In this document: piece after piece, positions 1-49,809 of the stretch
Position numbering within the stretch: position 1 is the first letter of the stretch
Layout of the letters: every line of letters begins with the position of its first letter
NCBI GenBank assembly: GCA_018303205.1
Contig: JAGVYP010000019.1
Coordinates: 1-49,809, forward strand
DNA: 49,809 nt
Direction: 5' to 3'
Origin: Candidatus Woesearchaeota archaeon
Lineage (GTDB): Archaea > Nanobdellota > Nanobdellia > Woesearchaeales > JAGWAF01
Notes under the pieces: generated by a model
The model's input: the letters and a program-made list of their open reading frames with translations, nothing else
Databases searched by the model: none
What the model was told of the DNA's origin: nothing
Position numbers and translations under genes: made by a program

Positions 1-41
1 TAAAATAAATATTATAATATAAAATATAGAAAATAATATAT

Positions 42-608
42 TTGAAAACCGAAACCTTCAAATACCACACTTCCTCTGAAACATACATGGTCTTTGCACA
101 GCAACCTAATCAAGAACAAGTTGATCTTGCAAATGCTATGGGACCACCACCCCAAGCTCCCAAAAAGAAAGGACTCTTTGGAGGAGGCATTTCCTTTGAT
201 CTTTCCAGTCATAAGAAACCACTTGAAGGACAGACAGGAGAAACAAACGCACTTTCACAAGAAGTAAATGCGATCAGCAGAAGACTACGCATGTTAGAAG
301 ATAGAACACAAAATATGCGCGACAAAATGCAAATTCTTGACCAAAATATGCTTGAAAATAACAAGAAACTCCTTGCAGAAGTCAAAACGAATAATGATGA
401 CATCAGAGAGATCAAGCAAAATATGAGCGAGATACAAAACAAGATCCTACTCCTGATCAAGGAACTTCGTTTGTCTGCAAAAAAAGAAGATGTTGATGTC
501 ATGATGAAATACACTGAACTCTGGCAACCCCAAAACTTTGTAACCCGGGAGCAAGTAGAAAAAATAGCAAGAGAAATTTTTGAAGAGTATACCCATCAAA
601 ATATGTGA
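42..608 (+). CDS. coiled-coil protein, function unknown
   Basis: A 188-residue soluble protein of no family I recognise. After a Pro/Lys/Gly-rich stretch (about residues 30-55), residues 70-150 carry heptad-like Leu/Ile/Met spacing (LEDRTQNMRDKMQILDQNML) typical of a long coiled coil, then a short C-terminal part. The gene opens with TTG at 42, which has a TATA-like run centred about 25 bases upstream; an ATG at 87 is a fair alternative start. The next gene (833) also encodes a coiled-coil protein and lies near three related membrane proteins, so the group may form one envelope or cytoskeletal assembly. That link is inference only. A structured repeat fills the gap downstream. Confidence 0.6.
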   Translation: MKTETFKYHTSSETYMVFAQQPNQEQVDLANAMGPPPQAPKKKGLFGGGISFDLSSHKKPLEGQTGETNALSQEVNAISRRLRMLEDRTQNMRDKMQILDQNMLENNKKLLAEVKTNNDDIREIKQNMSEIQNKILLLIKELRLSAKKEDVDVMMKYTELWQPQNFVTREQVEKIAREIFEEYTHQNM

Positions 609-646
609 AAGAAAAGAATCAAAATATAAACTTCTTAACAAGAAAA

Positions 647-753
647 AAAAAGTCATTGCCTTGGAGCAAAACCAGAAAACAACTCGATTCATGCAGAGTT
701 GTTTTCGTAAAACCTCCGATCGAAGGAGGAGCAGATCTCCGCAATGACTTTTT
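647..753 (+). repeat. structured repeat family 1, copy A
   Basis: The ends form a 13-bp perfect stem (AAAAAGTCATTGC with its complement at 741-753). Inside are the conserved CCTTGGAGCAAAACCAG, a hairpin GAAAACAACTC/GAGTTGTTTTC closing on the loop GATTCATGCA, a second hairpin ACCTCCGATCGAAGGAGG, and the conserved tail GAGCAGATCTCC. GGAG near the 5' end can pair with CTCC near the 3' end. A 10-bp direct repeat, ATAAACTTCT, lies at 626-635 and 776-785, either side. Family 1 has five copies here, all in + orientation. Confidence 0.8.
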
Positions 754-832
754 AGAAAAGGAAAAGGACTTCTAAATAAACTTCTCGAAACCTTTAAATA
801 GAGCACGTTCTAAATCAGAAAAGAGGTGTTGC

Positions 833-1495
833 ATGGGTGTATTTGACTTTCTGAAAAAGAAAGATCATCAGGAAGCAATGATGATGGGAGAAATGCCTGC
901 CCAAGCACATGACGAGCTTATGAGCCATGCAGAAAAACCAATCGGAACTCCTACACAAGATGTGTTAAATTTTCGCAAACAAGGTTACACTGATAATCAG
1001 ATAGTACAAACCTTACAACGCCAAGGCTACGAGCCTGCACAGATTTATGACGCTTTAAACCAAGCTGAGCTTATGGGAGGAGTACGCCAAATGCCAACGC
1101 AGGAAGCACCACAAATGACACAACAACAGCAAATGATTCCCGGAGGACCCTTACCCTTACAACAACCTTCAGAAGATTTTGAAGAAATGGCAGAATCCAT
1201 CATTGACCAAAAATGGAAAAGCTTCTCAGGAGAACTCCAGAAAATAACACAATGGAAGGATGACCTTAACACACGCTTAAGCAAAGTAGAACAAAGCTTG
1301 CAAGACGTTAAAGGAGATTTGGATAATATTCATGCCGCGCTGGTAGGAAAACTTAATGACTATGATAAGAATTTACTCAATATAGGAACAGAAATAAAAG
1401 CAATGGAAAAAGTCTTTCAAAAAGTCATTCCTACTTTTACAGAAAACGTACAAGAACTCGCTGAAGTAACTAAAAACTTAAAGAAAACTCGTTAG
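833..1495 (+). CDS. coiled-coil protein with N-terminal helical repeat
   Basis: A 220-residue soluble protein, not recognised. Residues 45-85 hold a short helical module (QGYTDNQIVQTLQRQGYEPA) resembling a doubled UBA-like or helix-turn-helix unit. A Gln/Pro/Met-rich linker follows, then a coiled coil over about residues 125-215 (IDQKWKSFSGELQKITQWKD). The ATG at 833 has an SD-like GAGGTG 6-10 bases before it and a TTTAAATA box at 793-800, so the transcript has a short leader, unlike the leaderless genes nearby. It ends 6 bases from the converging membrane-protein operon. Together with the first gene of the window it looks like a partner of those membrane proteins, but this is unproven. Confidence 0.6.
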   Translation: MGVFDFLKKKDHQEAMMMGEMPAQAHDELMSHAEKPIGTPTQDVLNFRKQGYTDNQIVQTLQRQGYEPAQIYDALNQAELMGGVRQMPTQEAPQMTQQQQMIPGGPLPLQQPSEDFEEMAESIIDQKWKSFSGELQKITQWKDDLNTRLSKVEQSLQDVKGDLDNIHAALVGKLNDYDKNLLNIGTEIKAMEKVFQKVIPTFTENVQELAEVTKNLKKTR

Positions 1496-1501
1496 CATTC
1501 A

Positions 1502-2071
1502 TTATTCTTCTATGGTCAATCTTTGAATCGCAATCATAGCAATAAGTAAAACAACAATCATACCGAGCACTTTGGTATTGAAAAGAGTTTGAAAAAAAGC
1601 ACCTTGTTGCGTTCCTTCTGCCCCCGTACCTACAAGTTGAGTTTCATTTCCAATATAAGGGCCTGTTGCACCAGGACCAGGAACACCACCTCGCTCTGAA
1701 AAAACACTCGTAATACTACCAATAAGAATCAGGAGTAAAATGATAAAAGTCCACCAGCCAATATGCTTATGATAAGGACCTGAGCTCAACAATGTTTCCG
1801 GTTTGACACCAAAAATACCAAAGGCCATCAACATAAAGATAATGATAATAAAGAAAACAACAAGAATAGGGGTCATACGACCAATAATATCAATAACCAC
1901 TTGAGAAAATAAAGTCATAATAGCAAGAAGAAAAGCAATCATACCTGCTAAAGCTCTTCTTTCTTTCAAAATACTCATGGAAAGAATTGCATAAACAAGC
2001 ACAAGGACTAATAAGAAAGGAAAAAGAATACTAAAGTTTTGCAAAAATCCTATATCAAGGATGGATGCCAT
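1502..2071 (-). CDS. multi-pass membrane protein, paralogue 1 of 3
   Basis: A 189-residue membrane protein with about five hydrophobic segments (near residues 12-32, 40-62, 65-88, 108-125 and 165-185). Its N-terminal pattern ILFPFLLVLVLVYAIL followed by a second helix ending in MIAF is shared with the proteins encoded at 2080-2676 and 3114-3692, so the three are paralogues. It is translated 8 bases after the gene at 2080-2676 ends, with an SD-like AAGGTGAGC before its ATG, so both are one operon. It lacks the Gly/His-rich tail seen in the other two. The function is unknown; a pore-like or scaffold role is only a guess. Confidence 0.65.
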   Translation of the reverse strand: MASILDIGFLQNFSILFPFLLVLVLVYAILSMSILKERRALAGMIAFLLAIMTLFSQVVIDIIGRMTPILVVFFIIIIFMLMAFGIFGVKPETLLSSGPYHKHIGWWTFIILLLILIGSITSVFSERGGVPGPGATGPYIGNETQLVGTGAEGTQQGAFFQTLFNTKVLGMIVVLLIAMIAIQRLTIEE

Positions 2072-2079
2072 TGCTCACC

Positions 2080-2676
2080 TTAATGACCGCCGTGGCCGCC
2101 CTTACCTAAACCTTCAAAAAAGCTTTTGATACCATCACCAAAGTGACCTTCCCCAGGCTCTTTGGTAACAAACCAGACGATAAGAGTAAAGATGAGGATA
2201 ATAACAATAACAGCTTGCACTTCTGAATTATCCAGGAAAGACCAGAAAGCTCCACCGTATTGAGCATAACCAGCAGCACGCAAGAAAATCCAGATAATAG
2301 CAATAAAAGAAATAAGAACAATAAAACCAGACATGGACTCTGTCCAACCAGATTTTCCAGCAAATAATCCTATTAAGATAAGAAACATAACAATAGCAAC
2401 CAGTAAGATAGCAACATTAGGAATAGCAGCATTAACAATATTTACAGGATCTGAATTTGGAGGATAAACACCCATAATATGAGGAACAACAACAAGAAGA
2501 GAGATCACTAAAGAAATAACAATATTATATTTTTTAGCATCTTCATCCTTATGACCTAAAACTCCTGATTTTTGTAACGCAACAAAAGAAAGTACAAAGA
2601 AGAGAGCAAAAGGAAGCCATAAGTCTTGTAAGCCGATATTTGTAAGAACCTGTCCTATATTACCCGTATATGCCAT
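2080..2676 (-). CDS. multi-pass membrane protein, paralogue 2, Gly/His-rich tail
   Basis: A 198-residue membrane protein with about five hydrophobic segments. It begins with LQDLWLPFALFFVLSFVALQ, matching the first helix of its two paralogues. Its C-terminus ends GLGKGGHGGH, a short Gly/His-rich tail that could bind metal. It is the first gene of a two-gene operon with 1502-2071. A TATA box (GTTTATATAGG on the minus strand, about 2713-2724) and a short leader carrying GGGGTAG precede the ATG. A family-1 repeat lies just upstream of this promoter. I do not recognise the family beyond the paralogy inside this window. Confidence 0.65.
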   Translation of the reverse strand: MAYTGNIGQVLTNIGLQDLWLPFALFFVLSFVALQKSGVLGHKDEDAKKYNIVISLVISLLVVVPHIMGVYPPNSDPVNIVNAAIPNVAILLVAIVMFLILIGLFAGKSGWTESMSGFIVLISFIAIIWIFLRAAGYAQYGGAFWSFLDNSEVQAVIVIILIFTLIVWFVTKEPGEGHFGDGIKSFFEGLGKGGHGGH

Positions 2677-2755
2677 GTTCTACCCCTTTTTGAATAAACT
2701 CTTTTACCTCTTACCCTATATAAACCTTTTGATTGAAAAAACATACTTACCCACA

Positions 2756-3043
2756 GGAAGGTCATTGCCTTAGAGCAAAATCAGATTTTCGAGCGATTCA
2801 TGCCAGATTTTTAATAAAATCTGGTAAAAACTTGTGGGTTTCGCTTTGCTCAAGCCCACTAACAGAAACAGTGCACGATCATAAATTTATGAGTAGCATC
2901 GTGCATGCGACTTTATGTCGCATCTGTTTCTACCAGATCCCATGGAAATGCAACATTTCTAGGGGCTCAAGAAACAAAAGGTTTCTTTGAGCTTTGTTAA
3001 AGATCTGTGAGGGACGAGCAGTAGATCTCCGCAATGACCTTCC
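2756..3043 (+). repeat. structured repeat family 1, copy B, enlarged by extra hairpins
   Basis: The terminal stem GGAAGGTCATTGC pairs perfectly with 3031-3043. The conserved parts CCTTAGAGC, GATTCATGCC and GAGCAGTAGATCTCC mark it as family 1. It is 288 bases long, not about 105, because a set of nested hairpins replaces the middle: ATCTGG/CCAGAT enclosing AGAAACAG/CTGTTTCT, which encloses TGCACGAT/ATCGTGCA and TGCGAC/GTCGCA; and separately GCTCAAGAAAC/GTTTCTTTGAGC. It accounts for most of the 437-base gap between the two minus-strand membrane genes. Confidence 0.75.
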
Positions 3044-3113
3044 AAAGAAGAATAGAGGATAAAACAGAGAGACAGATAAAATTGATAAAAAAAAATAAGA
3101 AGACTAAAAAGCA

Positions 3114-3692
3114 TTAATGATGTTCAGATTTATGCATACTGCCACCACCGCCACTTTTACCGCTTGAGGTTACCCAGTAAATAAATGCTATGACAAGAAC
3201 AATAAAGACAATAGCAGCAACAGCAGAACTTGTCCAATACGCACTCAACCAATCCCAAACTACTTCCAGATACGTCTTGCCATTTTTTGTCGTGATCGCA
3301 TTCAAAAAGATAAAAACAATACCAAAGAACATGATAACCATAAAGATAACATTCCAATAACTATTCAAAGCAAAATCTTCTCCTTGTTTTGCAAAACTTC
3401 CCGCAAGCATCAAAAACAAGACAGAAAGCAGCAAGAGAACAACAATCTGACTAGAAACGGTAAAAATGATTTCTACAATTTTAGAGGAAGCAATAACAAA
3501 AAAGCCAAGAACAAAAGCCATCATCGCATTCAAGTTCTTCTTGGTTTCCCCATTTTCTGTTCCCAATACTTTTGTTTTTTCTAAGATAGCAAAGACCAGA
3601 GTAAAAACAAGAAGAAAAGGCAGGATAACATCATAGACTCCTAGCCTATCAAAAAATTGTACAATATCTACAAGAGCACTATTTTCTGGCAT
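3114..3692 (-). CDS. multi-pass membrane protein, paralogue 3, Gly/His-rich tail
   Basis: A 192-residue membrane protein with about five hydrophobic segments, starting LGVYDVILPFLLVFTLVFAI and so related to the proteins at 1502-2071 and 2080-2676. A charged loop (KTKVLGTENGETKKN, near residues 38-52) resembles the KSGVLGHKDEDAKK loop of paralogue 2, which supports common descent of those two. The tail, SGGGGSMHKSEHH, is again rich in Gly and His. The ATG follows AAGGGGT, and a minus-strand TATA box (TTTAAATAG) lies at about 3716-3724. It is transcribed separately from the 2676 operon, with a repeat between them. The function is unknown. Confidence 0.65.
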   Translation of the reverse strand: MPENSALVDIVQFFDRLGVYDVILPFLLVFTLVFAILEKTKVLGTENGETKKNLNAMMAFVLGFFVIASSKIVEIIFTVSSQIVVLLLLSVLFLMLAGSFAKQGEDFALNSYWNVIFMVIMFFGIVFIFLNAITTKNGKTYLEVVWDWLSAYWTSSAVAAIVFIVLVIAFIYWVTSSGKSGGGGSMHKSEHH

Positions 3693-3816
3693 ACCCCTTC
3701 TTTGATATCTGGTCTATTTAAACTTTTCGAACAGAAAATGACGTATGATAAATCCCTAAATTTTTCTTTTTTTCCTATAAAAAAAACATCAAAAATGATT
3801 AAAAGTCACCGCCATC

Positions 3817-3824
3817 TTTATATA
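3817..3824 (+). promoter_or_regulatory. TATA box of the translin gene
   Basis: TTTATATA centred 26.5 bases before the ATG at 3847, which implies a leaderless transcript and supports that ATG over an in-frame codon 15 bases upstream. Confidence 0.55.
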
Positions 3825-3846
3825 CACCTCTTTGTTCTGTAATGTC

Positions 3847-4413
3847 ATGATCCTTGACCAAAAAGAATTCAAAGAAATTGCCAAACACCTTGAAGACTTT
3901 GAAAAGAAAAGAGAAGAACAAATTGCAAAGTCAAGAGAAGTCATTAAACTTTCCAAGCAGATTATTTACAGTCTGCATAGAAATGATCTCAAAGAAGCGG
4001 AAAAATATGTTCTTGCAATTAAAAAAGAAATGAAATTGCTTTCTCCAAAAGATTATGATACTGGAATGGTAAGTGTTGCTTTCCAGGAGTATGGCGAAGC
4101 ATTATGCTTTTTTCATTTTGTAAAAGAGAAAAAGATCCCTACTGCTAAAGCATTGAATTTAGATCCTGAATCATATCTCATGGGATTATGTGATCTTACA
4201 GGAGAACTCATGCGCAGAGGTGTGAATGCCGTCATTAAAAAAGATTACGATGAGGCAATACTTTGCAAAGACACGGTTGATGAAATCTATGGCGCTTTTC
4301 TTGCTTTTGATTTTCGCAATGGCGAGCTCAGAAAAAAATTCGACAGCATCAAATGGAACCTGAAAAAATTAGAAGACGTAGCATACGATATTAAGACCAA
4401 GTTAGAGAAATGA
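3847..4413 (+). CDS. archaeal translin/TRAX-family protein
   Basis: A 188-residue, nearly all-helical protein that matches the translin superfamily in length and pattern. The motifs QEYGEALCFF (mid-protein) and LCDLTGELMRRGVNAV (around residue 120) are characteristic, as is the C-terminal FDFRNGELRKKFDSIKWNLK. In eukaryotes translin and TRAX form C3PO, an RNA- and DNA-binding nuclease complex with acidic catalytic residues on TRAX. Archaeal homologues are RNA-binding or RNase-like, and the Glu residues in these helices would be the candidate catalytic positions. Translation most likely starts at 3847. It stands alone, with a family-1 repeat downstream. Confidence 0.85.
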   Translation: MILDQKEFKEIAKHLEDFEKKREEQIAKSREVIKLSKQIIYSLHRNDLKEAEKYVLAIKKEMKLLSPKDYDTGMVSVAFQEYGEALCFFHFVKEKKIPTAKALNLDPESYLMGLCDLTGELMRRGVNAVIKKDYDEAILCKDTVDEIYGAFLAFDFRNGELRKKFDSIKWNLKKLEDVAYDIKTKLEK

Positions 4414-4451
4414 TGCAAAAAGAACACCGTGATCAGATCATGCAAATGCAT

Positions 4452-4555
4452 TACGATCATTGCCTTGGAGCACAACCAGAAAAACAAGTGATTCATGCAG
4501 CTTGTTTTTCGCAATGCCTGCGAGGGACGAGCAGTAGATCTCCGCAATGATCGTA
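4452..4555 (+). repeat. structured repeat family 1, copy C
   Basis: A 12-bp perfect terminal stem, TACGATCATTGC with GCAATGATCGTA. The conserved CCTTGGAGCACAACCAG is followed by a hairpin GAAAAACAAG/CTTGTTTTTC closing on GATTCATGCA, then GCGAGGGACGAGCAGTAGATCTCC. The outer bases of the terminal stem (TACGA/TCGTA) differ from those of other copies but are still paired. Confidence 0.8.
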
Positions 4556-4640
4556 GAAAAAAAGAATAAAAATAAATAAGATAAAGAAAGATAAAAATAC
4601 AAAAATAAAAATTGATAAAAAAAACATAAAAAACCAGAAA

Positions 4641-5204
4641 ATGATAAACATCATCAAATTTCTTTTTGAACTGGGAAATGCAAAGCGAGTAAAAAGATCA
4701 GGATGGTGGCTGGCAGGCATTAAAGATCCTGAGTCTATTGCAGAACATATGTGGAGAGCAACCATTCTTGGAAACCTAATCGCAGAAGAGGAAGGTGCGA
4801 ATACCTCTAAGGTCATGAAGATGTTATTGTTTCATGATATTCCTGAAATACGCTTAAATGACACCCATAAAGTAGGCGCGCGCTATATGAACACCAAAGA
4901 AGCAGAGCACAAAGCTTTGGAAGAACAAATACAAGACCTTTTCTCAACACTCAAAAACGAGATCATGCAATTATGGAAAGAAATGCACGAACTTAAAACC
5001 AAAGAAGCTATCGTCGCAAAAGACGCTGACCTTTTGGAATGCGCATTCCAGGCAAAAGAATACCAAGATCAAGGATATACATGTTGCCAAGACTGGATCA
5101 ACAACGTAAGAAAAAAACTCCAAACCAAAACAGCAAAACAATTGCTTTCTCTTCTGGAAAAAAATTCTTCTACTTCCTGGTGGAATGGACTAAAAAAAAT
5201 ATAG
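4641..5204 (+). CDS. HD-domain 5'-deoxynucleotidase, YfbR/HDDC2 type
   Basis: A 187-residue metal-dependent phosphohydrolase. The HD signature is complete: H36 in SIAEHMWRA, H65-D66 in LLFHDIPEI, and D128/D130 in VAKDADLLE. KRVKRSGWW near residues 15-23 matches the Arg/Trp substrate-pocket region of YfbR. This family dephosphorylates deoxynucleoside 5'-monophosphates such as dUMP and dAMP in the cytosol. With ThyA, Tmk and dUTPase encoded elsewhere in the window it probably tunes dNTP pools; that role is inferred. The start at 4641 has no clear TATA box or SD, because the 90 bases before it are a purine-rich AT run. Family length fits. Confidence 0.8.
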   Translation: MINIIKFLFELGNAKRVKRSGWWLAGIKDPESIAEHMWRATILGNLIAEEEGANTSKVMKMLLFHDIPEIRLNDTHKVGARYMNTKEAEHKALEEQIQDLFSTLKNEIMQLWKEMHELKTKEAIVAKDADLLECAFQAKEYQDQGYTCCQDWINNVRKKLQTKTAKQLLSLLEKNSSTSWWNGLKKI

Positions 5205-5449
5205 ATTTAAAGTAAATTTGTTATTCTTTTCTATTATTTTCATTCCTTTTTCTTTTATGTCTTCTCCAATTATCCTTTTTAAAAAAAAAATTCAAAAACA
5301 ATATGAAAAAAACACAAACAAGAATACAAGATAAACCGTGTAATAGAAAAGAAGAGAATTATCAAAAACATGAAAAAAATATTCTTTAGCAAAGAGCACA
5401 GCGTCTGAAGTGAAGATTTTTATAGGGGTGCAGATTCCTCATTTCTAAG
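5205..5449 (+). other. 245-base gap without a gene
   Basis: AT-rich sequence with a long A-run near 5280. The only feature I can support is the TATA-like TTTTTATAGG at about 5417-5426, serving the gene at 5450. Confidence 0.5.
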
Positions 5450-6124
5450 ATGTCTAATCCTATTTTTACTGTTCTTTATAGAAAAATAAGAGCGCACTAT
5501 GCTGCTCATCCTGAAGCTGTCCGTTTTATAGGTATTACCGGAGAGTATGCTGCAGGAAAAACCTGGTTTAGTGAAGCGTTTGCTCGATATCTTAGAGAAC
5601 AGAAAATTGATGCACATCCTCTTGAGACAGATATGTACTTTCTTTTTTCAAAGGCAGAACGTTTTGCTCTTGAGGCACGACTACGAGAGGAAGGGCAATT
5701 GGAAGAGAGAAGGCATGAAGGCTATACCTTAGATACTGATCGTTGGCTCACGCATCTTCGCCAATTAAGAGAGCGTACACCTGTATCAGATAGGGGGTTA
5801 TATCAAAGAAAGACAGGAGAAAAAGACCTGGTTCTTGAAGTTTCTTTTAATGGTCAAGAAAAATGGGTTTTATTTGACGGAGTCTGGGTTTCAGGACAAC
5901 CGATAAGGCAATACATGGATGTGATGGTGCAACTCTTAGCAGAGGAAGGAGTGAGAAGGGAAAGAGCACGTCTTAGGGCAGCGAGTCTGAACATACCGTA
6001 TGAGCAAACACCTGAACGCTTTAGGGGCATTGATGAACTCACACGAAGATGCTTATGCAGAGACCCTGAAGATATCGTTATTAATAATTCAAACTTTGAC
6101 AATCCTGTTTTGGTAAAAAAATGA
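5450..6124 (+). CDS. P-loop kinase, uridine kinase/phosphoribulokinase-like
   Basis: A 224-residue cytosolic P-loop protein. The Walker A motif GEYAAGKT lies at residues 31-38 after a hydrophobic strand (RFIGIT), as in uridine kinase, pantothenate kinase and related PRK-like enzymes. DTDRWL (near residue 95) and LFDGVWV (near 142) fit the substrate-Asp and Walker-B-like positions of that fold, and the late helix rich in Arg (ERARLRAAS) fits the lid. The substrate cannot be read from sequence. The stop overlaps the start of a HAD phosphatase by 4 bases (ATGA), so kinase and phosphatase are translationally coupled and may act on related sugar or nucleoside phosphates. Confidence 0.65.
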   Translation: MSNPIFTVLYRKIRAHYAAHPEAVRFIGITGEYAAGKTWFSEAFARYLREQKIDAHPLETDMYFLFSKAERFALEARLREEGQLEERRHEGYTLDTDRWLTHLRQLRERTPVSDRGLYQRKTGEKDLVLEVSFNGQEKWVLFDGVWVSGQPIRQYMDVMVQLLAEEGVRRERARLRAASLNIPYEQTPERFRGIDELTRRCLCRDPEDIVINNSNFDNPVLVKK

Positions 6125-6771
6125 TTAAAGCAATGATCTTTGATATGGACGGAGTGTTGTCTGATACTGAAAAATCACGGTTTCTTATTTTAAAAAAAAT
6201 TCTCAAAAAAGAAGGCATATCTCTAGATGAAAGCTATTCTAAAAAATTTATTGGTTTGAAATTAGAAAGAATCTTTTCAAAATATTTTAAGGATAAACAT
6301 CTCGATGTCTCACGAATAAGAAAAGAAAAAGACAGAATCATACAATCTCATCCGGAAAAATACATCTTGGGATATCCGGGAACAAAAGAATGTTTGCAGA
6401 GATTATCTGATGATGGACTCCAGTTAGCAGTATGTTCATCTTCAAAAAAAGAAAGTATTCACTTTGCGTTAACCTCCCTTGGTATCCTTGGTTTCTTTTC
6501 ATTGATCATAAGCTCGGATGAGGTCAAAGAACAAAAACCATCACCAGAAATCTATTTGCTCGCATTACGCAAGCTTTGCTTAACACCTTCTGAATGCCTT
6601 GTTATTGAAGATAGCAAGATAGGAATAGAAGCTGCGCATCGTGCTGGAATAAAGTGTATAGGCATTACCAGCAATTTTCAAAAAGATGAGCTCAAAGAAG
6701 CTGATAGAGTGGTATCCTCTTTAGACGAAATAAATACCTCACTCATTCGATTGTTTGAAAATACTAACTAA
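6121..6771 (+). CDS. HAD-superfamily phosphatase, beta-phosphoglucomutase-like
   Basis: A 216-residue subfamily IA haloacid-dehalogenase enzyme. All four motifs are present: DMDGVLSD (nucleophile D8, acid D10), CSSSKKES (motif II Ser), KPSPEIY (motif III Lys) and VIEDSKIGIEAA (motif IV acidic pair). The helical cap lies between residues 15 and 85. Members hydrolyse or transfer phosphate on small metabolites such as sugar phosphates, phosphoglycolate or pyrimidine nucleotides. It is coupled to the upstream P-loop kinase by a 4-base overlap. Its 3' end overlaps the converging NDK-like gene by 8 bases. The exact substrate is unknown. Confidence 0.8.
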   Translation: MIKAMIFDMDGVLSDTEKSRFLILKKILKKEGISLDESYSKKFIGLKLERIFSKYFKDKHLDVSRIRKEKDRIIQSHPEKYILGYPGTKECLQRLSDDGLQLAVCSSSKKESIHFALTSLGILGFFSLIISSDEVKEQKPSPEIYLLALRKLCLTPSECLVIEDSKIGIEAAHRAGIKCIGITSNFQKDELKEADRVVSSLDEINTSLIRLFENTN

Positions 6772-7219
6772 GATTCATCCCAAGGATTTCAAAATCTTCT
6801 TGTAATTCCTCTTCATCCTGAGGACAATGAAATCCATTATAAGCAAAGGTAATTTTTCCCTGGATCATATTCTTTTTTTGTCCTTGACCAAACTTCGCAC
6901 GCAAGCTATCTTCATGAGTATCCTGATATCCTATGAAATGACCCAGATCTCTTCTAAGAATAGAGAGGGTATCTCCTTGACGATGCTGAAGAACAAAAAC
7001 AATAAAGGTAGTTCCCCACTTGTTCTTTTGATATCCTGAAAGATAGACCTCTCTTTCCTCATTTGAAAATTCCCCATATTTTTTCTTAACAAAAGACACC
7101 CAGGAAGAAAACTTTTTTTTCCGCAGAATCGTATAACCTTTTTTCTCTAAGTACTGCTGTATCTCTTTTTCTTTTTTTACTACCTCAGGCTTCAAAAGCA
7201 ACAAGGAAATATCATCCAT
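6764..7219 (-). CDS. nucleoside diphosphate kinase-like protein with shifted active-site histidine
   Basis: A 151-residue ferredoxin-fold protein. It opens with SLLLLKPEVV, matching the NDK start and keeping K10, and continues through RRDLGHFIGYQDTHEDSLRAKFG, which follows the NDK substrate region in order. In usual NDKs the phosphorylated His comes 13 residues after the Arg of the RADFG-like motif; here that place is Gln (Q120 in KKNMIQG). An 11-residue longer path leads to YNGFHCPQDEEEL, where N128-x-x-H131 resembles the Nxx-His signature. The protein may thus be active with a remodelled loop, or not a kinase. The ATG at 7219 is chosen because a minus-strand box TTTTTATAGG is centred about 25 bases upstream. 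Confidence 0.7.
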   Translation of the reverse strand: MDDISLLLLKPEVVKKEKEIQQYLEKKGYTILRKKKFSSWVSFVKKKYGEFSNEEREVYLSGYQKNKWGTTFIVFVLQHRQGDTLSILRRDLGHFIGYQDTHEDSLRAKFGQGQKKNMIQGKITFAYNGFHCPQDEEELQEDFEILGMNLS

Positions 7220-7257
7220 GCTCCTATAAAACACTGCTCCTATAAAAAGCCATAACC

Positions 7258-7267
7258 TTTATATATC
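7258..7267 (+). promoter_or_regulatory. TATA box of aspS
   Basis: TTTATATATC centred about 26 bases before the ATG at 7288. This supports a leaderless start there and not at the upstream in-frame GTG. The divergent NDK-like gene has its own box at about 7239-7248. Confidence 0.6.
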
Positions 7268-7287
7268 GTGTGGTATCCTCCTCACAT

Positions 7288-9027
7288 ATGCTGAGAACCC
7301 ATACCTGCGGTGAATTAAGAAAGCACTATGCAGAGAAAGAAGTACAGCTTTGTGGTTGGGTACATGCTATCCGCACGCACGGTAATGTTACCTTTATTGA
7401 CTTACGAGACCGCTATGGTATTACCCAATTAGCGTTCGCAGAACATTTGAAAAAAGACATTGCAGAAGTCAAAAAAGAATACGTTCTTCAAGTTCAAGGA
7501 ATGGTAAAGAAAAAACCAGAACCTAACAAAAAACTTCTTACAGGAGACATTGAAGTTGAAGTTTCTTCTTATACCGTACTCAATGAAGCAGAACCCTTAC
7601 CCTTGGACATCGACGGATCAACAGAAATGACAGAAGAAACAAGATTAAAATGGAGATTCCTCGATTTGAGAAGTCAACGCATGCAACAAAACTTGACATT
7701 ACGAAATAACGTGCTCAGAACAGTAAGGGAATTTTATCAAAGAAATAATTTTATAGAAATTGAAACTCCTGTACTTGCAAAATCAACACCCGAAGGAGCA
7801 AGGGACTATCTTGTTCCTAGCAGAGTCAATCCTGGAAAATTCTATGCGCTACCCCAATCACCTCAAATTTTCAAACAACTCTTTATGGTTGCAGGTCTTG
7901 ACAGATATTTTCAAATTGTCAAATGTTTTCGAGATGAAGATTTGAGAGGAGAACGACAACCGGAATTTACACAAATAGATGTGGAAATGAGCTTTGTTGA
8001 ACAAGAAGATATCATTCAACTCCACGAACAACTCATAAAACAAGTATGGAAAGATGCTCTGAAGATTGATACTCCTCTGCCTTTTCCTCGCATGACCTAT
8101 ACAGAAGCCATGGAACAATACGGAAAAGATGCTCCAGACACGAGATTCGCATTGAAACTCAAAAAACTCAATGAGATTTTCAAAAAAACAAATTTTGAAA
8201 TTTTCAAAAAAGCATTAGAAGAAAAAGGATCTATTTACGCAATCAATGTCAAGGGAGCTGCTTCTTTTTCAAGAAAAGAGATTGAAGACTGCACAGAAAT
8301 AGTAAAGGCACATCGTGCAAAAGGCCTTGCATGGCTCAAAATGCAAGAAACCTTTGATGGACCTATTGCTAAATTTTTATCTGAAGAAGAAAAAAAACAG
8401 TTGAAAAAAGAATTAGAAATAGAGAAAGAAGATCTGATTTTCTTTGTTGCAGATCAGAAGCATTTTATATGCCAAACTGCTTTAGGAGCTCTTCGCTTAC
8501 ACTTGGGAAAAAAATTAAACCTGATAGACAAAATCGCATGGAATTTTCTCTGGGTCCTTGACTTTCCCCTCTTTGAATACGATGAAGAAGAGAAAAGACA
8601 CGTTGCAGTACACCATCCTTTTACCAGTCCCAAAAAAGGAGATATTCTTAAAATGGAAACACATCCCTTACAGGTCAGAGCATTAGCTCATGATCTTGTC
8701 TTGAATGGCCATGAAATAGGGGGAGGAAGCATTCGTATTCATCAGCGTACATTACAAGAAAAAATGTTTAAGATTCTTGGTTTTTCAAAAGAAGAAGCTG
8801 AAGAAAAATTTGGGTTTCTCTTAAACGCGTTCAAATATGGAGCTCCTCCTCATGGAGGATTGGCTTTTGGTGTAGATCGCATTATTGCATTACTTTGCGG
8901 AGCAGAAAGCATTCGCGAAGTTATTGCATTTCCTAAAACAAAGGATGCTGAAGACTTAATGATGGGATCTCCCTCCTTTGTTTCACAAAAACAGCTTGAT
9001 GAATTAGGCATTAGCTTAAAAAAGTAA
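7288..9027 (+). CDS. aspS: aspartyl-tRNA synthetase, bacterial type
   Basis: A 579-residue class II enzyme that charges tRNA-Asp. The N-terminal OB-fold anticodon domain (LCGWVHAIRTHGNVTFIDLR) is followed by motif 2 (FRDEDLRGERQPEFTQIDVE), an inserted GAD-type domain (about residues 285-420), the HHPFTSPK segment and motif 3 (PPHGGLAFGVDRI). The GAD insert and length are those of bacterial AspRS; typical archaeal AspRS is about 430 residues without the insert. Acquisition from bacteria is therefore likely, as known for other DPANN archaea. With AsnRS encoded nearby, separate charging of Asp and Asn is expected. A family-2 repeat starts 19 bases after the stop. Confidence 0.95.
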   Translation: MLRTHTCGELRKHYAEKEVQLCGWVHAIRTHGNVTFIDLRDRYGITQLAFAEHLKKDIAEVKKEYVLQVQGMVKKKPEPNKKLLTGDIEVEVSSYTVLNEAEPLPLDIDGSTEMTEETRLKWRFLDLRSQRMQQNLTLRNNVLRTVREFYQRNNFIEIETPVLAKSTPEGARDYLVPSRVNPGKFYALPQSPQIFKQLFMVAGLDRYFQIVKCFRDEDLRGERQPEFTQIDVEMSFVEQEDIIQLHEQLIKQVWKDALKIDTPLPFPRMTYTEAMEQYGKDAPDTRFALKLKKLNEIFKKTNFEIFKKALEEKGSIYAINVKGAASFSRKEIEDCTEIVKAHRAKGLAWLKMQETFDGPIAKFLSEEEKKQLKKELEIEKEDLIFFVADQKHFICQTALGALRLHLGKKLNLIDKIAWNFLWVLDFPLFEYDEEEKRHVAVHHPFTSPKKGDILKMETHPLQVRALAHDLVLNGHEIGGGSIRIHQRTLQEKMFKILGFSKEEAEEKFGFLLNAFKYGAPPHGGLAFGVDRIIALLCGAESIREVIAFPKTKDAEDLMMGSPSFVSQKQLDELGISLKK

Positions 9028-9045
9028 TAAGGAAGAATAAAAGAG

Positions 9046-9172
9046 GAAGCTGTACCATCCTCAGGTCGAGCTTCTTAGACAAAAAGAAGAGACAGTGACA
9101 AAGGGGACGCTCCAGTCGGGAAACGTCACTCATCAACAAAAAAGATAACAAGCGAGAAGATGGTACAGCTTC
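9046..9172 (+). repeat. structured repeat family 2, copy 2a
   Basis: The terminal stem GAAGCTGTACCATC pairs perfectly with the 3' end (GATGGTACAGCTTC). Inside are the conserved CTCAGGTCGAGC, a hairpin CTTCTT/AAGAAG, an AGTGAC/GTCACT stem enclosing GGGGACGCTCC and CGGGAA, and the conserved 3' GCGAGAAGA. GCTT after the 5' motif can pair with AAGC before the 3' motif. It fills the gap between aspS and the next gene. Confidence 0.8.
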
Positions 9173-9210
9173 AAAAAGTAAAAAAGAAATAAAGATCTTT
9201 GGTGTAAAAC

Positions 9211-9474
9211 ATGCACTCTCATAAAACCCTACGTTTTTTTCAATCCTTTCAAGGTGTAGAAGAAGGAAGAAAAGGACAATGCACTCCAGAACAATGTGAA
9301 ACTCTCGATGGGAGAAAAGGAAGTGCGTGTTGCAAACTCGGTTATGTATGCCCTTGCTTAAAAAAGAATACGCAATGCGGTGTATATCAAATAAGGCCTC
9401 CTAATTGCAGAGTTTTTCCACGAACAAGAGAAGACTTAAGCTTAGTAAAAAATTGCGGATACTATTGGAAATAA
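9211..9474 (+). CDS. YkgJ-type cysteine-cluster protein (putative Zn/Fe-chelating)
   Basis: An 87-residue protein of the YkgJ-like family. Cysteines are spaced as in that family: CTPEQC, then GSACCKLGYVCPCLKKN, then the hallmark CGVYQIRPPNCRVFP and a final NCGYYW. These Cys residues are expected to hold zinc or an iron-sulfur centre. The biochemical role of the family is not settled. It is slightly short for the family but all the expected Cys positions are there, so it seems intact. It converges with tgt, whose stop is 1 base away. No distinct TATA box was seen; ATG 9211 is the first good start after the repeat. Confidence 0.75.
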   Translation: MHSHKTLRFFQSFQGVEEGRKGQCTPEQCETLDGRKGSACCKLGYVCPCLKKNTQCGVYQIRPPNCRVFPRTREDLSLVKNCGYYWK

Positions 9475-9475
9475 A

Positions 9476-10576
9476 CTATTTTTGATCTTGCATAAACTCT
9501 TTTTTAAATTTTTCAAATCTTTTTTCTTTAATTGCACTTTTTGCTTGTTCCAAAAGAGCATTCATAAAGTGTAAGTTATGTAGAGTGTTTAAGCGATTGC
9601 TGTGGGGTTCTTTCATTCTGAAAAGATGATGCAGATATGCCCTCGTAAAATGTTTGCAAGTATAACAGGTGCAGTCTTCTTCCAAGGGAGCAAAATCATG
9701 TTCATATCTTTTATTTTTAATATCAAGCGTTCCTTTCATCGTGAATAAAGAACCGTGACGCGCGTTCATGGTTGGAAATCGGGAATCCCAGATGTCTATT
9801 CCTTTGATGATACTCTCCAAAATCTGTTCTGGAACACCAATACCCATCAAATACTTAGGCTTTTCTTTGGGCAATTCTTTCATAGCAATATCAATAGCAT
9901 GGTACATATCCTCTGGTTTTTCTCCTAAAGCAAGTCCTCCTAATGCAAGCCCATCAAAATCAATCTGAGAGATTTTTTGTGCAGCAAGCTTGCGGAGATC
10001 GTCATGTAATCCGCCTTGACTAATACCAAATAAAAGATGGCCATCATTTTTTTTGTCGTGAAATGTTTTGCAACGCTCTGCCCATGCTGTTGTTTTTTTA
10101 ATGCTTTCTAAACATCTCGAATGTCCAGCTCCTAAGCGTGGCATATCATCTAAACACATATGCACATCTGCATTAATCATTAATTGAATTTCCATGCTCC
10201 TTTCAGGTGTGCAAAACACTTCTCCGCCATGGATAGGGTCTTTAAATTTTACGCCGTCTTGATTCGTCATGAGAAGAAAACTATCACTATACATCTGAAA
10301 TCCCCCAGAATCTGTAAAAATATTTTTTTTAAATTTCATAAATTGATGAATTCCCCTACACTTTTCAAAGACCTGCAATCCTGGTGAGAGAGATAACACA
10401 AAGCTATTCGCGATGATGCTTTGCGTTCCTAACATTTCTAAGTCTTTTCCATCAAAGTATTTCCCTACAGCCTTAGTAGCACACGGCATGAAAAAAGGAG
10501 TTTCAAAACTGCCATGCTGTGTTGTTAAGAGACCTACTCTTGCTTTGCCATCTTCTGCAATGATTTCAAAAGTCAT
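9476..10576 (-). CDS. tgt: tRNA-guanine transglycosylase, bacterial type
   Basis: A 366-residue TIM-barrel enzyme that exchanges a guanine base in tRNA. Key residues are in place: D89 in FTDSGGFQM, D143/D144 in CLDDMPR, GISQGGL, the GGLALGE loop near 213-219, nucleophile D264 in DIWDSRFPT, and the zinc site C302, C304, C307 with H333 (CTCYTCK to TLHNLHF). The YLHHLFRMKEPHSNRLNTLH zinc region and the length are those of the bacterial queuosine enzyme. Archaeal TGT for archaeosine at position 15 is longer and carries PUA domains, absent here. Target is presumably wobble G34, a notable inference in an archaeon. A minus-strand TTTTTAAATA box lies about 30 bases upstream. Confidence 0.93.
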   Translation of the reverse strand: MTFEIIAEDGKARVGLLTTQHGSFETPFFMPCATKAVGKYFDGKDLEMLGTQSIIANSFVLSLSPGLQVFEKCRGIHQFMKFKKNIFTDSGGFQMYSDSFLLMTNQDGVKFKDPIHGGEVFCTPERSMEIQLMINADVHMCLDDMPRLGAGHSRCLESIKKTTAWAERCKTFHDKKNDGHLLFGISQGGLHDDLRKLAAQKISQIDFDGLALGGLALGEKPEDMYHAIDIAMKELPKEKPKYLMGIGVPEQILESIIKGIDIWDSRFPTMNARHGSLFTMKGTLDIKNKRYEHDFAPLEEDCTCYTCKHFTRAYLHHLFRMKEPHSNRLNTLHNLHFMNALLEQAKSAIKEKRFEKFKKEFMQDQK

Positions 10577-10701
10577 ATACTGGAGGAAAGAGCAGTATTT
10601 AAAAAACTATCAGTATATTGATCTTCTTTATGATGAAATTAGTTTTTTCTTATTTTTCATTTTTTTAAGTACTTTTTCTTTCTTCTAGACTTTTTTCATA
10701 T

Positions 10702-10849
10702 ATGTCAAAAACCACCGATCATAGATTGGTGGCATGTCGCGACATGCCATTATCCATAGTGGTTTTTGAGCATGCTCAAAAATTTTCCTCTGGTAATTGT
10801 CCATTGGCTTCGAGCCACTCTTCAGAGACTAGTGGAAAATTTTTGACAT
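10702..10849 (+). repeat. structured repeat family 3, copy 3a
   Basis: Two branched units in tandem. Unit one: CAAAAACCAC/GTGGTTTTTG encloses three hairpins (CCACCGATC/GATTGGTGG; the perfect palindrome GGCATGTCGCGACATGCC; CCATTAT/ATAGTGG). Unit two: TCAAAAATTTTCC/GGAAAATTTTTGA encloses TGGCTTCGAGCCA and CTCTTCAGAG. The whole is bounded by ATGTCAAAAA/TTTTTGACAT, and the junction is the 20-base palindrome TTTTTGAGCATGCTCAAAAA. It lies between the divergent tgt and asnS promoters. Confidence 0.75.
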
Positions 10850-10999
10850 TTTTGAAACTTTTAACTTTCTCACACTTCTTTTGTATTTTTGTTTGTATTT
10901 TTATAAAAATAATAAACAGAAAAGAAAGGATATGCCAAAGATTAAAAAATAACAAAAGAAAGAGAACAAATGATAAAAAACAGCCCTGGAATCCAAATA

Positions 11000-11007
11000 T
11001 TTTTAAA
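11000..11007 (+). promoter_or_regulatory. TATA box of asnS
   Basis: TTTTTAAA centred exactly 25.5 bases before the ATG at 11029. It shows that asnS starts there and that the longer reading frame upstream, which runs through the repeat, is not coding. Confidence 0.65.
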
Positions 11008-11028
11008 CAAGCTCTTCTCCCTGTTTCT

Positions 11029-12327
11029 ATGAAAAAATACCTTACTCTTCAGGAAGCCATAGAACAAGGCTCAGGAAAGGTAGCTTTGCAAGGCTGGGTG
11101 TATCGCGAACGAGGCTCATCTAAGATAAAATTTCTTGTACTCAGAGATCATACTACTATTCTTCAATGTGTTGTTGAAAAAGAAAAAATAGGAGAAAAAA
11201 AGTTTAGTCTGATTGACAAAATACAAATTGAAACCTCTGTACGCTTAGAAGGAACGATCAAAAAAGATGAACGAGCTCCCACAGGATATGAAGTCAATGT
11301 GGAAGACCTTGAAATTGTAGGAATAGCAAATGAGTTTCCTATCCAAAAAGATCAGAGCGTTGAATTTTTAGCAGACAACAGGCATTTATGGCTCAGATCG
11401 AGAAGGATGACAGCAATTCTCAAAATACGGAGCACGGTTTTTCAAGCCATAGATACGTATTTTAGAAATAATAAGTTTTATTTGTACCACAGCCCTATCT
11501 TTTCTCCGAATAATTGCGAAGGAGGAAGCACAGTATTCAAAGTAGACTATTTTGGTAACGAAATGTTTCTCACACAGTCCTGGCAATTATATGCAGAAGC
11601 AGGTATTTTTTCTTTAGGAAATATCTACACCATTGCACCTTCCTTTAGAGCTGAAAGAAGCAAAACATCACGACATTTGACAGAATACTGGCATGCAGAA
11701 ATGGAAATGGTCTGGAACACTTTTGAAGATGTCATGCACCATGCAGAAGGAGTTCTCAAATTTATCCTGAAAGAAGTTTTAGACAAACACCAAGAAGAAT
11801 TCAAAATACTTGAAAGAGACCCCAAAAAGTTAGAGCCTGCACTGAAAAAACCCTTCATAAAAATGACCTATACTGATGCTTTAAAGATTTTAAAAGAAAA
11901 ATGTAAAATGGACGTTGAATGGGGAAAAGATTTGCGTACCCTAGAAGAAGAGAAACTGACCAAGTTATATGATGTGCCCTTACTGGTAACACGATATCCT
12001 AAAAAAATTAAAGCATTTTACATGAAAGAAGACCCTGAAAATTCTGAAGTAGTACTCGGAATGGATTGCCTTGCACCAGAAGGCTATGGAGAAATTATCG
12101 GAGGCTCACAAAGAGAAGAAAACGCAGAAGAAATTGAAAAAAGACTGCGAGAACAAGGAGAAGATCCCTCAGTTTATGGTTGGTATTTGGATTTGAGAAA
12201 ATACGGCTCAGTTCCCCACGGAGGATTTGGATTAGGTGTTGAAAGAGTTATTACCTGGATTTGCGGACTAGACAACATCAAAGATGCAATTCCCTTTCCC
12301 AGAACCATGTTCAGATTTACTCCATGA
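11029..12327 (+). CDS. asnS: asparaginyl-tRNA synthetase
   Basis: A 432-residue class II enzyme that charges tRNA-Asn directly. It has an OB-fold anticodon domain (KVALQGWVYRERGSSKIKFL), motif 2 (APSFRAERSKTSRHLTEYWH), the GYGEIIGGSQREEN segment, and motif 3 (SVPHGGFGLGVERVITWICG) ending PFPRTMFRFTP. YWHAEMEM and the PFPRTxxR ending point to AsnRS, not AspRS. The length fits the compact archaeal type. The start at 11029 is set by the TATA box 25.5 bases before and by alignment of the OB fold. Its stop overlaps, as ATGA, a 32-base duplicate of the start of the DUF167 gene, so the two genes were once directly coupled. Confidence 0.95.
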   Translation: MKKYLTLQEAIEQGSGKVALQGWVYRERGSSKIKFLVLRDHTTILQCVVEKEKIGEKKFSLIDKIQIETSVRLEGTIKKDERAPTGYEVNVEDLEIVGIANEFPIQKDQSVEFLADNRHLWLRSRRMTAILKIRSTVFQAIDTYFRNNKFYLYHSPIFSPNNCEGGSTVFKVDYFGNEMFLTQSWQLYAEAGIFSLGNIYTIAPSFRAERSKTSRHLTEYWHAEMEMVWNTFEDVMHHAEGVLKFILKEVLDKHQEEFKILERDPKKLEPALKKPFIKMTYTDALKILKEKCKMDVEWGKDLRTLEEEKLTKLYDVPLLVTRYPKKIKAFYMKEDPENSEVVLGMDCLAPEGYGEIIGGSQREENAEEIEKRLREQGEDPSVYGWYLDLRKYGSVPHGGFGLGVERVITWICGLDNIKDAIPFPRTMFRFTP

Positions 12328-12355
12328 GTATAGAACAATACATCAAAAACAATAC
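12324..12355 (+). repeat. 32-bp direct repeat, left copy
   Basis: These 32 bases are identical to 12637-12668, which begin the DUF167 gene (ATGAGTATAGAACAATACAT and 12 more). This left copy overlaps the asnS stop codon and then runs into a stop a few codons on, so it is a non-functional gene start stranded 313 bases upstream. Confidence 0.9.
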
Positions 12356-12396
12356 GTTCTGAAGCATTACCGTTCGCAGGCCGAAGAAGTCCATTG

Positions 12397-12574
12397 TGAT
12401 CATTGCCTTGGAAAAGGTCACCGTCCTCAGGTCGAGCGTGTAAGCCAAAAGAATCAACGAAGTTCAAGGGGATACTCCCCACGGGAATGAACGATAGAGA
12501 AACAAAAAGGTAACTACGCGAGAAGACGGTGACCAAAAAAGAAAATAAATGAGCAGCAAATCTCTGTGATGACC
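12397..12574 (+). repeat. structured repeat family 1, copy D, interrupted by family 2
   Basis: Family-1 ends are present: CATTGCCTTGG on the left and GAGCAGCAAATCTC plus GTGATGACC on the right, able to pair through CATTGC/GTGATG with G-U pairs. The usual middle (GATTCATGCA hairpin) is replaced by a complete family-2 element at 12416-12534. The copy lies between the two 32-bp direct repeats. Confidence 0.7.
12416..12534 (+). repeat. structured repeat family 2, copy 2b, nested in family 1
   Basis: Terminal stem GGTCACCGTC/GACGGTGACC. Conserved CTCAGGTCGAGC, then GCGTGTA able to pair with TACGC before the 3' GCGAGAAGA, and a GTTCA/TGAAC stem holding GGGGATACTCCCC and CGGGAA. Confidence 0.8.
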
Positions 12575-12636
12575 TTCCAAAAAGAAGAGAAAAAAAGATA
12601 AAATAAACATAAAAAAATGAATAGTGTAAATCAAAA

Positions 12637-12668
12637 ATGAGTATAGAACAATACATCAAAAACAATAC
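12637..12668 (+). repeat. 32-bp direct repeat, right copy
   Basis: The functional copy of the duplication. It is the first 32 bases of the DUF167 reading frame and matches 12324-12355 at every position; flanking bases on both sides differ. Confidence 0.9.
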
Positions 12669-12879
12669 CCTTTCCATTCTTGTGAAACCTAACTCTTCCA
12701 AAACAGAAATTCTTGGCTGGGATGAAGAAAAGCAAGCTTTGAGAATTGCAATTCATGCTCCTCCTGAAGACAATAAAGCAAATAAAGAACTTCTAAAATT
12801 TCTGAAAAAAACATTGAAAAGAAAAGTTGAATTGATTAAAGGTAAAACTTCAAGAGAGAAAGTAGTTAGGATTTCTTAA
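12637..12879 (+). CDS. DUF167/YggU family protein
   Basis: An 80-residue small protein of the DUF167 (YggU) family. It matches in order: SILVKPNSSKTEIL, LRIAIHAPPEDNKANKELLKFL and the C-terminal KVELIKGKTSREKVVRI. The family has a compact alpha/beta fold and occurs in archaea and bacteria; its function is not established. The start region is duplicated 313 bases upstream, overlapping asnS, so the gene was probably coupled to asnS before the repeat insertion separated them. Its last 14 bases overlap the converging TrmB-type regulator. Confidence 0.88.
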   Translation: MSIEQYIKNNTLSILVKPNSSKTEILGWDEEKQALRIAIHAPPEDNKANKELLKFLKKTLKRKVELIKGKTSREKVVRIS

Positions 12880-13630
12880 ACGGTTTAGACTGTTTCCAGA
12901 ATGCATCAAAATAAGACTTAAACGAATCTGCTATTTCTTTATCAATGATTTCAATAACCATTTCTTTGCTTTGTAAGAAAATAGCAGTCACATCTTTATA
13001 ATTAAGAAACCATGATGGCGTTTCAATACCTGGTGGCATGTAACGTGCTTCAGAACCTTTGTAACTATTTCTATTTAACAAAGTAGAACGTGGAGTGCCA
13101 TGATTAAAAAGCATTTTGCATGTAATACCTGCTTTTGCTCTTCGAAGGTGATCTCTTTTCCAATAAAGGTCATATCTTTCTTCTTGATTTGTAGGGATTC
13201 CCCAGGAATAAAATTCTTCGCCTTTCTTTAATTTGAGATACGTGTGTTCTGCAACGGTTATTATTCCTTTGAATCCTTCATAGATTTGTGCTTCACTTGA
13301 TTTTTTTGCAGATTGTTTTTGCAATTGCAATTGAGGAATCAGTTCATTCATAGCTTTTCTTTGTTGTTCAAGTGTTTTTTCTTTTTGGTCTATATAGTCT
13401 TGAAATTTAATAGGATCTTCTGCTTGATAGTATTTTGTTTTCTGTTTGACGATGTAAGAAACAAGTCCTTTAGTGATGAGTCGTTCAACCACTTCATAGA
13501 TTTTTGATCTTGCTACTCCTGACTTTTCTGTTAAAGGTCCAGAAGTGGTTGAACCTAAATAAAGAAGGGCAAGATAAACTTTAGTTTCACTTTCAGTTAA
13601 TCCGATGTCTCGTAGTACGGAGTAATTCAT
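12866..13630 (-). CDS. TrmB-family transcriptional regulator
   Basis: A 254-residue archaeal regulator. The N-terminal winged helix (LRDIGLTESETKVYLALLYL, then SGVARSKIYEVVERLITKGL) is typical of TrmB. A coiled linker (about 85-110) leads to a C-terminal effector or dimer domain, with the conserved EAQIYEGFKGI and FYSWGIPTNQEERYDLYW. Many TrmB proteins sense sugars, but the short effector domain here lacks a clear sugar-binding signature. It is divergent from the HD-domain gene at 13725, with about 95 bases between starts, and so is a candidate regulator of it or of itself. A second TrmB-like gene is at 37117. Confidence 0.85.
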   Translation of the reverse strand: MNYSVLRDIGLTESETKVYLALLYLGSTTSGPLTEKSGVARSKIYEVVERLITKGLVSYIVKQKTKYYQAEDPIKFQDYIDQKEKTLEQQRKAMNELIPQLQLQKQSAKKSSEAQIYEGFKGIITVAEHTYLKLKKGEEFYSWGIPTNQEERYDLYWKRDHLRRAKAGITCKMLFNHGTPRSTLLNRNSYKGSEARYMPPGIETPSWFLNYKDVTAIFLQSKEMVIEIIDKEIADSFKSYFDAFWKQSKPFKKS

Positions 13631-13695
13631 AGCATTACAAGAAGGAGCTTCTATATAAAACTAAGTATTGCTTAACCCTATAGGGGGAGGCGATC

Positions 13696-13703
13696 TTTAT
13701 TTA
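13696..13703 (+). promoter_or_regulatory. TATA box of the HD-domain gene
   Basis: TTTATTTA centred 25.5 bases before ATG 13725, which places the start there and not at the upstream in-frame codon. Confidence 0.55.
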
Positions 13704-13724
13704 TTTCCTATACTATACTCTGTT

Positions 13725-14789
13725 ATGGCTATTACAGAAAATGCTCGAATTACTGGTGCCCATTATACAGAAGCTAAAAAATCAGCGTGTATATTGTTAG
13801 ATCAATTAGGTAAATCATTAATCTATCATAGAAAAGCGCATACTACAGATTTTGTTGTACCTGCAGCATTAGCAATTGCAGAAAGAGAAGGATTTTCTTT
13901 AGAAGATAAATTAATTGTTAGTATTGCGGCTGCATTTCATGATACTGGTTTTGTTAGACAATATAATGCAAATGAGTCTATTGGTGCTCAATTTGCTGAA
14001 GATTATATGAGATCTTCTATGCAAGAGTATACAGAAGAGCAAATCAGATTAGTAAAAGATGCAATCATAAATACAGATATGAAAGAAGTACCTAAAACAA
14101 AATATGAAAAAGTGTTAAGAGACGCTGATTTAGCGATTTTAGGACATCATGATTTTGTTCAATGGAATAATGATTTAAGGAGAGAATGTAAATTACATCC
14201 TGAATCGCCTATGCATCAAGCTTCTTTGGATAGATCAAAATGGGCTCAATCACAATTAGGATTTATTTCATCTCATACGTGGTTTACAGAGGGTGCGAAA
14301 ACATTGTACGAAGAGTCTAAACAACAAAATATTCTTGCTTTCAAAAAGGAGTATCCATTGACACAACAATACGCAGTATTTGTAAGAAGTAAAAATTGTG
14401 ATGATAGTTCGGACATTGTCCTTCTCGTTCTAAGATTATCTGAAAGAGATTTGTCTAGTGCAGATTTTTTTCCAAAGGATGACGCGCAAAGATCTGAAGG
14501 GGGATATCCGCAAAAGATATGGCGATTTGATAGTCTTGAAGACGCAAAACGTAAAGCTGAAGAAACAGCTGATGGTAATTTTGTTCTTGAAGCGGGGGTT
14601 GTACCGATAGATACCGGAGAGCATCGTTATGTCGCCATGAGTCAAGAAATTTGTATGGGAGATCCAGTTTATGCTGTAAAAGTTGTAAGAACTCTTAGAG
14701 AAATAAGAAATTATGATAGAAAGAATTGGAAAGAAACATTGGAAGAGACATGCAAAAGAGATGAGCATTGGAAGCATATAAGCATATAG
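13725..14789 (+). CDS. HD-domain phosphohydrolase with C-terminal extension
   Basis: A 354-residue two-part protein. Residues 1-200 form an HD metal-dependent phosphohydrolase: H35/H39 in IYHRKAHTTDF, H72-D73 in AAFHDTGFVRQY, and DADLAILGHHDF later. The layout resembles small HD proteins acting on nucleotides or as signalling phosphodiesterases. Residues 225-350 are an extra alpha/beta region (QYAVFVRSKNCDDSSDIVLL) that I do not recognise and that may be sensory. The start is set by a TATA box 25.5 bases upstream. The TrmB-type regulator lies divergently next to it. Its place at the edge of the accessory stretch suggests a regulatory or defence-related role, which is speculative. Confidence 0.75.
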   Translation: MAITENARITGAHYTEAKKSACILLDQLGKSLIYHRKAHTTDFVVPAALAIAEREGFSLEDKLIVSIAAAFHDTGFVRQYNANESIGAQFAEDYMRSSMQEYTEEQIRLVKDAIINTDMKEVPKTKYEKVLRDADLAILGHHDFVQWNNDLRRECKLHPESPMHQASLDRSKWAQSQLGFISSHTWFTEGAKTLYEESKQQNILAFKKEYPLTQQYAVFVRSKNCDDSSDIVLLVLRLSERDLSSADFFPKDDAQRSEGGYPQKIWRFDSLEDAKRKAEETADGNFVLEAGVVPIDTGEHRYVAMSQEICMGDPVYAVKVVRTLREIRNYDRKNWKETLEETCKRDEHWKHISI

Positions 14790-14915
14790 AAACATCGGAT
14801 TTTTCGAATATTTTTCGGTAAAAAACTCAAAAGACGGAAAAAAGAACGACAAAAGCGAAATCTTTTCGGAAAAATAACCGCAAAGTATTTCTTAACTAAA
14901 AAACAAGATTATGAA

Positions 14916-15176
14916 ATGTCTTTCATAACATTAATTGTAATTGAAAAAGAAGATATAAAAATTATTCCTGAGCATTATAATACGATTATTAGGATTATGA
15001 ATCATGATTTTAAGAATGCGAAGCATTACCTAAAAGAAGCTGAAGAAATTCCGCTAGATGCAGGCTACCTTCTTGTTGATATGAATAAAAAAATTATCAT
15101 AAATGGGCAGTCAGCTTTTGCACGTCAGCATCTCCATCCCAAATACAGCACTGAATGGTTCTGGATCGAGGTGTAG
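14916..15176 (+). CDS. small protein, unknown
   Basis: An 86-residue protein with an alternating hydrophobic pattern (SFITLIVIEKEDIKIIPEHY) and a middle part GYLLVDMNKKIIINGQSAFA that looks like a beta-rich segment. No known family is evident. It starts 127 bases after the HD gene, across AT-rich sequence with several short CGG-containing inverted matches (about 14807-14875) that may form a hairpin or terminator. It ends 8 bases before the DUF4258 toxin-like gene, so it may be in the same transcript. It could be a third component of that toxin-antitoxin unit or an unrelated small gene. Confidence 0.5.
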   Translation: MSFITLIVIEKEDIKIIPEHYNTIIRIMNHDFKNAKHYLKEAEEIPLDAGYLLVDMNKKIIINGQSAFARQHLHPKYSTEWFWIEV

Positions 15177-15184
15177 TATACAAT

Positions 15185-15397
15185 ATGAATATTATTTTTA
15201 CTTCCCATGTGAAAGAAAGGATGGAACTAAGAAAAATCTTGAAAGAAGAAGTAATAGATGCCATCCTCCATCCAGATATAATCATAAAGGAATACGGTGA
15301 ATATTATTTTCAAAAGAAACTGGAAAGAGGCACTATTGAATTGCCCTGTGAGAGAACGGAAACTTATATAAAGGTGATTACCGTATACTGGTTGTAA
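15185..15397 (+). CDS. DUF4258 toxin-like protein
   Basis: A 70-residue protein. SHVKERMELRKILKEEVIDA followed by ILHPDIIIKEYGEYYFQKK matches the DUF4258 pattern (a His, then RM and R, followed by a helix and a beta-hairpin), a RelE/BrnT-like family thought to act as toxins. The C-terminal YIKVITVYW strand is typical. The ATG at 15185 is preferred over an upstream in-frame codon because it opens directly on the FTSH motif. One base separates its stop from the DUF2283 gene, and DUF4258-DUF2283 pairs are a recurring putative toxin-antitoxin arrangement. Activity here is untested. Confidence 0.75.
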   Translation: MNIIFTSHVKERMELRKILKEEVIDAILHPDIIIKEYGEYYFQKKLERGTIELPCERTETYIKVITVYWL

Positions 15398-15398
15398 C

Positions 15399-15611
15399 AT
15401 GGAAATAAACTACGATAAAGATGCTGATGCTTTGTATATTGAATTTCGTAAAGGCAATTTTGCTAAAAACAAAAAAATTGATGATTTTACTATTATAGAT
15501 ATAGATAAAGAAGGAAATCTTTTGGGCATTGAACTCTTAAGAGTAAGTAAAAGAATACCAAAAGATTCCCTTTCTCACATCAATGTCAAAAATCTTGTGG
15601 TAGCACAATAA
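15399..15611 (+). CDS. DUF2283 antitoxin-like protein
   Basis: A 70-residue protein with the full DUF2283 signature: INYDKDADALYIEFRKGNFA at the N-terminus and DIDKEGNLLGIELLRVSKR in the middle. This small beta-rich family is commonly found just downstream of DUF4258 and is taken to be the antitoxin. The gene follows the toxin-like gene by 1 base, giving a tight operon. No DNA-binding motif is visible, so it presumably neutralises by contact with the toxin. Neighbouring sequence (15683-16237) holds another toxin-antitoxin-like pair, making this a small TA patch. Confidence 0.8.
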   Translation: MEINYDKDADALYIEFRKGNFAKNKKIDDFTIIDIDKEGNLLGIELLRVSKRIPKDSLSHINVKNLVVAQ

Positions 15612-15657
15612 ACTGTTGATTAAGATTTTACAATTAAAAACGAACTTAATTTGTACT

Positions 15658-15680
15658 ATGATGAAGAAGAGATTTCTTAG
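15658..15680 (+). repeat. 23-base direct repeat, left copy
   Basis: ATGATGAAGAAGAGATTTCT plus TAG; it recurs at 16250-16272 with one mismatch. The two copies bracket the small reading frame at 15683 and the HTH gene at 15875. Confidence 0.75.
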
Positions 15681-15682
15681 AA

Positions 15683-15862
15683 TTGCAGATAGGAGACTAT
15701 ACAGAAGGATACTTCAAGAATCTTGGAAACGGAATTTTTGAGAGAAGAGACAAGAAAACAGAAAAAATAACAGGCATCGCGATTCACAGCTTTAAAAAAA
15801 GAACTTTAGGATTAAAAGAAAGAAAAATTTCCCTGCCTTTTAAGGTCGAAATAACTTCTTAA
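15683..15862 (+). pseudogene. small open frame, possible truncated TA component
   Basis: A 59-codon open frame starting with TTG and lacking any ATG, with the central pattern NLGNGIFERRDKKTEKITGI and a tail KISLPFKVEITS. The rhythm (a charged turn, then a Gly-Ile strand) recalls the antitoxin-like DUF2283 family, but the match is weak. It ends 12 bases before the HTH gene, as a partner gene would. Because it follows directly on a 23-base repeat and has no normal start, it may be a 5'-truncated remnant; a real TTG-start gene is also possible. Confidence 0.4.
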
Positions 15863-15874
15863 AGATGGTATAAA

Positions 15875-16237
15875 ATGAGAATACGATTAGTTGAAAGTTA
15901 TGAAAAAGATAACGAAGAAGTATGGGACTATATCATGGATGTAGGAGCTGGAAGAAGAGAAATTGATCCTGAAAGAGCAAAGAGAACTTTAGTGTTGACT
16001 CCCAAAACTTTTGCGCAAGTCTTTTCTCCTGAAAGAATGAGGATTATTCTAAAATTGAAAGAAAAAAAATACTTGAATATTTATCAATTGGCAAAAGAAT
16101 TAGGAAGAAAATATGAAGCAGTGCATCGTAATGTGAGTTACTTATCTCACCGAGGTATTATTAAGATTAAAACAAAAGACAAGAAAAAGATTCCTTATAT
16201 ACATGAACCCATTTCAATACCTCAGTTGACAAGTTAA
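15875..16237 (+). CDS. winged-helix protein, HVO_A0114-like (TumA-type antitoxin)
   Basis: A 120-residue DNA-binding protein. The winged helix occupies about residues 50-105: VFSPERMRIILKLKEKKYLN, then IYQLAKELGRKYEAVHRNVS and YLSHRGIIKIK. This layout, including an N-terminal lead-in, resembles the HVO_A0114 family, members of which serve as the antitoxin (TumA) of TumE toxins. No TumE gene is visible beside it; the small frame just upstream is the only candidate partner. Bracketing 23-base repeats suggest that the unit was duplicated or moved as a block. Confidence 0.7.
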   Translation: MRIRLVESYEKDNEEVWDYIMDVGAGRREIDPERAKRTLVLTPKTFAQVFSPERMRIILKLKEKKYLNIYQLAKELGRKYEAVHRNVSYLSHRGIIKIKTKDKKKIPYIHEPISIPQLTS

Positions 16238-16249
16238 GATTATAGGTAC

Positions 16250-16272
16250 ATGATGAAAAAGAGATTTCTTAG
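16250..16272 (+). repeat. 23-base direct repeat, right copy
   Basis: Matches 15658-15680 at 22 of 23 positions. It lies just beyond the HTH gene, 592 bases from the left copy. Confidence 0.75.
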
Positions 16273-16294
16273 TAGCTCTAAATTAAAAAAAGAG

Positions 16295-16798
16295 TTAGTC
16301 ACTTAAATCGTACTGTTCTAAGTCATAGAATTCTAATTTGTGAACTTTTAAGACTAGGATCCCTTCCCAATCAGCGATAATATGGCTAAATTTTTGCCTA
16401 ATCTCTGTTGATATTTTTTCGAATTCAGGCGCGTTTTTGGCGATAAAGACACAGGTAATATCTGTATTTCCTACAGTTGAAAATAAATCAATAACTCTTG
16501 GATGATTTTTTAAATGATTGATAAATTGATTTTTTGCATCTTCAGTGATGTTTTGTAATTTAATTTTGATGTCAAGAGTGAGTGGAAAACCTATCGCTTT
16601 AGGATCGATAGCTGTCCAAAACTCAAATATTTTTTTCCTCTGCATTTCTTTAATACGTTTGTTGACAGAATCGATAGAAAGATGGACTTGTTTTGCAATA
16701 TGGGTAAGGCTTTCGCGAGCGTTTTTCTGCAGAATCATAAGGATTTGCCTATCTTTTTCATCTAAAATTCTCGATTTTAAAGCGCTTTCATAAGGCAT
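16295..16798 (-). CDS. Lrp/AsnC-family transcriptional regulator
   Basis: A 167-residue regulator. The N-terminal helix-turn-helix (LDEKDRQILMILQKNARESL, then ITHIAKQVHLSIDSVNKRIK with IKEMQRKKIF) is classic Lrp/AsnC. The C-terminal RAM-like ligand/oligomer domain runs over about 70-160 (VIDLFSTVGNTDITCVFIAK). Such proteins bind palindromic AT-rich operators and respond to amino acids. The gene is divergent from the deacetylase-like operon, and the 95 bases between hold an 11-bp-arm palindrome overlapping its own TATA region. Control of both itself and the operon is therefore likely, though inferred. Confidence 0.9.
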   Translation of the reverse strand: MPYESALKSRILDEKDRQILMILQKNARESLTHIAKQVHLSIDSVNKRIKEMQRKKIFEFWTAIDPKAIGFPLTLDIKIKLQNITEDAKNQFINHLKNHPRVIDLFSTVGNTDITCVFIAKNAPEFEKISTEIRQKFSHIIADWEGILVLKVHKLEFYDLEQYDLSD

Positions 16799-16829
16799 GT
16801 TAGTAGATAAAATAGGATTAATATTTAAA

Positions 16830-16852
16830 TATATCTTAAATTTTAAGATATA
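16830..16852. promoter_or_regulatory. palindromic operator, probable Lrp-type site
   Basis: TATATCTTAAA and its exact complement TTTAAGATATA are separated by one base. The site lies between the Lrp-type gene and the divergent operon, next to a TATTTAAATA promoter element. A perfect 11-bp-arm palindrome of this sort is what a dimeric Lrp/AsnC regulator would recognise. Confidence 0.7.
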
Positions 16853-16893
16853 ATATGAATAATACTTAATAAATTATCTTATATAAGAGTTAT

Positions 16894-18111
16894 ATGGAAA
16901 ATGCGCTTATGGAAAATTTAGCAGCCTATGCTGCCAAGCAACAAACTATCACGATAGAAGATCTGAGAAGTATGAGTAGTGATACCGGAAAAGTTTTTTT
17001 CAAAGCATTTTGCAGTTTTTTAGCAGGAAAATATCCGGAAAAAGATGATACGATAGTGGAAGGCATCCTCAACATAAAATCGCATGGACAGGGTATTCAT
17101 ATTCCGGAAACAGTAAAACGGAAAGGAATAGCGGCATTTCCCAAAGGGTATCTTGAAGAAAATCAAATGCCAGTACATGAAAATCTTGCTCAGGTAAAGA
17201 TACTACATAACGAAAAAGCATTTCCTATTGAAACCTTTTTTTCAAGAACAACAAGAAATATTTTATTATACGCAAAAGAGAAAGGAGCAAACTGTATATC
17301 AAAATCATATAGGATGGATAAACAAGTAAAAGAAATACATTCTACCATCGATTTTCTAAAATTATTTGAAAGAAGAACAAAACAACTAGAGCATATAAGA
17401 AAATTGGATGATAAAGAAGTACCGTTATTTCCTGAGATTATTACATTCGCCTTAGAAGCTCCCTCAGTTTTATTTGAAGCTGAAAAACAAAAAGAACAAT
17501 TGGTTATTGCATTGCCAGGAACATTAGGAAATCATGCTGAAAAAGATCATGAGCAAGTATTTTGTTATTTTAACAACGAAGCAATTTTTGCAAATGAAAT
17601 GATAAAAAAAGGAAAGAAGATAACCATTCTTGATATTGATGCCAGTTTTGGCAATGGAACATATCATCTTCTTTTAGGAAAACAAAATATAACTTTGATG
17701 GGGATACAAGTAAATCCTGAGGTAGATCCTACTCTTTATGAAAGAGATGCTCTAACACAGAAAAATAGTTTTCAACATAACCTTGAATTAGGAACAAACG
17801 GTAAAACCTATCTTGAAGTATTGAAAGAAGCGCTAAAAAAAATACCTGAACATACTGATATTCTTCTTATTACGGGAGGAGTGAATCAATATCTTTATGA
17901 TAGTTGTGGATTGTTATGCGTAGAAGCACAGTATTTTGAGAAAATAGGAAAAGCAATTGCTGAAGCAGCAAAAGATATTCCAAAAATCATTCTTACGCAA
18001 GCAGGAGGTTTTGAAAAAGATTCTCATATTCTTTTCCTTGATCTTGCATCAGGAATACAAAAAAACTTAGGAGGTAAACAAACATGGCATACGAACAAAG
18101 CCCAGAAATAA
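16894..18111 (+). CDS. histone-deacetylase-fold protein with replaced catalytic residues
   Basis: A 405-residue protein whose second half (about 185-395) follows the arginase/deacetylase fold in order: LPGTLGNHAEKD (usual PGHHA), VFCYFNNEAIFA (usual GFCYFNN), ITILDIDASFGNGTYHL (usual DxDxHHGNGT), HNLELGTNGKTYLEVL (usual NLPL-GxxDxxYL), TGGVNQYL (usual GFDAH) and TQAGGFEK (usual EGGY). Zinc and catalytic positions are altered: His-His becomes N213-H214, the metal His becomes S251, the second Asp becomes N331 and the Tyr becomes F373; D249 remains. It should not work as a normal zinc deacetylase. Residues 1-180 are unfamiliar. A TATATAA box centred near 16882 would fit a leaderless start at the second Met (16909) better than 16894. 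Confidence 0.75.
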   Translation: MENALMENLAAYAAKQQTITIEDLRSMSSDTGKVFFKAFCSFLAGKYPEKDDTIVEGILNIKSHGQGIHIPETVKRKGIAAFPKGYLEENQMPVHENLAQVKILHNEKAFPIETFFSRTTRNILLYAKEKGANCISKSYRMDKQVKEIHSTIDFLKLFERRTKQLEHIRKLDDKEVPLFPEIITFALEAPSVLFEAEKQKEQLVIALPGTLGNHAEKDHEQVFCYFNNEAIFANEMIKKGKKITILDIDASFGNGTYHLLLGKQNITLMGIQVNPEVDPTLYERDALTQKNSFQHNLELGTNGKTYLEVLKEALKKIPEHTDILLITGGVNQYLYDSCGLLCVEAQYFEKIGKAIAEAAKDIPKIILTQAGGFEKDSHILFLDLASGIQKNLGGKQTWHTNKAQK

Positions 18112-18497
18112 AGAGTTATTTGCAAATAAACAAAGTAGGAAAAGCACTCGAGTATCAGACAACAAGGGGTGCATTAAGACCAAGAGTTGTAAGTCCATTG
18201 CAAGCAAACCAGAACTATGGTGAAGCAGTAGAATATGTAGAACAAAGACTGGCTGAACTAAGGAGAGCGTACAAAGAACAAGTGCCTGGCAAAGATGCAG
18301 TGCAGTATGGAGTTTGGCAAAGTATACAAAGCGTTGTGAAGGCATACACAGAAAAGGAACCAGATACCTACGAAAAAGCAAGAGAAGCATTGGCAAAAAT
18401 AAAAGAAGATTTGGGTAAGAATGATGCACTTTCATTACAAGTAGGAAAACAAGTTGGTTTTGTCATAGAAAGAGAAGAAGATTGTGTTGGATTTTGA
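18084..18497 (+). CDS. small helical protein, unknown
   Basis: A 137-residue mostly helical protein, with segments such as NYGEAVEYVEQRLAELRRAY and KAREALAKIKEDLGKND. No family is recognised. It overlaps the 3' end of the deacetylase-like gene by 28 bases and has a strong SD, GGAGGT, 9 bases before its ATG, so it is translationally linked to it. The NAD-synthetase-like gene begins 5 bases after its stop. Being tightly packed between two repurposed-enzyme genes, it may be an adaptor or subunit of a complex. Codon use is somewhat more GC-rich than in nearby genes. Confidence 0.7.
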   Translation: MAYEQSPEIKSYLQINKVGKALEYQTTRGALRPRVVSPLQANQNYGEAVEYVEQRLAELRRAYKEQVPGKDAVQYGVWQSIQSVVKAYTEKEPDTYEKAREALAKIKEDLGKNDALSLQVGKQVGFVIEREEDCVGF

Positions 18498-18502
18498 TAA
18501 AA

Positions 18503-19351
18503 ATGAGTGAGTACAGCAGAAAAATTACAGAAAATGTAGTGCAAACCTTGAAAGACAGTTTAGCACCCAGATTAGCTACAGGATATTATGTCATGTTAAG
18601 TGCTGGACCGGGAGTTGGTAACACAGGAGCTCCTGGAATGTCCAGCGCTGTGGCTCTGAGATTATGTGTAGAAGCTGTTGGCCCAGAATATGTAAAAGCA
18701 GTTACGTTTACTCTTGATGGATATACCAGACCTGATTGGGTTGCGAAAGCAGGAGCATATGCTCATCAGCTTGGTGTTCTCTGGGAAACCGTGGATATGA
18801 CAAAAGCAATACAGCCGTATGCAAAACAAATGGAAATGCATCCTGCATCTGCTGCAACCAGTTTTAGATCACTTTTTGCAAAAGATCTTGCACACAAATT
18901 AGGATATCTTTCTGTAGCAGGTTATACGCTCATTTCTAGCGCATTTTATGCAGTAGATCAGATTAATGACGCTGCAAGAGTAGCCCCTGTTGGGAATTTT
19001 GATAGGTCAACGACGATTGCAATAGGAAAAGCATTGGGAATTGATGGAAATATTCTTTATCAAAGACCAAGCAATGGTGCAATTGAAGAAGGAAACAGGA
19101 CGATGAGCCGCATTTTTACAAAGCATCATGAATGGAATTTAGATTTATCAAGAATACTCGACCAATTTCTTTTAAATTTGCAATCAGGAAAACCTGTTTT
19201 GGAAGGAATAGCAGAAAGTGATGATGAGAAAATAAAAATTGCAGCAAGAAATGCTGAACAAGCATATCATACTTTAAAGGGGCAACTTGAAGTGATCATG
19301 GGAGAAAATGCTACTCACGAAGAAAGACAAATTTTTCTTTTTGAATCTTAA
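18503..19351 (+). CDS. NAD synthetase-like protein with altered PP-loop
   Basis: A 282-residue protein resembling the NadE/ATP-pyrophosphatase fold. VMLSAGPGVGNTGAPGMSS (residues 30-48) aligns with the PP-loop strand, but the standard SGGxDS is disrupted by an insertion; ALRLCVEAVGPEYVKAVTF continues the alpha/beta pattern. Later, APVGNFDRSTTIAIGKALGI and NILYQRPSNGAI match the NadE region that reads PxxDLxKTQVxxLAxxLG and IxxxPS. The GTGNKSE segment is lost. Catalysis is uncertain, and it may bind NAD or an adenylate instead. It is third in the operon with the altered deacetylase-fold protein. Its stop overlaps the converging zinc-protein gene by 4 bases. ATG 18503 is chosen over an in-frame codon inside the previous gene. 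Confidence 0.6.
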   Translation: MSEYSRKITENVVQTLKDSLAPRLATGYYVMLSAGPGVGNTGAPGMSSAVALRLCVEAVGPEYVKAVTFTLDGYTRPDWVAKAGAYAHQLGVLWETVDMTKAIQPYAKQMEMHPASAATSFRSLFAKDLAHKLGYLSVAGYTLISSAFYAVDQINDAARVAPVGNFDRSTTIAIGKALGIDGNILYQRPSNGAIEEGNRTMSRIFTKHHEWNLDLSRILDQFLLNLQSGKPVLEGIAESDDEKIKIAARNAEQAYHTLKGQLEVIMGENATHEERQIFLFES

Positions 19352-19704
19352 TTAAAGTATCTTGGATCATCTGACCTAATAGTTATTTCTGTCGGGTTTT
19401 TTCTTTTTTGGATAATGTTTTCAGGACTTTTATTTTCATTTTTTCCGTTCAGATTAATAACATTGTTGATTTCAAAGATTTTCTTTGCATTCACATTTCC
19501 GCAAGACAAACAAGAAAAATAAACACCCCATTTTCCTGTCTTGAGATCAGCAAATTTTCCACAAACGCATTTCATTTCTCCGAGAAGAGCAGAAATATGG
19601 TTTCTACAAACAATTAAGCCTTGTTTGTTGAATGTTATTGCTTGCTGATCGCAAAAAGGACATTTTTCAACCTTGCTCTTTCCGTATTTTTTTGGGATGA
19701 ACAT
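19348..19704 (-). CDS. zinc-ribbon protein, unknown
   Basis: A 118-residue protein with three probable metal sites: CPFC followed by CRNH (residues 16-36), CVCG (near 46) and CLSCGN (near 66). These look like two treble-clef or ribbon zinc fingers. The C-terminal 45 residues are polar and likely disordered (NGKNENKSPENIIQKRK). Such proteins often bind nucleic acid, but nothing in the sequence names a function. It converges with the NAD-synthetase-like gene (4-base overlap) and lies 21 bases downstream of the EamA gene on the same strand. It could be a small archaeal transcription- or RNA-associated factor. Confidence 0.6.
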   Translation of the reverse strand: MFIPKKYGKSKVEKCPFCDQQAITFNKQGLIVCRNHISALLGEMKCVCGKFADLKTGKWGVYFSCLSCGNVNAKKIFEINNVINLNGKNENKSPENIIQKRKNPTEITIRSDDPRYFN

Positions 19705-19725
19705 GATTTTGATTTATTATAATGA

Positions 19726-20643
19726 TTATTTAAAGTTGTCTCTTTTCTTTAGCAGTTTCTTGTCTTTAGCATCTTTTTTTGGCAGTAAGAAATGTAATCC
19801 TAGAACAATAAGTACGATGCTTCCAATCATAGAAAGAGTGAGAATTTCTTCGAAAAAAAGAAAGGAAAGTATTGCTACAAAAACAGGAACGAAAGTATAA
19901 ACAAAACTTGATGTTTTGGTTGCTCCTAGTTTATGAATACTCATATTAAACAAGAGATGACCGATTCCTGATGCGAAAATACCCATGTACAAAATAGAAA
20001 AGAAAGAAGTCATCGAAATAGTTTGTAGTTGAGTTATCCCTCCTTCAAAAAGTGATAAAAAGAAAAGAAAGAAGACTCCTGTTAAGGAAGCATAGAAAGT
20101 GATAGTAAAACTATGATATACTTTTGATAAATGTTTGATAAGAAGTGTATAAAAAACAGAACAAAGAACCGCAAGGAGCATGAGAAGATCTCCGAAATTA
20201 AAGTTAAGAGTGAGTAATACGGTAAGATTTCCTTTTGTTAAGAGAAGAAGTACTCCTAAAAAACTTAAGAGGACACCTACATAATTTTTCTTGGTAAGTC
20301 TTTCTTTGAGAAAAAATGCTGCTCCTATTCCTGTAAGAATGGGAATAAAAGCATTAAGAATTGCTGTATTCGTAACAGAAGTATAATGAAGACTGCTGAA
20401 GAAAAAATAGTGATAAAGCACAATTCCTGAAATTCCTAAGAGACTGAAAAGAATAAGATGTTTTTTCTGTATGTATAACAGTTTAGGTTTATAATAAAAA
20501 ATGAGAAATGATAGAAAAATGAGTGCGACAACGTAGCGAAGAAAAGAGGTTGTTAAAGGTCCAAGATCATAGGTGGTGTATTTTCCAGCTATAAAACTGC
20601 CTGCGAAAAACAAAGCAGTGAAAAAAGGTAGGAAGATATTCAT
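19726..20643 (-). CDS. EamA/DMT-family transporter
   Basis: A 305-residue membrane protein with about ten transmembrane helices in two EamA repeats (residues 1-135 and 150-290). PFFTALFFAGSFIAGKYTTY and FLRYVVALIFLSFLIF mark the first repeat; NFGDLLMLLAVLCSVFYTLL and ASGIGHLLFNMSIHKLGAT mark the second. Members of this drug/metabolite superfamily export amino acids, nucleosides or other small solutes across the cytoplasmic membrane; the substrate is not readable here. It ends with a basic tail (KKDAKDKKLLKKRD), cytosolic by the positive-inside rule. Confidence 0.88.
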   Translation of the reverse strand: MNIFLPFFTALFFAGSFIAGKYTTYDLGPLTTSFLRYVVALIFLSFLIFYYKPKLLYIQKKHLILFSLLGISGIVLYHYFFFSSLHYTSVTNTAILNAFIPILTGIGAAFFLKERLTKKNYVGVLLSFLGVLLLLTKGNLTVLLTLNFNFGDLLMLLAVLCSVFYTLLIKHLSKVYHSFTITFYASLTGVFFLFFLSLFEGGITQLQTISMTSFFSILYMGIFASGIGHLLFNMSIHKLGATKTSSFVYTFVPVFVAILSFLFFEEILTLSMIGSIVLIVLGLHFLLPKKDAKDKKLLKKRDNFK

Positions 20644-20692
20644 GAAAGATCAGAAATCGTTTAGTTTAAAAAAGTATGGAATGAAAAATCCA

Positions 20693-21433
20693 TTAAAATC
20701 CCCCTAGTGTTTTCTGTTTTGCATCAAAGCGTTCTAGATACTTAGGAGGCTTTACTGCGACAAAGCTAAAGCCTTCTTGGAGTAAAAGAGCTTCTGCGTT
20801 TGAACTTATTTCAGGAGCAGCAAGAATGCCCCTCACAAAAGAGATTCCTTTTGCTTGCTTGATTTTCTCAACATATCTTTTTAATTGCTCAACTGCTTTG
20901 AAATCTGCAGTATACCGTTTACATTCAACAACAACGAGATTATTATTTTTATCATAACCAAAAAGGTCGATAAAACCAAATTGGGTTTGTTCTTCCATGC
21001 TTAAGGGTTTAAATCCCATTTCAAGCATTTCAGGCTGTTCAAAAAGCATTTGTGCCATATCCTTTTCTGTTCCACTCAAGGCTATCTTTTGACCATCTTC
21101 AAGATATTTATTTTCAAAAAAATGAACTCCTTGAATTTCAATATCCATGTACTCCTTATGTTCAAGATTGCGAGAACGCAAGAAGTATTTTCCTTCATCA
21201 AAGGTAATGCTATGACTGCTTCCTGGCTTCATATAATTCACAGGAACATTACCTGTAGGCTGATGCACCAAAAGAGTATGATCTGCTTTAAGAATAATAA
21301 GACGCTCTCCAAAGGGAAGAAAGCTTTCTGCTCTTCCGCTATACAGCACAGAACAGGTACAACCTATAACAACAACTTCATTTTTCTTTAATGCATTCTG
21401 TAAGAGCCGTGCATAATCACTCAGTTCAAGCAT
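20693..21433 (-). CDS. nucS: endonuclease NucS
   Basis: A 246-residue nuclease of the NucS/EndoMS family, which cuts branched or mismatched DNA and in many archaea replaces MutS-MutL repair. The N-terminal DNA-binding half has IGCTCSVLYSGRAESFL. The C-terminal RecB-like half carries the catalytic set GFIDLFGYDKNNNLVVVECK (Asp, then ExK) and a following QLKRYVEKI. The last seven residues, QKTLGGF, fit the PCNA-binding PIP box (QxxLxxF), as described for archaeal NucS. It looks complete. A truncated family-2 repeat lies upstream. Confidence 0.92.
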   Translation of the reverse strand: MLELSDYARLLQNALKKNEVVVIGCTCSVLYSGRAESFLPFGERLIILKADHTLLVHQPTGNVPVNYMKPGSSHSITFDEGKYFLRSRNLEHKEYMDIEIQGVHFFENKYLEDGQKIALSGTEKDMAQMLFEQPEMLEMGFKPLSMEEQTQFGFIDLFGYDKNNNLVVVECKRYTADFKAVEQLKRYVEKIKQAKGISFVRGILAAPEISSNAEALLLQEGFSFVAVKPPKYLERFDAKQKTLGGF

Positions 21434-21493
21434 AAAAAAAAGAAAAGAAAACTGGTTTAAAAGGCTTTTCTATTGAAAGACTCTGTCCCAAAT

Positions 21494-21590
21494 CTCACTA
21501 TCGTTCGGGTTAGCAGCTTCTCGTGTAGCTCTTCTTTTTGTTGATGAGTGCCATTTCCCGTCTGGAGCATCCCCTTTGTCACTATCTTAT
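21494..21590 (-). repeat. structured repeat family 2, copy 2e, 5'-truncated
   Basis: Read on the minus strand, AGTGACAAAGGGGATGCTCC, CGGGAAATGGCACTCATCAA and ACGAGAAG match the 3' two-thirds of copy 2a. The 5' half with CTCAGGTCGAGC and the outer stem is missing; instead the sequence joins directly to the stop codon of the HTH/membrane gene. It is the only minus-orientation copy. Confidence 0.7.
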
Positions 21591-22372
21591 TTTTTTCTCA
21601 TATAATCAACCAGTAAATATACACCTAAAGAAAAAAGAACTCCGATGAAAAACCATAAAGCAATATTATGCCACAAAGAAGGCTCTGTGCTTATTTGTTG
21701 GATAATCGTTTCTTTTGTAACAACTTGAGCAAGCTCTTGTCCTGTTGTATTTGCTATTTCATCAGAAACATCTTGGGCTAGAGAAGGCACTGCTTGTTCA
21801 AGAACAAGACTTGTTCCTTCCTCAGCTGATTTCTCTACTGCAACCTCTGAAGCCATACGAAGAGCATCATAGCTTGCTTCCTCAACAAAAGGTTGAGCAG
21901 CTTGCTGCACCATCTGCTGAGCTACAGGAGTACTTTCTGTAAAAACCTGTTCTTGCATGGTTTGAGCAACAGGAAAATATCGCGAAAGCCATTGGACAAG
22001 AGCAGTAATGCCTACTGCAGCAAGAAGAACAGGAAGGATACTCCTCAGTTTTTCCTTAAATCCATGTACCCCCTTAGGTGCAATGATAATATACTGATTA
22101 GCAAGACTGTAATGATTAACCTCTTTTCCTTTGACTGAATAATGGAACTCCTCAATTTTTACAAGGCCACCTTTAACTAAGAGTTGGAGATTGTAATGAA
22201 CAGTAGGCAAGGGAACAGCTAAATCTTGAGAAACTTGACTTTCAGTAATGCTTTCATGTTCTGAAAGATAGTCAAGAATTCTTCTACAGGTAGCATTACT
22301 AATCACTTGAGCGAGTTCTGCAGCTTTTTGATCTTGTAAGGAAACCAGTAAAAACTTATTTTTCTTTCCCAT
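21587..22372 (-). CDS. membrane-anchored ArsR-type HTH protein
   Basis: A 261-residue protein. Residues 20-90 form a winged helix (ISNATCRRILDYLSEHESIT, then SQVSQDLAVPLPTVHYNLQL), of ArsR or helix-turn-helix-20 type. A transmembrane segment at about 112-130 (ILPVLLAAVGITALVQWL) is followed by a Gln/Ala/Val/Glu-rich extracellular stretch and a second transmembrane segment near 237-256. This suggests a one-component sensor with its DNA-binding head in the cytosol and its central part outside the cell. The stop codon abuts a truncated family-2 repeat, so the original 3' end or terminator may have been altered. Target genes are unknown. Confidence 0.75.
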   Translation of the reverse strand: MGKKNKFLLVSLQDQKAAELAQVISNATCRRILDYLSEHESITESQVSQDLAVPLPTVHYNLQLLVKGGLVKIEEFHYSVKGKEVNHYSLANQYIIIAPKGVHGFKEKLRSILPVLLAAVGITALVQWLSRYFPVAQTMQEQVFTESTPVAQQMVQQAAQPFVEEASYDALRMASEVAVEKSAEEGTSLVLEQAVPSLAQDVSDEIANTTGQELAQVVTKETIIQQISTEPSLWHNIALWFFIGVLFSLGVYLLVDYMRKK

Positions 22373-22532
22373 AGTAATGATAAGGAAGTCTGTTTTTAAA
22401 TAGGTATCGATGAGTTTGAATGAAGTGGAAGTCTAGAATAACGTATCTTGGTATTTTTCATTTATTGAAATTTATATTTTTTTATAAGGTAATATTGCTA
22501 CAAAGAAAATAAAAAAAATCATAAAAAATACA
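22373..22532. other. 160-base gap without a gene
   Basis: AT-rich sequence between two minus-strand genes. It carries the upstream region of the membrane-anchored HTH gene. I see no repeat copy or RNA gene in it. Confidence 0.4.
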
Positions 22533-22904
22533 TTACCAAGAACGACATTTTGCAACACCAATGATGGGTACGCTATCATCTGTTATCTCTTTGCCAGCTG
22601 CGTCTATACAAAGATCACACTCACCAGAACACTCATCATTGCTTTCACATACCATTCCACAAGCTGAAGAAGATATAAGAATAGGTTTAGGAGGTGGTGT
22701 GGGAGGAGGAGTAGCTCTCATTAATTCTGGTTTTAAGCTACCATAATGCATAAGTTCAGGGTATGCTTTGCCGGTAGTATCTTGTTCTATAGGATTTATA
22801 ATTGATATGGGTAATACAAGAACAACTAAAGCTACAATAGCAACGATCGCAACAAGAGAAAGCATGACAAAGTTTGATTTTTTGATTTTTCTTCCATAAC
22901 GCAT
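22533..22904 (-). CDS. membrane-anchored cysteine-rich surface protein
   Basis: A 123-residue protein. A basic start (RYGRKIKKSN) and one transmembrane segment (FVMLSLVAIVAIVALVVLVL) anchor it; a Pro-rich linker (TPPPTPPPKP) and a C-terminal Cys cluster (CGMVCESNDECSGECDLC plus a final Cys) follow. The Cys spacing suggests a small disulfide-bonded domain outside the cell. ATG 22904 is used in place of the TTG 9 bases upstream; a TATATAAAA box lies on the other strand sense about 20 bases upstream. Function unknown; adhesin-like surface proteins of this build are common in DPANN archaea. Confidence 0.6.
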   Translation of the reverse strand: MRYGRKIKKSNFVMLSLVAIVAIVALVVLVLPISIINPIEQDTTGKAYPELMHYGSLKPELMRATPPPTPPPKPILISSSACGMVCESNDECSGECDLCIDAAGKEITDDSVPIIGVAKCRSW

Positions 22905-22957
22905 TTTTAGCAATTAGGATATATAAAAACATCGTTTTGGAGCAGTGATCTGAAAGA

Positions 22958-22965
22958 TTTATATA
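22958..22965 (+). promoter_or_regulatory. TATA box of the ZIP-like gene
   Basis: TTTATATA centred 25.5 bases before ATG 22987, indicating a leaderless transcript. Confidence 0.55.
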
Positions 22966-22986
22966 GGTAAGAGTGTAAAAACAGCT

Positions 22987-23694
22987 ATGATAGACCCTAT
23001 ACCCTTAGTGATCATTTTTGGTATTATCCTCACGGTTGTTCATTATTTTTCAGAAAGTATTGGAGCTCATTTTAAGAAATACCGAGTAAAATTAGTCTCA
23101 TTCTCAGCAGGGGTGTCTATTGCTTATTTTTTCCTGATGCTCATGCCTGAAATTTACGGAGGAATAGAAAGCCTTGACAAGTTTATTTTTGTATACATCC
23201 TTATCGGTTTTATTCTATTCCATTTGATAGAAAAATACCTCTACCAGCATGAAGAAAAAGAAAGACTGATTGAAGAATTGAAGGAAGCACACTCTCTGGT
23301 ATTTTTTGTCTACCATTTTGTGGTAGGAATGGTCCTCGTAAACATTACTTTGAGAAATATCACAGAGGGAATTTTGTTATTCATTCCCTTGCTTTTTCAT
23401 CTTTCTATTACTAATGTTTCACTTCGTGAAATTCATCATAGCTTGATAGAAAGAAAATTCGCTAGATTTTTTCTCTGTCTTTCAACGATCTTAGGAATTC
23501 TTTTCGCTTCTTTTATTCAGATAAGCGCTATGCTCTATTTTACTCTTTTTGCATTTATCGGAGGAGCAATTCTTTACATCGTTGTCAGAGAAGAGATTCC
23601 GGAAGAAAAAAGAGGAAAACCCGGGTATTTTATTCTAGGAACCTTTTTGTATACCCTCCTTATTATTCTGCTCTGGCTCTTAGAAGGAATTTGA
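22987..23694 (+). CDS. ZIP-like metal transporter
   Basis: A 235-residue membrane protein with about eight helices. FSAGVSIAYFFLMLMPEIYG resembles the ZIP segment preceding the metal path, VYHFVVGMVLVN matches the helix-4 position HxxxxG, and FIGGAILYIVVREEIPEEKR matches the ZIP C-terminal motif. The classic HSVxDG is only partly kept, and the second metal-site helix has lost its usual His-Glu pairing (HLSITNVSLREIHHSL). Metal transport across the cytoplasmic membrane is the family expectation but specificity is unclear. A TATA box 25.5 bases upstream sets the start. Confidence 0.65.
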   Translation: MIDPIPLVIIFGIILTVVHYFSESIGAHFKKYRVKLVSFSAGVSIAYFFLMLMPEIYGGIESLDKFIFVYILIGFILFHLIEKYLYQHEEKERLIEELKEAHSLVFFVYHFVVGMVLVNITLRNITEGILLFIPLLFHLSITNVSLREIHHSLIERKFARFFLCLSTILGILFASFIQISAMLYFTLFAFIGGAILYIVVREEIPEEKRGKPGYFILGTFLYTLLIILLWLLEGI

Positions 23695-23923
23695 GCAAAA
23701 AAAACATCCGTTTTACAAATTTTATAGTTTTTTAGTCATTTATATCTATTTTATCATCTATTATTCTTGTTTATTTTTTGAATTTTTTTTAAAAAGTTAA
23801 AAATTTGTTTTTAATTTTCACAACATAGTGAAAAAATAAACGATAAAGAAGAGAGAAAAAGTACCCGCCAAAAAATAAGAATCGAAAAGCAACTTTTATA
23901 TACCTTAACAAAACAAAGAAGGT
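23695..23923. other. 229-base gap, promoter only
   Basis: Very AT-rich sequence with several T-runs that could terminate the upstream gene. The box TTTATATA at 23895-23902 is centred 25.5 bases before ATG 23924. No repeat copy or small gene was found. Confidence 0.5.
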
Positions 23924-25159
23924 ATGCATCAAGATCTTGTGAAGAACATTAAAGAACAGACAAAGATCAAAGGAATGATAACCCCTTGCTATGACGGATT
24001 AAATCTTGTCAATATCAGTAATAGTATACTCCAACACTTCAAGGCAAAAGCTCCCAATCCTGGAATAAAAGATCTCCCCCCTGAAATGTTCAAAGGAGTA
24101 AAGCATGTTGTTTTATTTCTCATAGATGGCCTAGGTTATCATCAACTACTCAACACCACACAGAAAAATAAAAATCTTCATTTGAAAAAAATAATGGAAA
24201 AGGACTTCTTTTTTCCACTGACCAGTGTTTGTCCTTCTACGACTGCAACTGCATTAACGAGCGTGAATACTGCTCTTGCACCTACCCAACACGGCTTTGT
24301 AGGCTATAATCTTTTCTTAAAAGAATTTGGTGCAATAAGCAATATGATGCGCTTTAAAGCTACAGTTGCACAAGAAAGTTATACTGCACTGGGTGTAGAA
24401 GCAAGAGAATTTTTTCCTCTTCCAACAATATACCATCGCTTAGCAAAAAGCAAAGTGAAAGGTTTTACATTAATGCCTGAGGACATTGCAAACTCTGGAT
24501 TATCAGAAATGACCCATCATGGAGGAGAAAGCATGGAGTATATTTCTACTGCTCACATGTGCACACAATTACGCAAAAACATTATGCTTAATACCACAAA
24601 AAAAACTTTTACTTATGTGTACACTCCTTTTGTGGATACCCTTAATCATGTCTATGGAGATCAAAGTGAAGAATCAGAAGCACAGATTGCAAGCCTTGAC
24701 TTTAGTTTAGCGTATGATCTTTTAGAGAATAAAAAGATAAAAGACACGTTAATACTGATCACTTCTGATCATGGCTTTATTAAAGTCAATCCTAAAAAAA
24801 GAATTAATCTTTTACAACACCAGGAGATTATGCAAAATCTGGTTATGATACCCACAGGAGAATCACGTTTTGTATCGTTGTATGTTAAACAAGGAAAATT
24901 AGAAATGGTAAAAAAATATTGTGAAGATCATTTCGGAAAAAATGCGTTAGTCATGACCATGCAACAAGTGCTCTCTTTAGGATTATTAGGACCTCCCCCT
25001 ATTTTACAAGATACTGCTGATCGTCTTGGAGACCTTATTCTCATTCCAAAAGAGGAGTATACGTTTTCCTTCAAACCCAAACCTTCTGAGATGCTAGGAA
25101 AACATGGAGGCTTAACTGAAGAAGAAATGCTTATTCCCTTGATTGCAAAGCGATTATAA
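23924..25159 (+). CDS. alkaline-phosphatase-superfamily phosphodiesterase (NPP-like)
   Basis: A 411-residue enzyme of the type I phosphodiesterase/nucleotide pyrophosphatase group. The metal site starts at VVLFLIDGLGYHQL, the catalytic Thr is in SVCPSTTATALTSVNTA followed by PTQHGFVGYNLF, and later ligands are VDTLNHVYGD, ILITSDHGFIK and LGKHGG. These match the NPP/PglZ-like metal-ion set. Substrates in the family include nucleotides, phospholipid headgroups and phosphonates; this one has no signal peptide and is likely cytosolic. The start is set by a TATA box 25.5 bases upstream. Confidence 0.85.
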   Translation: MHQDLVKNIKEQTKIKGMITPCYDGLNLVNISNSILQHFKAKAPNPGIKDLPPEMFKGVKHVVLFLIDGLGYHQLLNTTQKNKNLHLKKIMEKDFFFPLTSVCPSTTATALTSVNTALAPTQHGFVGYNLFLKEFGAISNMMRFKATVAQESYTALGVEAREFFPLPTIYHRLAKSKVKGFTLMPEDIANSGLSEMTHHGGESMEYISTAHMCTQLRKNIMLNTTKKTFTYVYTPFVDTLNHVYGDQSEESEAQIASLDFSLAYDLLENKKIKDTLILITSDHGFIKVNPKKRINLLQHQEIMQNLVMIPTGESRFVSLYVKQGKLEMVKKYCEDHFGKNALVMTMQQVLSLGLLGPPPILQDTADRLGDLILIPKEEYTFSFKPKPSEMLGKHGGLTEEEMLIPLIAKRL

Positions 25160-25181
25160 TATTATGCTGAAATTACCTTTA

Positions 25182-25742
25182 TCAATGTAAACTTCTTTTT
25201 TTCCTAAGGAATCGCAGTGTTATCAAAAATGCGATAAAAGAAAATAAGAACATAATGATAAACAAAATTTTAAAGCCAAATACAGAAGCAATAATGGCAC
25301 CAAGAAATGCTGATATTCCCTCAACGATACGAACGGAAGATTCCATGGTACCCCATCCGGAATCCATTTTTGTTTTTGCAAGATTTTTCGAATAAACACT
25401 GTCAAGCGCCGGAGTGCCAAAAGCCCATCCAAAACCTAGAATTGCTTGCACGATGAACAAATGCCAGGGTTTTGTTACAAATAAATAACCAAGAAAACCT
25501 AGAGAAGCAAGGAAAAATCCGAGAACAACAACCAAATGATCTTTTTTGAATTTATCTTCAAGCTTTCCCATAAAGTACAAGGTAATGCCACAAACAATAG
25601 CAAATAAAGACGCTGCCCAACCTGCAGTAAGAATATCTCCTCCGATTCTTTCAACAAAAATTGCGTATATGGGACCGAATAATCCCGCAGAAAATGCGTA
25701 CAGGGACTCTGAATAAAGAAGATACCTTGCTTGCCATTTCAT
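25182..25742 (-). CDS. half-size MFS transporter
   Basis: A 186-residue membrane protein with about six helices, corresponding to one half of a major facilitator protein. YSESLYAFSAGLFGPIYAIF starts helix 1, GKLEDKFKKDHLVVVLG fits the MFS loop between helices 2 and 3 (motif A), and WAFGTPALDSVYSKNLAKTK lies at helix 5. It ends with a basic tail (RFLRKKRSLH) and a stop, not a frameshift, so it could work as a homodimer. No second half is encoded next to it. The family's half-size members may be ancestral-like or remnants. Confidence 0.75.
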   Translation of the reverse strand: MKWQARYLLYSESLYAFSAGLFGPIYAIFVERIGGDILTAGWAASLFAIVCGITLYFMGKLEDKFKKDHLVVVLGFFLASLGFLGYLFVTKPWHLFIVQAILGFGWAFGTPALDSVYSKNLAKTKMDSGWGTMESSVRIVEGISAFLGAIIASVFGFKILFIIMFLFSFIAFLITLRFLRKKRSLH

Positions 25743-25857
25743 AGTCTAGACTCTAGACCCTTCGTTATATATAATTTACTATTCCTTATTCTATCATTCT
25801 CAAAAAAAATAGCCGAAACCCTTATAAATCATGTAGGATTAACAAAAAGGGGGTAAC

Positions 25858-26757
25858 ATGGAGCAGTATTTAGCTTTGCTAAGACATATTCTGGAAAAAG
25901 GAAAAGAAAAGGAAGACAGAACAGGAGTAGGAACAAAAAGCATTTTTGGCTATCAAATGAGATTTGATTTGAGCAAAGGTTTTCCACTTTTAACAACAAA
26001 AAAAGTATATTTACGAGGAATTATACACGAACTTCTTTGGTTTCTTACAGGGAATACCAACATTCGTTATCTTGTGCAAAATGACGTAAAAATTTGGAAC
26101 GATTGGCCTTATGCTGTTTACAAAGAAAGTAAAGAGTATCAAGGAGAGTCTATGGAACAATTTATTGAGAAGATAAAAAATGATTATCATTTTGCAAAAC
26201 AATGGGGAAACTTAGGACCTGTGTATGGAAAACAATGGACTGCATGGGAAGCAGGAGATGGAACAACCATCAATCAGATAAAAAATGTTATAGAGATGAT
26301 TAAGAAAGATCCTAATTCAAGAAGACTCATTGTCAGTGGATGGAATGTTGCAGACATTCAAAGTTTAGTAAAAGGAAAGATAAGTGCTCCTCCTTTATGT
26401 CATACGATGTTTCAGTTTTATGTACAAGATAATAAACTTTCTTGTCAACTCTATCAAAGAAGTGCAGATGTTTTTTTAGGAGTTCCCTTTAACATTGCTT
26501 CCTATTCTTTATTAACCATGATGATAGCTCAAGTCTGTGATTTGCAACCCGGAGAATTCATTCATACCTTTGGTGATGCACATATTTACAACAATCATGC
26601 TGAACAAGTAAAAGAACAATTACAAAGACAGCCCAAACCTTTGCCAAAAATGAGAATAAACGCGGAAGTAAAAGATATTTTTAGTTTCAAGTTTGAAGAT
26701 TTCACACTTGAAGAGTATGACCCTCATCCACCTATTAAAGCACCGATTGCAGTGTAG
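25858..26757 (+). CDS. thyA: thymidylate synthase ThyA
   Basis: A 299-residue enzyme converting dUMP and methylene-tetrahydrofolate into dTMP and dihydrofolate. It shows [12 protein letters not shown] near the start, [12 protein letters not shown], the catalytic Cys in [33 protein letters not shown] and [12 protein letters not shown]. Most archaea use flavin-dependent ThyX or methanopterin-linked synthases, so the ThyA-FolA pair points to folate use of a bacterial kind. It heads an operon with a lipoprotein, folA, glyA and yggS, spaced 3-4 bases apart or overlapping. A TATA box (CTTATAAATC) about 33 bases upstream and AAGGGGGTAA before the ATG give a short leader. Confidence 0.97.
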
Positions 26758-26760
26758 AAA

Positions 26761-27894
26761 ATGAAAAAAATAACAATAGTATTATTAGTTATCCTTCTTG
26801 TAGGCTGTACTCTCCCCTTAGGACAAAAATTATCAAAACCAAATATAGAAATAACATATAGATTAGAGGGGGGTATCCTTAATGAAAAAGCTGATAGGGG
26901 AGGGAGTTATGGTTATGGATGGTCTCCAAGTCTTGTTACAGAAATAACAGCAAACAACAATAAAGTAGAAATGATCTCTTATGATCAAGAAAACGATTAT
27001 GAAGTAAAAAAATCATATACTCCTGGACCTCCAGAAGAATATTTAGACTGGTTAGTTAAAGAATCAAATTTTTTTAATTTGCAGGAAAGATATGTGAATG
27101 AAACTGCTATGAATTATGAGGGAGCTGAAATTGATCAAATAACTGTAAGAAAAGGAGACACAGAAAAAAGTGTGAGGATAGAACCGAATCTTGATGAAAA
27201 CTTACCTAAAGAACTCGAAGACATATATAACTACTTTTTTCAACAAAAAAGTGCATTTCTCGGTTGTGGAAATGCTTGTATGAATTATCAAGTGACTTTT
27301 TCCCCTCTTATAAATAGCACACAAGATCCAGAAGAAATAGTATATACTACTCTACGTATTTTTGGAGATGAAGCTAGGTTAATAAAAAGAAATAGAGAAT
27401 CACTTATATTATGGAGCAATGTACTCCCATTTAATGATCTAGAGTTGATACGAAAAATTCTTTTAGTGTATGCTTTAGAATCCGAAAAATTAGAAAATGC
27501 ATCAAGGTATCATGATCCAAGTGAATATCGCACAGATAACCCGAGCTACATAGGTTTATTAGGAGTATCATCTGTATTTAAGGGTAAAAGCATAAAAATT
27601 AGTGATCCAAGAAGACAAGAAGAAGAGAGATACCAAAGATTACAAGATTTAAAAGAACAGGGAATTTTTGAAAAAGATGTCGTGATTACTGAAGAACAAT
27701 ACAAATCCCAACTTCCTGAGCTTCCGGATACTTATAAAGAGTTAATTGAGGATCTACTGAAAATAAAAAAAGAAATAGAACAAAACTGCGCAGAAAATTG
27801 TGTGGTGCAAACTTCAGAAGAAGCTCAAAAAGAAATAGATGATTATCGTAAAAAATACGATGTTCCTTCATCAGTTCCAGTAATAATGTGGTGA
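26761..27894 (+). CDS. predicted lipoprotein inside the thyA operon
   Basis: A 377-residue protein with a lipoprotein signal: KKITIVLLVILLVGC places the lipidated Cys at residue 16. The mature part is polar (ITYRLEGGILNEKADRGGS) with a pair of Cys motifs (CGNACMNYQV near 172 and CAENCVV near 347) that may form disulfides. No known family is recognised. It is set 3 bases after thyA and 4 before folA, so it is clearly part of the thymidylate operon, which is odd for a surface protein. Inserted passenger gene or real link to nucleotide uptake are both possible. Confidence 0.7.
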   Translation: MKKITIVLLVILLVGCTLPLGQKLSKPNIEITYRLEGGILNEKADRGGSYGYGWSPSLVTEITANNNKVEMISYDQENDYEVKKSYTPGPPEEYLDWLVKESNFFNLQERYVNETAMNYEGAEIDQITVRKGDTEKSVRIEPNLDENLPKELEDIYNYFFQQKSAFLGCGNACMNYQVTFSPLINSTQDPEEIVYTTLRIFGDEARLIKRNRESLILWSNVLPFNDLELIRKILLVYALESEKLENASRYHDPSEYRTDNPSYIGLLGVSSVFKGKSIKISDPRRQEEERYQRLQDLKEQGIFEKDVVITEEQYKSQLPELPDTYKELIEDLLKIKKEIEQNCAENCVVQTSEEAQKEIDDYRKKYDVPSSVPVIMW

Positions 27895-27898
27895 CAAA

Positions 27899-28378
27899 AT
27901 GATTTCACTCATTGTAGGAATGACCCCGGAAAGGGTTATTGGTAATAAGAATGAACTTCCCTGGTACATTTCAGAAGATTTGAAAAACTTCAAAGCTCTG
28001 ACAAGTGAAAATATAGTTATCATGGGAAGAAATACCTATGATTCCATCATAGCACGAATAGGAAAACCCTTGCCTAACAGAACAAACATCGTTATTAGCA
28101 GATCAATGGAGGAAAAAGAAGGAATTCAGGTATGTAGAAGCATCCAAGAAGCAATAGCATTAACAAAAAAAGAAAACAAAGAAGCATTTATCATCGGAGG
28201 AGCACAAATCTACAAAGAAGCATTGCCTTTTGTGGATAAGATGTACATTTCCTATGTTAAAAAAGCATATAAAGGAGACACCCTTTTCCCAGAATGGAAT
28301 AAGAACGAATGGGAAGAAATTGAGAAAAAACCATTCGAAGAATTTGATTTTGTCATCTTACAGAGGAAGAAAAAATGA
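27899..28378 (+). CDS. folA: dihydrofolate reductase
   Basis: A 159-residue enzyme that reduces dihydrofolate with NADPH. It begins with SLIVGMTPERVIGNKNELPW (Trp in the usual place), then DLKNFKALTSENIVIMGRNT and PLPNRTNIVISR, and has AFIIGGAQIYKEALPFVDKM and the strand ending DFVILQRKKK. These are the standard DHFR motifs in order. The active-site acid, Asp or Glu after the LPW segment, is represented by SED. It recycles the dihydrofolate made by ThyA, encoded upstream in the same operon. Its stop overlaps the glyA start by 4 bases. Confidence 0.96.
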   Translation: MISLIVGMTPERVIGNKNELPWYISEDLKNFKALTSENIVIMGRNTYDSIIARIGKPLPNRTNIVISRSMEEKEGIQVCRSIQEAIALTKKENKEAFIIGGAQIYKEALPFVDKMYISYVKKAYKGDTLFPEWNKNEWEEIEKKPFEEFDFVILQRKKK

Positions 28379-29667
28379 GAAGCATGAAAGAACAAGATCC
28401 TGAAGTGTACCATCTGATAGAACATGAAAAAGAGCGTCAGAGAAACGTATTGAATATGATTCCTTCTGAAAATTATGTCACTGAAGCAGTGTTAACTGCA
28501 TGTGGTAGTGTGTTGAACAACAAGTATTCTGAAGGATATCCTAAAGGCAGGTATTATCAAGGCCATGAATTTATAGATGATGTTGAGCTTCTTGCTATTG
28601 AAAGAGCAAAAAAATTGTTTGGAGCAGAACATGTCAATGTACAACCTTATTCAGGAAGCCCTGCAAATATGGCAGTGTATCATGCATTGTTGAAACCTGG
28701 AGATAAAATTATGGGTATGCGATTGGATATGGGAGGACATCTTACGCATGGGCATAATGTTAATTTTTCAGCGAGATACTTTACCTCAACACAATACACC
28801 GTAGATCCGGAAACAGAGTTACTTGATTTGGATGCTATACGAAGACAAGCAATAAAAGAAAAACCAAAAATTATCGTCTCTGGCGCAACTGCATATCCTA
28901 GAATTATAGATTTTAAAGCATTTCATGAAATTGCAGAAGAAATAGGAGCATACTCTTTAGCAGATATAAGCCATGTGTCTGGTTTAATAGCAGGTAAGGT
29001 ACATCCTTCTCCTTTTCCTTTTACTGATGTGGTCATGACAACGACACATAAGACCTTAAGAGGACCAAGAGCTGCTATGCTGATGTGCAAAAAAGAAGAT
29101 CGCTTAGCAAAAACAGAAGGAATGGACGAAAAACAAGCAGCACAAGAAAAAGACCTAGCAAGAAAGATCGATCGAGCAGTTTTTCCAGGATTACAAGGAG
29201 GACCTCATGATCATATCATTGCAGCAAAAGCAGTTTGCTTTAAGGAAGCACTACAACCCGAGTTTAAAGTATATGCTCATCAAATTGTAAAAAATGCAAA
29301 GGCACTCGCTGAGGAATTACTTGCACAAGGCTTACGCTTAGTAACAGGAGGAACAGACAACCATCTTATTTTAATTGATTTAACACCCAAAGGAATTGGA
29401 TTAGGAAAAGAAGGTGCCATAGCATTGGAAAATGCAGGAATGTGCACAAATATGAATACTGTACCTTACGATAAGAGCACACCTTTTAGACCATCAGGTA
29501 TCCGTATAGGAACCCCCATCCTTACCACACGAGGAATGAAAGAAAGTGAAATGAAACAAATAGGAGCATGGATGGGCCAAATTTTAGGAGATATGAAGAA
29601 CACAGACTTACAACAGAGAGTTAGGCAAGATGTGAAAACATTATGTGATCAGTTTCCTTTTTATTAA
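28375..29667 (+). CDS. glyA: serine hydroxymethyltransferase
   Basis: A 430-residue PLP enzyme (fold type I) converting serine and tetrahydrofolate to glycine and methylene-tetrahydrofolate. It has NMIPSENYVTEAVLTACGS, KYSEGYPKGRYYQGHEFID, VNVQPYSGSPANMAVYHALL, the aminotransferase core ADISHVSGLIAGKVHPSPF, and the PLP-binding Lys in TTTHKTLRGPRAAMLM. The C-terminal PFRPSGIRIGTPILTTRG is as in bacterial GlyA. It supplies the carbon unit for ThyA and is coupled to folA by an ATGA overlap. A second ATG nine bases on (28384) is also possible. Confidence 0.97.
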   Translation: MRSMKEQDPEVYHLIEHEKERQRNVLNMIPSENYVTEAVLTACGSVLNNKYSEGYPKGRYYQGHEFIDDVELLAIERAKKLFGAEHVNVQPYSGSPANMAVYHALLKPGDKIMGMRLDMGGHLTHGHNVNFSARYFTSTQYTVDPETELLDLDAIRRQAIKEKPKIIVSGATAYPRIIDFKAFHEIAEEIGAYSLADISHVSGLIAGKVHPSPFPFTDVVMTTTHKTLRGPRAAMLMCKKEDRLAKTEGMDEKQAAQEKDLARKIDRAVFPGLQGGPHDHIIAAKAVCFKEALQPEFKVYAHQIVKNAKALAEELLAQGLRLVTGGTDNHLILIDLTPKGIGLGKEGAIALENAGMCTNMNTVPYDKSTPFRPSGIRIGTPILTTRGMKESEMKQIGAWMGQILGDMKNTDLQQRVRQDVKTLCDQFPFY

Positions 29668-29694
29668 TTTCTTTGCATCCTTAAGAGAAAAGAG

Positions 29695-30324
29695 ATGGAA
29701 CAGAATATAAAAAGAATCATTGCAGAACTTAAAAAACAGAACATTCTCATAATTGCTGCTTCTAAAGGAAGATCTGTTGAACAAATTAGAAAACTGTACG
29801 AACAAGGTATATTTCATTTTGGAGAAAATTATGTCCAAGAAGCTGAAAAGAAGATAAAAGCATTGCAAGATACCAAAATAGTTTGGCATTTTATTGGTCA
29901 TTTGCAAAAAAACAAGGCAAACAAAGCAGCAGCATTATGCAATGCTATCGATACCGTTGATTCTTTTGAACTTGCAAAGAAATTGAATGAGCAATTTCAG
30001 AAACAAGGAAAAACAGGAAAAGTCCTAATACAAGTGAATATTTCTGGAGAAGAACAAAAACAAGGATGCAAACCAGAAGAAATTGAAACATTGCTAGAGA
30101 ACATACAAAAATTAAAAAATATGGTTTGTGAAGGATTTATGATTATAGGATCAAGAGAAAAGAGTCTAGAAGAATTTAGAAGAATGAAGAATCTTTTTGA
30201 AAAATACAAAAAACAGTATCATTTAACAAGACTTTCTATGGGTATGAGCGAAACGTATCAAGAAGCCATTCAACAAGGAGCAACAGAAGTCAGATTAGGA
30301 AGAATTCTCTTTCAAAAAGAGTAA
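29695..30324 (+). CDS. PLP homeostasis protein, YggS/PLPBP family
   Basis: A 209-residue PLP-binding TIM-barrel protein. K24 in IAASKGRSVEQI is the cofactor Lys; FHFGENYVQEAEKKI, WHFIGHLQKNKANKA, VLIQVNISGEEQKQG, LSMGMSETYQEAIQQGATEV and RLGRILF are the family hallmarks. It has no catalytic activity in known cases and keeps PLP available to enzymes. The place directly after glyA in the same operon makes sense, since SHMT needs PLP. It is slightly shorter than bacterial homologues (about 230), mainly at the N-terminus. Confidence 0.93.
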   Translation: MEQNIKRIIAELKKQNILIIAASKGRSVEQIRKLYEQGIFHFGENYVQEAEKKIKALQDTKIVWHFIGHLQKNKANKAAALCNAIDTVDSFELAKKLNEQFQKQGKTGKVLIQVNISGEEQKQGCKPEEIETLLENIQKLKNMVCEGFMIIGSREKSLEEFRRMKNLFEKYKKQYHLTRLSMGMSETYQEAIQQGATEVRLGRILFQKE

Positions 30325-30357
30325 GTTTTAAAAATAAACAACCTTTAAAAAAAAATA

Positions 30358-30500
30358 ATGTCAAAAACCACCAATCATAGATTGGTGGCATGTAGCGACA
30401 TGCCACTATCATAGTGGTTTTTGAGCACGCCAAAATTCCACATATTCCTTCGTGGTTTACGAAGTAAACCACCATTCAAAGAATGGTGGAATTTTTAGCG
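30358..30500 (+). repeat. structured repeat family 3, copy 3b
   Basis: The first branched unit is nearly the same as in copy 3a: CAAAAACCAC/GTGGTTTTTG enclosing CCACCAATC/GATTGGTGG, GGCATGT and ACATGCC, and CCACTAT/ATAGTGG, with changes that mostly keep pairing. The second unit differs in sequence but has the same plan: AAAATTCCAC/GTGGAATTTT enclosing CTTCGTGGTTTACGAAG and CACCATTCAAAGAATGGTG. It ends 9 bases before the next gene start. Confidence 0.75.
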
Positions 30501-30509
30501 TTTAAAAAA

Positions 30510-30971
30510 ATGGACGAAAACACACTGACTAAGGAATTAGAAGAAATTCTCCAATCCTTTCTCAACAGAGAAAAAGAAGAAGAGACAACCACGTACGAAC
30601 TCCCTGTTACAGAACAGCAAAGCGAAGAGTATGAAGAAACAACACAGCCTTTAAACCTGTTAGTAGCAGAGGAAAAAGAACTACCGGATGCACTAGAAAA
30701 AGAAGAGGAAGAAGAAACTCCATACCTTCTTCCAGAGGAAAATCAAGAAGACATTTACCAATATGCTCCTAGCCAACATACTGAAGACCCTTACTCTCTT
30801 GAAAGTCATCCTGAAGAAGAGGTTAAATATATAGGAAGGGATGCAGCCCAGCCTGTTGCTTTTTCTGAACAAATGTCAGATGAAGTACTTCTTAAAGTCC
30901 TAGGAAAAATGGCTTTAATTGGCATCATTGACCATGGCAGAGATGTAGGACAAGCGCCAGATGCGGATTAG
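30510..30971 (+). CDS. acidic low-complexity protein
   Basis: A 153-residue very acidic protein, rich in Glu from residues 15 to 115 (KEEEEETPYLLPEENQED). A C-terminal segment, FSEQMSDEVLLKVLGKMALI, may be an amphipathic helix. No family is recognised. ATG 30510 is taken as start because the open frame before it lies in the family-3 repeat. It is followed after 47 bases by the nitrilase-like gene. It could be a chaperone-like or RNA-polymerase-tail-like acidic protein, but nothing firm can be said. Confidence 0.55.
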   Translation: MDENTLTKELEEILQSFLNREKEEETTTYELPVTEQQSEEYEETTQPLNLLVAEEKELPDALEKEEEEETPYLLPEENQEDIYQYAPSQHTEDPYSLESHPEEEVKYIGRDAAQPVAFSEQMSDEVLLKVLGKMALIGIIDHGRDVGQAPDAD

Positions 30972-31018
30972 CGCGCTCCATTCGAAAAATAGATAAAGAT
31001 CAAGGAAAAGAAATTCTT

Positions 31019-31858
31019 ATGAAAGTCAAAATAGCAGTGGTTCAAATGGAGATTGCACAATACGCTCCTGAAAAGAACCTAGCACGTGCAGAGGATTATA
31101 TCAAAAAAGCATCTGCTAGAAACGCAAATATTATTGTTTTTCCGGAAGATTTTATTACAGGACCCTTTGAAGACGGTATACATGAAAAATATGCAGACAA
31201 AGAAAAAAGATATGCCAGACATTTTCAAAGATTGGCAAAAAAGTATAAGATAGATATTGTTCCTGGTTCTATTATTGAAAAAGAAAAATCAAAATTTTAC
31301 AATACAACCTGTTATATCAATGCAAAAGGAAGAATATTAGCAAGCTATAGAAAAATGAATTTATGGTCTGAAGAGAAAAAGAATATTACGCCAGGAAAGA
31401 ATATTACCATGTGCAAAACAAGATATGGAAGGATAGGCCTAATGATCTGTTGGGATATGATGTTTCCTGAAATGTTTAGAAAAATGATGAAGAAAGATGT
31501 AAATATCGTTTTTTGTCCAACCTTTTGGGTATATGGGGATGCGGGAAGAAAAGGATTACAGCATGATAAGAATTCAGACATAAAATTGGTCGATGCAGTA
31601 AGCACCTGCAGGGCTTTTGAGAACGAGATTATTTTTGTCTGCTGCAATGCTGCCGGAAGATTAAGATGGAATAAGTATCAAGATACCTTATTAGGACATT
31701 CACAGATTACCGTTCCTTTTAAAGGAGCAATTAAAAAGTCAGATCATCATAGGGAAGAGATGTTTATCCAGGAAGTTGACACTTCTCTTTTGAGAGACGC
31801 AGAAAAAGTATACCAAATAAAAAAGGACATTAAAAAGATAAAAAAATCAACCCTGTAG
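31019..31858 (+). CDS. carbon-nitrogen hydrolase (nitrilase superfamily)
   Basis: A 279-residue amidase-fold enzyme. The Glu-Lys-Cys triad is complete: Glu in IIVFPEDFITG, Lys in ASYRKMNLWSEE, Cys in GLMICWDMMFPE. The layout and length match the superfamily that hydrolyses amides such as N-carbamoyl compounds or omega-amides. A later Cys-rich segment (VSTCRAFENEIIFVCCNAAG) is a family strand region. Substrate unknown; no neighbouring gene names it. Its last 12 bases overlap the converging folP gene. Confidence 0.9.
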   Translation: MKVKIAVVQMEIAQYAPEKNLARAEDYIKKASARNANIIVFPEDFITGPFEDGIHEKYADKEKRYARHFQRLAKKYKIDIVPGSIIEKEKSKFYNTTCYINAKGRILASYRKMNLWSEEKKNITPGKNITMCKTRYGRIGLMICWDMMFPEMFRKMMKKDVNIVFCPTFWVYGDAGRKGLQHDKNSDIKLVDAVSTCRAFENEIIFVCCNAAGRLRWNKYQDTLLGHSQITVPFKGAIKKSDHHREEMFIQEVDTSLLRDAEKVYQIKKDIKKIKKSTL

Positions 31859-32662
31859 AATATGTTTTGTAATCGTTAAAGCTTGTTTGTGCTCTTTCAC
31901 ATCATGACATCTGATGATATTTGCACCCTGAAGAACAGCTAAGAGATGTGCAGCGAGAGTTCCTGGCAAGCGATCATGCACTTCAGCACCTGTCAGTTTT
32001 CCAATAAAACTTTTTCTTGAAGCTCCAATAAGCACAGGAAATCCAAGATCAACAAAAACCTTCAGATGATGGAGTAATGCAAGATTATCTTCTACTCTTT
32101 TTCCAAAGCCTATGCCAGGATCAAGAATAATCTGCTTTACACCTGCTTTTTTTAATTGTTGAATTTTCTCAACAAAAAAATCCTTTACTTCACTTACGAC
32201 ATCCTCATAATGAGGTTGTTCCTGCATAGTCTTAGGAGTACCTTGCATATGCATAAGAACATAAGGAACATTATATTTTACAACAATGGGCCAAAGACCA
32301 GGGTCTTTACCTCCAGAAATATCATTGATCATATGTGCTCCTCCTTTCAAGCACGCTTCTGCTACTGAAGCTTTGTACGTATCTACAGAAACCAAGAATT
32401 TCCTGTTTACCAGCTTTTTTACCACAGGAAGAACTCGTTTCAACTCTTCTTTTTCACTAATAACATCACTCCCTGGCCTTGAGCTTTCTCCTCCCACATC
32501 AATGAGAAATGCACCATCCTTGACCATCTGCTCTGCCATCGATACTGCTTGGTACACATCAAGAGTACCATCACCTGAAAAACTATCTGGAGTACAATTG
32601 ATAACCCCCATCAACAAAGGCGAAGAAAGATCAACTTCTTTTTTTCCTAGCTTCAAACGCAT
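31847..32662 (-). CDS. folP: dihydropteroate synthase
   Basis: A 271-residue TIM-barrel enzyme joining p-aminobenzoate to the pterin diphosphate. Motifs: LLMGVINCTPDSFSGDG, FLIDVGGESSRPGSD, ISVD-like LVSVDTYKASVAEACLKG, AHMINDISGG, VLMHMQGTPKTM, LDPGIGFGK, GASRKSFIGKLTG and IIRCHDVKEHKQAL. All pterin- and diphosphate-binding residues appear in place. It overlaps folC by 32 bases, forming a two-gene operon on the minus strand. De novo folate synthesis of this kind is bacterial-like in an archaeon. FolB, FolK and FolE are not in the window. Confidence 0.96.
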   Translation of the reverse strand: MRLKLGKKEVDLSSPLLMGVINCTPDSFSGDGTLDVYQAVSMAEQMVKDGAFLIDVGGESSRPGSDVISEKEELKRVLPVVKKLVNRKFLVSVDTYKASVAEACLKGGAHMINDISGGKDPGLWPIVVKYNVPYVLMHMQGTPKTMQEQPHYEDVVSEVKDFFVEKIQQLKKAGVKQIILDPGIGFGKRVEDNLALLHHLKVFVDLGFPVLIGASRKSFIGKLTGAEVHDRLPGTLAAHLLAVLQGANIIRCHDVKEHKQALTITKHILQG

Positions 32663-33800
32663 GCATAACCTCTCCTACAAGGTACAAAGAACCAAAGCAC
32701 ACTATTAAACCTTTTGGTGTAAGCCTTTGCGCGCTTTCTAAAGCTTCCTGAAGGTCAGGAATCACTATTCCTTGGCCAAGCTCAGAAGGATCAAGAGCAT
32801 CTTCATGGCTTGACTTAGTAACAATAAGCACATCATGCTCTGGAAATAAAGAGATCATCTTATCATAGTCTTTTTTCTTTCCCACACCAAAAAGAAGCGT
32901 CAGCATAGAATAGTTTTTTCTGAGAGAATTAACATATTCAGCGAGCACTTTGACTCCTGCTTCGTTATGCGCTCCATCAACAAGAAAGTTGTTATCTAAA
33001 AATTGACACCTTCCAGGCCAAAATGCTGTTGCTAAGCCCTCCTTGATGGTTTTTTCTTCAATATCAAGTGCTTTTGCTGCTGTAAAAGCAATTCCTGCGT
33101 TTATTTTTTGAAAACTACCTTGTAAAGCAATTTTTCCTTCATAGGATATTGCGATCTGAAGACTTGCTTTTTGTTCCCTTACCTTTTGTTCAATAAGAGA
33201 AAGTGCAGGCTGATCAGAAGGAATAACAACGACACACTCTTTTTTGATGATACCACACTTATCCTTGGTTATTTCTTCAACAGTATTACCCAAGAACTCT
33301 GTATGGTCCATGCTTATACTTGTTAAAATACAAAGTTTTGGCATGATGACATTGGTAGCATCCCAAGTACCCCCTAAGCCAGCTTCAATAACAGCATAGT
33401 CCACTTTTCGTTCTGCAAAATAAAGAAAAGCTACTGCTGTCATGATCTCAAAAAAGGTAAGCTCAGTATGCACCTCTTTTGCTTTTTTTTGAACAAAGAG
33501 AACAAGACGCAAGAAATCCTCTTTTGAAATTTGTTGATCATTGATAACTATTCTTTCTCTCACATCAACAAGATGAGGAGAAGTATACCTTCCTACAGAG
33601 TATCCTGCTTTTTGAAGAATACTATCAAGCATTGCACAGACAGAACCCTTACCATTAGTACCCGCAACATGAATACAGATTAATGAGAGGTGAGGATTAT
33701 TCAAGACTCCTAAGACATTTTTAATATGGTCAAGAGTAGGATTAATACCATGATGTTTTCTTAGATGAAATAATTCTTCTATAAGGAGGTCATAGTTCAT
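32631..33800 (-). CDS. folC: folylpolyglutamate/dihydrofolate synthase
   Basis: A 389-residue Mur-ligase-fold enzyme adding glutamate to folates. The ATP loop is HVAGTNGKGSVCAML (residues 44-58), with GYSVGRYTSPHLVDVRERI, FFEIMTAVAFLYFAER, VIEAGLGGTWDATNVI, ILTSISMDHTEFLGNTVEEI and FLVDGAHNEAGV following in order. It is intact. FolC conjugation retains folates in the cell and suits ThyA and SHMT. It is divergent from tmk with exactly one symmetric TATA element between them. Confidence 0.95.
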   Translation of the reverse strand: MNYDLLIEELFHLRKHHGINPTLDHIKNVLGVLNNPHLSLICIHVAGTNGKGSVCAMLDSILQKAGYSVGRYTSPHLVDVRERIVINDQQISKEDFLRLVLFVQKKAKEVHTELTFFEIMTAVAFLYFAERKVDYAVIEAGLGGTWDATNVIMPKLCILTSISMDHTEFLGNTVEEITKDKCGIIKKECVVVIPSDQPALSLIEQKVREQKASLQIAISYEGKIALQGSFQKINAGIAFTAAKALDIEEKTIKEGLATAFWPGRCQFLDNNFLVDGAHNEAGVKVLAEYVNSLRKNYSMLTLLFGVGKKKDYDKMISLFPEHDVLIVTKSSHEDALDPSELGQGIVIPDLQEALESAQRLTPKGLIVCFGSLYLVGEVMHAFEARKKRS

Positions 33801-33816
33801 AGGATGGGGAAGAGCT

Positions 33817-33834
33817 AAAGCTTTATATAGCTTT
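33817..33834. promoter_or_regulatory. single TATA element shared by folC and tmk
   Basis: AAAGCTTTATATAGCTTT: arms AAAGCT and AGCTTT are mirror complements around a TATA core. Its centre (33825.5) is 25.5 bases from the ATG of tmk (33851) and 25.5 from the ATG of folC (33800). The 50 bases between the genes hold only this one box, so both leaderless genes appear to fire from it in opposite directions. Confidence 0.75.
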
Positions 33835-33850
33835 ATTTGCTGCTCACACT

Positions 33851-34570
33851 ATGGGCTTCTTTGTGATGATTGACGGCCTTGATGGCTCAGGAAAAGGAAC
33901 TGCATTAGATGCGCTAAAACAATGGGCAGCAAAAAAGAAAAAAGTTCTTGATCTCAGAGAATACGGAAAAAAAGATCAAGGTTACCCTAAAAGCATAGCA
34001 GAATATGATGTAATTATTTCCGCAGAGCCTACGTATGTGGGATATGGCAAAAAGATACGAGAAGAACTCATTCAAAAAAATAAAAAACACAGCGCACAGG
34101 AAATAGCAGAAGCCTTTGCAAAAGACAGGGAAGCATTATATACCAAAATTATTATTCCAGCCCTACAACAAGGCAAATGGGTTTTTCAAGAACGAGGAAT
34201 TGTAACCTCCTTAGTATACCAGCCAGCACAAGGAGTTTCATTAGAAAAAGTAAAAGCACTTCCAGGAAACAAACTTACCCTAGAGCATGCACCTGACCTA
34301 CTGATTATTATGAAAGTAAAGCCAGAAACAACCATGCTCAGGCTTGAAAAAAGAAAAAAGAAAGACAATGCCATCTTTGAAAATATTGCATTTCAAAAGA
34401 AAATAGAAAATGTTTATGAAAGCTCATGGCTAAAAAAACTCTTTGAAAAAAAAGGAAGCACTGTTGTCTATCTTTCTACAGACCCTCCTCTAACAGCAAA
34501 AGACACCAAGAAAGAGATTGTTAAAATAGTAAGAACAAAAATTGAAGAAGAAAAAAGAGAAGTATGGTGA
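33851..34570 (+). CDS. tmk: thymidylate kinase
   Basis: A 239-residue P-loop kinase phosphorylating dTMP to dTDP. Walker A is GLDGSGKGT (residues 9-17); SAEPTYVGYG matches the DR/EPT substrate segment; FQERGIVTSLVYQPAQG fits the ERxxxSxxxYQ motif; a Lys/Arg-rich lid region follows (LRLEKRKKKDN). It lies beside the folate operon and completes the dTMP branch started by ThyA. It is longer than usual (about 210) owing to an insertion near residues 35-55. The leaderless start is set by the shared TATA element. Confidence 0.92.
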   Translation: MGFFVMIDGLDGSGKGTALDALKQWAAKKKKVLDLREYGKKDQGYPKSIAEYDVIISAEPTYVGYGKKIREELIQKNKKHSAQEIAEAFAKDREALYTKIIIPALQQGKWVFQERGIVTSLVYQPAQGVSLEKVKALPGNKLTLEHAPDLLIIMKVKPETTMLRLEKRKKKDNAIFENIAFQKKIENVYESSWLKKLFEKKGSTVVYLSTDPPLTAKDTKKEIVKIVRTKIEEEKREVW

Positions 34571-34592
34571 GTATTCCCTTTATTATTATACA

Positions 34593-34697
34593 GAAGGTCA
34601 TCACCTTGGAGCAAAATCAGGAGAAAGCCTGATTCATGCAAGGCTTTCGACGCAAGATCTCTGATCAACGGAAGAGTAAATCTCCGTGATGACCTTC
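34593..34697 (+). repeat. structured repeat family 1, copy E
   Basis: Terminal stem GAAGGTCATCAC pairs perfectly with GTGATGACCTTC, so CATTGC/GCAATG of other copies is here CATCAC/GTGATG, a compensatory change. CCTTGGAGCAAAATCAG is conserved; the hairpin is GAAAGCCT/AGGCTTTC closing on GATTCATGCA; the tail carries AGAGTAAATCTCC. It lies between the converging tmk and dut genes. Confidence 0.8.
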
Positions 34698-34777
34698 AAA
34701 AAGATCACATTGATAAAAAACAAACAAAAAAATTATGAAAAAAGAAGATAAAAAAAAATTAAAAGAAGATATAACCT

Positions 34778-34873
34778 TCACATCGCAAAAGAAATAGGAG
34801 AAAAGAGCACTAAATCTTCTACTTCAGAGCGCCAGAACAAACTAGGCAAATTTTTTCCAAGAAGAATATTCAT
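34778..34873 (-). CDS. candidate 31-residue small protein
   Basis: A short open frame coupled by ATGA to the 27-residue frame upstream of it. It would encode a hydrophobic-acidic peptide containing LPSLFWRSEVEDLVLF. There is no homology that I recognise. It fills part of an otherwise gene-free 660-base stretch, and could equally be chance. Confidence 0.25.
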   Translation of the reverse strand: MNILLGKNLPSLFWRSEVEDLVLFSPISFAM

Positions 34874-34953
34874 TCCACATCACCTTCTTCTTTTTCTTCA
34901 AGAAATTGACCAAGAGTCTTATTTTTCTTTACCGCGTTAAAACTAACTGCCAT
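34870..34953 (-). CDS. candidate 27-residue small protein
   Basis: A 27-codon frame with an SD-like AGAGGTG just before its ATG and a TATATAG box about 40 bases upstream on the minus strand. The peptide is polar and acidic at its end (NKTLGQFLEEKEEGDVE). The start signals raise it above background, but length alone makes it uncertain. Confidence 0.3.
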   Translation of the reverse strand: MAVSFNAVKKNKTLGQFLEEKEEGDVE

Positions 34954-35234
34954 ATAAAACACCTCTTTTGATAAAAAAGTATTTTTTTCTGCTATATAAG
35001 CTTTGCTTCACGGAATTTCAGTAGTAACGAATCAAATCTTACTTTTTAGTATTCTATCGATCATTTTTGATTTTTTCATTGTGAAATTTTAAGAAATTTT
35101 TGTTGAATAAAGATATAAAAATGAAGAAGAGAAAGGGTAGTGATCCTATACTATTCGAGATTCTTATTTTAAAAAAGAATTTTGTGATGTAGAACGATAA
35201 AAAGAAAAAGATAGAAAAAATATCACTCAAACGA
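34954..35234. other. 281-base stretch without a recognised gene
   Basis: AT-rich sequence between the small candidate frames and dut. It holds a TATATAAG element near 34995 that suits the minus-strand small frames, and several A/T runs that may terminate dut. I see no repeat copy in it. Confidence 0.4.
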
Positions 35235-35666
35235 TTAATGATATCCAGAACTTCCAAAACCTTTTTCTTGTCTTTCCGTTTCATCCAAAACTTCAACTTC
35301 TTCTAAGACAGCATGAGTTGCAACAGGTTGTATCAACATTTGTGCAATACGCATTCCTCGTTCTATCTGAAAAGCTTCTTTACCAAGATTAATCAGAATA
35401 ACACAGAGTTCTCCACGGTATCCCGAATCAATGACGCCACCAAGACAATGCAAGGAATGTTTTGCTGCAAGACCGCTTCTATCCCAGATTAAGCCAACAT
35501 AATGCTCAGGAATTGCTATTTTAAGCCCTGTTTTAATAATGGCTTTTTCCATGGACTGCAAGAGCTTTTCTTCAGCGCTAGAGAGATCAAACGCTGCATC
35601 ACCCTCATGATGATACTTCGGAAGAAGAATTGTTTTATCCAATCTTTGTATTTTAATTTGCATCAT
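35235..35666 (-). CDS. dut: dUTP diphosphatase
   Basis: A 143-residue trimeric-type dUTPase that splits dUTP into dUMP and diphosphate. All five motifs are seen: GDAAFDLSS, WDRSGLAAKHSL, LGGVIDSGYRGELCVILIN, GMRIAQMLIQ and the C-terminal EKGFGSSGYH. It feeds ThyA with dUMP and keeps uracil out of DNA. It starts inside the stop of the gene upstream (ATGATG overlap), so the two are translated together. Confidence 0.95.
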   Translation of the reverse strand: MMQIKIQRLDKTILLPKYHHEGDAAFDLSSAEEKLLQSMEKAIIKTGLKIAIPEHYVGLIWDRSGLAAKHSLHCLGGVIDSGYRGELCVILINLGKEAFQIERGMRIAQMLIQPVATHAVLEEVEVLDETERQEKGFGSSGYH

Positions 35667-36151
35667 CCCATCCTCGTCATATCCATTAAAGAATCAATAT
35701 GATGTTGCAAGAGCGCTCCATCTTCTGCTGAAATTTTGATGTTAATCGTTTTCATAGATTGCGTAACCAAGGTAATGTTAAATACTTGGCCTATTTCCAA
35801 ATGTTGGAGAATAATAAAACTCTTGAAAACCAGTTCACCACCATATTCTCTACTTTGAAGTTTTTTTGCAACTCCCAAAGCTTCTTGCGGAGCAACCTTT
35901 ATCTTTTCTGTGTTCAGTTCTTGAATTTTTTTGTTAGGCTCTTTGAAAACCTCACTTTCTTCTGATTTTTGAACACTTGATTCTTCTACAAAAAAAGTAG
36001 TTATTTTCTCATTGCGAGGATCAAAATAACCTACTTGACATTGACCCTCTTCAAAAAAGAAGTGAACAAGATATGCGTCCGGATGATCTTTTTTCCATTC
36101 CTGATAATAATCACTTTCTTCCACTGCCTGACGTACTTCCTTGGGTTCCAT
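35663..36151 (-). CDS. unknown protein coupled to dut
   Basis: A 162-residue soluble protein. The N-terminal 55 residues (EWKKDHPDAYLVHFFFEEGQ) form an alpha/beta piece resembling a small PepSY-like or lipoate-like module, a polar linker (ESSVQKSEESEVFKEPNKK) follows, and the C-terminal half has beta character (FKSFIILQHLEIGQVFNITL). No family recognised. It overlaps dut by 4 bases. ATG 36151 is preferred over a TTG six bases upstream. Its coupling to dut suggests a nucleotide- or DNA-related task, but that is a guess. Confidence 0.6.
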   Translation of the reverse strand: MEPKEVRQAVEESDYYQEWKKDHPDAYLVHFFFEEGQCQVGYFDPRNEKITTFFVEESSVQKSEESEVFKEPNKKIQELNTEKIKVAPQEALGVAKKLQSREYGGELVFKSFIILQHLEIGQVFNITLVTQSMKTINIKISAEDGALLQHHIDSLMDMTRMG

Positions 36152-36178
36152 AAACAAAAAAGAATATGCAATACTTTA

Positions 36179-36517
36179 TTAGGGTTTCGATCCATTAATC
36201 TCTTCCCATTTTCTTTTATATTCTTCTAGATACTTAGAAAAATCAGGACGTTCTGGAGTGAGCACAGAACTTTCTGCTTTTACCCACATGGTATCTCCTT
36301 CCCTTCTCGTCATAAGGATTACATAATCAAGAGAATCTGATCCGTGAGGTCGGAGATCACCATAAACAATAAGTTGTGTGGGATGAGCACTAGGGATATG
36401 TTCAATAATACGTGTTTCTGGAATTAAGTCTGGATAAGAGAAATGTAGTTGAGGTTTGTTGGTATCTGCACAGCCAGCAAGAACCAAAGCAGCTAAAGCA
36501 ATAATTGTTTTTTTCAT
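36179..36517 (-). CDS. small predicted lipoprotein
   Basis: A 112-residue protein with a lipoprotein signal, MKKTIIALAALVLAGC, lipidated Cys at 16. The mature part has YVILMTRREGDTMWVKAESS and a charged C-terminal helix. No family recognised. An SD, GAGAGGTG, sits just before ATG 36517; the open frame continues upstream but overlaps another gene and has no start signal. It lies 4 bases after the membrane-protein gene on the same strand, so they form an operon. Confidence 0.65.
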   Translation of the reverse strand: MKKTIIALAALVLAGCADTNKPQLHFSYPDLIPETRIIEHIPSAHPTQLIVYGDLRPHGSDSLDYVILMTRREGDTMWVKAESSVLTPERPDFSKYLEEYKRKWEEINGSKP

Positions 36518-36521
36518 AGTT

Positions 36522-37028
36522 TCACCTCTCAGACCACTGTCGTAGAGCATAACGCATAGGAGGAAGGATAAACGTATAAGCTCCTGCAAGAGTGCTTTGA
36601 GCAATAGTGGATGCTGTAGTAGGATCCATGCCTTCCTTTTGCAAACGGCATTGAGCATACGTTCTTGCCACAAGATAAAGAGTTTCCATGAAAACACTCA
36701 GGATTCCATATTCTCCCATTTTTTTACCTAAAGAACGAAAACTAAAAGACCCGTCGGAATTTCGCATTTTTTTGCGATCCCTAAATGCTAATTGAGAGAC
36801 TAAAGAAATCCAATACGTACTGACATCAACAAGGGAGGTTGCAGCTGCTAGTTCTATGTCTGAAGTAAATGAATCTTGTGCTCCTGCAAAAAAACCTGCT
36901 GATGCTCCTAAAGAGATACCTACTGAAGTGAGATGATTACCCATCGTTGCCCATTCTTCAGTATAGATGCGACGTAGTAATCCTTGTTGTGATTCATCCA
37001 CAGTCGTTTCTAAACTTTCAGTTGTCAT
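36522..37028 (-). CDS. small membrane protein, unknown
   Basis: A 168-residue protein with three or four moderately hydrophobic segments (GISLGASAGFFAGA; LAAATSLVDVSTYWISLVSQ; GILSVFMETLYLVARTYAQ; LAGAYTFILPPMRYALR). It probably crosses the membrane a few times. No known family is clear. It is first in a two-gene operon with the small lipoprotein and is divergent from the TrmB-type regulator at 37117, which may control it. Confidence 0.55.
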   Translation of the reverse strand: MTTESLETTVDESQQGLLRRIYTEEWATMGNHLTSVGISLGASAGFFAGAQDSFTSDIELAAATSLVDVSTYWISLVSQLAFRDRKKMRNSDGSFSFRSLGKKMGEYGILSVFMETLYLVARTYAQCRLQKEGMDPTTASTIAQSTLAGAYTFILPPMRYALRQWSER

Positions 37029-37086
37029 GAAAAAGAATAAGGGGAGAAGCTACTTAAAATTGTGTTGTACTAATTATTACAAAAGT

Positions 37087-37094
37087 TTTATATA
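37087..37094 (+). promoter_or_regulatory. TATA box of the second TrmB-type gene
   Basis: TTTATATA centred 26.5 bases before ATG 37117, consistent with a leaderless transcript. Confidence 0.55.
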
Positions 37095-37116
37095 TGAGCC
37101 AACGTAAAGAAGAGCT

Positions 37117-37842
37117 ATGGATCTTAAGATTTTGGAAGAATTTGGATTAACAAAGAATGAACAAGATATCTTTTTGACGATAATAAAAAACGGAACAATA
37201 AGTGCTACTCACATAGCAAGAGGCACAGGATTAAACAGACCTTATGTGTACTACGCGTTAGAAAGACTTCTTGAGAAAGGCTATCTTTCTGAAATAAGTG
37301 TAAATGGAAAAAAACATTTCAAAGCAATAGATTTGAATCAGATAACATCTTTAGAACAAGAAAAAGTAGAAATGCTAAAAAAAACCTTGCAAGCTTTAAA
37401 ACAACAAGAATCAAGAGAGAAAGAAGAGCTCCAAGTTGAAGTATGGAAAGGAAGATACGCACTGAGAAACATTCATAAAAAAATAACAGCAGAGGTAAAA
37501 TCCAACCAAGAAATACTCTACCTTGGATTAAATGAAGACATTATGGAAGAGACAGATCCTCTTTATTTACGAAAATCACTACAGAATATAGAAAGGAAAA
37601 AAATTAGAGAAAGAATTATTATCAAGAGAGGAACAAAAAAACTCCCCTATGCTAAAACAGCAAAGTATCGCTTTATAAAAAAAGAATTAATAGGACAAAC
37701 AGCAAGAGTAATCTATCAAGATATTGTCATTGAGATTTTATATGGAACCCCTGTCTATGTTATTGTAAAAAGAAATGCTCATTTGGCAGACATTGCAAAA
37801 CAACAGTTTGAAGTGTTCTGGAAGTTAGCTAAATCTCAATAA
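37117..37842 (+). CDS. TrmB-family transcriptional regulator
   Basis: A 241-residue regulator. The winged helix is ILEEFGLTKNEQDIFLTIIK followed by IARGTGLNRPYVYYALERLL and EKGYLSEI. A coiled linker (LEQEKVEMLKKTLQALKQQE, about 80-110) leads to a C-terminal sensor part (VEVWKGRYALRNIHKKITAE). It has the same plan as the regulator at 12866. Last 14 bases overlap the converging phosphoesterase gene. The likely target is its divergent neighbour or itself. Confidence 0.85.
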   Translation: MDLKILEEFGLTKNEQDIFLTIIKNGTISATHIARGTGLNRPYVYYALERLLEKGYLSEISVNGKKHFKAIDLNQITSLEQEKVEMLKKTLQALKQQESREKEELQVEVWKGRYALRNIHKKITAEVKSNQEILYLGLNEDIMEETDPLYLRKSLQNIERKKIRERIIIKRGTKKLPYAKTAKYRFIKKELIGQTARVIYQDIVIEILYGTPVYVIVKRNAHLADIAKQQFEVFWKLAKSQ

Positions 37843-38431
37843 GTTCTCCATCGGGACCTGGGTTTATAAGAATGCAGTTTCCTATTTTGTCGTGTTTGTG
37901 AAAGTTTTCATGCAAATGCCCGCAGAGATAAAGAATAATCTTCTGTGCATGTTTGGTAAGAAATTGTTTAAAGCTTATGTTGCCACAATGCTCCCCCACG
38001 ATCGGATCTAATGTGGTCTGATAAGGAGGTCCATGAGTTATCATGATCACTTTTTCATAGGGTTTCATTTCCTTTTCAAAAAAAGGAGCAAAGGCTTCAA
38101 ATTTTTTATCGGTCTGGGAAAATCCTCCACCACCGTACCATAAAAAAAGAATTTCTTGAATGACACAAGTTTCCTTATGAAAAAAATGAAGGTTGCTGTA
38201 TTTCTTTGAAAGCTTTCTTACTTCCTGCTCATCCTCATGATTACCATGAGTAAAATAAAAAGGCTTTCCTAACTCATGAAATTTTTTGAGCATCATTTCT
38301 GTTTGTCGAGTGAAAATAGTGAAATCTCCTGAACAAATGATCATATCAGGGTTTTCTTTCTCTACTTTTTCCTTGACTTTTTGCAATTGTTTTTCAGACG
38401 TATGGGGATCAGTAAAAGCGAGAATTTTCAT
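37829..38431 (-). CDS. calcineurin-like metallophosphoesterase
   Basis: A 200-residue enzyme of the YfcE/MJ0936-like type. Metal motifs: FTDPH (Asp-x-His), CSGDF (GD), FTHGNHEDE (GNH[ED]), MITHGPP (H) and YLCGHLHENFH (GHxH). ATG 38431 is used because MKILAFTDPH is the usual start. The substrates of such small esterases include phosphodiesters and cyclic nucleotides. The C-terminus (ILINPGPDGELIEI) is as in the family. It converges with the TrmB-type regulator. Confidence 0.9.
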   Translation of the reverse strand: MKILAFTDPHTSEKQLQKVKEKVEKENPDMIICSGDFTIFTRQTEMMLKKFHELGKPFYFTHGNHEDEQEVRKLSKKYSNLHFFHKETCVIQEILFLWYGGGGFSQTDKKFEAFAPFFEKEMKPYEKVIMITHGPPYQTTLDPIVGEHCGNISFKQFLTKHAQKIILYLCGHLHENFHKHDKIGNCILINPGPDGELIEI

Positions 38432-38446
38432 AAGGATAAAAAACAA

Positions 38447-38684
38447 AAGGATCTATTTAAAGATAGCGTATCAAAGTCCTAGTATAGATCACTATCCGCA
38501 CTTTTTATTTTTTCATATATCTCTTCGTTTAATATCTTTTATTCATTTTATCTCTGTCATATAGCATATTTTCTCATTTTTTTTTTGAAATGTTGATAAA
38601 GAATAATAAAAATAAAAGAAAAAAATGAGTGAAAGAAGAGATAGAAAGAATAAGTTTTATTAAGACAAGAAAAAATAAGAAACT
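38447..38684. other. 238-base gap without a gene
   Basis: AT-rich divergent intergenic sequence between the phosphoesterase and the PEP-swivel gene. It has T-runs near 38575 and no repeat copy. I see no clear TATA box at standard spacing for 38685. Confidence 0.4.
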
Positions 38685-39734
38685 ATGAACTTAGGGGATT
38701 TTTATAAAAATCAAATCTCACTTACAGAATGGTTTGAGCACGTACAGCACAAAGACTCCGCTTTATTGAGAAAAGAAGACAATGAGAAAAGAGATAGATT
38801 AGAAAAGCTCTCACAACTCATAGGATTACCGTATGATAAGCCTATCAAATTTAAAGCAACAGATCTGCTCAATAAAACTCCTGTGTTTTTAACATTTTTT
38901 GAAGAAAAAAAAGATGAGATTTGCTCACTCCGACTTATACCCCATAATCCGAACATGCCCAAACTACGATTACGAGGATATACCGTAGAAAAAGTCATGC
39001 ACTGGTTCCGTGAACAAAAAATTGCCCATAAAGAGTATCAAGCACAATTCTTGCCCCACGCAAAAAAGAACACGTGGTCAACTATTTTTATCGTCGGAGA
39101 AAAAGGAATTTTTGGAGAAATCATCAAAGGAGGACATTATCAACTAACCCAAGGATTTTATGAGCATGCAAAACCCTCCCTTTTTTCATTTGATTTTAAA
39201 AAATTATATTTGAAAGAAGAGAATAAAGACATGAAAAATCATCTGATGACAATCATCAACCACCTCAAAGTAGAGCAGAAGGAAATGAGGGACAAGATAC
39301 AAAGAGAAGTAGGAGCACAATTTGTCCAGCACTACCTTAAAGGATATTTTGAAACCGTAGCTTCAGAAGATTATGGATTATGGTTTGTAGACTATAATAG
39401 AATTCTTGGAAACCTCTATGAACCCTTTTTTACACAAGGACAATGCGCATCACCAGGAAAAGCACAAGGAAAAGTACGCATCATTACCAATCCAAAACAA
39501 GAAGGGTTTGAAGAAGGAGACATTCTCGTCTGTGAAATGACCTCTCCAGATTACCTTCCTTTGATGCAGAAAGCAAGTGCAATCATTACAGAAAAAGGAG
39601 GAATTTTAACCCACGCTGCAATCATTGCCAGAGAATTAAAAAAACCCTGCATCGTCGGAATAGGAAAAACACCATTGAAAAATGGAGAATACGTTGAAGT
39701 TGATGCAGAGAAAGGAATAATAAAGAGGGTATAA
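38685..39734 (+). CDS. protein with PEP-utilizing swivelling domain
   Basis: A 349-residue protein whose C-terminal 85 residues form the PEP-utilizing enzyme mobile domain: KVRIITNPKQEGFEEGDILV, TSPDYLPLMQKASAIITEKG and GGILTHAAIIARELKKPCIV, with the phospho-accepting His in the THAA motif. Residues 1-250 are unfamiliar and lack the ATP-grasp and barrel domains of PEP synthase. Such stand-alone swivel proteins are known in small archaeal genomes; the partner supplying phosphate is unclear. It is complete as an open frame. A phosphotransfer function is inferred. Confidence 0.75.
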   Translation: MNLGDFYKNQISLTEWFEHVQHKDSALLRKEDNEKRDRLEKLSQLIGLPYDKPIKFKATDLLNKTPVFLTFFEEKKDEICSLRLIPHNPNMPKLRLRGYTVEKVMHWFREQKIAHKEYQAQFLPHAKKNTWSTIFIVGEKGIFGEIIKGGHYQLTQGFYEHAKPSLFSFDFKKLYLKEENKDMKNHLMTIINHLKVEQKEMRDKIQREVGAQFVQHYLKGYFETVASEDYGLWFVDYNRILGNLYEPFFTQGQCASPGKAQGKVRIITNPKQEGFEEGDILVCEMTSPDYLPLMQKASAIITEKGGILTHAAIIARELKKPCIVGIGKTPLKNGEYVEVDAEKGIIKRV

Positions 39735-39857
39735 AACAATTTTTCAAGATCTTATGAATACGCTCGGTTCTCAGAAAAAACGAAAGCTTTATAAATAATA
39801 GCTGTTTATATGCATTATAATACAAAATTTTGTTAAAAATTATGCATTATAAAAAAA
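39735..39857 (+). promoter_or_regulatory. promoter region with 11-base direct repeats
   Basis: TATGCATTATA occurs at 39809-39819 and 39841-39851, 32 bases apart, just before the AAA ATPase gene. They contain the palindrome ATGCAT and may be paired operator sites. A further TTTATAAATA element lies near 39788. Confidence 0.4.
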
Positions 39858-41074
39858 ATGATAAGAGATGCTTTAATACTGCAAAAAAGAGAACTCGAAA
39901 AAAAACTCGAAGAACCATACGGTGAAAGAGAGATATCTTCTAGGAAATTCGAGAATACCATGATTAAAGTAATTATAGGTCCTCGAAGAGCCGGAAAATC
40001 ATTTTTTGCGATGCATGCTCTCGCTCGCTTGGGAACATTTGGATATGTTAATTTTGACGATGAAAAATTAGTAAATGTAAAGGATTATGATGAGATTGTT
40101 GATACGATAAAGAGCCTCTATAAAAACCCTGAATATCTACTCTTTGATGAAATCCAAAACCTGCCAGAATGGGAACTCTTTGTCAATAGAATGCAACGAC
40201 AGGATTACAACCTTATTATTACAGGAAGTAATGCAAATTTGCTCAGTAAAGAATTGGCAACGCACCTTACAGGAAGACACTTGCTTATAGTGCTTTTTCC
40301 TTTTTCTTTTAGGGAAATGATTGCCCTTGAAAAAAAAGAGCTTACAAGCAATGAAATCAAGCAGCCACATTGTTTAACGCAATTCTCTACAAAGATATCA
40401 TAAAAAGATTTAATATACGATTCATAACAGGTATAGAAGATTTGGCTCTCTATCTTATTTCAAATATTGCAAAAGAATTTTCATATGGAACGTTAAGTAA
40501 GGTAACAAAATGCAAAAGCTCCCATACGATAGAAAAGTATATTAGCTATTTGGAAGAAGCATTTCTCTTCTTCGAATTGCATAAATTTTCTTTTAAGGTA
40601 AAAGAGCAAATATCATCTAATAAAAAGATCTATTGCTTTGACAATGGTTTGATCAATGCCAAAGCATTCAAAGTGAGCCAGGATCTAGGGAGGGTATATG
40701 AAAATACGGTTGCGATTGAATTAAAAAGAATGGCAATGCAACAACACATTTCAGTATATTATTGGAAATCTCCGTCACAAGAAGAAGTTGACTTTGTTAT
40801 TAAAGAAGGAACAAAAGTAAAAGAACTGATTCAAGTATGTTATAAGAGTACAGATCATAAGACAAGGCAAAGGGAAGTCAGTGCGCTTCTCAGAGCAGGA
40901 AGATTATTAAAATGTAAAAATTTGACCATCATCACAGAGAGTAAAGAAGGAGCAAAAAAGGAAAGCTGGTTTGGAATGAAGGATATGATTCATGAAGTTC
41001 CTTTATGGAAATGGCTACTGGGAAAAAGGATAGATGGAAAAGGTAATTATGCGTTATCTTTTCAAAAGAAATAA
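39858..41074 (+). pseudogene. AAA ATPase with DUF4143, broken by deletion and frameshift
   Basis: The first frame (39858-40403) has Walker A GPRRAGKS, Walker B YLLFDEIQNLPEWE, sensor LIITGSNANLLS and LFPFSFREM, as in the COG1373 ATP-binding family. It runs out of frame at about 40361, and the second frame (TTG at 40370 to 41074) resumes with ILYKDIIKRFN and the DUF4143/nuclease-like part (KIYCFDNGLINAK, then EEVDFVIKEG). About 50-60 residues between them, containing the usual GGFP segment, are gone. The intact family is about 400-450 residues. The gene is therefore most likely inactive, unless both halves are made separately. Confidence 0.8.
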
Positions 41075-41198
41075 TAATTAGCACATAAAAAAACAAAAAA
41101 AGTATTTGGTTACGCTATTCATAACCTGAAGAAACAAAAGAAGCCAAGAACCCATGACATTGAAATAGATATTCAAGCTCTGATGAGTTCTTAAGAGA
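41075..41198 (+). other. short gap with a remnant reading frame
   Basis: After two stop codons the same frame continues open for about 38 codons (containing VFGYAIHNLKKQKKPRTHDI) to a stop near 41194. It has no start codon. It may be a remnant of a further gene or an eroded tail; no family is recognised. Confidence 0.3.
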
Positions 41199-41846
41199 TT
41201 ATTTATTTTCTGTTAGAAAAGGAATAAGCTTCTTCTCTGCTTTATGCAAATGCTCTTGAAATGTTTCTCTCCTTACTTTAGCGATCTTCGCAAGATCTTC
41301 CAAATAAATCTTTCTTGGAAAGTTATAATATCCTTCTTTCACAGCTAATTCAACAGCTTCTTTTTGTTTGGGAGACAATTTTGGAGAAATATGTGGTAAA
41401 ATAATATCAGTAACTTTTGATTTTTTGATAGACTTCACTTTAATATCATAAACAGGAATATCAAACACTTGCATTAGCTTTTTCTTATTCCACGATGCTA
41501 TTTCCCAGTCTTCATACCCATCTATTCTTTGTATAACAGGTTTTATCTGAATAATTTGAGGATCAAAAGCAGGATCTATAGATTCACTTAATAATTCTTC
41601 TCTCAAAGTAAAAAGACATCCATCCTCATACTCGGCTTTTTTCACATTTTTTTGTTTTTTAAAATCTCTGACAAATTTCTTTTTGTCTTGCTCCCCGCCC
41701 TGCAAGATATGAAACTGTGTATAATAAAATTTGTTTTTTTCTGTCCAACATTTTAATATATAAACAAAATCAGTTACATGATACTTTTTACATAAAGGTC
41801 GTATATTGCATGTCTTATGCCAAACCTTAAACTTTGCAATCCACAT
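41199..41846 (-). CDS. bacterio-opsin-activator-type HTH regulator
   Basis: A 215-residue archaeal regulator. The C-terminal 60 residues are the HTH_10 domain: LSPKQKEAVELAVKEGYYNF, PRKIYLEDLAKIAKVRRETF and QEHLHKAEKKLI. The N-terminal 150 residues start with FKVWHKTCNIRPLCKKYHVT and have a beta-rich sensor character found in many such proteins. Ligand unknown. The downstream small gene at 41960 is divergent. Confidence 0.85.
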   Translation of the reverse strand: MWIAKFKVWHKTCNIRPLCKKYHVTDFVYILKCWTEKNKFYYTQFHILQGGEQDKKKFVRDFKKQKNVKKAEYEDGCLFTLREELLSESIDPAFDPQIIQIKPVIQRIDGYEDWEIASWNKKKLMQVFDIPVYDIKVKSIKKSKVTDIILPHISPKLSPKQKEAVELAVKEGYYNFPRKIYLEDLAKIAKVRRETFQEHLHKAEKKLIPFLTENK

Positions 41847-41959
41847 ATTGACTCTAAAAGAAGAGTTACTATAAAAAGCTTCACTTTTTACTACATATGT
41901 AGGTTTAATTTAGTTTAATAAGCTCTATTTTTCATAATGATAGACAAGGAGTATATACA

Positions 41960-42184
41960 ATGGCACCTGAATATGAACATGAATATAGTAGAACAAGTGG
42001 AACAGGGTATTTAGTTACGAGAATAAGATTTTATCAACCTAAGAATGGTGGAGGAATGCTTAAGGTAGTAACTATTGAAGATAGAAGAACAGGTAGAGTT
42101 GAAGTGAGATATGATCAAAGTGGAGAACTTAATCGATGTTACAGAACTATATCAGGATTGGAAAGAGATCTTGATAATGTTTAA
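41960..42184 (+). CDS. small basic/polar protein, unknown
   Basis: A 74-residue protein with beta-strand patterning (GYLVTRIRFYQPKNGGGMLK, then VVTIEDRRTGRVEVRYDQSG). No family recognised. AAGGAG at 10-15 bases before its ATG is a clear SD. It is divergent from the HTH_10 regulator gene and converges with the VWA gene 12 bases further. Possibly a target of that regulator. Confidence 0.5.
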   Translation: MAPEYEHEYSRTSGTGYLVTRIRFYQPKNGGGMLKVVTIEDRRTGRVEVRYDQSGELNRCYRTISGLERDLDNV

Positions 42185-42196
42185 TTAAAAAAATTA

Positions 42197-43387
42197 TCAC
42201 ACCACGCTATAATAATCTTCCAAGACAATACCTCCTATTTCTGCAAGGTCTCTGACAAGATAGAGTTTTCCTTCACCTATAGCAGTGAGATCTTTTGCAA
42301 AATGTGCAGCATCTTTGTCAAGAGAAATACCAATCAAAGAGATGGTAATACCATGCACGCGCGCTTGAGCAACTGCTTCCAAGGATTTTTTACGCGGATC
42401 TTCACCTACAGTAGGCTGCGCATCAGTCAAAATCACAAGATGTTTTGTGCCCTGCTGATGAGAAAAGAGCAGGATGGCTTTTTCTATCATCAGAGCAAAA
42501 TTCGTTTCACGAGTTGCTCGTATCGTAGTTATCTTTTTCAGCAAAAGAGGAAAGTTGAGAGTAGGAGCAGCTTCTTCTGTTATTTCAGAACCAAAAACGA
42601 GTAAGCCAACTTTGTCTTTTTTATCAATGGCTTTGTATGCTAATCCTATTCCGGCTTTTTTGCACATCTCTATTTTTCTTCCCTTCATACTGCCTGAAGC
42701 GTCTAGCGCATAAATGATGCTTACTTGCCCTTTGCTTTTTCTTTCAAAGGTTTTCAAATCAGAAGATTGCACATGATGATGCCCTCTTCTGAGAGCAAGA
42801 TGCACAGACTTTTTTACTGCAAGATCTTTATAGCGATCACCTTGGTGAAATAAACGCACGTCATCTTTTTCACCATAATGCGTTTTTTTCTTATGGAGTT
42901 TTTCACCAAAATACCCATGAGGAATAAGTTCTTCCAATTCCTGCATGTACAAGACTAAAGATGCAAGGGAAACCCCTTTTTCAGTAACTACGCCAAGATC
43001 ATCAATCAAGCCATCATCTTTTAATTTTTCAATCGCTGATTTGATATTTCCCTGCAAAGAACGCTGAAATTCAGGAATGTTGATGTTTTTCTTCACATAG
43101 CTTGCATCGTATCCGGAAAGCAAGCTGATAAGACGTTCTCCCATGATCTGCTCTGCAAGCCGGTAATTTTGCACCAGGTGCTGAAATGCCAAATCAGGAG
43201 AAAAACTCTGCAAGTTATTGTTAAACGCTTCATTAATAATTTTTCCTTCATCAAGAGTTTTTTTATCATTTTCCAGAACAGACTTCATAAGCTTGTCTTC
43301 TTCAAATTGAGAATTAAGATTTCCTTGAAGTTGTTCTATTTCTTCAACTTCCTCTGGAATTTGAGTAAGGTTCTCAGGGAACATCAT
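42197..43387 (-). CDS. VWA-domain protein, partner of MoxR ATPase
   Basis: A 396-residue protein. The C-terminal half is a von Willebrand A domain with an intact MIDAS: DASGSM, then the conserved Thr region (TIRATRETNFALMIEKAILL) and LVILTDAQPT. The N-terminal half is helical. Like BchD- or CoxE-type proteins it is expected to act with the MoxR ATPase encoded just before it to insert metals or remodel protein complexes. It starts with two adjacent ATGs (43387, 43384) inside the last 14 bases of the ATPase gene, so translation is coupled. Confidence 0.88.
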   Translation of the reverse strand: MMFPENLTQIPEEVEEIEQLQGNLNSQFEEDKLMKSVLENDKKTLDEGKIINEAFNNNLQSFSPDLAFQHLVQNYRLAEQIMGERLISLLSGYDASYVKKNINIPEFQRSLQGNIKSAIEKLKDDGLIDDLGVVTEKGVSLASLVLYMQELEELIPHGYFGEKLHKKKTHYGEKDDVRLFHQGDRYKDLAVKKSVHLALRRGHHHVQSSDLKTFERKSKGQVSIIYALDASGSMKGRKIEMCKKAGIGLAYKAIDKKDKVGLLVFGSEITEEAAPTLNFPLLLKKITTIRATRETNFALMIEKAILLFSHQQGTKHLVILTDAQPTVGEDPRKKSLEAVAQARVHGITISLIGISLDKDAAHFAKDLTAIGEGKLYLVRDLAEIGGIVLEDYYSVV

Positions 43388-44348
43388 CCTCTTCTTCACC
43401 CTGCTCTTCAGCAAAGAGTTTGAGCTGATTTTGCACAAATTGTTCTCTGCTTTGAAGATATTTTACAGAAGGCTTTAATTCAAGACGATGAGGAACTACT
43501 GTTAAGACAGCATCTTGCAAATCTTGAAAAGTAACTTGTCTTCTCTTTGCAAGAAACGCATTTGCCTGGGCACGCTCATACAATCCCAAAGATGCTCTTA
43601 CGCTAGGCTTTTGTTCAACATCTTTATGCTCTCTTAACAAACGAATAAAAACAACAGCTGCGGTAACGAGTTTATCATGCATGTCAACGGCTAACTTTTT
43701 TCCTTTCAGGAGAACAATCTTTTTTTCAAGCTCGGCAGATTCAGGATACGACATAGGAATCACATCAAACCTATCAAGAAAAACACTACTCAGCTTTTCT
43801 GTGCTACTATCTTCTGGATTCATCGTACCAATAAAGATAAAGTTTGTAGGAAAATCAACCGTAAAAGAACCTAAGGTTGCTCTTCCTTCTTCTAGGACTT
43901 GAAGTAATGCGTTTTGCAACTTTTCAGGACAACGATTCACTTCATCAAAAAAAAGAATGCCCTTATTTGCCTTAAATATTTTTCCAGGAGTAAAAGCTTC
44001 TACAGATAAAGCGCCGTACTTAAGCGCTTTTTCAGGATCAATGTCTCCCAATAAGTCTTCTACGGTTAGATCAGGGCTTCCTTGAATACGAATAAAGCGT
44101 TCTTCTCCTTTGATGACTTTTTTTGTTTTTTTTCCATGAATTTCTTCTTCAACTTCAAGATCAGGCAAGCTCTTCGCAATATTTCTTGCAAGCGTTGTCT
44201 TTCCGATGCCTGGTGGACCAATAAGAATAATGTGCCTTTGCATGAGCAAAGCAGATTTGATATGCCTTTTCGTGACTTCTTGTCCTAAAATAGAAGGAAA
44301 AGGATCTGGTGTGTTCAGGAAAATCTTTTCAAAGTTCGTAGTAATCAT
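43374..44348 (-). CDS. MoxR-family AAA+ ATPase
   Basis: A 324-residue ATPase. Walker A GPPGIGKT (residues 44-51), Walker B ILFFDEVNRCPEKLQNALLQ, sensor 1 FIGTMNPED, Arg-finger FLDRFDVI and a C-terminal lid with VRASLGLYERAQANAFL all fit MoxR/chelatase ATPases. An insertion near residues 70-85 (VEEEIHGKKTKKVIKGEERF) is a helix-2-type insert seen in this clade. It pairs with the VWA protein. A minus-strand TATAAATA box lies about 30 bases upstream, and a family-2 repeat lies further upstream. Confidence 0.93.
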   Translation of the reverse strand: MITTNFEKIFLNTPDPFPSILGQEVTKRHIKSALLMQRHIILIGPPGIGKTTLARNIAKSLPDLEVEEEIHGKKTKKVIKGEERFIRIQGSPDLTVEDLLGDIDPEKALKYGALSVEAFTPGKIFKANKGILFFDEVNRCPEKLQNALLQVLEEGRATLGSFTVDFPTNFIFIGTMNPEDSSTEKLSSVFLDRFDVIPMSYPESAELEKKIVLLKGKKLAVDMHDKLVTAAVVFIRLLREHKDVEQKPSVRASLGLYERAQANAFLAKRRQVTFQDLQDAVLTVVPHRLELKPSVKYLQSREQFVQNQLKLFAEEQGEEEDDVP

Positions 44349-44467
44349 GGCCCCCTATAGAAGAGGAGTTTATTTATAAAAGTATGGGTAGCCTATTTAG
44401 GATTATTTATTTTATGTTCTTTTTTGAGTATGAGAATGATGAAGAAAAAAAATAATAGAGATAGTGT
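44349..44467. other. promoter region of the MoxR gene
   Basis: AT-rich sequence with a minus-strand TTTATAAATA element close to the MoxR start and a GGGGGCC run before its ATG. Otherwise featureless up to the family-2 repeat. Confidence 0.4.
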
Positions 44468-44598
44468 ATTTGTTTAGCATCCTTAAGTCAAGCGTGTAGG
44501 CGAAAAGAATATGCGAAGTTCAGGGGGACGTCCCTTACGGGGCTTGAACGAAACATAAGCAAAAAGAATGACTACGCGAGAAGATGCTAAACAAATAC
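44468..44598 (+). repeat. structured repeat family 2, copy 2c
   Basis: The longest terminal stem of the family: GTATTTGTTTAGCATC and its perfect 16-base complement. The 5' motif is CTTAAGTCAAGC in place of CTCAGGTCGAGC. GCGTGTA can pair with TACGC before GAGAAGA. The inner stem GTTCA/TGAAC holds GGGGGACGTCCC and CGGGG. Confidence 0.8.
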
Positions 44599-44658
44599 GA
44601 GATGAGAATTAAAGAAAAAAATTAAGGACATTTTTGTAAAAGAGAAAAAGAGGACTCC

Positions 44659-46032
44659 CTACTGTTTGGGAGGGGAGCGCCTCTTCTTTTGGGTTTCTGG
44701 AGAGGATTGTTTTTTAGGAAGTACTCTTGCCATGATGAGAATGGCAACAATTGCAACTAAGATAAGAAGGATTAAGAAAGGAATGTAAAATCCGCTTGTT
44801 CTGAAGCTTTGTGAGCTTGAAGTTGTTGCGTAAATACGATTATCTCCTAATACAAGAGTAGGTTGTTGTACAACAGCAGGTTGTGCAACGTTTCTCTGAG
44901 GAGGTTGCTGTGATGTAGTTTGAGGAACAGATGGTTCTTCTCCGCAAGAGATTTGAATACTGCCTGTCTGAGTATCAGTAATGCGACCATCATCTGCAAG
45001 AACGCTGACTTCAAAATAGGAAAGACCTTCTTCCCCTTGAGAAGGCAAGGAAAGAGTAAAACGCACATTTTCTGTGTCATCTTCTTCTACTTCTATTCCT
45101 GAAACTTCTTCATTAATACGGAGCTTGTCGTTCAGTACTTGAACGGTTACATCATCTTGATTATCTTCACCAATATTTTCTATACCCACCCGAAGTGTCA
45201 CTTGCTGACCACAGGATGCCTGCTGAGGATGATCCAAACTTCGGATAATAACAAAATCATCTTCACGTTCTATTTCAAAAGACGCATTGATTCTTGAACC
45301 ATGCCTTGCTTGATTTTCATCAGTACCGCAAACAAAAACTGAGACAGGATACGTGTCATCATCTTCATCAAAATCAATATCAAAAGAGATTTCTTCAATA
45401 ACATCTCTGTCTGCTCTGAGATCATCCACATCAACATCTTCATTGATATCTAACTCATCTGATTCTATAAATAAAGTGATATCTTCAATGTCAAAGCCGT
45501 CATCATCAAAGTCATTTTCTATTTCTGCGATAAGAGTAATATCAGAATCTAATTCAAGATCTATGGTGTCTCCTTCATCAAAGGACTCTGAGCCCCCATT
45601 AAATTCAATGTCCACATCTTGAAAGACAAGATGATTTGCTCTCTGCATGAAAAGATTGGTTTGAGCAGATGAAGTATTAGTTGTTATGGATATAGTTCCT
45701 AGAGAAAATGCACTGGGAACACATTCAGGAGTAACTGCGTGAAAAGAGAGAGGAATAGTACCTGTAACAGTAATAAGAGCACTTTGACCTACCGTAAGAT
45801 TTTCAGGGATACCTGAAAATTGAATTGCATAAACACCACTTGCTGTAGTAGAAAGGGTAAAATTGCTTAAAGTTTCATTTCCTGTATTGGTAATGCGAAA
45901 TTGAGCTTGTACTACTCCTGCTTCTTGCCCTTCATTTCCCAGAGTTACATTTACATCGCTGGTAAGATTTGCGAGAATAGGTGCTGAAAGAAGGATGAGC
46001 AAAATCAGGGAAATAATAGTTAGTTTTTTCAT
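44659..46032 (-). CDS. secreted acidic CARDB-like protein with C-terminal anchor
   Basis: A 457-residue cell-surface protein. A signal peptide (KKLTIISLILLILLSAPILA) is followed by beta-rich modules: residues 25-125 have the pattern FRITNTGNETLSNFTLSTTA, and a domain near 250-360 (VTLRVGIENIGEDNQDDVTV) looks like CARDB, a cell-adhesion-related fold. Between them is an Asp/Glu-rich region (around 140-240, DEDDDTYPV) suited to calcium binding. A Pro/Gln/Val linker, one transmembrane helix (FLILLILVAIVAILIMA) and a basic tail close the protein. It is typical of archaeal surface proteins; the partner is unknown. Confidence 0.75.
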   Translation of the reverse strand: MKKLTIISLILLILLSAPILANLTSDVNVTLGNEGQEAGVVQAQFRITNTGNETLSNFTLSTTASGVYAIQFSGIPENLTVGQSALITVTGTIPLSFHAVTPECVPSAFSLGTISITTNTSSAQTNLFMQRANHLVFQDVDIEFNGGSESFDEGDTIDLELDSDITLIAEIENDFDDDGFDIEDITLFIESDELDINEDVDVDDLRADRDVIEEISFDIDFDEDDDTYPVSVFVCGTDENQARHGSRINASFEIEREDDFVIIRSLDHPQQASCGQQVTLRVGIENIGEDNQDDVTVQVLNDKLRINEEVSGIEVEEDDTENVRFTLSLPSQGEEGLSYFEVSVLADDGRITDTQTGSIQISCGEEPSVPQTTSQQPPQRNVAQPAVVQQPTLVLGDNRIYATTSSSQSFRTSGFYIPFLILLILVAIVAILIMARVLPKKQSSPETQKKRRSPPKQ

Positions 46033-46263
46033 ACGAGTTGCCTCTGTTCGTACATAACCCCTTCCCCCACATACTAAAAATAGTCAGTCTATAAATAGAT
46101 TAGCTAGGCAAAAAGAATAGTGCAAACTTTTAGAGGTATTATTTTAGTTTTTTATTAAAAATAAGACTTTTTAGAACTTTTTTATATGAAATAAGATATT
46201 TTAGTGCTTATTAAATAAAAATAAGTGTTATTTATACTTTTAAAAATAAGATAAAAAGAGTGA
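46033..46263. other. 231-base gap without a gene
   Basis: Very AT-rich sequence upstream of the CARDB-like gene with several repeated AAATAAGA-type short motifs (46160-46255). It carries a minus-strand TATAAATAGA-type promoter element near 46090. No structured repeat copy. Confidence 0.4.
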
Positions 46264-47067
46264 TTAGAAAAGCTGTACTTCTATAATAGCAGCTATCGTA
46301 ACAAGAACCAAGCCTAAAACAAGAAATATAAGGCCATCAGTAATAATATGATGAAACTTCTCTGAAAACAAGTCTTCCCTTAAAACTGCCTTGGAAACAA
46401 CACCACCCACAATAGCAGCTGAAAAATAGCTTAATGCCTCTGTAACCATATGCGGCAAGACAGGAATGATCGTTGCTCCAAAATAATACAAAGCATTACC
46501 TGAAGCAGCAAAAGCAGATTGCTGAGCAACATACCCAAAAATAGTACCCCAAACAGAAGCGTTCCACACAATAAAAAGAATAGAACCAGCACCATACACA
46601 AAAGACAAGACAAGACAAACAAAAAGCACTTTGATATTATTGAGAAGAATACTCCATAAAATATCACTCTGAAAAGCCTGCCCTGCAAAACCACCCACAG
46701 CTAATTGAGTAGAAAAGAGATGAAACACAGAAGCTTCAGGCATCAACAACGCTAACAAAGCATATGTCATAAAAATACCCATAAAAAGAAAAAAGTAAAT
46801 ACCAAAAATATCCTTATGATCTAAAAAAAGCATTTTCAACGATAATTTTTTTTCCCTAATCTCAACGTTTTCTTCATCAAGAAGAAGACGATTCAAAGAA
46901 GGAATTAACAAGACAGAAGTAAAAGCGACAGTCATCATACTCGGATTTTTCCCAAAAATAAGACGCGCACTGATAATACCAAGAATAGAATAACACACAC
47001 CAAGAAGAAAAGCATACCGTGGCTTTCTCTCAATCCAATCTGTCCTAAATAATTGTTCAAATACCAT
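46264..47067 (-). CDS. SpoIIM/DUF95-family membrane protein
   Basis: A 267-residue membrane protein with about six helices. ILLNNIKVLFVCLVLSFVYG, then FGATIIPVLPHMVTEALSYF and AAIVGGVVSKAVL, match the SpoIIM (stage II sporulation M, DUF95) pattern with its PHxxxE core. Archaeal members have no sporulation role; a link to membrane remodelling or transport is suspected. Its start overlaps the stop of the preceding gene by 1 base, so it is third in an operon with the ABC1 kinase. Confidence 0.82.
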   Translation of the reverse strand: MVFEQLFRTDWIERKPRYAFLLGVCYSILGIISARLIFGKNPSMMTVAFTSVLLIPSLNRLLLDEENVEIREKKLSLKMLFLDHKDIFGIYFFLFMGIFMTYALLALLMPEASVFHLFSTQLAVGGFAGQAFQSDILWSILLNNIKVLFVCLVLSFVYGAGSILFIVWNASVWGTIFGYVAQQSAFAASGNALYYFGATIIPVLPHMVTEALSYFSAAIVGGVVSKAVLREDLFSEKFHHIITDGLIFLVLGLVLVTIAAIIEVQLF

Positions 47068-47429
47068 TATCGTTTTGTTTTTTTACTTTTTTGATCAAGA
47101 ACATGGGATACTACCTTTTCTGCGCGTTTAACTACTCTTTTTGCTGTGCGCTTTACAACAGATTTTCCCAGATGAGCGACTGAACGAACAACAGGCATTG
47201 CACGTTTTTTTACACCCTTAACTTCTTCACGAAGGAACGTATGCACCTGTTTTTTCTCTTGCTTTATTTCCTCAAGTACCATACGCTTTAACTGCTTTGC
47301 CTCTGCAGAAGTAAGAACCCCTGACAAGCTCAGAGCTTTGATTTCCTTCATCACTTCTTGTTCTGTAACATGAGCAAGTTGTTTTCCTCTAGACAAGAGG
47401 GAAATGAGATAATTGCGCAAACGCTCCAT
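47067..47429 (-). CDS. basic helical protein in the ABC1-kinase operon
   Basis: A 120-residue, Lys/Arg-rich helical protein. Residues 15-60 contain VTEQEVMKEIKALSLSGVLT, and the C-terminal half is strongly basic (KSVVKRTAKRVVKRAEKVVS). No family is recognised. It lies between the ABC1 kinase and the SpoIIM-type gene in one operon. A basic helix next to membrane proteins might bind membrane phospholipid or DNA; nothing further can be said. Confidence 0.6.
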   Translation of the reverse strand: MERLRNYLISLLSRGKQLAHVTEQEVMKEIKALSLSGVLTSAEAKQLKRMVLEEIKQEKKQVHTFLREEVKGVKKRAMPVVRSVAHLGKSVVKRTAKRVVKRAEKVVSHVLDQKSKKTKR

Positions 47430-47460
47430 ATCCCTTTTCCAGAAGATAAGATATAAAAAT

Positions 47461-49146
47461 CTATCGCAACTTACTCCATCTACCTTCTTTAAAAATAGAA
47501 AGGATCAGAAACAAACTAATGATGCTCGCTCCGCTGAAACAAAGAAGTGCAAAAAGAGGCATGCCCCATAGATAAGGTTCTATGTCTGTTTGCATCAACA
47601 ATGCTCCTCCCACAATAAGACTTGCAATGATCATAGAAAAAGCAAGCCTGTTACTACTTCTATCCATTTCTTGAGTAAGATGGGTAACTTCTTCTTTTGC
47701 AACAGCAACATTCAACTTTCCCTTTTGAATCGTATCAAGTACACTCAACATCTCTCGAGGAACAGCTTTCAAAGTATCTTTCAATTGAAGTGCTTCCTTG
47801 AGCAAATGCTGTGGTTGCACACTCTTCTTGATTTTTTGTTTTAAAAATTGCGTAAGATAAGGCTTTGCAATGCTCACAAAATCAAAATCAGGATCAAGCT
47901 GGGCACAGGTTGCTTCTACGGTTACTAAAGCTTTACCTAACAAAATCATGTCAACAGGCAAGCTTACATGACGAGCAAGACATGCATCAAAAAGATGATG
48001 CAACATGGAAGTAACACGCACTTCAGAAAGCGTAGTTCCATACCAACGCATGAGAATGTCATGAGCATCACGCTTTAATGCTTCAAGATCAGTATCTTCA
48101 TGCACTTCTCCCATACGCACCAAAGCATTCACAACACCTTGCACATCCTTTTCAAGAAGAGCTAAAAAAAGATCAATGCCTTTTGAGCGCAATTCCGCAT
48201 CTAAACTTCCTACAATGCCAAAGTCAAGAAGAGCAATTTTCCCCTTAGGCAAAATAAGAATGTTTCCCGGATGCAAGTCTGCATGAAACACGTCAGATGC
48301 AAAAACTTGCTGCAATGCAGTTTCCACAAGCTGCTGCGCAATCTGCTTTCTCGGAAAAACCGTTTTTGAAGCAAGTAAATCTGACAGCTTTTTTCCTTCC
48401 ACGTGTTCCATCACTAAAATAGAAGTCGTTGATAAGGAACTATACACTCTGGGAATTTTGATAAGAGGAGCATGCTGAAAAGCAAGACCAAAGAGTTCCA
48501 GATTTCTTCGTTCAAAACGATAATCTAACTCTTTTTTTGTATAACGCTCAAACTCCTGCAGGATAATAAGGGGAGAAAAGTTTTCATAATGATAATACTT
48601 ATCTAATTTTCCAAAAAGATAATAGAGAATATCAATATCCTCTGCAAAGATCTCCTGAATATGGGGGCGTTGCACTTTTACTACGACTTGAGTTCCCTCA
48701 TGTAAGGTTGCACGATGCACTTGACCTACCGAAGCGCTGCCGAGAGGCTTTTCTTCAAAAGAAGAAAAAACTTCTTTGAGTGGTTTTCCTAATTCTTTTT
48801 CAACAGATTGTTTTGCTTCTGAAAAAGGAAAAGAAGGAACCTGATCTTGGAGTTTACTAAACTCTTTACAATACGCAAGAGGAACCAAGTCAGGGCGTAT
48901 GCTCAACAATTGTCCAAGCTTAATGTACGCCCCCCCTAATTTCTCCATAGACCTACGCAAGCGCACTTCAAGAGGAATGTAATCCTTCTGAGTAAACTGG
49001 TAGAGCTGAATATTTTTATGAAGAGGAAGATGCCAACGCAGTTTCATTTTATCAACAAAGTATCCAAGACCTTCATTCACAAGAACAAGAACTACTTCGC
49101 GTATCCTTTCTGCATCACGAAAAGTATTGCGAAGATGTGATTTCAT
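47461..49146 (-). CDS. ABC1/UbiB-family atypical kinase
   Basis: A 561-residue protein of the UbiB/ABC1/ADCK family. KxGQ is in GGAYIKLGQLLSIRPDLVP, the Ala-rich loop is PLGSASVGQVHRA, the Lys strand is TQVVVKVQRP, and HADLHPGNILIL with LLDFGIVGSLD carries the catalytic and metal Asp. Two transmembrane helices close the C-terminus (near 505-560). Bacterial and mitochondrial members support quinone lipid synthesis; here the lipid target is unknown. ATG 49146 follows AGAGGAA and a TTTATAAAG box about 38 bases upstream, so the longer open frame running through the family-2 repeat is rejected. Confidence 0.93.
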   Translation of the reverse strand: MKSHLRNTFRDAERIREVVLVLVNEGLGYFVDKMKLRWHLPLHKNIQLYQFTQKDYIPLEVRLRRSMEKLGGAYIKLGQLLSIRPDLVPLAYCKEFSKLQDQVPSFPFSEAKQSVEKELGKPLKEVFSSFEEKPLGSASVGQVHRATLHEGTQVVVKVQRPHIQEIFAEDIDILYYLFGKLDKYYHYENFSPLIILQEFERYTKKELDYRFERRNLELFGLAFQHAPLIKIPRVYSSLSTTSILVMEHVEGKKLSDLLASKTVFPRKQIAQQLVETALQQVFASDVFHADLHPGNILILPKGKIALLDFGIVGSLDAELRSKGIDLFLALLEKDVQGVVNALVRMGEVHEDTDLEALKRDAHDILMRWYGTTLSEVRVTSMLHHLFDACLARHVSLPVDMILLGKALVTVEATCAQLDPDFDFVSIAKPYLTQFLKQKIKKSVQPQHLLKEALQLKDTLKAVPREMLSVLDTIQKGKLNVAVAKEEVTHLTQEMDRSSNRLAFSMIIASLIVGGALLMQTDIEPYLWGMPLFALLCFSGASIISLFLILSIFKEGRWSKLR

Positions 49147-49256
49147 AGATTCCTCTTTTTCTCTCTTCTCACGAATGTTCTTTATAAATGTTGTGTTCAA
49201 AAAAAATGAAAGAAAAAAGGAGGACAAAAGAGGAGAAAAGTAGTGTTTACTATCAT

Positions 49257-49382
49257 GAAGCGTTACCGTCCTCAGGTCGAGCTTCTGAGACAAGATGAAG
49301 AAACACTGACAAGAGGGTTGTCTCATCCGGAGAATGTCAGTTATAGACGAAAATATTGCAAGCGAGAAGACGGTACCGCTTC
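49257..49382 (+). repeat. structured repeat family 2, copy 2d
   Basis: Terminal stem GAAGCG-T-TACCGTC with GACGGTACCGCTTC, one mismatch. Conserved CTCAGGTCGAGC and GCGAGAAGA. Inner stem CTGACA/TGTCAG encloses GAGGGTTGTCTC and CCGGAGAA. It lies between two divergent genes, upstream of the promoters of both, so it is not part of either leader. Confidence 0.8.
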
Positions 49383-49471
49383 AGAAAAATAAATGAGGTA
49401 TACTTTAAGATGAAAAGAAAAATATTCATAAAAAAGATACTTTTTTAATTAATACCCTCCTTGATTTTGCC

Positions 49472-49809
49472 ATGGACAAAAAAGAAGAAAAAATATGGGG
49501 AATAGTATTAGGAGCAATTGTACTATTTATTTTACTTTTTCTCATTTCTTTTGTTTTTCCAGAAGAAATAACACAACAAATACAGAAACAGATGATTCCT
49601 CTAGGACTCTTACTCGTAGGTGGAACATTTATAGGTGTATCCGTATATGGCTTAAAAACAGGAAAAACATTTCTTCCTCCGGCAAAAGGTATAAAAGCGA
49701 TATCTTTTATTATGACCCATACACCTGATCAGCCATTGAGTAAAGAGATTGACAGAAAAAAACAACCAGGAAAATATCAATCTTATATTTTTTATTATCT
49801 TATGATGGG
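49472..49809 (+). CDS. membrane protein, partial (cut by window end)
   Basis: The first 112 residues of a longer protein. ATG 49472 is followed by a charged start (DKKEEK) and a transmembrane helix (GIVLGAIVLFILLFLISFVF). A second hydrophobic segment (MIPLGLLLVGGTFIGVSVYG) lies near residue 55. After that the protein looks soluble and basic (KEIDRKKQPGKYQSYI) to the window edge. Function cannot be judged without the rest. A TATA-like TTTTTAATTAA is about 25 bases upstream. Confidence 0.6.
   Translation, partial: MDKKEEKIWGIVLGAIVLFILLFLISFVFPEEITQQIQKQMIPLGLLLVGGTFIGVSVYGLKTGKTFLPPAKGIKAISFIMTHTPDQPLSKEIDRKKQPGKYQSYIFYYLMM

Follow-up and report, generated by a model that had tools for sequence, protein, structure and literature searches.

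Prokaryotic MITEs such as Correia, ERIC and Chunjie are mobilised in trans by insertion sequences (reviewed in PMC10969869). Intrastrand purine triplex repeats, known as TM_ECO and PIT, have been described from bacteria (PMC4666352). Here we analyse a set of archaeal repeats that have in common with MITEs a short length, TIRs, target duplications, an intergenic location, tens of copies and the ability to form hairpins. All of the repeats represent one folded sequence, new and deeply conserved, of approximately 118-120 nt. We consider it probable that miniature non-autonomous DNA transposons (MITEs) of Woesearchaeales-like archaea carry this fold as their internal cargo. The literature searched contained no account of elements of this sort.

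The window is the whole stretch of DNA that was analysed, 49,809 nucleotides long, and forms contig 45 in a genome of 74 contigs. The original prediction placed five repeats in it, four full and one truncated, and all five are present. Covariance model R1 was built from the four full copies and one other copy. The copy at 9046..9172 (+, R1 E 7e-33) is of the TIR-less type, has GAAGCTGTACCATC/GATGGTACAGCTTC as its outermost stem, P1, and lies 18 nt 3' of the stop of an aminoacyl-tRNA synthetase gene (class II, D/K/N type; 7270-9027) on the same strand. The copy at 12416..12534 (+, P1 GGTCACCGTC/GACGGTGACC, E 7e-24) has the stop codon of an ORF (10702-12327, +) 88 nt upstream and is enclosed by an element resembling the repeat labelled Family 1 (12390..12575, +, TCATTGCCTTGG..GAGCAGCAAATCTCTGTGATGACC). 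The 5' half of Family 1 is present in four TIR-less copies, and the two halves flank the 12416 copy. At 44466..44598 (+, E 6e-28) the outer stem is GTATTTGTTTAGC..GCTAAACAAATAC and the flanks, GAGATAGT and GAGATGAG, form a partial duplication only. The copy at 49257..49382 (+, P1 GAAGCGTTACCGTC/GACGGTACCGCTTC, E 2e-32) is located upstream of an ABC1-kinase gene (-), close to the contig end. The fifth locus, 21479..21590 (-, E 7e-10), corresponds to the 3' half of a TIR-type element and contains the core from P3 onward, the 3' strand of P1, a second arm CGAACGATAGTGAG and the right TIR (21479-21495, GACTCTGTCCCAAATCT when read on the plus strand). Its 5' half is absent, and the missing side adjoins the stop codon of 21587-22372(-). 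Signs of TIRs or target-site duplications (TSDs) in the window consist of this right TIR and the TIR-like stem with partial duplication at 44466-44598; inspection of the 9046, 12416 and 49257 copies revealed no TIR with TSD.

The conserved junctions claimed for all copies held on the 3' side of the four full ones, each of which has GCGAGAAGA, and variants occur elsewhere: the truncated copy (21494) has ACGAGAAGC at its 3' junction and lacks a 5' junction, while the 5' junction CTCAGGTCGAGC has exactly three exact occurrences and is replaced by CTTAAGTCAAGC in the 44466 copy. Nor is the outer stem entirely different in each copy, as had been stated, since those at 9046 and 49257 share a common GAAGC..TACC type that is also found in several other genomic copies. 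The folding z-scores of the four full copies against shuffles were -4.9, -4.0, -4.5 and -2.4. When R1 was run over the whole window with filters off, every locus beyond the five had an E-value of at least 0.04, the exception being a shadow match to the reverse strand of two of these palindromes.

A covariance-model search had been proposed in the original prediction, and over the whole genome of 1.42 Mb R1 found 47 places at E<=1, of which about 45 had E<0.01. A second model, R2, was made from 48 diverse copies and at E<=1e-4 matched 61 of the 371 sampled genomes of the phylum, which represent 49 genera, all within the order of the window. A relaxed core pattern matched 88 stretches across 84,980 species genomes, and among the matches listed every one came from a MAG carrying the label Woesearchaeota, Nanoarchaeota or 'archaeon'. 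The core matched nothing in viral contigs and plasmids. A match to a known Rfam family had been named in advance as a finding that would refute the prediction; at gathering or relaxed thresholds no family, ribozymes included, matched the repeats, and the only matches were tRNAs in neighbouring DNA. With up to about 50 copies per genome, the repeats are numerous enough in Woesearchaeales to affect both gene neighbourhoods and the assembly of genomes.

The fold begins with P1, of about 10-14 bp, followed by a loop whose 5' side reads CTCAGG/ATAAGG. In P2, a tandem G.A step lies between two base pairs and a further 4-7 pairs. A large A-rich internal loop separates P2 from P3, which has 6 bp. The inner hairpin, P4 (YYC..GRR), is closed by a five-nucleotide loop, NNNCG. 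Conserved unpaired nucleotides also occur in the loops of the fold. Two-sided changes were seen in 22 of 27 pairs in an earlier alignment of the 48 seed copies, and in 25 of 26 pairs in the 101 copies gathered with R2, so that the predicted compact, conserved fold shows extra covariation in a far larger alignment. Double-change cells numbered 578 in the 101-copy alignment, compared to 140 when shuffled and 63-122 when the partner strand was slid. The tandem step was GA/GA in 46, AA/TT in 37 and GA/TC in 9 of 99 copies, making 92 of the 99 either tandem G.A or Watson-Crick; in the seed copies, GA/GA or Watson-Crick accounted for 46 of 48. Alternation between G.A and Watson-Crick pairs is structurally sensible only on the strand given here. 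A kink-turn was ruled out, as the loop and the tandem G.A step do not adjoin but have two co-varying base pairs between them.

The arms of such a repeat could also stay paired through palindrome correction acting on the DNA. We think it unlikely that this process, acting through template switching, is by itself responsible and that the fold is unselected. Intermediates with G-U or A-C are very rare in P1, as they are in the TIRs, which is in keeping with such correction, but it cannot yield the G.A alternation or the third-strand covariation described below, whose strands correspond in parallel, and it leaves the conserved unpaired nucleotides unexplained. For the first two of these reasons we favor selection on the fold itself, most likely because the fold aids multiplication or persistence as ssDNA or RNA, although this is the least certain step in our reading. 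G-U pairs make up 1-2% of all pairs, and their excess over A-C mismatches is weak (50:30, uncorrected for relatedness), so pairing statistics neither prove nor exclude a function as RNA.

Columns 79-81 of the purine tract on the 5' side co-vary level by level with the purines of P4. The triple 80/89/97 is G-C-G in 82 copies and A-T-A in 12, with 5 exceptions, and the triple 79/88/98 is G-C-G in 79 and A-T-A in 14, with 6 exceptions. The triads are thus G.G-C or A.A-T, with two levels co-varying and one constant. Hand mapping from the locus lists placed A-T-A at level 79 in about 11 genomes, with differing P1 and P3. Single-sequence thermodynamic folding prefers a hairpin between the 5' G-tract and CCC over P4. 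Such an antiparallel hairpin was rejected as the sole cause of G-tract conservation because it predicts links between 79 and 90 and between 81 and 88, whereas A79 tracks T88 and not C90. The purine-strand correspondence runs parallel to the pyrimidine strand and constitutes a mirror repeat, as in purine-motif triads. Intrastrand triplex repeats are recognised by mirror-symmetric purine tracts with a complementary pyrimidine tract and co-varying triads, all of which are found here. To judge from these sequence patterns, the core may contain a putative purine base-triple, in DNA or RNA form.

About half of the copies examined are inside miniature transposons of 156-254 nt with TIRs and target duplications of 8-9 bp. 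A typical element comprises a TIR, P1 with the core, a small 3' hairpin and the second TIR; examples of TIRs around copies are GGCTCTGTCCTAAA, GGCTCTGTAGAAAA, GGGTGTGTCCCAAA and GGCTTCCCTGAAAA. A first set consisted of 66 elements with TIRs and a flanking duplication, which was a perfect 9-bp duplication in 37 and at least 8 bp long in 54 of the 66. Element lengths were mostly 156-168 nt, clustering at 163-168 nt. A later set added 38 further elements with TIR and TSD. Transposons of a second type differ in their TIRs, GTAATACTTCAGC and GTATTTGTTTAGC, and have 8-bp duplications, and some of them contain two inverted cores; different transposon ends thus carry one fold. The stem GTATTTGTTTAGC of the 44466 copy is identical to the TIR of these 8-bp elements in other genomes.

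Two IS5-family elements of 1.0-1.1 kb (L182 and L185), with TIRs GGCTCTGTAGAAA and GGCTAATATGAAA, reside in the genome of the window. Their transposases match NF033579 at E 2e-40 and 4e-38, with 139.1 and 131.6 bits against a cut-off of 140, and match PF01609 above the cut-off of that model. The TIR GGCTAATATGAAA also bounds a core-bearing MITE in another genome (L158). A third IS is represented only by contig ends with TIR GGCTCTGTCCTAAA and 9-bp duplications. IS1595 (PF12762) and IS1 (PF03400) were discarded as transposase partners after searches returned either no match or two weak unrelated ones. No core was found within the ISs examined, and any part the core has in mobility is putative. 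The repeat elements combine TIRs and short length with a duplication of constant length and an autonomous partner bearing the same TIRs, and on sequence grounds would class as MITEs. TIR identity and the TSDs further suggest that these MITEs are mobilised in trans by the IS5-family IS.

The TIRs and target-site duplications bear out the suggestion that the repeats are non-autonomous mobile elements. The original prediction went on to suggest a ribozyme or a mobile RNA. The repeats are compact, conserved and present in many copies with conserved loop nucleotides, as a self-cleaving ribozyme or RNA-borne element might be. We nevertheless judge this highly improbable: Rfam holds no ribozyme or other family that matches, as noted above, and TIRs with fixed-length duplications are the signature of DNA transposition, here by IS5-family DDE transposases, which leaves 'mobile RNA' unsupported. 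The original observation was right and understates the case, and its interpretation was half right, in that the repeats have structure and mobility but move by DNA transposition.

The insertion sites of the elements have a pronounced position. A TATA-like hexamer starts 20-25 nt from one edge in 47 of the 66 elements, compared to 4.0 (maximum 11) expected from shuffled flanks and 1.8 (maximum 6) from random sites of the same loci. In a validation set, 28 of 38 elements had a TATA at that distance, against 2.4 (maximum 8) by chance. The flank profile, taken from the gene side, shows a BRE-like AA, two bases ahead of the TATA box, and the gene start on the TATA side is a median of 46 nt from the element. 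These gene starts and the BRE-like AA show promoters pointing away from the element and rule out a TATA that drives transcription into it. Because insertion is on the upstream side of the TATA box, the leaderless promoter stays intact.

Placement at a constant distance, about 45 nt, on the upstream side of leaderless genes is also what would be expected of a cis-regulatory element, either a riboswitch or an upstream activating site, maintained at promoters for gene control. This seems quite unlikely to us, given that the elements occur in either orientation relative to the promoter (27 left and 22 right, with no preference), have exact target duplications and number tens of copies per genome, and that autonomous ISs themselves insert at the same distance from the TATA box as the MITEs, about 20-24 nt. 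Most simply, the insertion spot would be picked by the transposase and not by the core, and we infer that the transposase is tethered to TBP/TFB. Yeast Ty1/Ty3 retrotransposons integrate upstream of promoters at a fixed distance and leave them intact. The apparent precise targeting of promoter edges by an IS5-type transposase would likewise amount to safe-site insertion; such targeting by an archaeal insertion sequence was not found described in the limited literature searched.

The copies that lack TIRs have a different setting. In the genome of the window, 21 TIR-less copies, the 9046 and 12416 copies among them, were checked for a stop codon within 100 nt. Thirteen were in sense after a stop, 2 antisense, 3 both and 1 neither, and 2 lacked flank; the sense bias of 13:2 has a one-sided binomial probability of 0.004. 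This count replaced a 60-codon stop-to-stop test of 3' UTR bias, which was too noisy. Of 10 TIR copies in this genome, none was in sense and none antisense by the same count (0:0). TIR-less copies in other genomes were unbiased (3:3), so the sense bias is perhaps particular to the lineage. The bias at 3' ends, together with the strong fold z-scores and the tandem G.A alternating with A-U that is sensible on one strand only, is what might be seen if a functional RNA, whether a 3' UTR regulator, a processing or stability element or a small RNA, had been picked up repeatedly by transposons, with the TIR-less copies as its working form. This explanation is possible but doubtful in our view: the TIR copies have no orientation preference at the promoter and none is near a 3' end in this genome, G-U pairs are scarce, and the 3:3 split elsewhere does not fit it.

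Under the reading that we prefer, in which the fold is MITE cargo, an IS5-family transposase would act in trans to move the MITEs and would be guided by the promoter or by TBP/TFB bound to it. The folded core, in the form of ssDNA or RNA and with its short purine triad, would aid multiplication or persistence of the element and for that reason be kept across changing TIRs. In the genome of the window, TIR-less copies would be kept mostly in sense, shortly 3' of genes, and transcribed as 3' UTR structures. We also put forward, tentatively, that the triad-core fold could be a selfish module that is exchanged between transposons of unrelated type, the 9-bp IS5-type elements and the 8-bp-TSD elements with two inverted cores, and TIR-less 3' UTR copies and that rides a promoter-tethered transposase.

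Compared to known MITEs, these repeats differ in an internal fold whose conservation, with covariation, extends over 49 genera despite changing TIRs, in the base-triple signature, in fixed-distance insertion upstream of archaeal TATA boxes, and in the two inverted cores of some elements. They resemble the IS5 family (NF033579, DDE_Tnp_1) in the TIRs GGCTCTGTAGAAA / GGCTAATATGAAA, the duplications of about 9 bp and promoter-edge insertion, whereas the ISs have a transposase and lack the core. Like TM_ECO/PIT, the archaeal fold has a purine-motif triad signature on one strand, is intergenic and sometimes occurs as inverted pairs, but its sequence is another and its strand order the opposite (purine-pyrimidine-purine), it has only about 3 triads within a 118-nt fold, and it is transposon-borne, while no association with transposons was found for TM_ECO (PMC4666352). 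The elements share fixed-distance insertion upstream of intact promoters with Ty1/Ty3 and differ in being archaeal DDE DNA transposons at protein-coding promoters, with a putative tether. From uncultured archaea they supply an extensive natural alignment of a mobile, structured module in which conservation lies in the fold rather than in the transposon ends. The known kind to which they would belong is the MITE, and what appears to be new within it is the conserved triad-bearing core and promoter-edge targeting.

The Family 1 repeats, which lie in the window at 649-751, 2755-3050, 4445-4560 and 34590-34700 and follow the pattern TCATTGCCTTGGAGCA...GATTCATGC...GAGCAGNAGATCTCCGCAATGACC, form a structured family distinct from Family 2. 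A same-strand stop codon lies shortly before three of these four repeats. The 5' half of Family 1 is fused to the Family 2 core in four genomic copies, and the full Family 2 copy at 12416-12534 (plus strand) is flanked by both Family 1 halves. At locus L035 (G000:C66:36815-36993), the core carries an additional stem-loop insertion (AAACGCGTAAAAATCGTGTATTTTTAGCGTGCC...) within stem P3, part of which is also found at L044; the truncated copies L045, L046, L052 and L053 have a common insertion, CAGATTTTTAAGAAAAATCTGGTAAAAACAGG, unlike that of L035.

The assembly of the window's genome (G000) is broken by an insertion sequence with the terminal inverted repeat (TIR) GGCTCTGTCCTAAA at contig ends C18/C23, C64/C59 and C29/C19, which can be linked because the 9-bp duplications at their ends match. 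At L182 (G000:C66), an IS5-family element directly abuts an inverted core MITE, both at one promoter edge, an arrangement that represents one site hit repeatedly by insertion.

Elements of about 330 nt at L101, L143, L149, L167, L231 and L241 contain two cores in inverted orientation, with the TIR GTAATACTTCAGC or close variants. TIR elements such as L109 bear a second small arm 3' of P1', the 3' strand of P1, of the form CGAGC-GNNA-GCGAG with tandem G.A, or the variants CTTGC-GAA-GCAAG and CTAGC-GTA-GCTAG. The GNA/GNNA loops of this arm resemble those of stable DNA mini-hairpins.

Follow-up and report, generated by a model that had tools for sequence, protein, structure and literature searches.

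What could be done by an archaeal gene block that encodes a protein with a histone deacetylase (HDAC) fold, a small protein, an NAD synthetase (NadE)-like protein, and a divergently oriented Lrp/AsnC-family regulator, when the active sites of both enzyme folds have been changed? The question was raised by the window, i.e., the whole stretch of DNA analyzed, which comprises 49,809 nucleotides (contig JAGVYP010000019.1) from a Candidatus Woesearchaeota archaeon. A sequence-only reading had described the first three genes as an operon at positions 16894-19351, and an ORF check found the open reading frames at these positions. The answer that we tentatively prefer is that of a transferable accessory module working by binding, and the evidence for its parts is given below.

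Two enzyme folds with altered active sites

The first protein of the operon (16894-18111, plus strand, 405 aa) was assigned to Pfam PF00850 (Hist_deacetyl) with an E-value of 2.8e-23 and 83 bits, against a cut-off of 27.9. Comparison with nine archaeal HDACs by hhalign gave a probability of 98.9 and an E-value of 2.4e-17, and the best solved-chain match found by phmmer was 9gz5, the HDAC11 of Leptospira interrogans (E 7.6e-12). The AlphaFold2 model had a pLDDT of 76 and a pTM of 0.76, with high confidence for most of the residues 100-395 and uncertainty for residues 1-95; these correspond to the deacetylase fold (about 100-395) and to an N-terminal extension (1-95), respectively. When this model was compared by Foldseek, the displayed matches were all deacetylases or acetylpolyamine hydrolases, with E-values down to 6e-17, and the nearest fold match was an acetylpolyamine amidohydrolase (9gkz). 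The histone deacetylase fold that had been called from the letters was recovered by Pfam, by profile-profile comparison, and by structure prediction with Foldseek.

Four replacements at catalytic positions, previously proposed from the sequence, were also seen when relatives were aligned. N213 (17530-17532) stands in place of the first catalytic His of GHHA, S251 (17644-17646) in place of the zinc-ligand His of DxDxH, N331 (17884-17886) in place of the zinc-ligand Asp, and F373 (18010-18012) in place of the transition-state Tyr of GGY, all on the plus strand. The canonical H, H, D, and Y were retained in 15 archaeal relatives, in 27 further archaeal ones (with a single gap in the alignment, immediately preceding the first His), and in 29 viral ones (with one gap at the D331 position). 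Since the relatives keep the canonical residues and the orthologue in a second carrier genome shows the identical four replacements, these are not an alignment accident. Thus, the His-His pair and the Tyr are now N213-H214 and F373, and from the Asp-His-Asp set of zinc ligands, D249 is present, while the His and the second Asp have become S251 and N331. When compared to the classical zinc-dependent deacylases (PF00850), the protein has the same fold, motif order, second His (H214), and DxD Asp pair (D247 and D249), but differs at the first His, the zinc-ligand His and Asp, and the Tyr, and adds an N-terminal extension of about 95 residues. In the parts of two articles on the family consulted here (PMC11532494, PMC13325672), bacterial and class IV HDAC members have conserved sites, and no pseudoenzyme like this protein is described. 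No second HDAC gene was found in the source genome (1.42 Mb, 85% complete). The closest canonical relative by score (83 bits; L208 of genome G279) has complete catalytic residues and comes from a 0.6-Mb genome, and in five other genomes, the genes next to canonical HDAC relatives were unrelated. A phage HDAC with 27% identity was judged to be an ordinary relative.

The third operon gene (18503-19351, plus strand) encodes 282 aa when read from the ATG. The ORF list starts the gene at a TTG (18482), by which the protein would gain seven residues; this start is possible, but identity with the orthologue sets in only at the ATG at 18503, which is, therefore, preferred. The product matched Pfam PF02540 (NAD_synthase) with 24 bits against a cut-off of 21, and hhalign gave a probability of 97.8 and an E-value of 7e-13. 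Foldseek connected its model to NMN/NAD synthetases at an E-value of 1e-11, a result that is not fully independent, as the alignment behind the model was NadE-rich. The NadE assignment, which agrees with the sequence-only reading, is weaker than the HDAC assignment, yet real; the gene is also under selection, as shown below. With the NH3-dependent NAD synthetase NadE (PDB 3fiu, 2e18, 1xng), the protein shares the alpha/beta core, from about residue 5 to residue 197, and the PSNG/PSAG region, and it resembles the C-terminal part weakly. The PP-loop SGGxDS is replaced by a remodelled glycine-rich loop, SAGPGVGNTGAPGMSS (18599-18646, plus strand), which aligns as S-A-GPGVGNT-GAPGMSS and contains a 10-residue insertion, whereas SGG(I/L/V)DS was retained by ten archaeal relatives chosen without regard to the motif. 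In a second alignment, the relatives were picked by the SGGxDS pattern, so the conservation of the loop there is circular. The GTxNKSE segment is also missing, as had been noticed from the sequence. At the catalytic and substrate positions of GTxNKSE, GDGG-D, and TDE, S replaces E145, T replaces N142, N replaces D155, and D200-E201 have become T/I-M; K168 is changed as well. Most of the near-invariant NadE positions are, in this way, gone, and on sequence grounds, ATP-dependent NAD synthesis by this protein is very unlikely. According to the alignments, both the HDAC-fold and the NadE-fold proteins lack the residues that their families need for catalysis.

The source genome contains one more weak PF02540 match, in a 601-aa frame. 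A NadE-like protein of genome G163 (L032) was evaluated as an intermediate; it keeps SGGVDS, lacks GTGNKSE, and has no HDAC-like neighbor, and it was set aside as a different system. In that genome, the remodelled NadE gene (L032/L039:9298-10152) adjoins a TrmB-type regulator.

A small orphan protein and a shared promoter region

Between the two enzyme-like genes lies the gene for a small protein of 137 aa (18084-18497, plus strand), which found no match in Pfam, NCBIfam, or the PDB. Among the genomes sampled, homologues were found only in the two carriers, and no orthologue was found in the viral contigs or phages searched. A weak match to a PHROG group of unknown function (0.002) and a weak PADLOC match to RmrT (0.016) were obtained. 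A ribosome-binding site, GGAGG (18070-18074, plus strand), is located within the end of the HDAC-like gene, and AGGAGG is found at an equal distance upstream of the small gene in the second carrier. The small gene and the HDAC-like gene overlap by 28 bp in the source genome and by 4 bp in the second carrier, and this overlap, along with the conserved ribosome-binding site, would fit coupled translation of the small gene.

The regulator gene (16295-16798, minus strand, 167 aa) is divergent from the operon, and has an orthologue in the second carrier. Its product contains an HTH_AsnC domain (2.8e-13, above the cut-off), and its match to the AsnC (RAM) ligand-binding domain reached 22.2 bits, under the Pfam cut-off of 25. 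Both transcription units share a 95-bp divergent promoter region (16799-16893) in which three elements were distinguished: a putative TATA box of the regulator gene, TTTAAATA (16824-16831, minus strand), about 26-33 bp from the ATG; a perfect 11-1-11 palindrome, TATATCTTAAA-T-TTTAAGATATA (16830-16852), the putative Lrp operator; and a putative operon TATA box, CTTAATAAA (16865-16873, plus strand), about 25 bp before the ATG. When the two genera were compared, the surroundings of the palindrome and the two TATA-like stretches were conserved and the remainder of the region had diverged; in the second carrier, the palindrome keeps its core but differs by a single substitution in an arm and by a base at its end. 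CTTAATAAA occurs once in the window and once in the contig of the second carrier. About 21-33 bp separate the two TATA-like stretches from the start codons, a spacing that would suit leaderless transcripts.

The window contains no second perfect 11-1-11 palindrome, and no other copy of the core of this one was found in the source genome with up to three mismatches (control 0); the Lrp protein is, therefore, apparently a local regulator. The palindrome overlaps the TATA box of the regulator gene and ends 12 bp before the operon TATA box, leaving space for a BRE. The binding sites of archaeal Lrp activators are located just upstream of the BRE, and amino acids and other metabolites are the effectors of archaeal Lrp regulators (PMC2995911). 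Because the palindrome overlaps the one TATA box and stops a few bases short of the predicted BRE/TATA of the operon, as with those activators, autorepression combined with operon activation by the Lrp protein would be the likeliest wiring by analogy. With Ptr2, Ss-LrpB, and LrpA, which are autorepressors and activators, this regulator shares the HTH_AsnC domain, the divergent gene, and a palindrome near the TATA/BRE; unlike them, its ligand domain is under the Pfam cut-off and it has one site genome-wide.

The block in a second genus

The second carrier is Woesearchaeota RIFCSPHIGHO2_02_FULL_39_9 (contig JAGWAF010000015.1; genome G002), whose genus differs from that of the source archaeon but lies within its family. 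It carries all four genes, in unchanged order and orientation. Nucleotide homology to this contig extends from 16285 to 19352 in the window (3,106 aligned positions, 80.9% identical), and ends at the stop codons of the outer genes of the block. Protein identity was 91% for Lrp, 81% for the HDAC-like protein, 68% for the small protein, and 80% for the NadE-like protein, with dN/dS values of 0.06-0.07, 0.11, 0.27, and 0.16, respectively, and all four genes are under purifying selection. Neither of the two findings that would have refuted the sequence-only reading was made, as both folds were matched and the genes are together in the only other genome in which the block was found. The small protein and the divergent Lrp regulator form one unit with the two remodelled enzymes, as that reading had it. 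Wide conservation of the neighborhood across DPANN genomes, one of the checks it had put forward, was not observed: the unit was seen in only two of the sampled genomes, and its position relative to the neighbors differs.

In the second carrier, the block is flanked by PCNA and ABC-transporter genes. Another contig of the source genome (C23) carries RNase-J-like, PCNA, and ABC genes arranged in the same way, with the block absent, and the counterpart of the block's site in the source genome falls at a contig end in the second carrier. Both genera, therefore, have the four genes linked in a unit of about 3.1 kb, but the sites that it occupies are non-orthologous. The pS values were 0.46-0.54 for the block genes versus 0.71-0.90 for ten neighboring genes, and the divergence at fourfold sites was 121/285 in the block versus 382/587 in the same ten genes (Fisher p 2.8e-10, an indicative value, since sites inside one gene are not independent). 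Because the synonymous divergence is below that of the neighbors and the sites are non-orthologous, transfer as a unit is the simplest reading, and the block probably moved between lineages in this form; against this, constraint could partly explain the lower synonymous divergence. An origin by vertical inheritance, with relocation in one genome and slower synonymous change, is possible though doubtful, and would be compatible with any of the functional readings discussed below. Both carriers belong to one family, of which only two other genomes were sampled, both without the block at 88-89% completeness, as vertical descent would allow; however, it would have to account for four genes, including the fast-evolving one for the small protein, with synonymous divergence under that of ten neighboring genes.

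Neither an integrase nor a transposase gene was seen inside the block, and no terminal repeats were seen by eye at its edges. Whole-collection scans for the HDAC-like protein returned only the contig of the second carrier, using short exact peptide patterns by which distant members may be missed. No orthologue of the NadE-like protein was found in the viral contigs, phages, and plasmids searched, and none of the HDAC-like protein in the viral contigs searched. With two carriers, the sample is too small for protein covariation.

Other genes near the block were also inspected. In the second carrier, the cassette is directly followed by a gene for a protein of 207 aa that matches no known family (L027:14172-14795). 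The possibility of its being a fifth member was rejected, as it is absent from the source genome and present in genome G037, where no HDAC-like match was listed. The protein is 48% identical to its G037 counterpart, and on visual inspection alone, its C-terminus, 'DINPVNVKF...LVITDL', resembles the catalytic loop of kinases. Contig C23 of the source genome has in the corresponding slot, six bases after PCNA, a 181-aa ORF (L237:1839-2384) unrelated to the 207-aa protein. Within the window, a NucS endonuclease gene (20693-21433) lies beside one for a 118-aa Cys-rich protein (19348-19704), a pair conserved in the second carrier, and a gene for a weak HD-domain protein, under the Pfam cut-off (13668-14789), is divergent from one for a TrmB-type regulator (12866-13630).

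Possible functions of the cassette

As both folds are maintained by selection despite the changes in their active sites, binding is the most likely mode of action of the products, and a complex is suggested because the operon genes overlap or lie close together. Our preferred explanation, held with something short of even confidence, is a transferable, self-regulated accessory cassette whose products form a complex that is inactive as a deacetylase or NAD synthetase and works by binding. The Lrp protein would bind the palindrome and repress its own gene, and would activate or switch the operon, like the archaeal Lrp activators. The three operon products might then assemble into one complex, acting by binding instead of deacetylation or NAD synthesis, in which small ligands could be held in the altered pocket of the HDAC-like protein and at the remodelled loop, rich in glycine, of the NadE-like protein. 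The first candidates, guessed from the folds, would be an acyl-amine-like ligand and a nucleotide- or carboxylate-like one, and whether these sites are occupied may control a partner, for which the Lrp protein is itself a candidate.

The retention of H214, D247, and D249 weighs against this explanation, as it is compatible with other hydrolytic or weak metal-dependent chemistry. The same residues favor a rather unlikely alternative, in which each protein has been neofunctionalized for a different reaction and the two make up a short pathway that acts on an unusual amine or amide and is switched on by its substrate via the Lrp protein; the response of archaeal Lrp regulators to amino acids and metabolites (PMC2995911) and the strong purifying selection over both proteins would also suit it. 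Metal-free amide or ester hydrolysis via H214/D247 and a non-ATP transfer in the NadE fold would be examples of such reactions. However, two of the three zinc ligands and the Tyr are gone, the NadE site is without its PP-loop and most near-invariant positions, and, although a change in one member of a pathway is common, that both should be without the known catalytic residues is less expected. Decay of a former deacetylase and NAD synthetase is highly improbable: the catalytic residues are lost and the genome is small, but the frames are intact in two genera, the active-site substitutions are identical in both, the operator is conserved, and on the dN/dS values of 0.06-0.27, pseudogene decay was rejected.

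Another reading is that the block serves in defence or counter-defence or as a toxin-antitoxin cassette: an NAD- or nucleotide-related signal would be sensed or occupied by the pseudoenzymes, which would then set off or prevent a toxic outcome. This would agree with the patchy presence, the differing location, and the apparent transfer of the block, and the single palindrome suits autoregulation. We consider it quite improbable, as PADLOC matched neither the HDAC-like nor the NadE-like protein and linked the Lrp protein only to generic winged helices, the operon contains no nuclease, membrane, or NADase domain, and no defence-island neighbors were noticed.

Returning to the binding cassette, a more specific version, to which we give clearly less credence, is that one enzyme fold of acyl-lysine/polyamine metabolism and one of NAD metabolism were turned into non-catalytic binding subunits of a single complex that senses the metabolite state and signals to a dedicated Lrp-type switch, the whole spreading among DPANN archaea as a self-regulated cassette. 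Taken singly, the parts of the block are variants of known families, and the combination is unmatched: as the sequence-only reading had suspected, the four genes as a system found no counterpart in Pfam, NCBIfam, PADLOC, PHROGs, or the literature searched. The loss of catalytic residues from both folds under strong selection, in a unit with its own switch, suggests a regulatory or binding module that has not been described.

No prokaryotic pseudoenzymes of the deacetylase or NadE fold were found in a non-exhaustive survey of the open-access literature, and such proteins are hardly documented in prokaryotes. The paired case described here offers a compact system with four genes, one operator, and two predicted ligand pockets. 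It also carries a warning, as family-based automatic annotation would attach the names 'histone deacetylase' and 'NAD synthase' to them. If the binding explanation is true, small-genome archaea would reuse metabolic enzymes as regulators.
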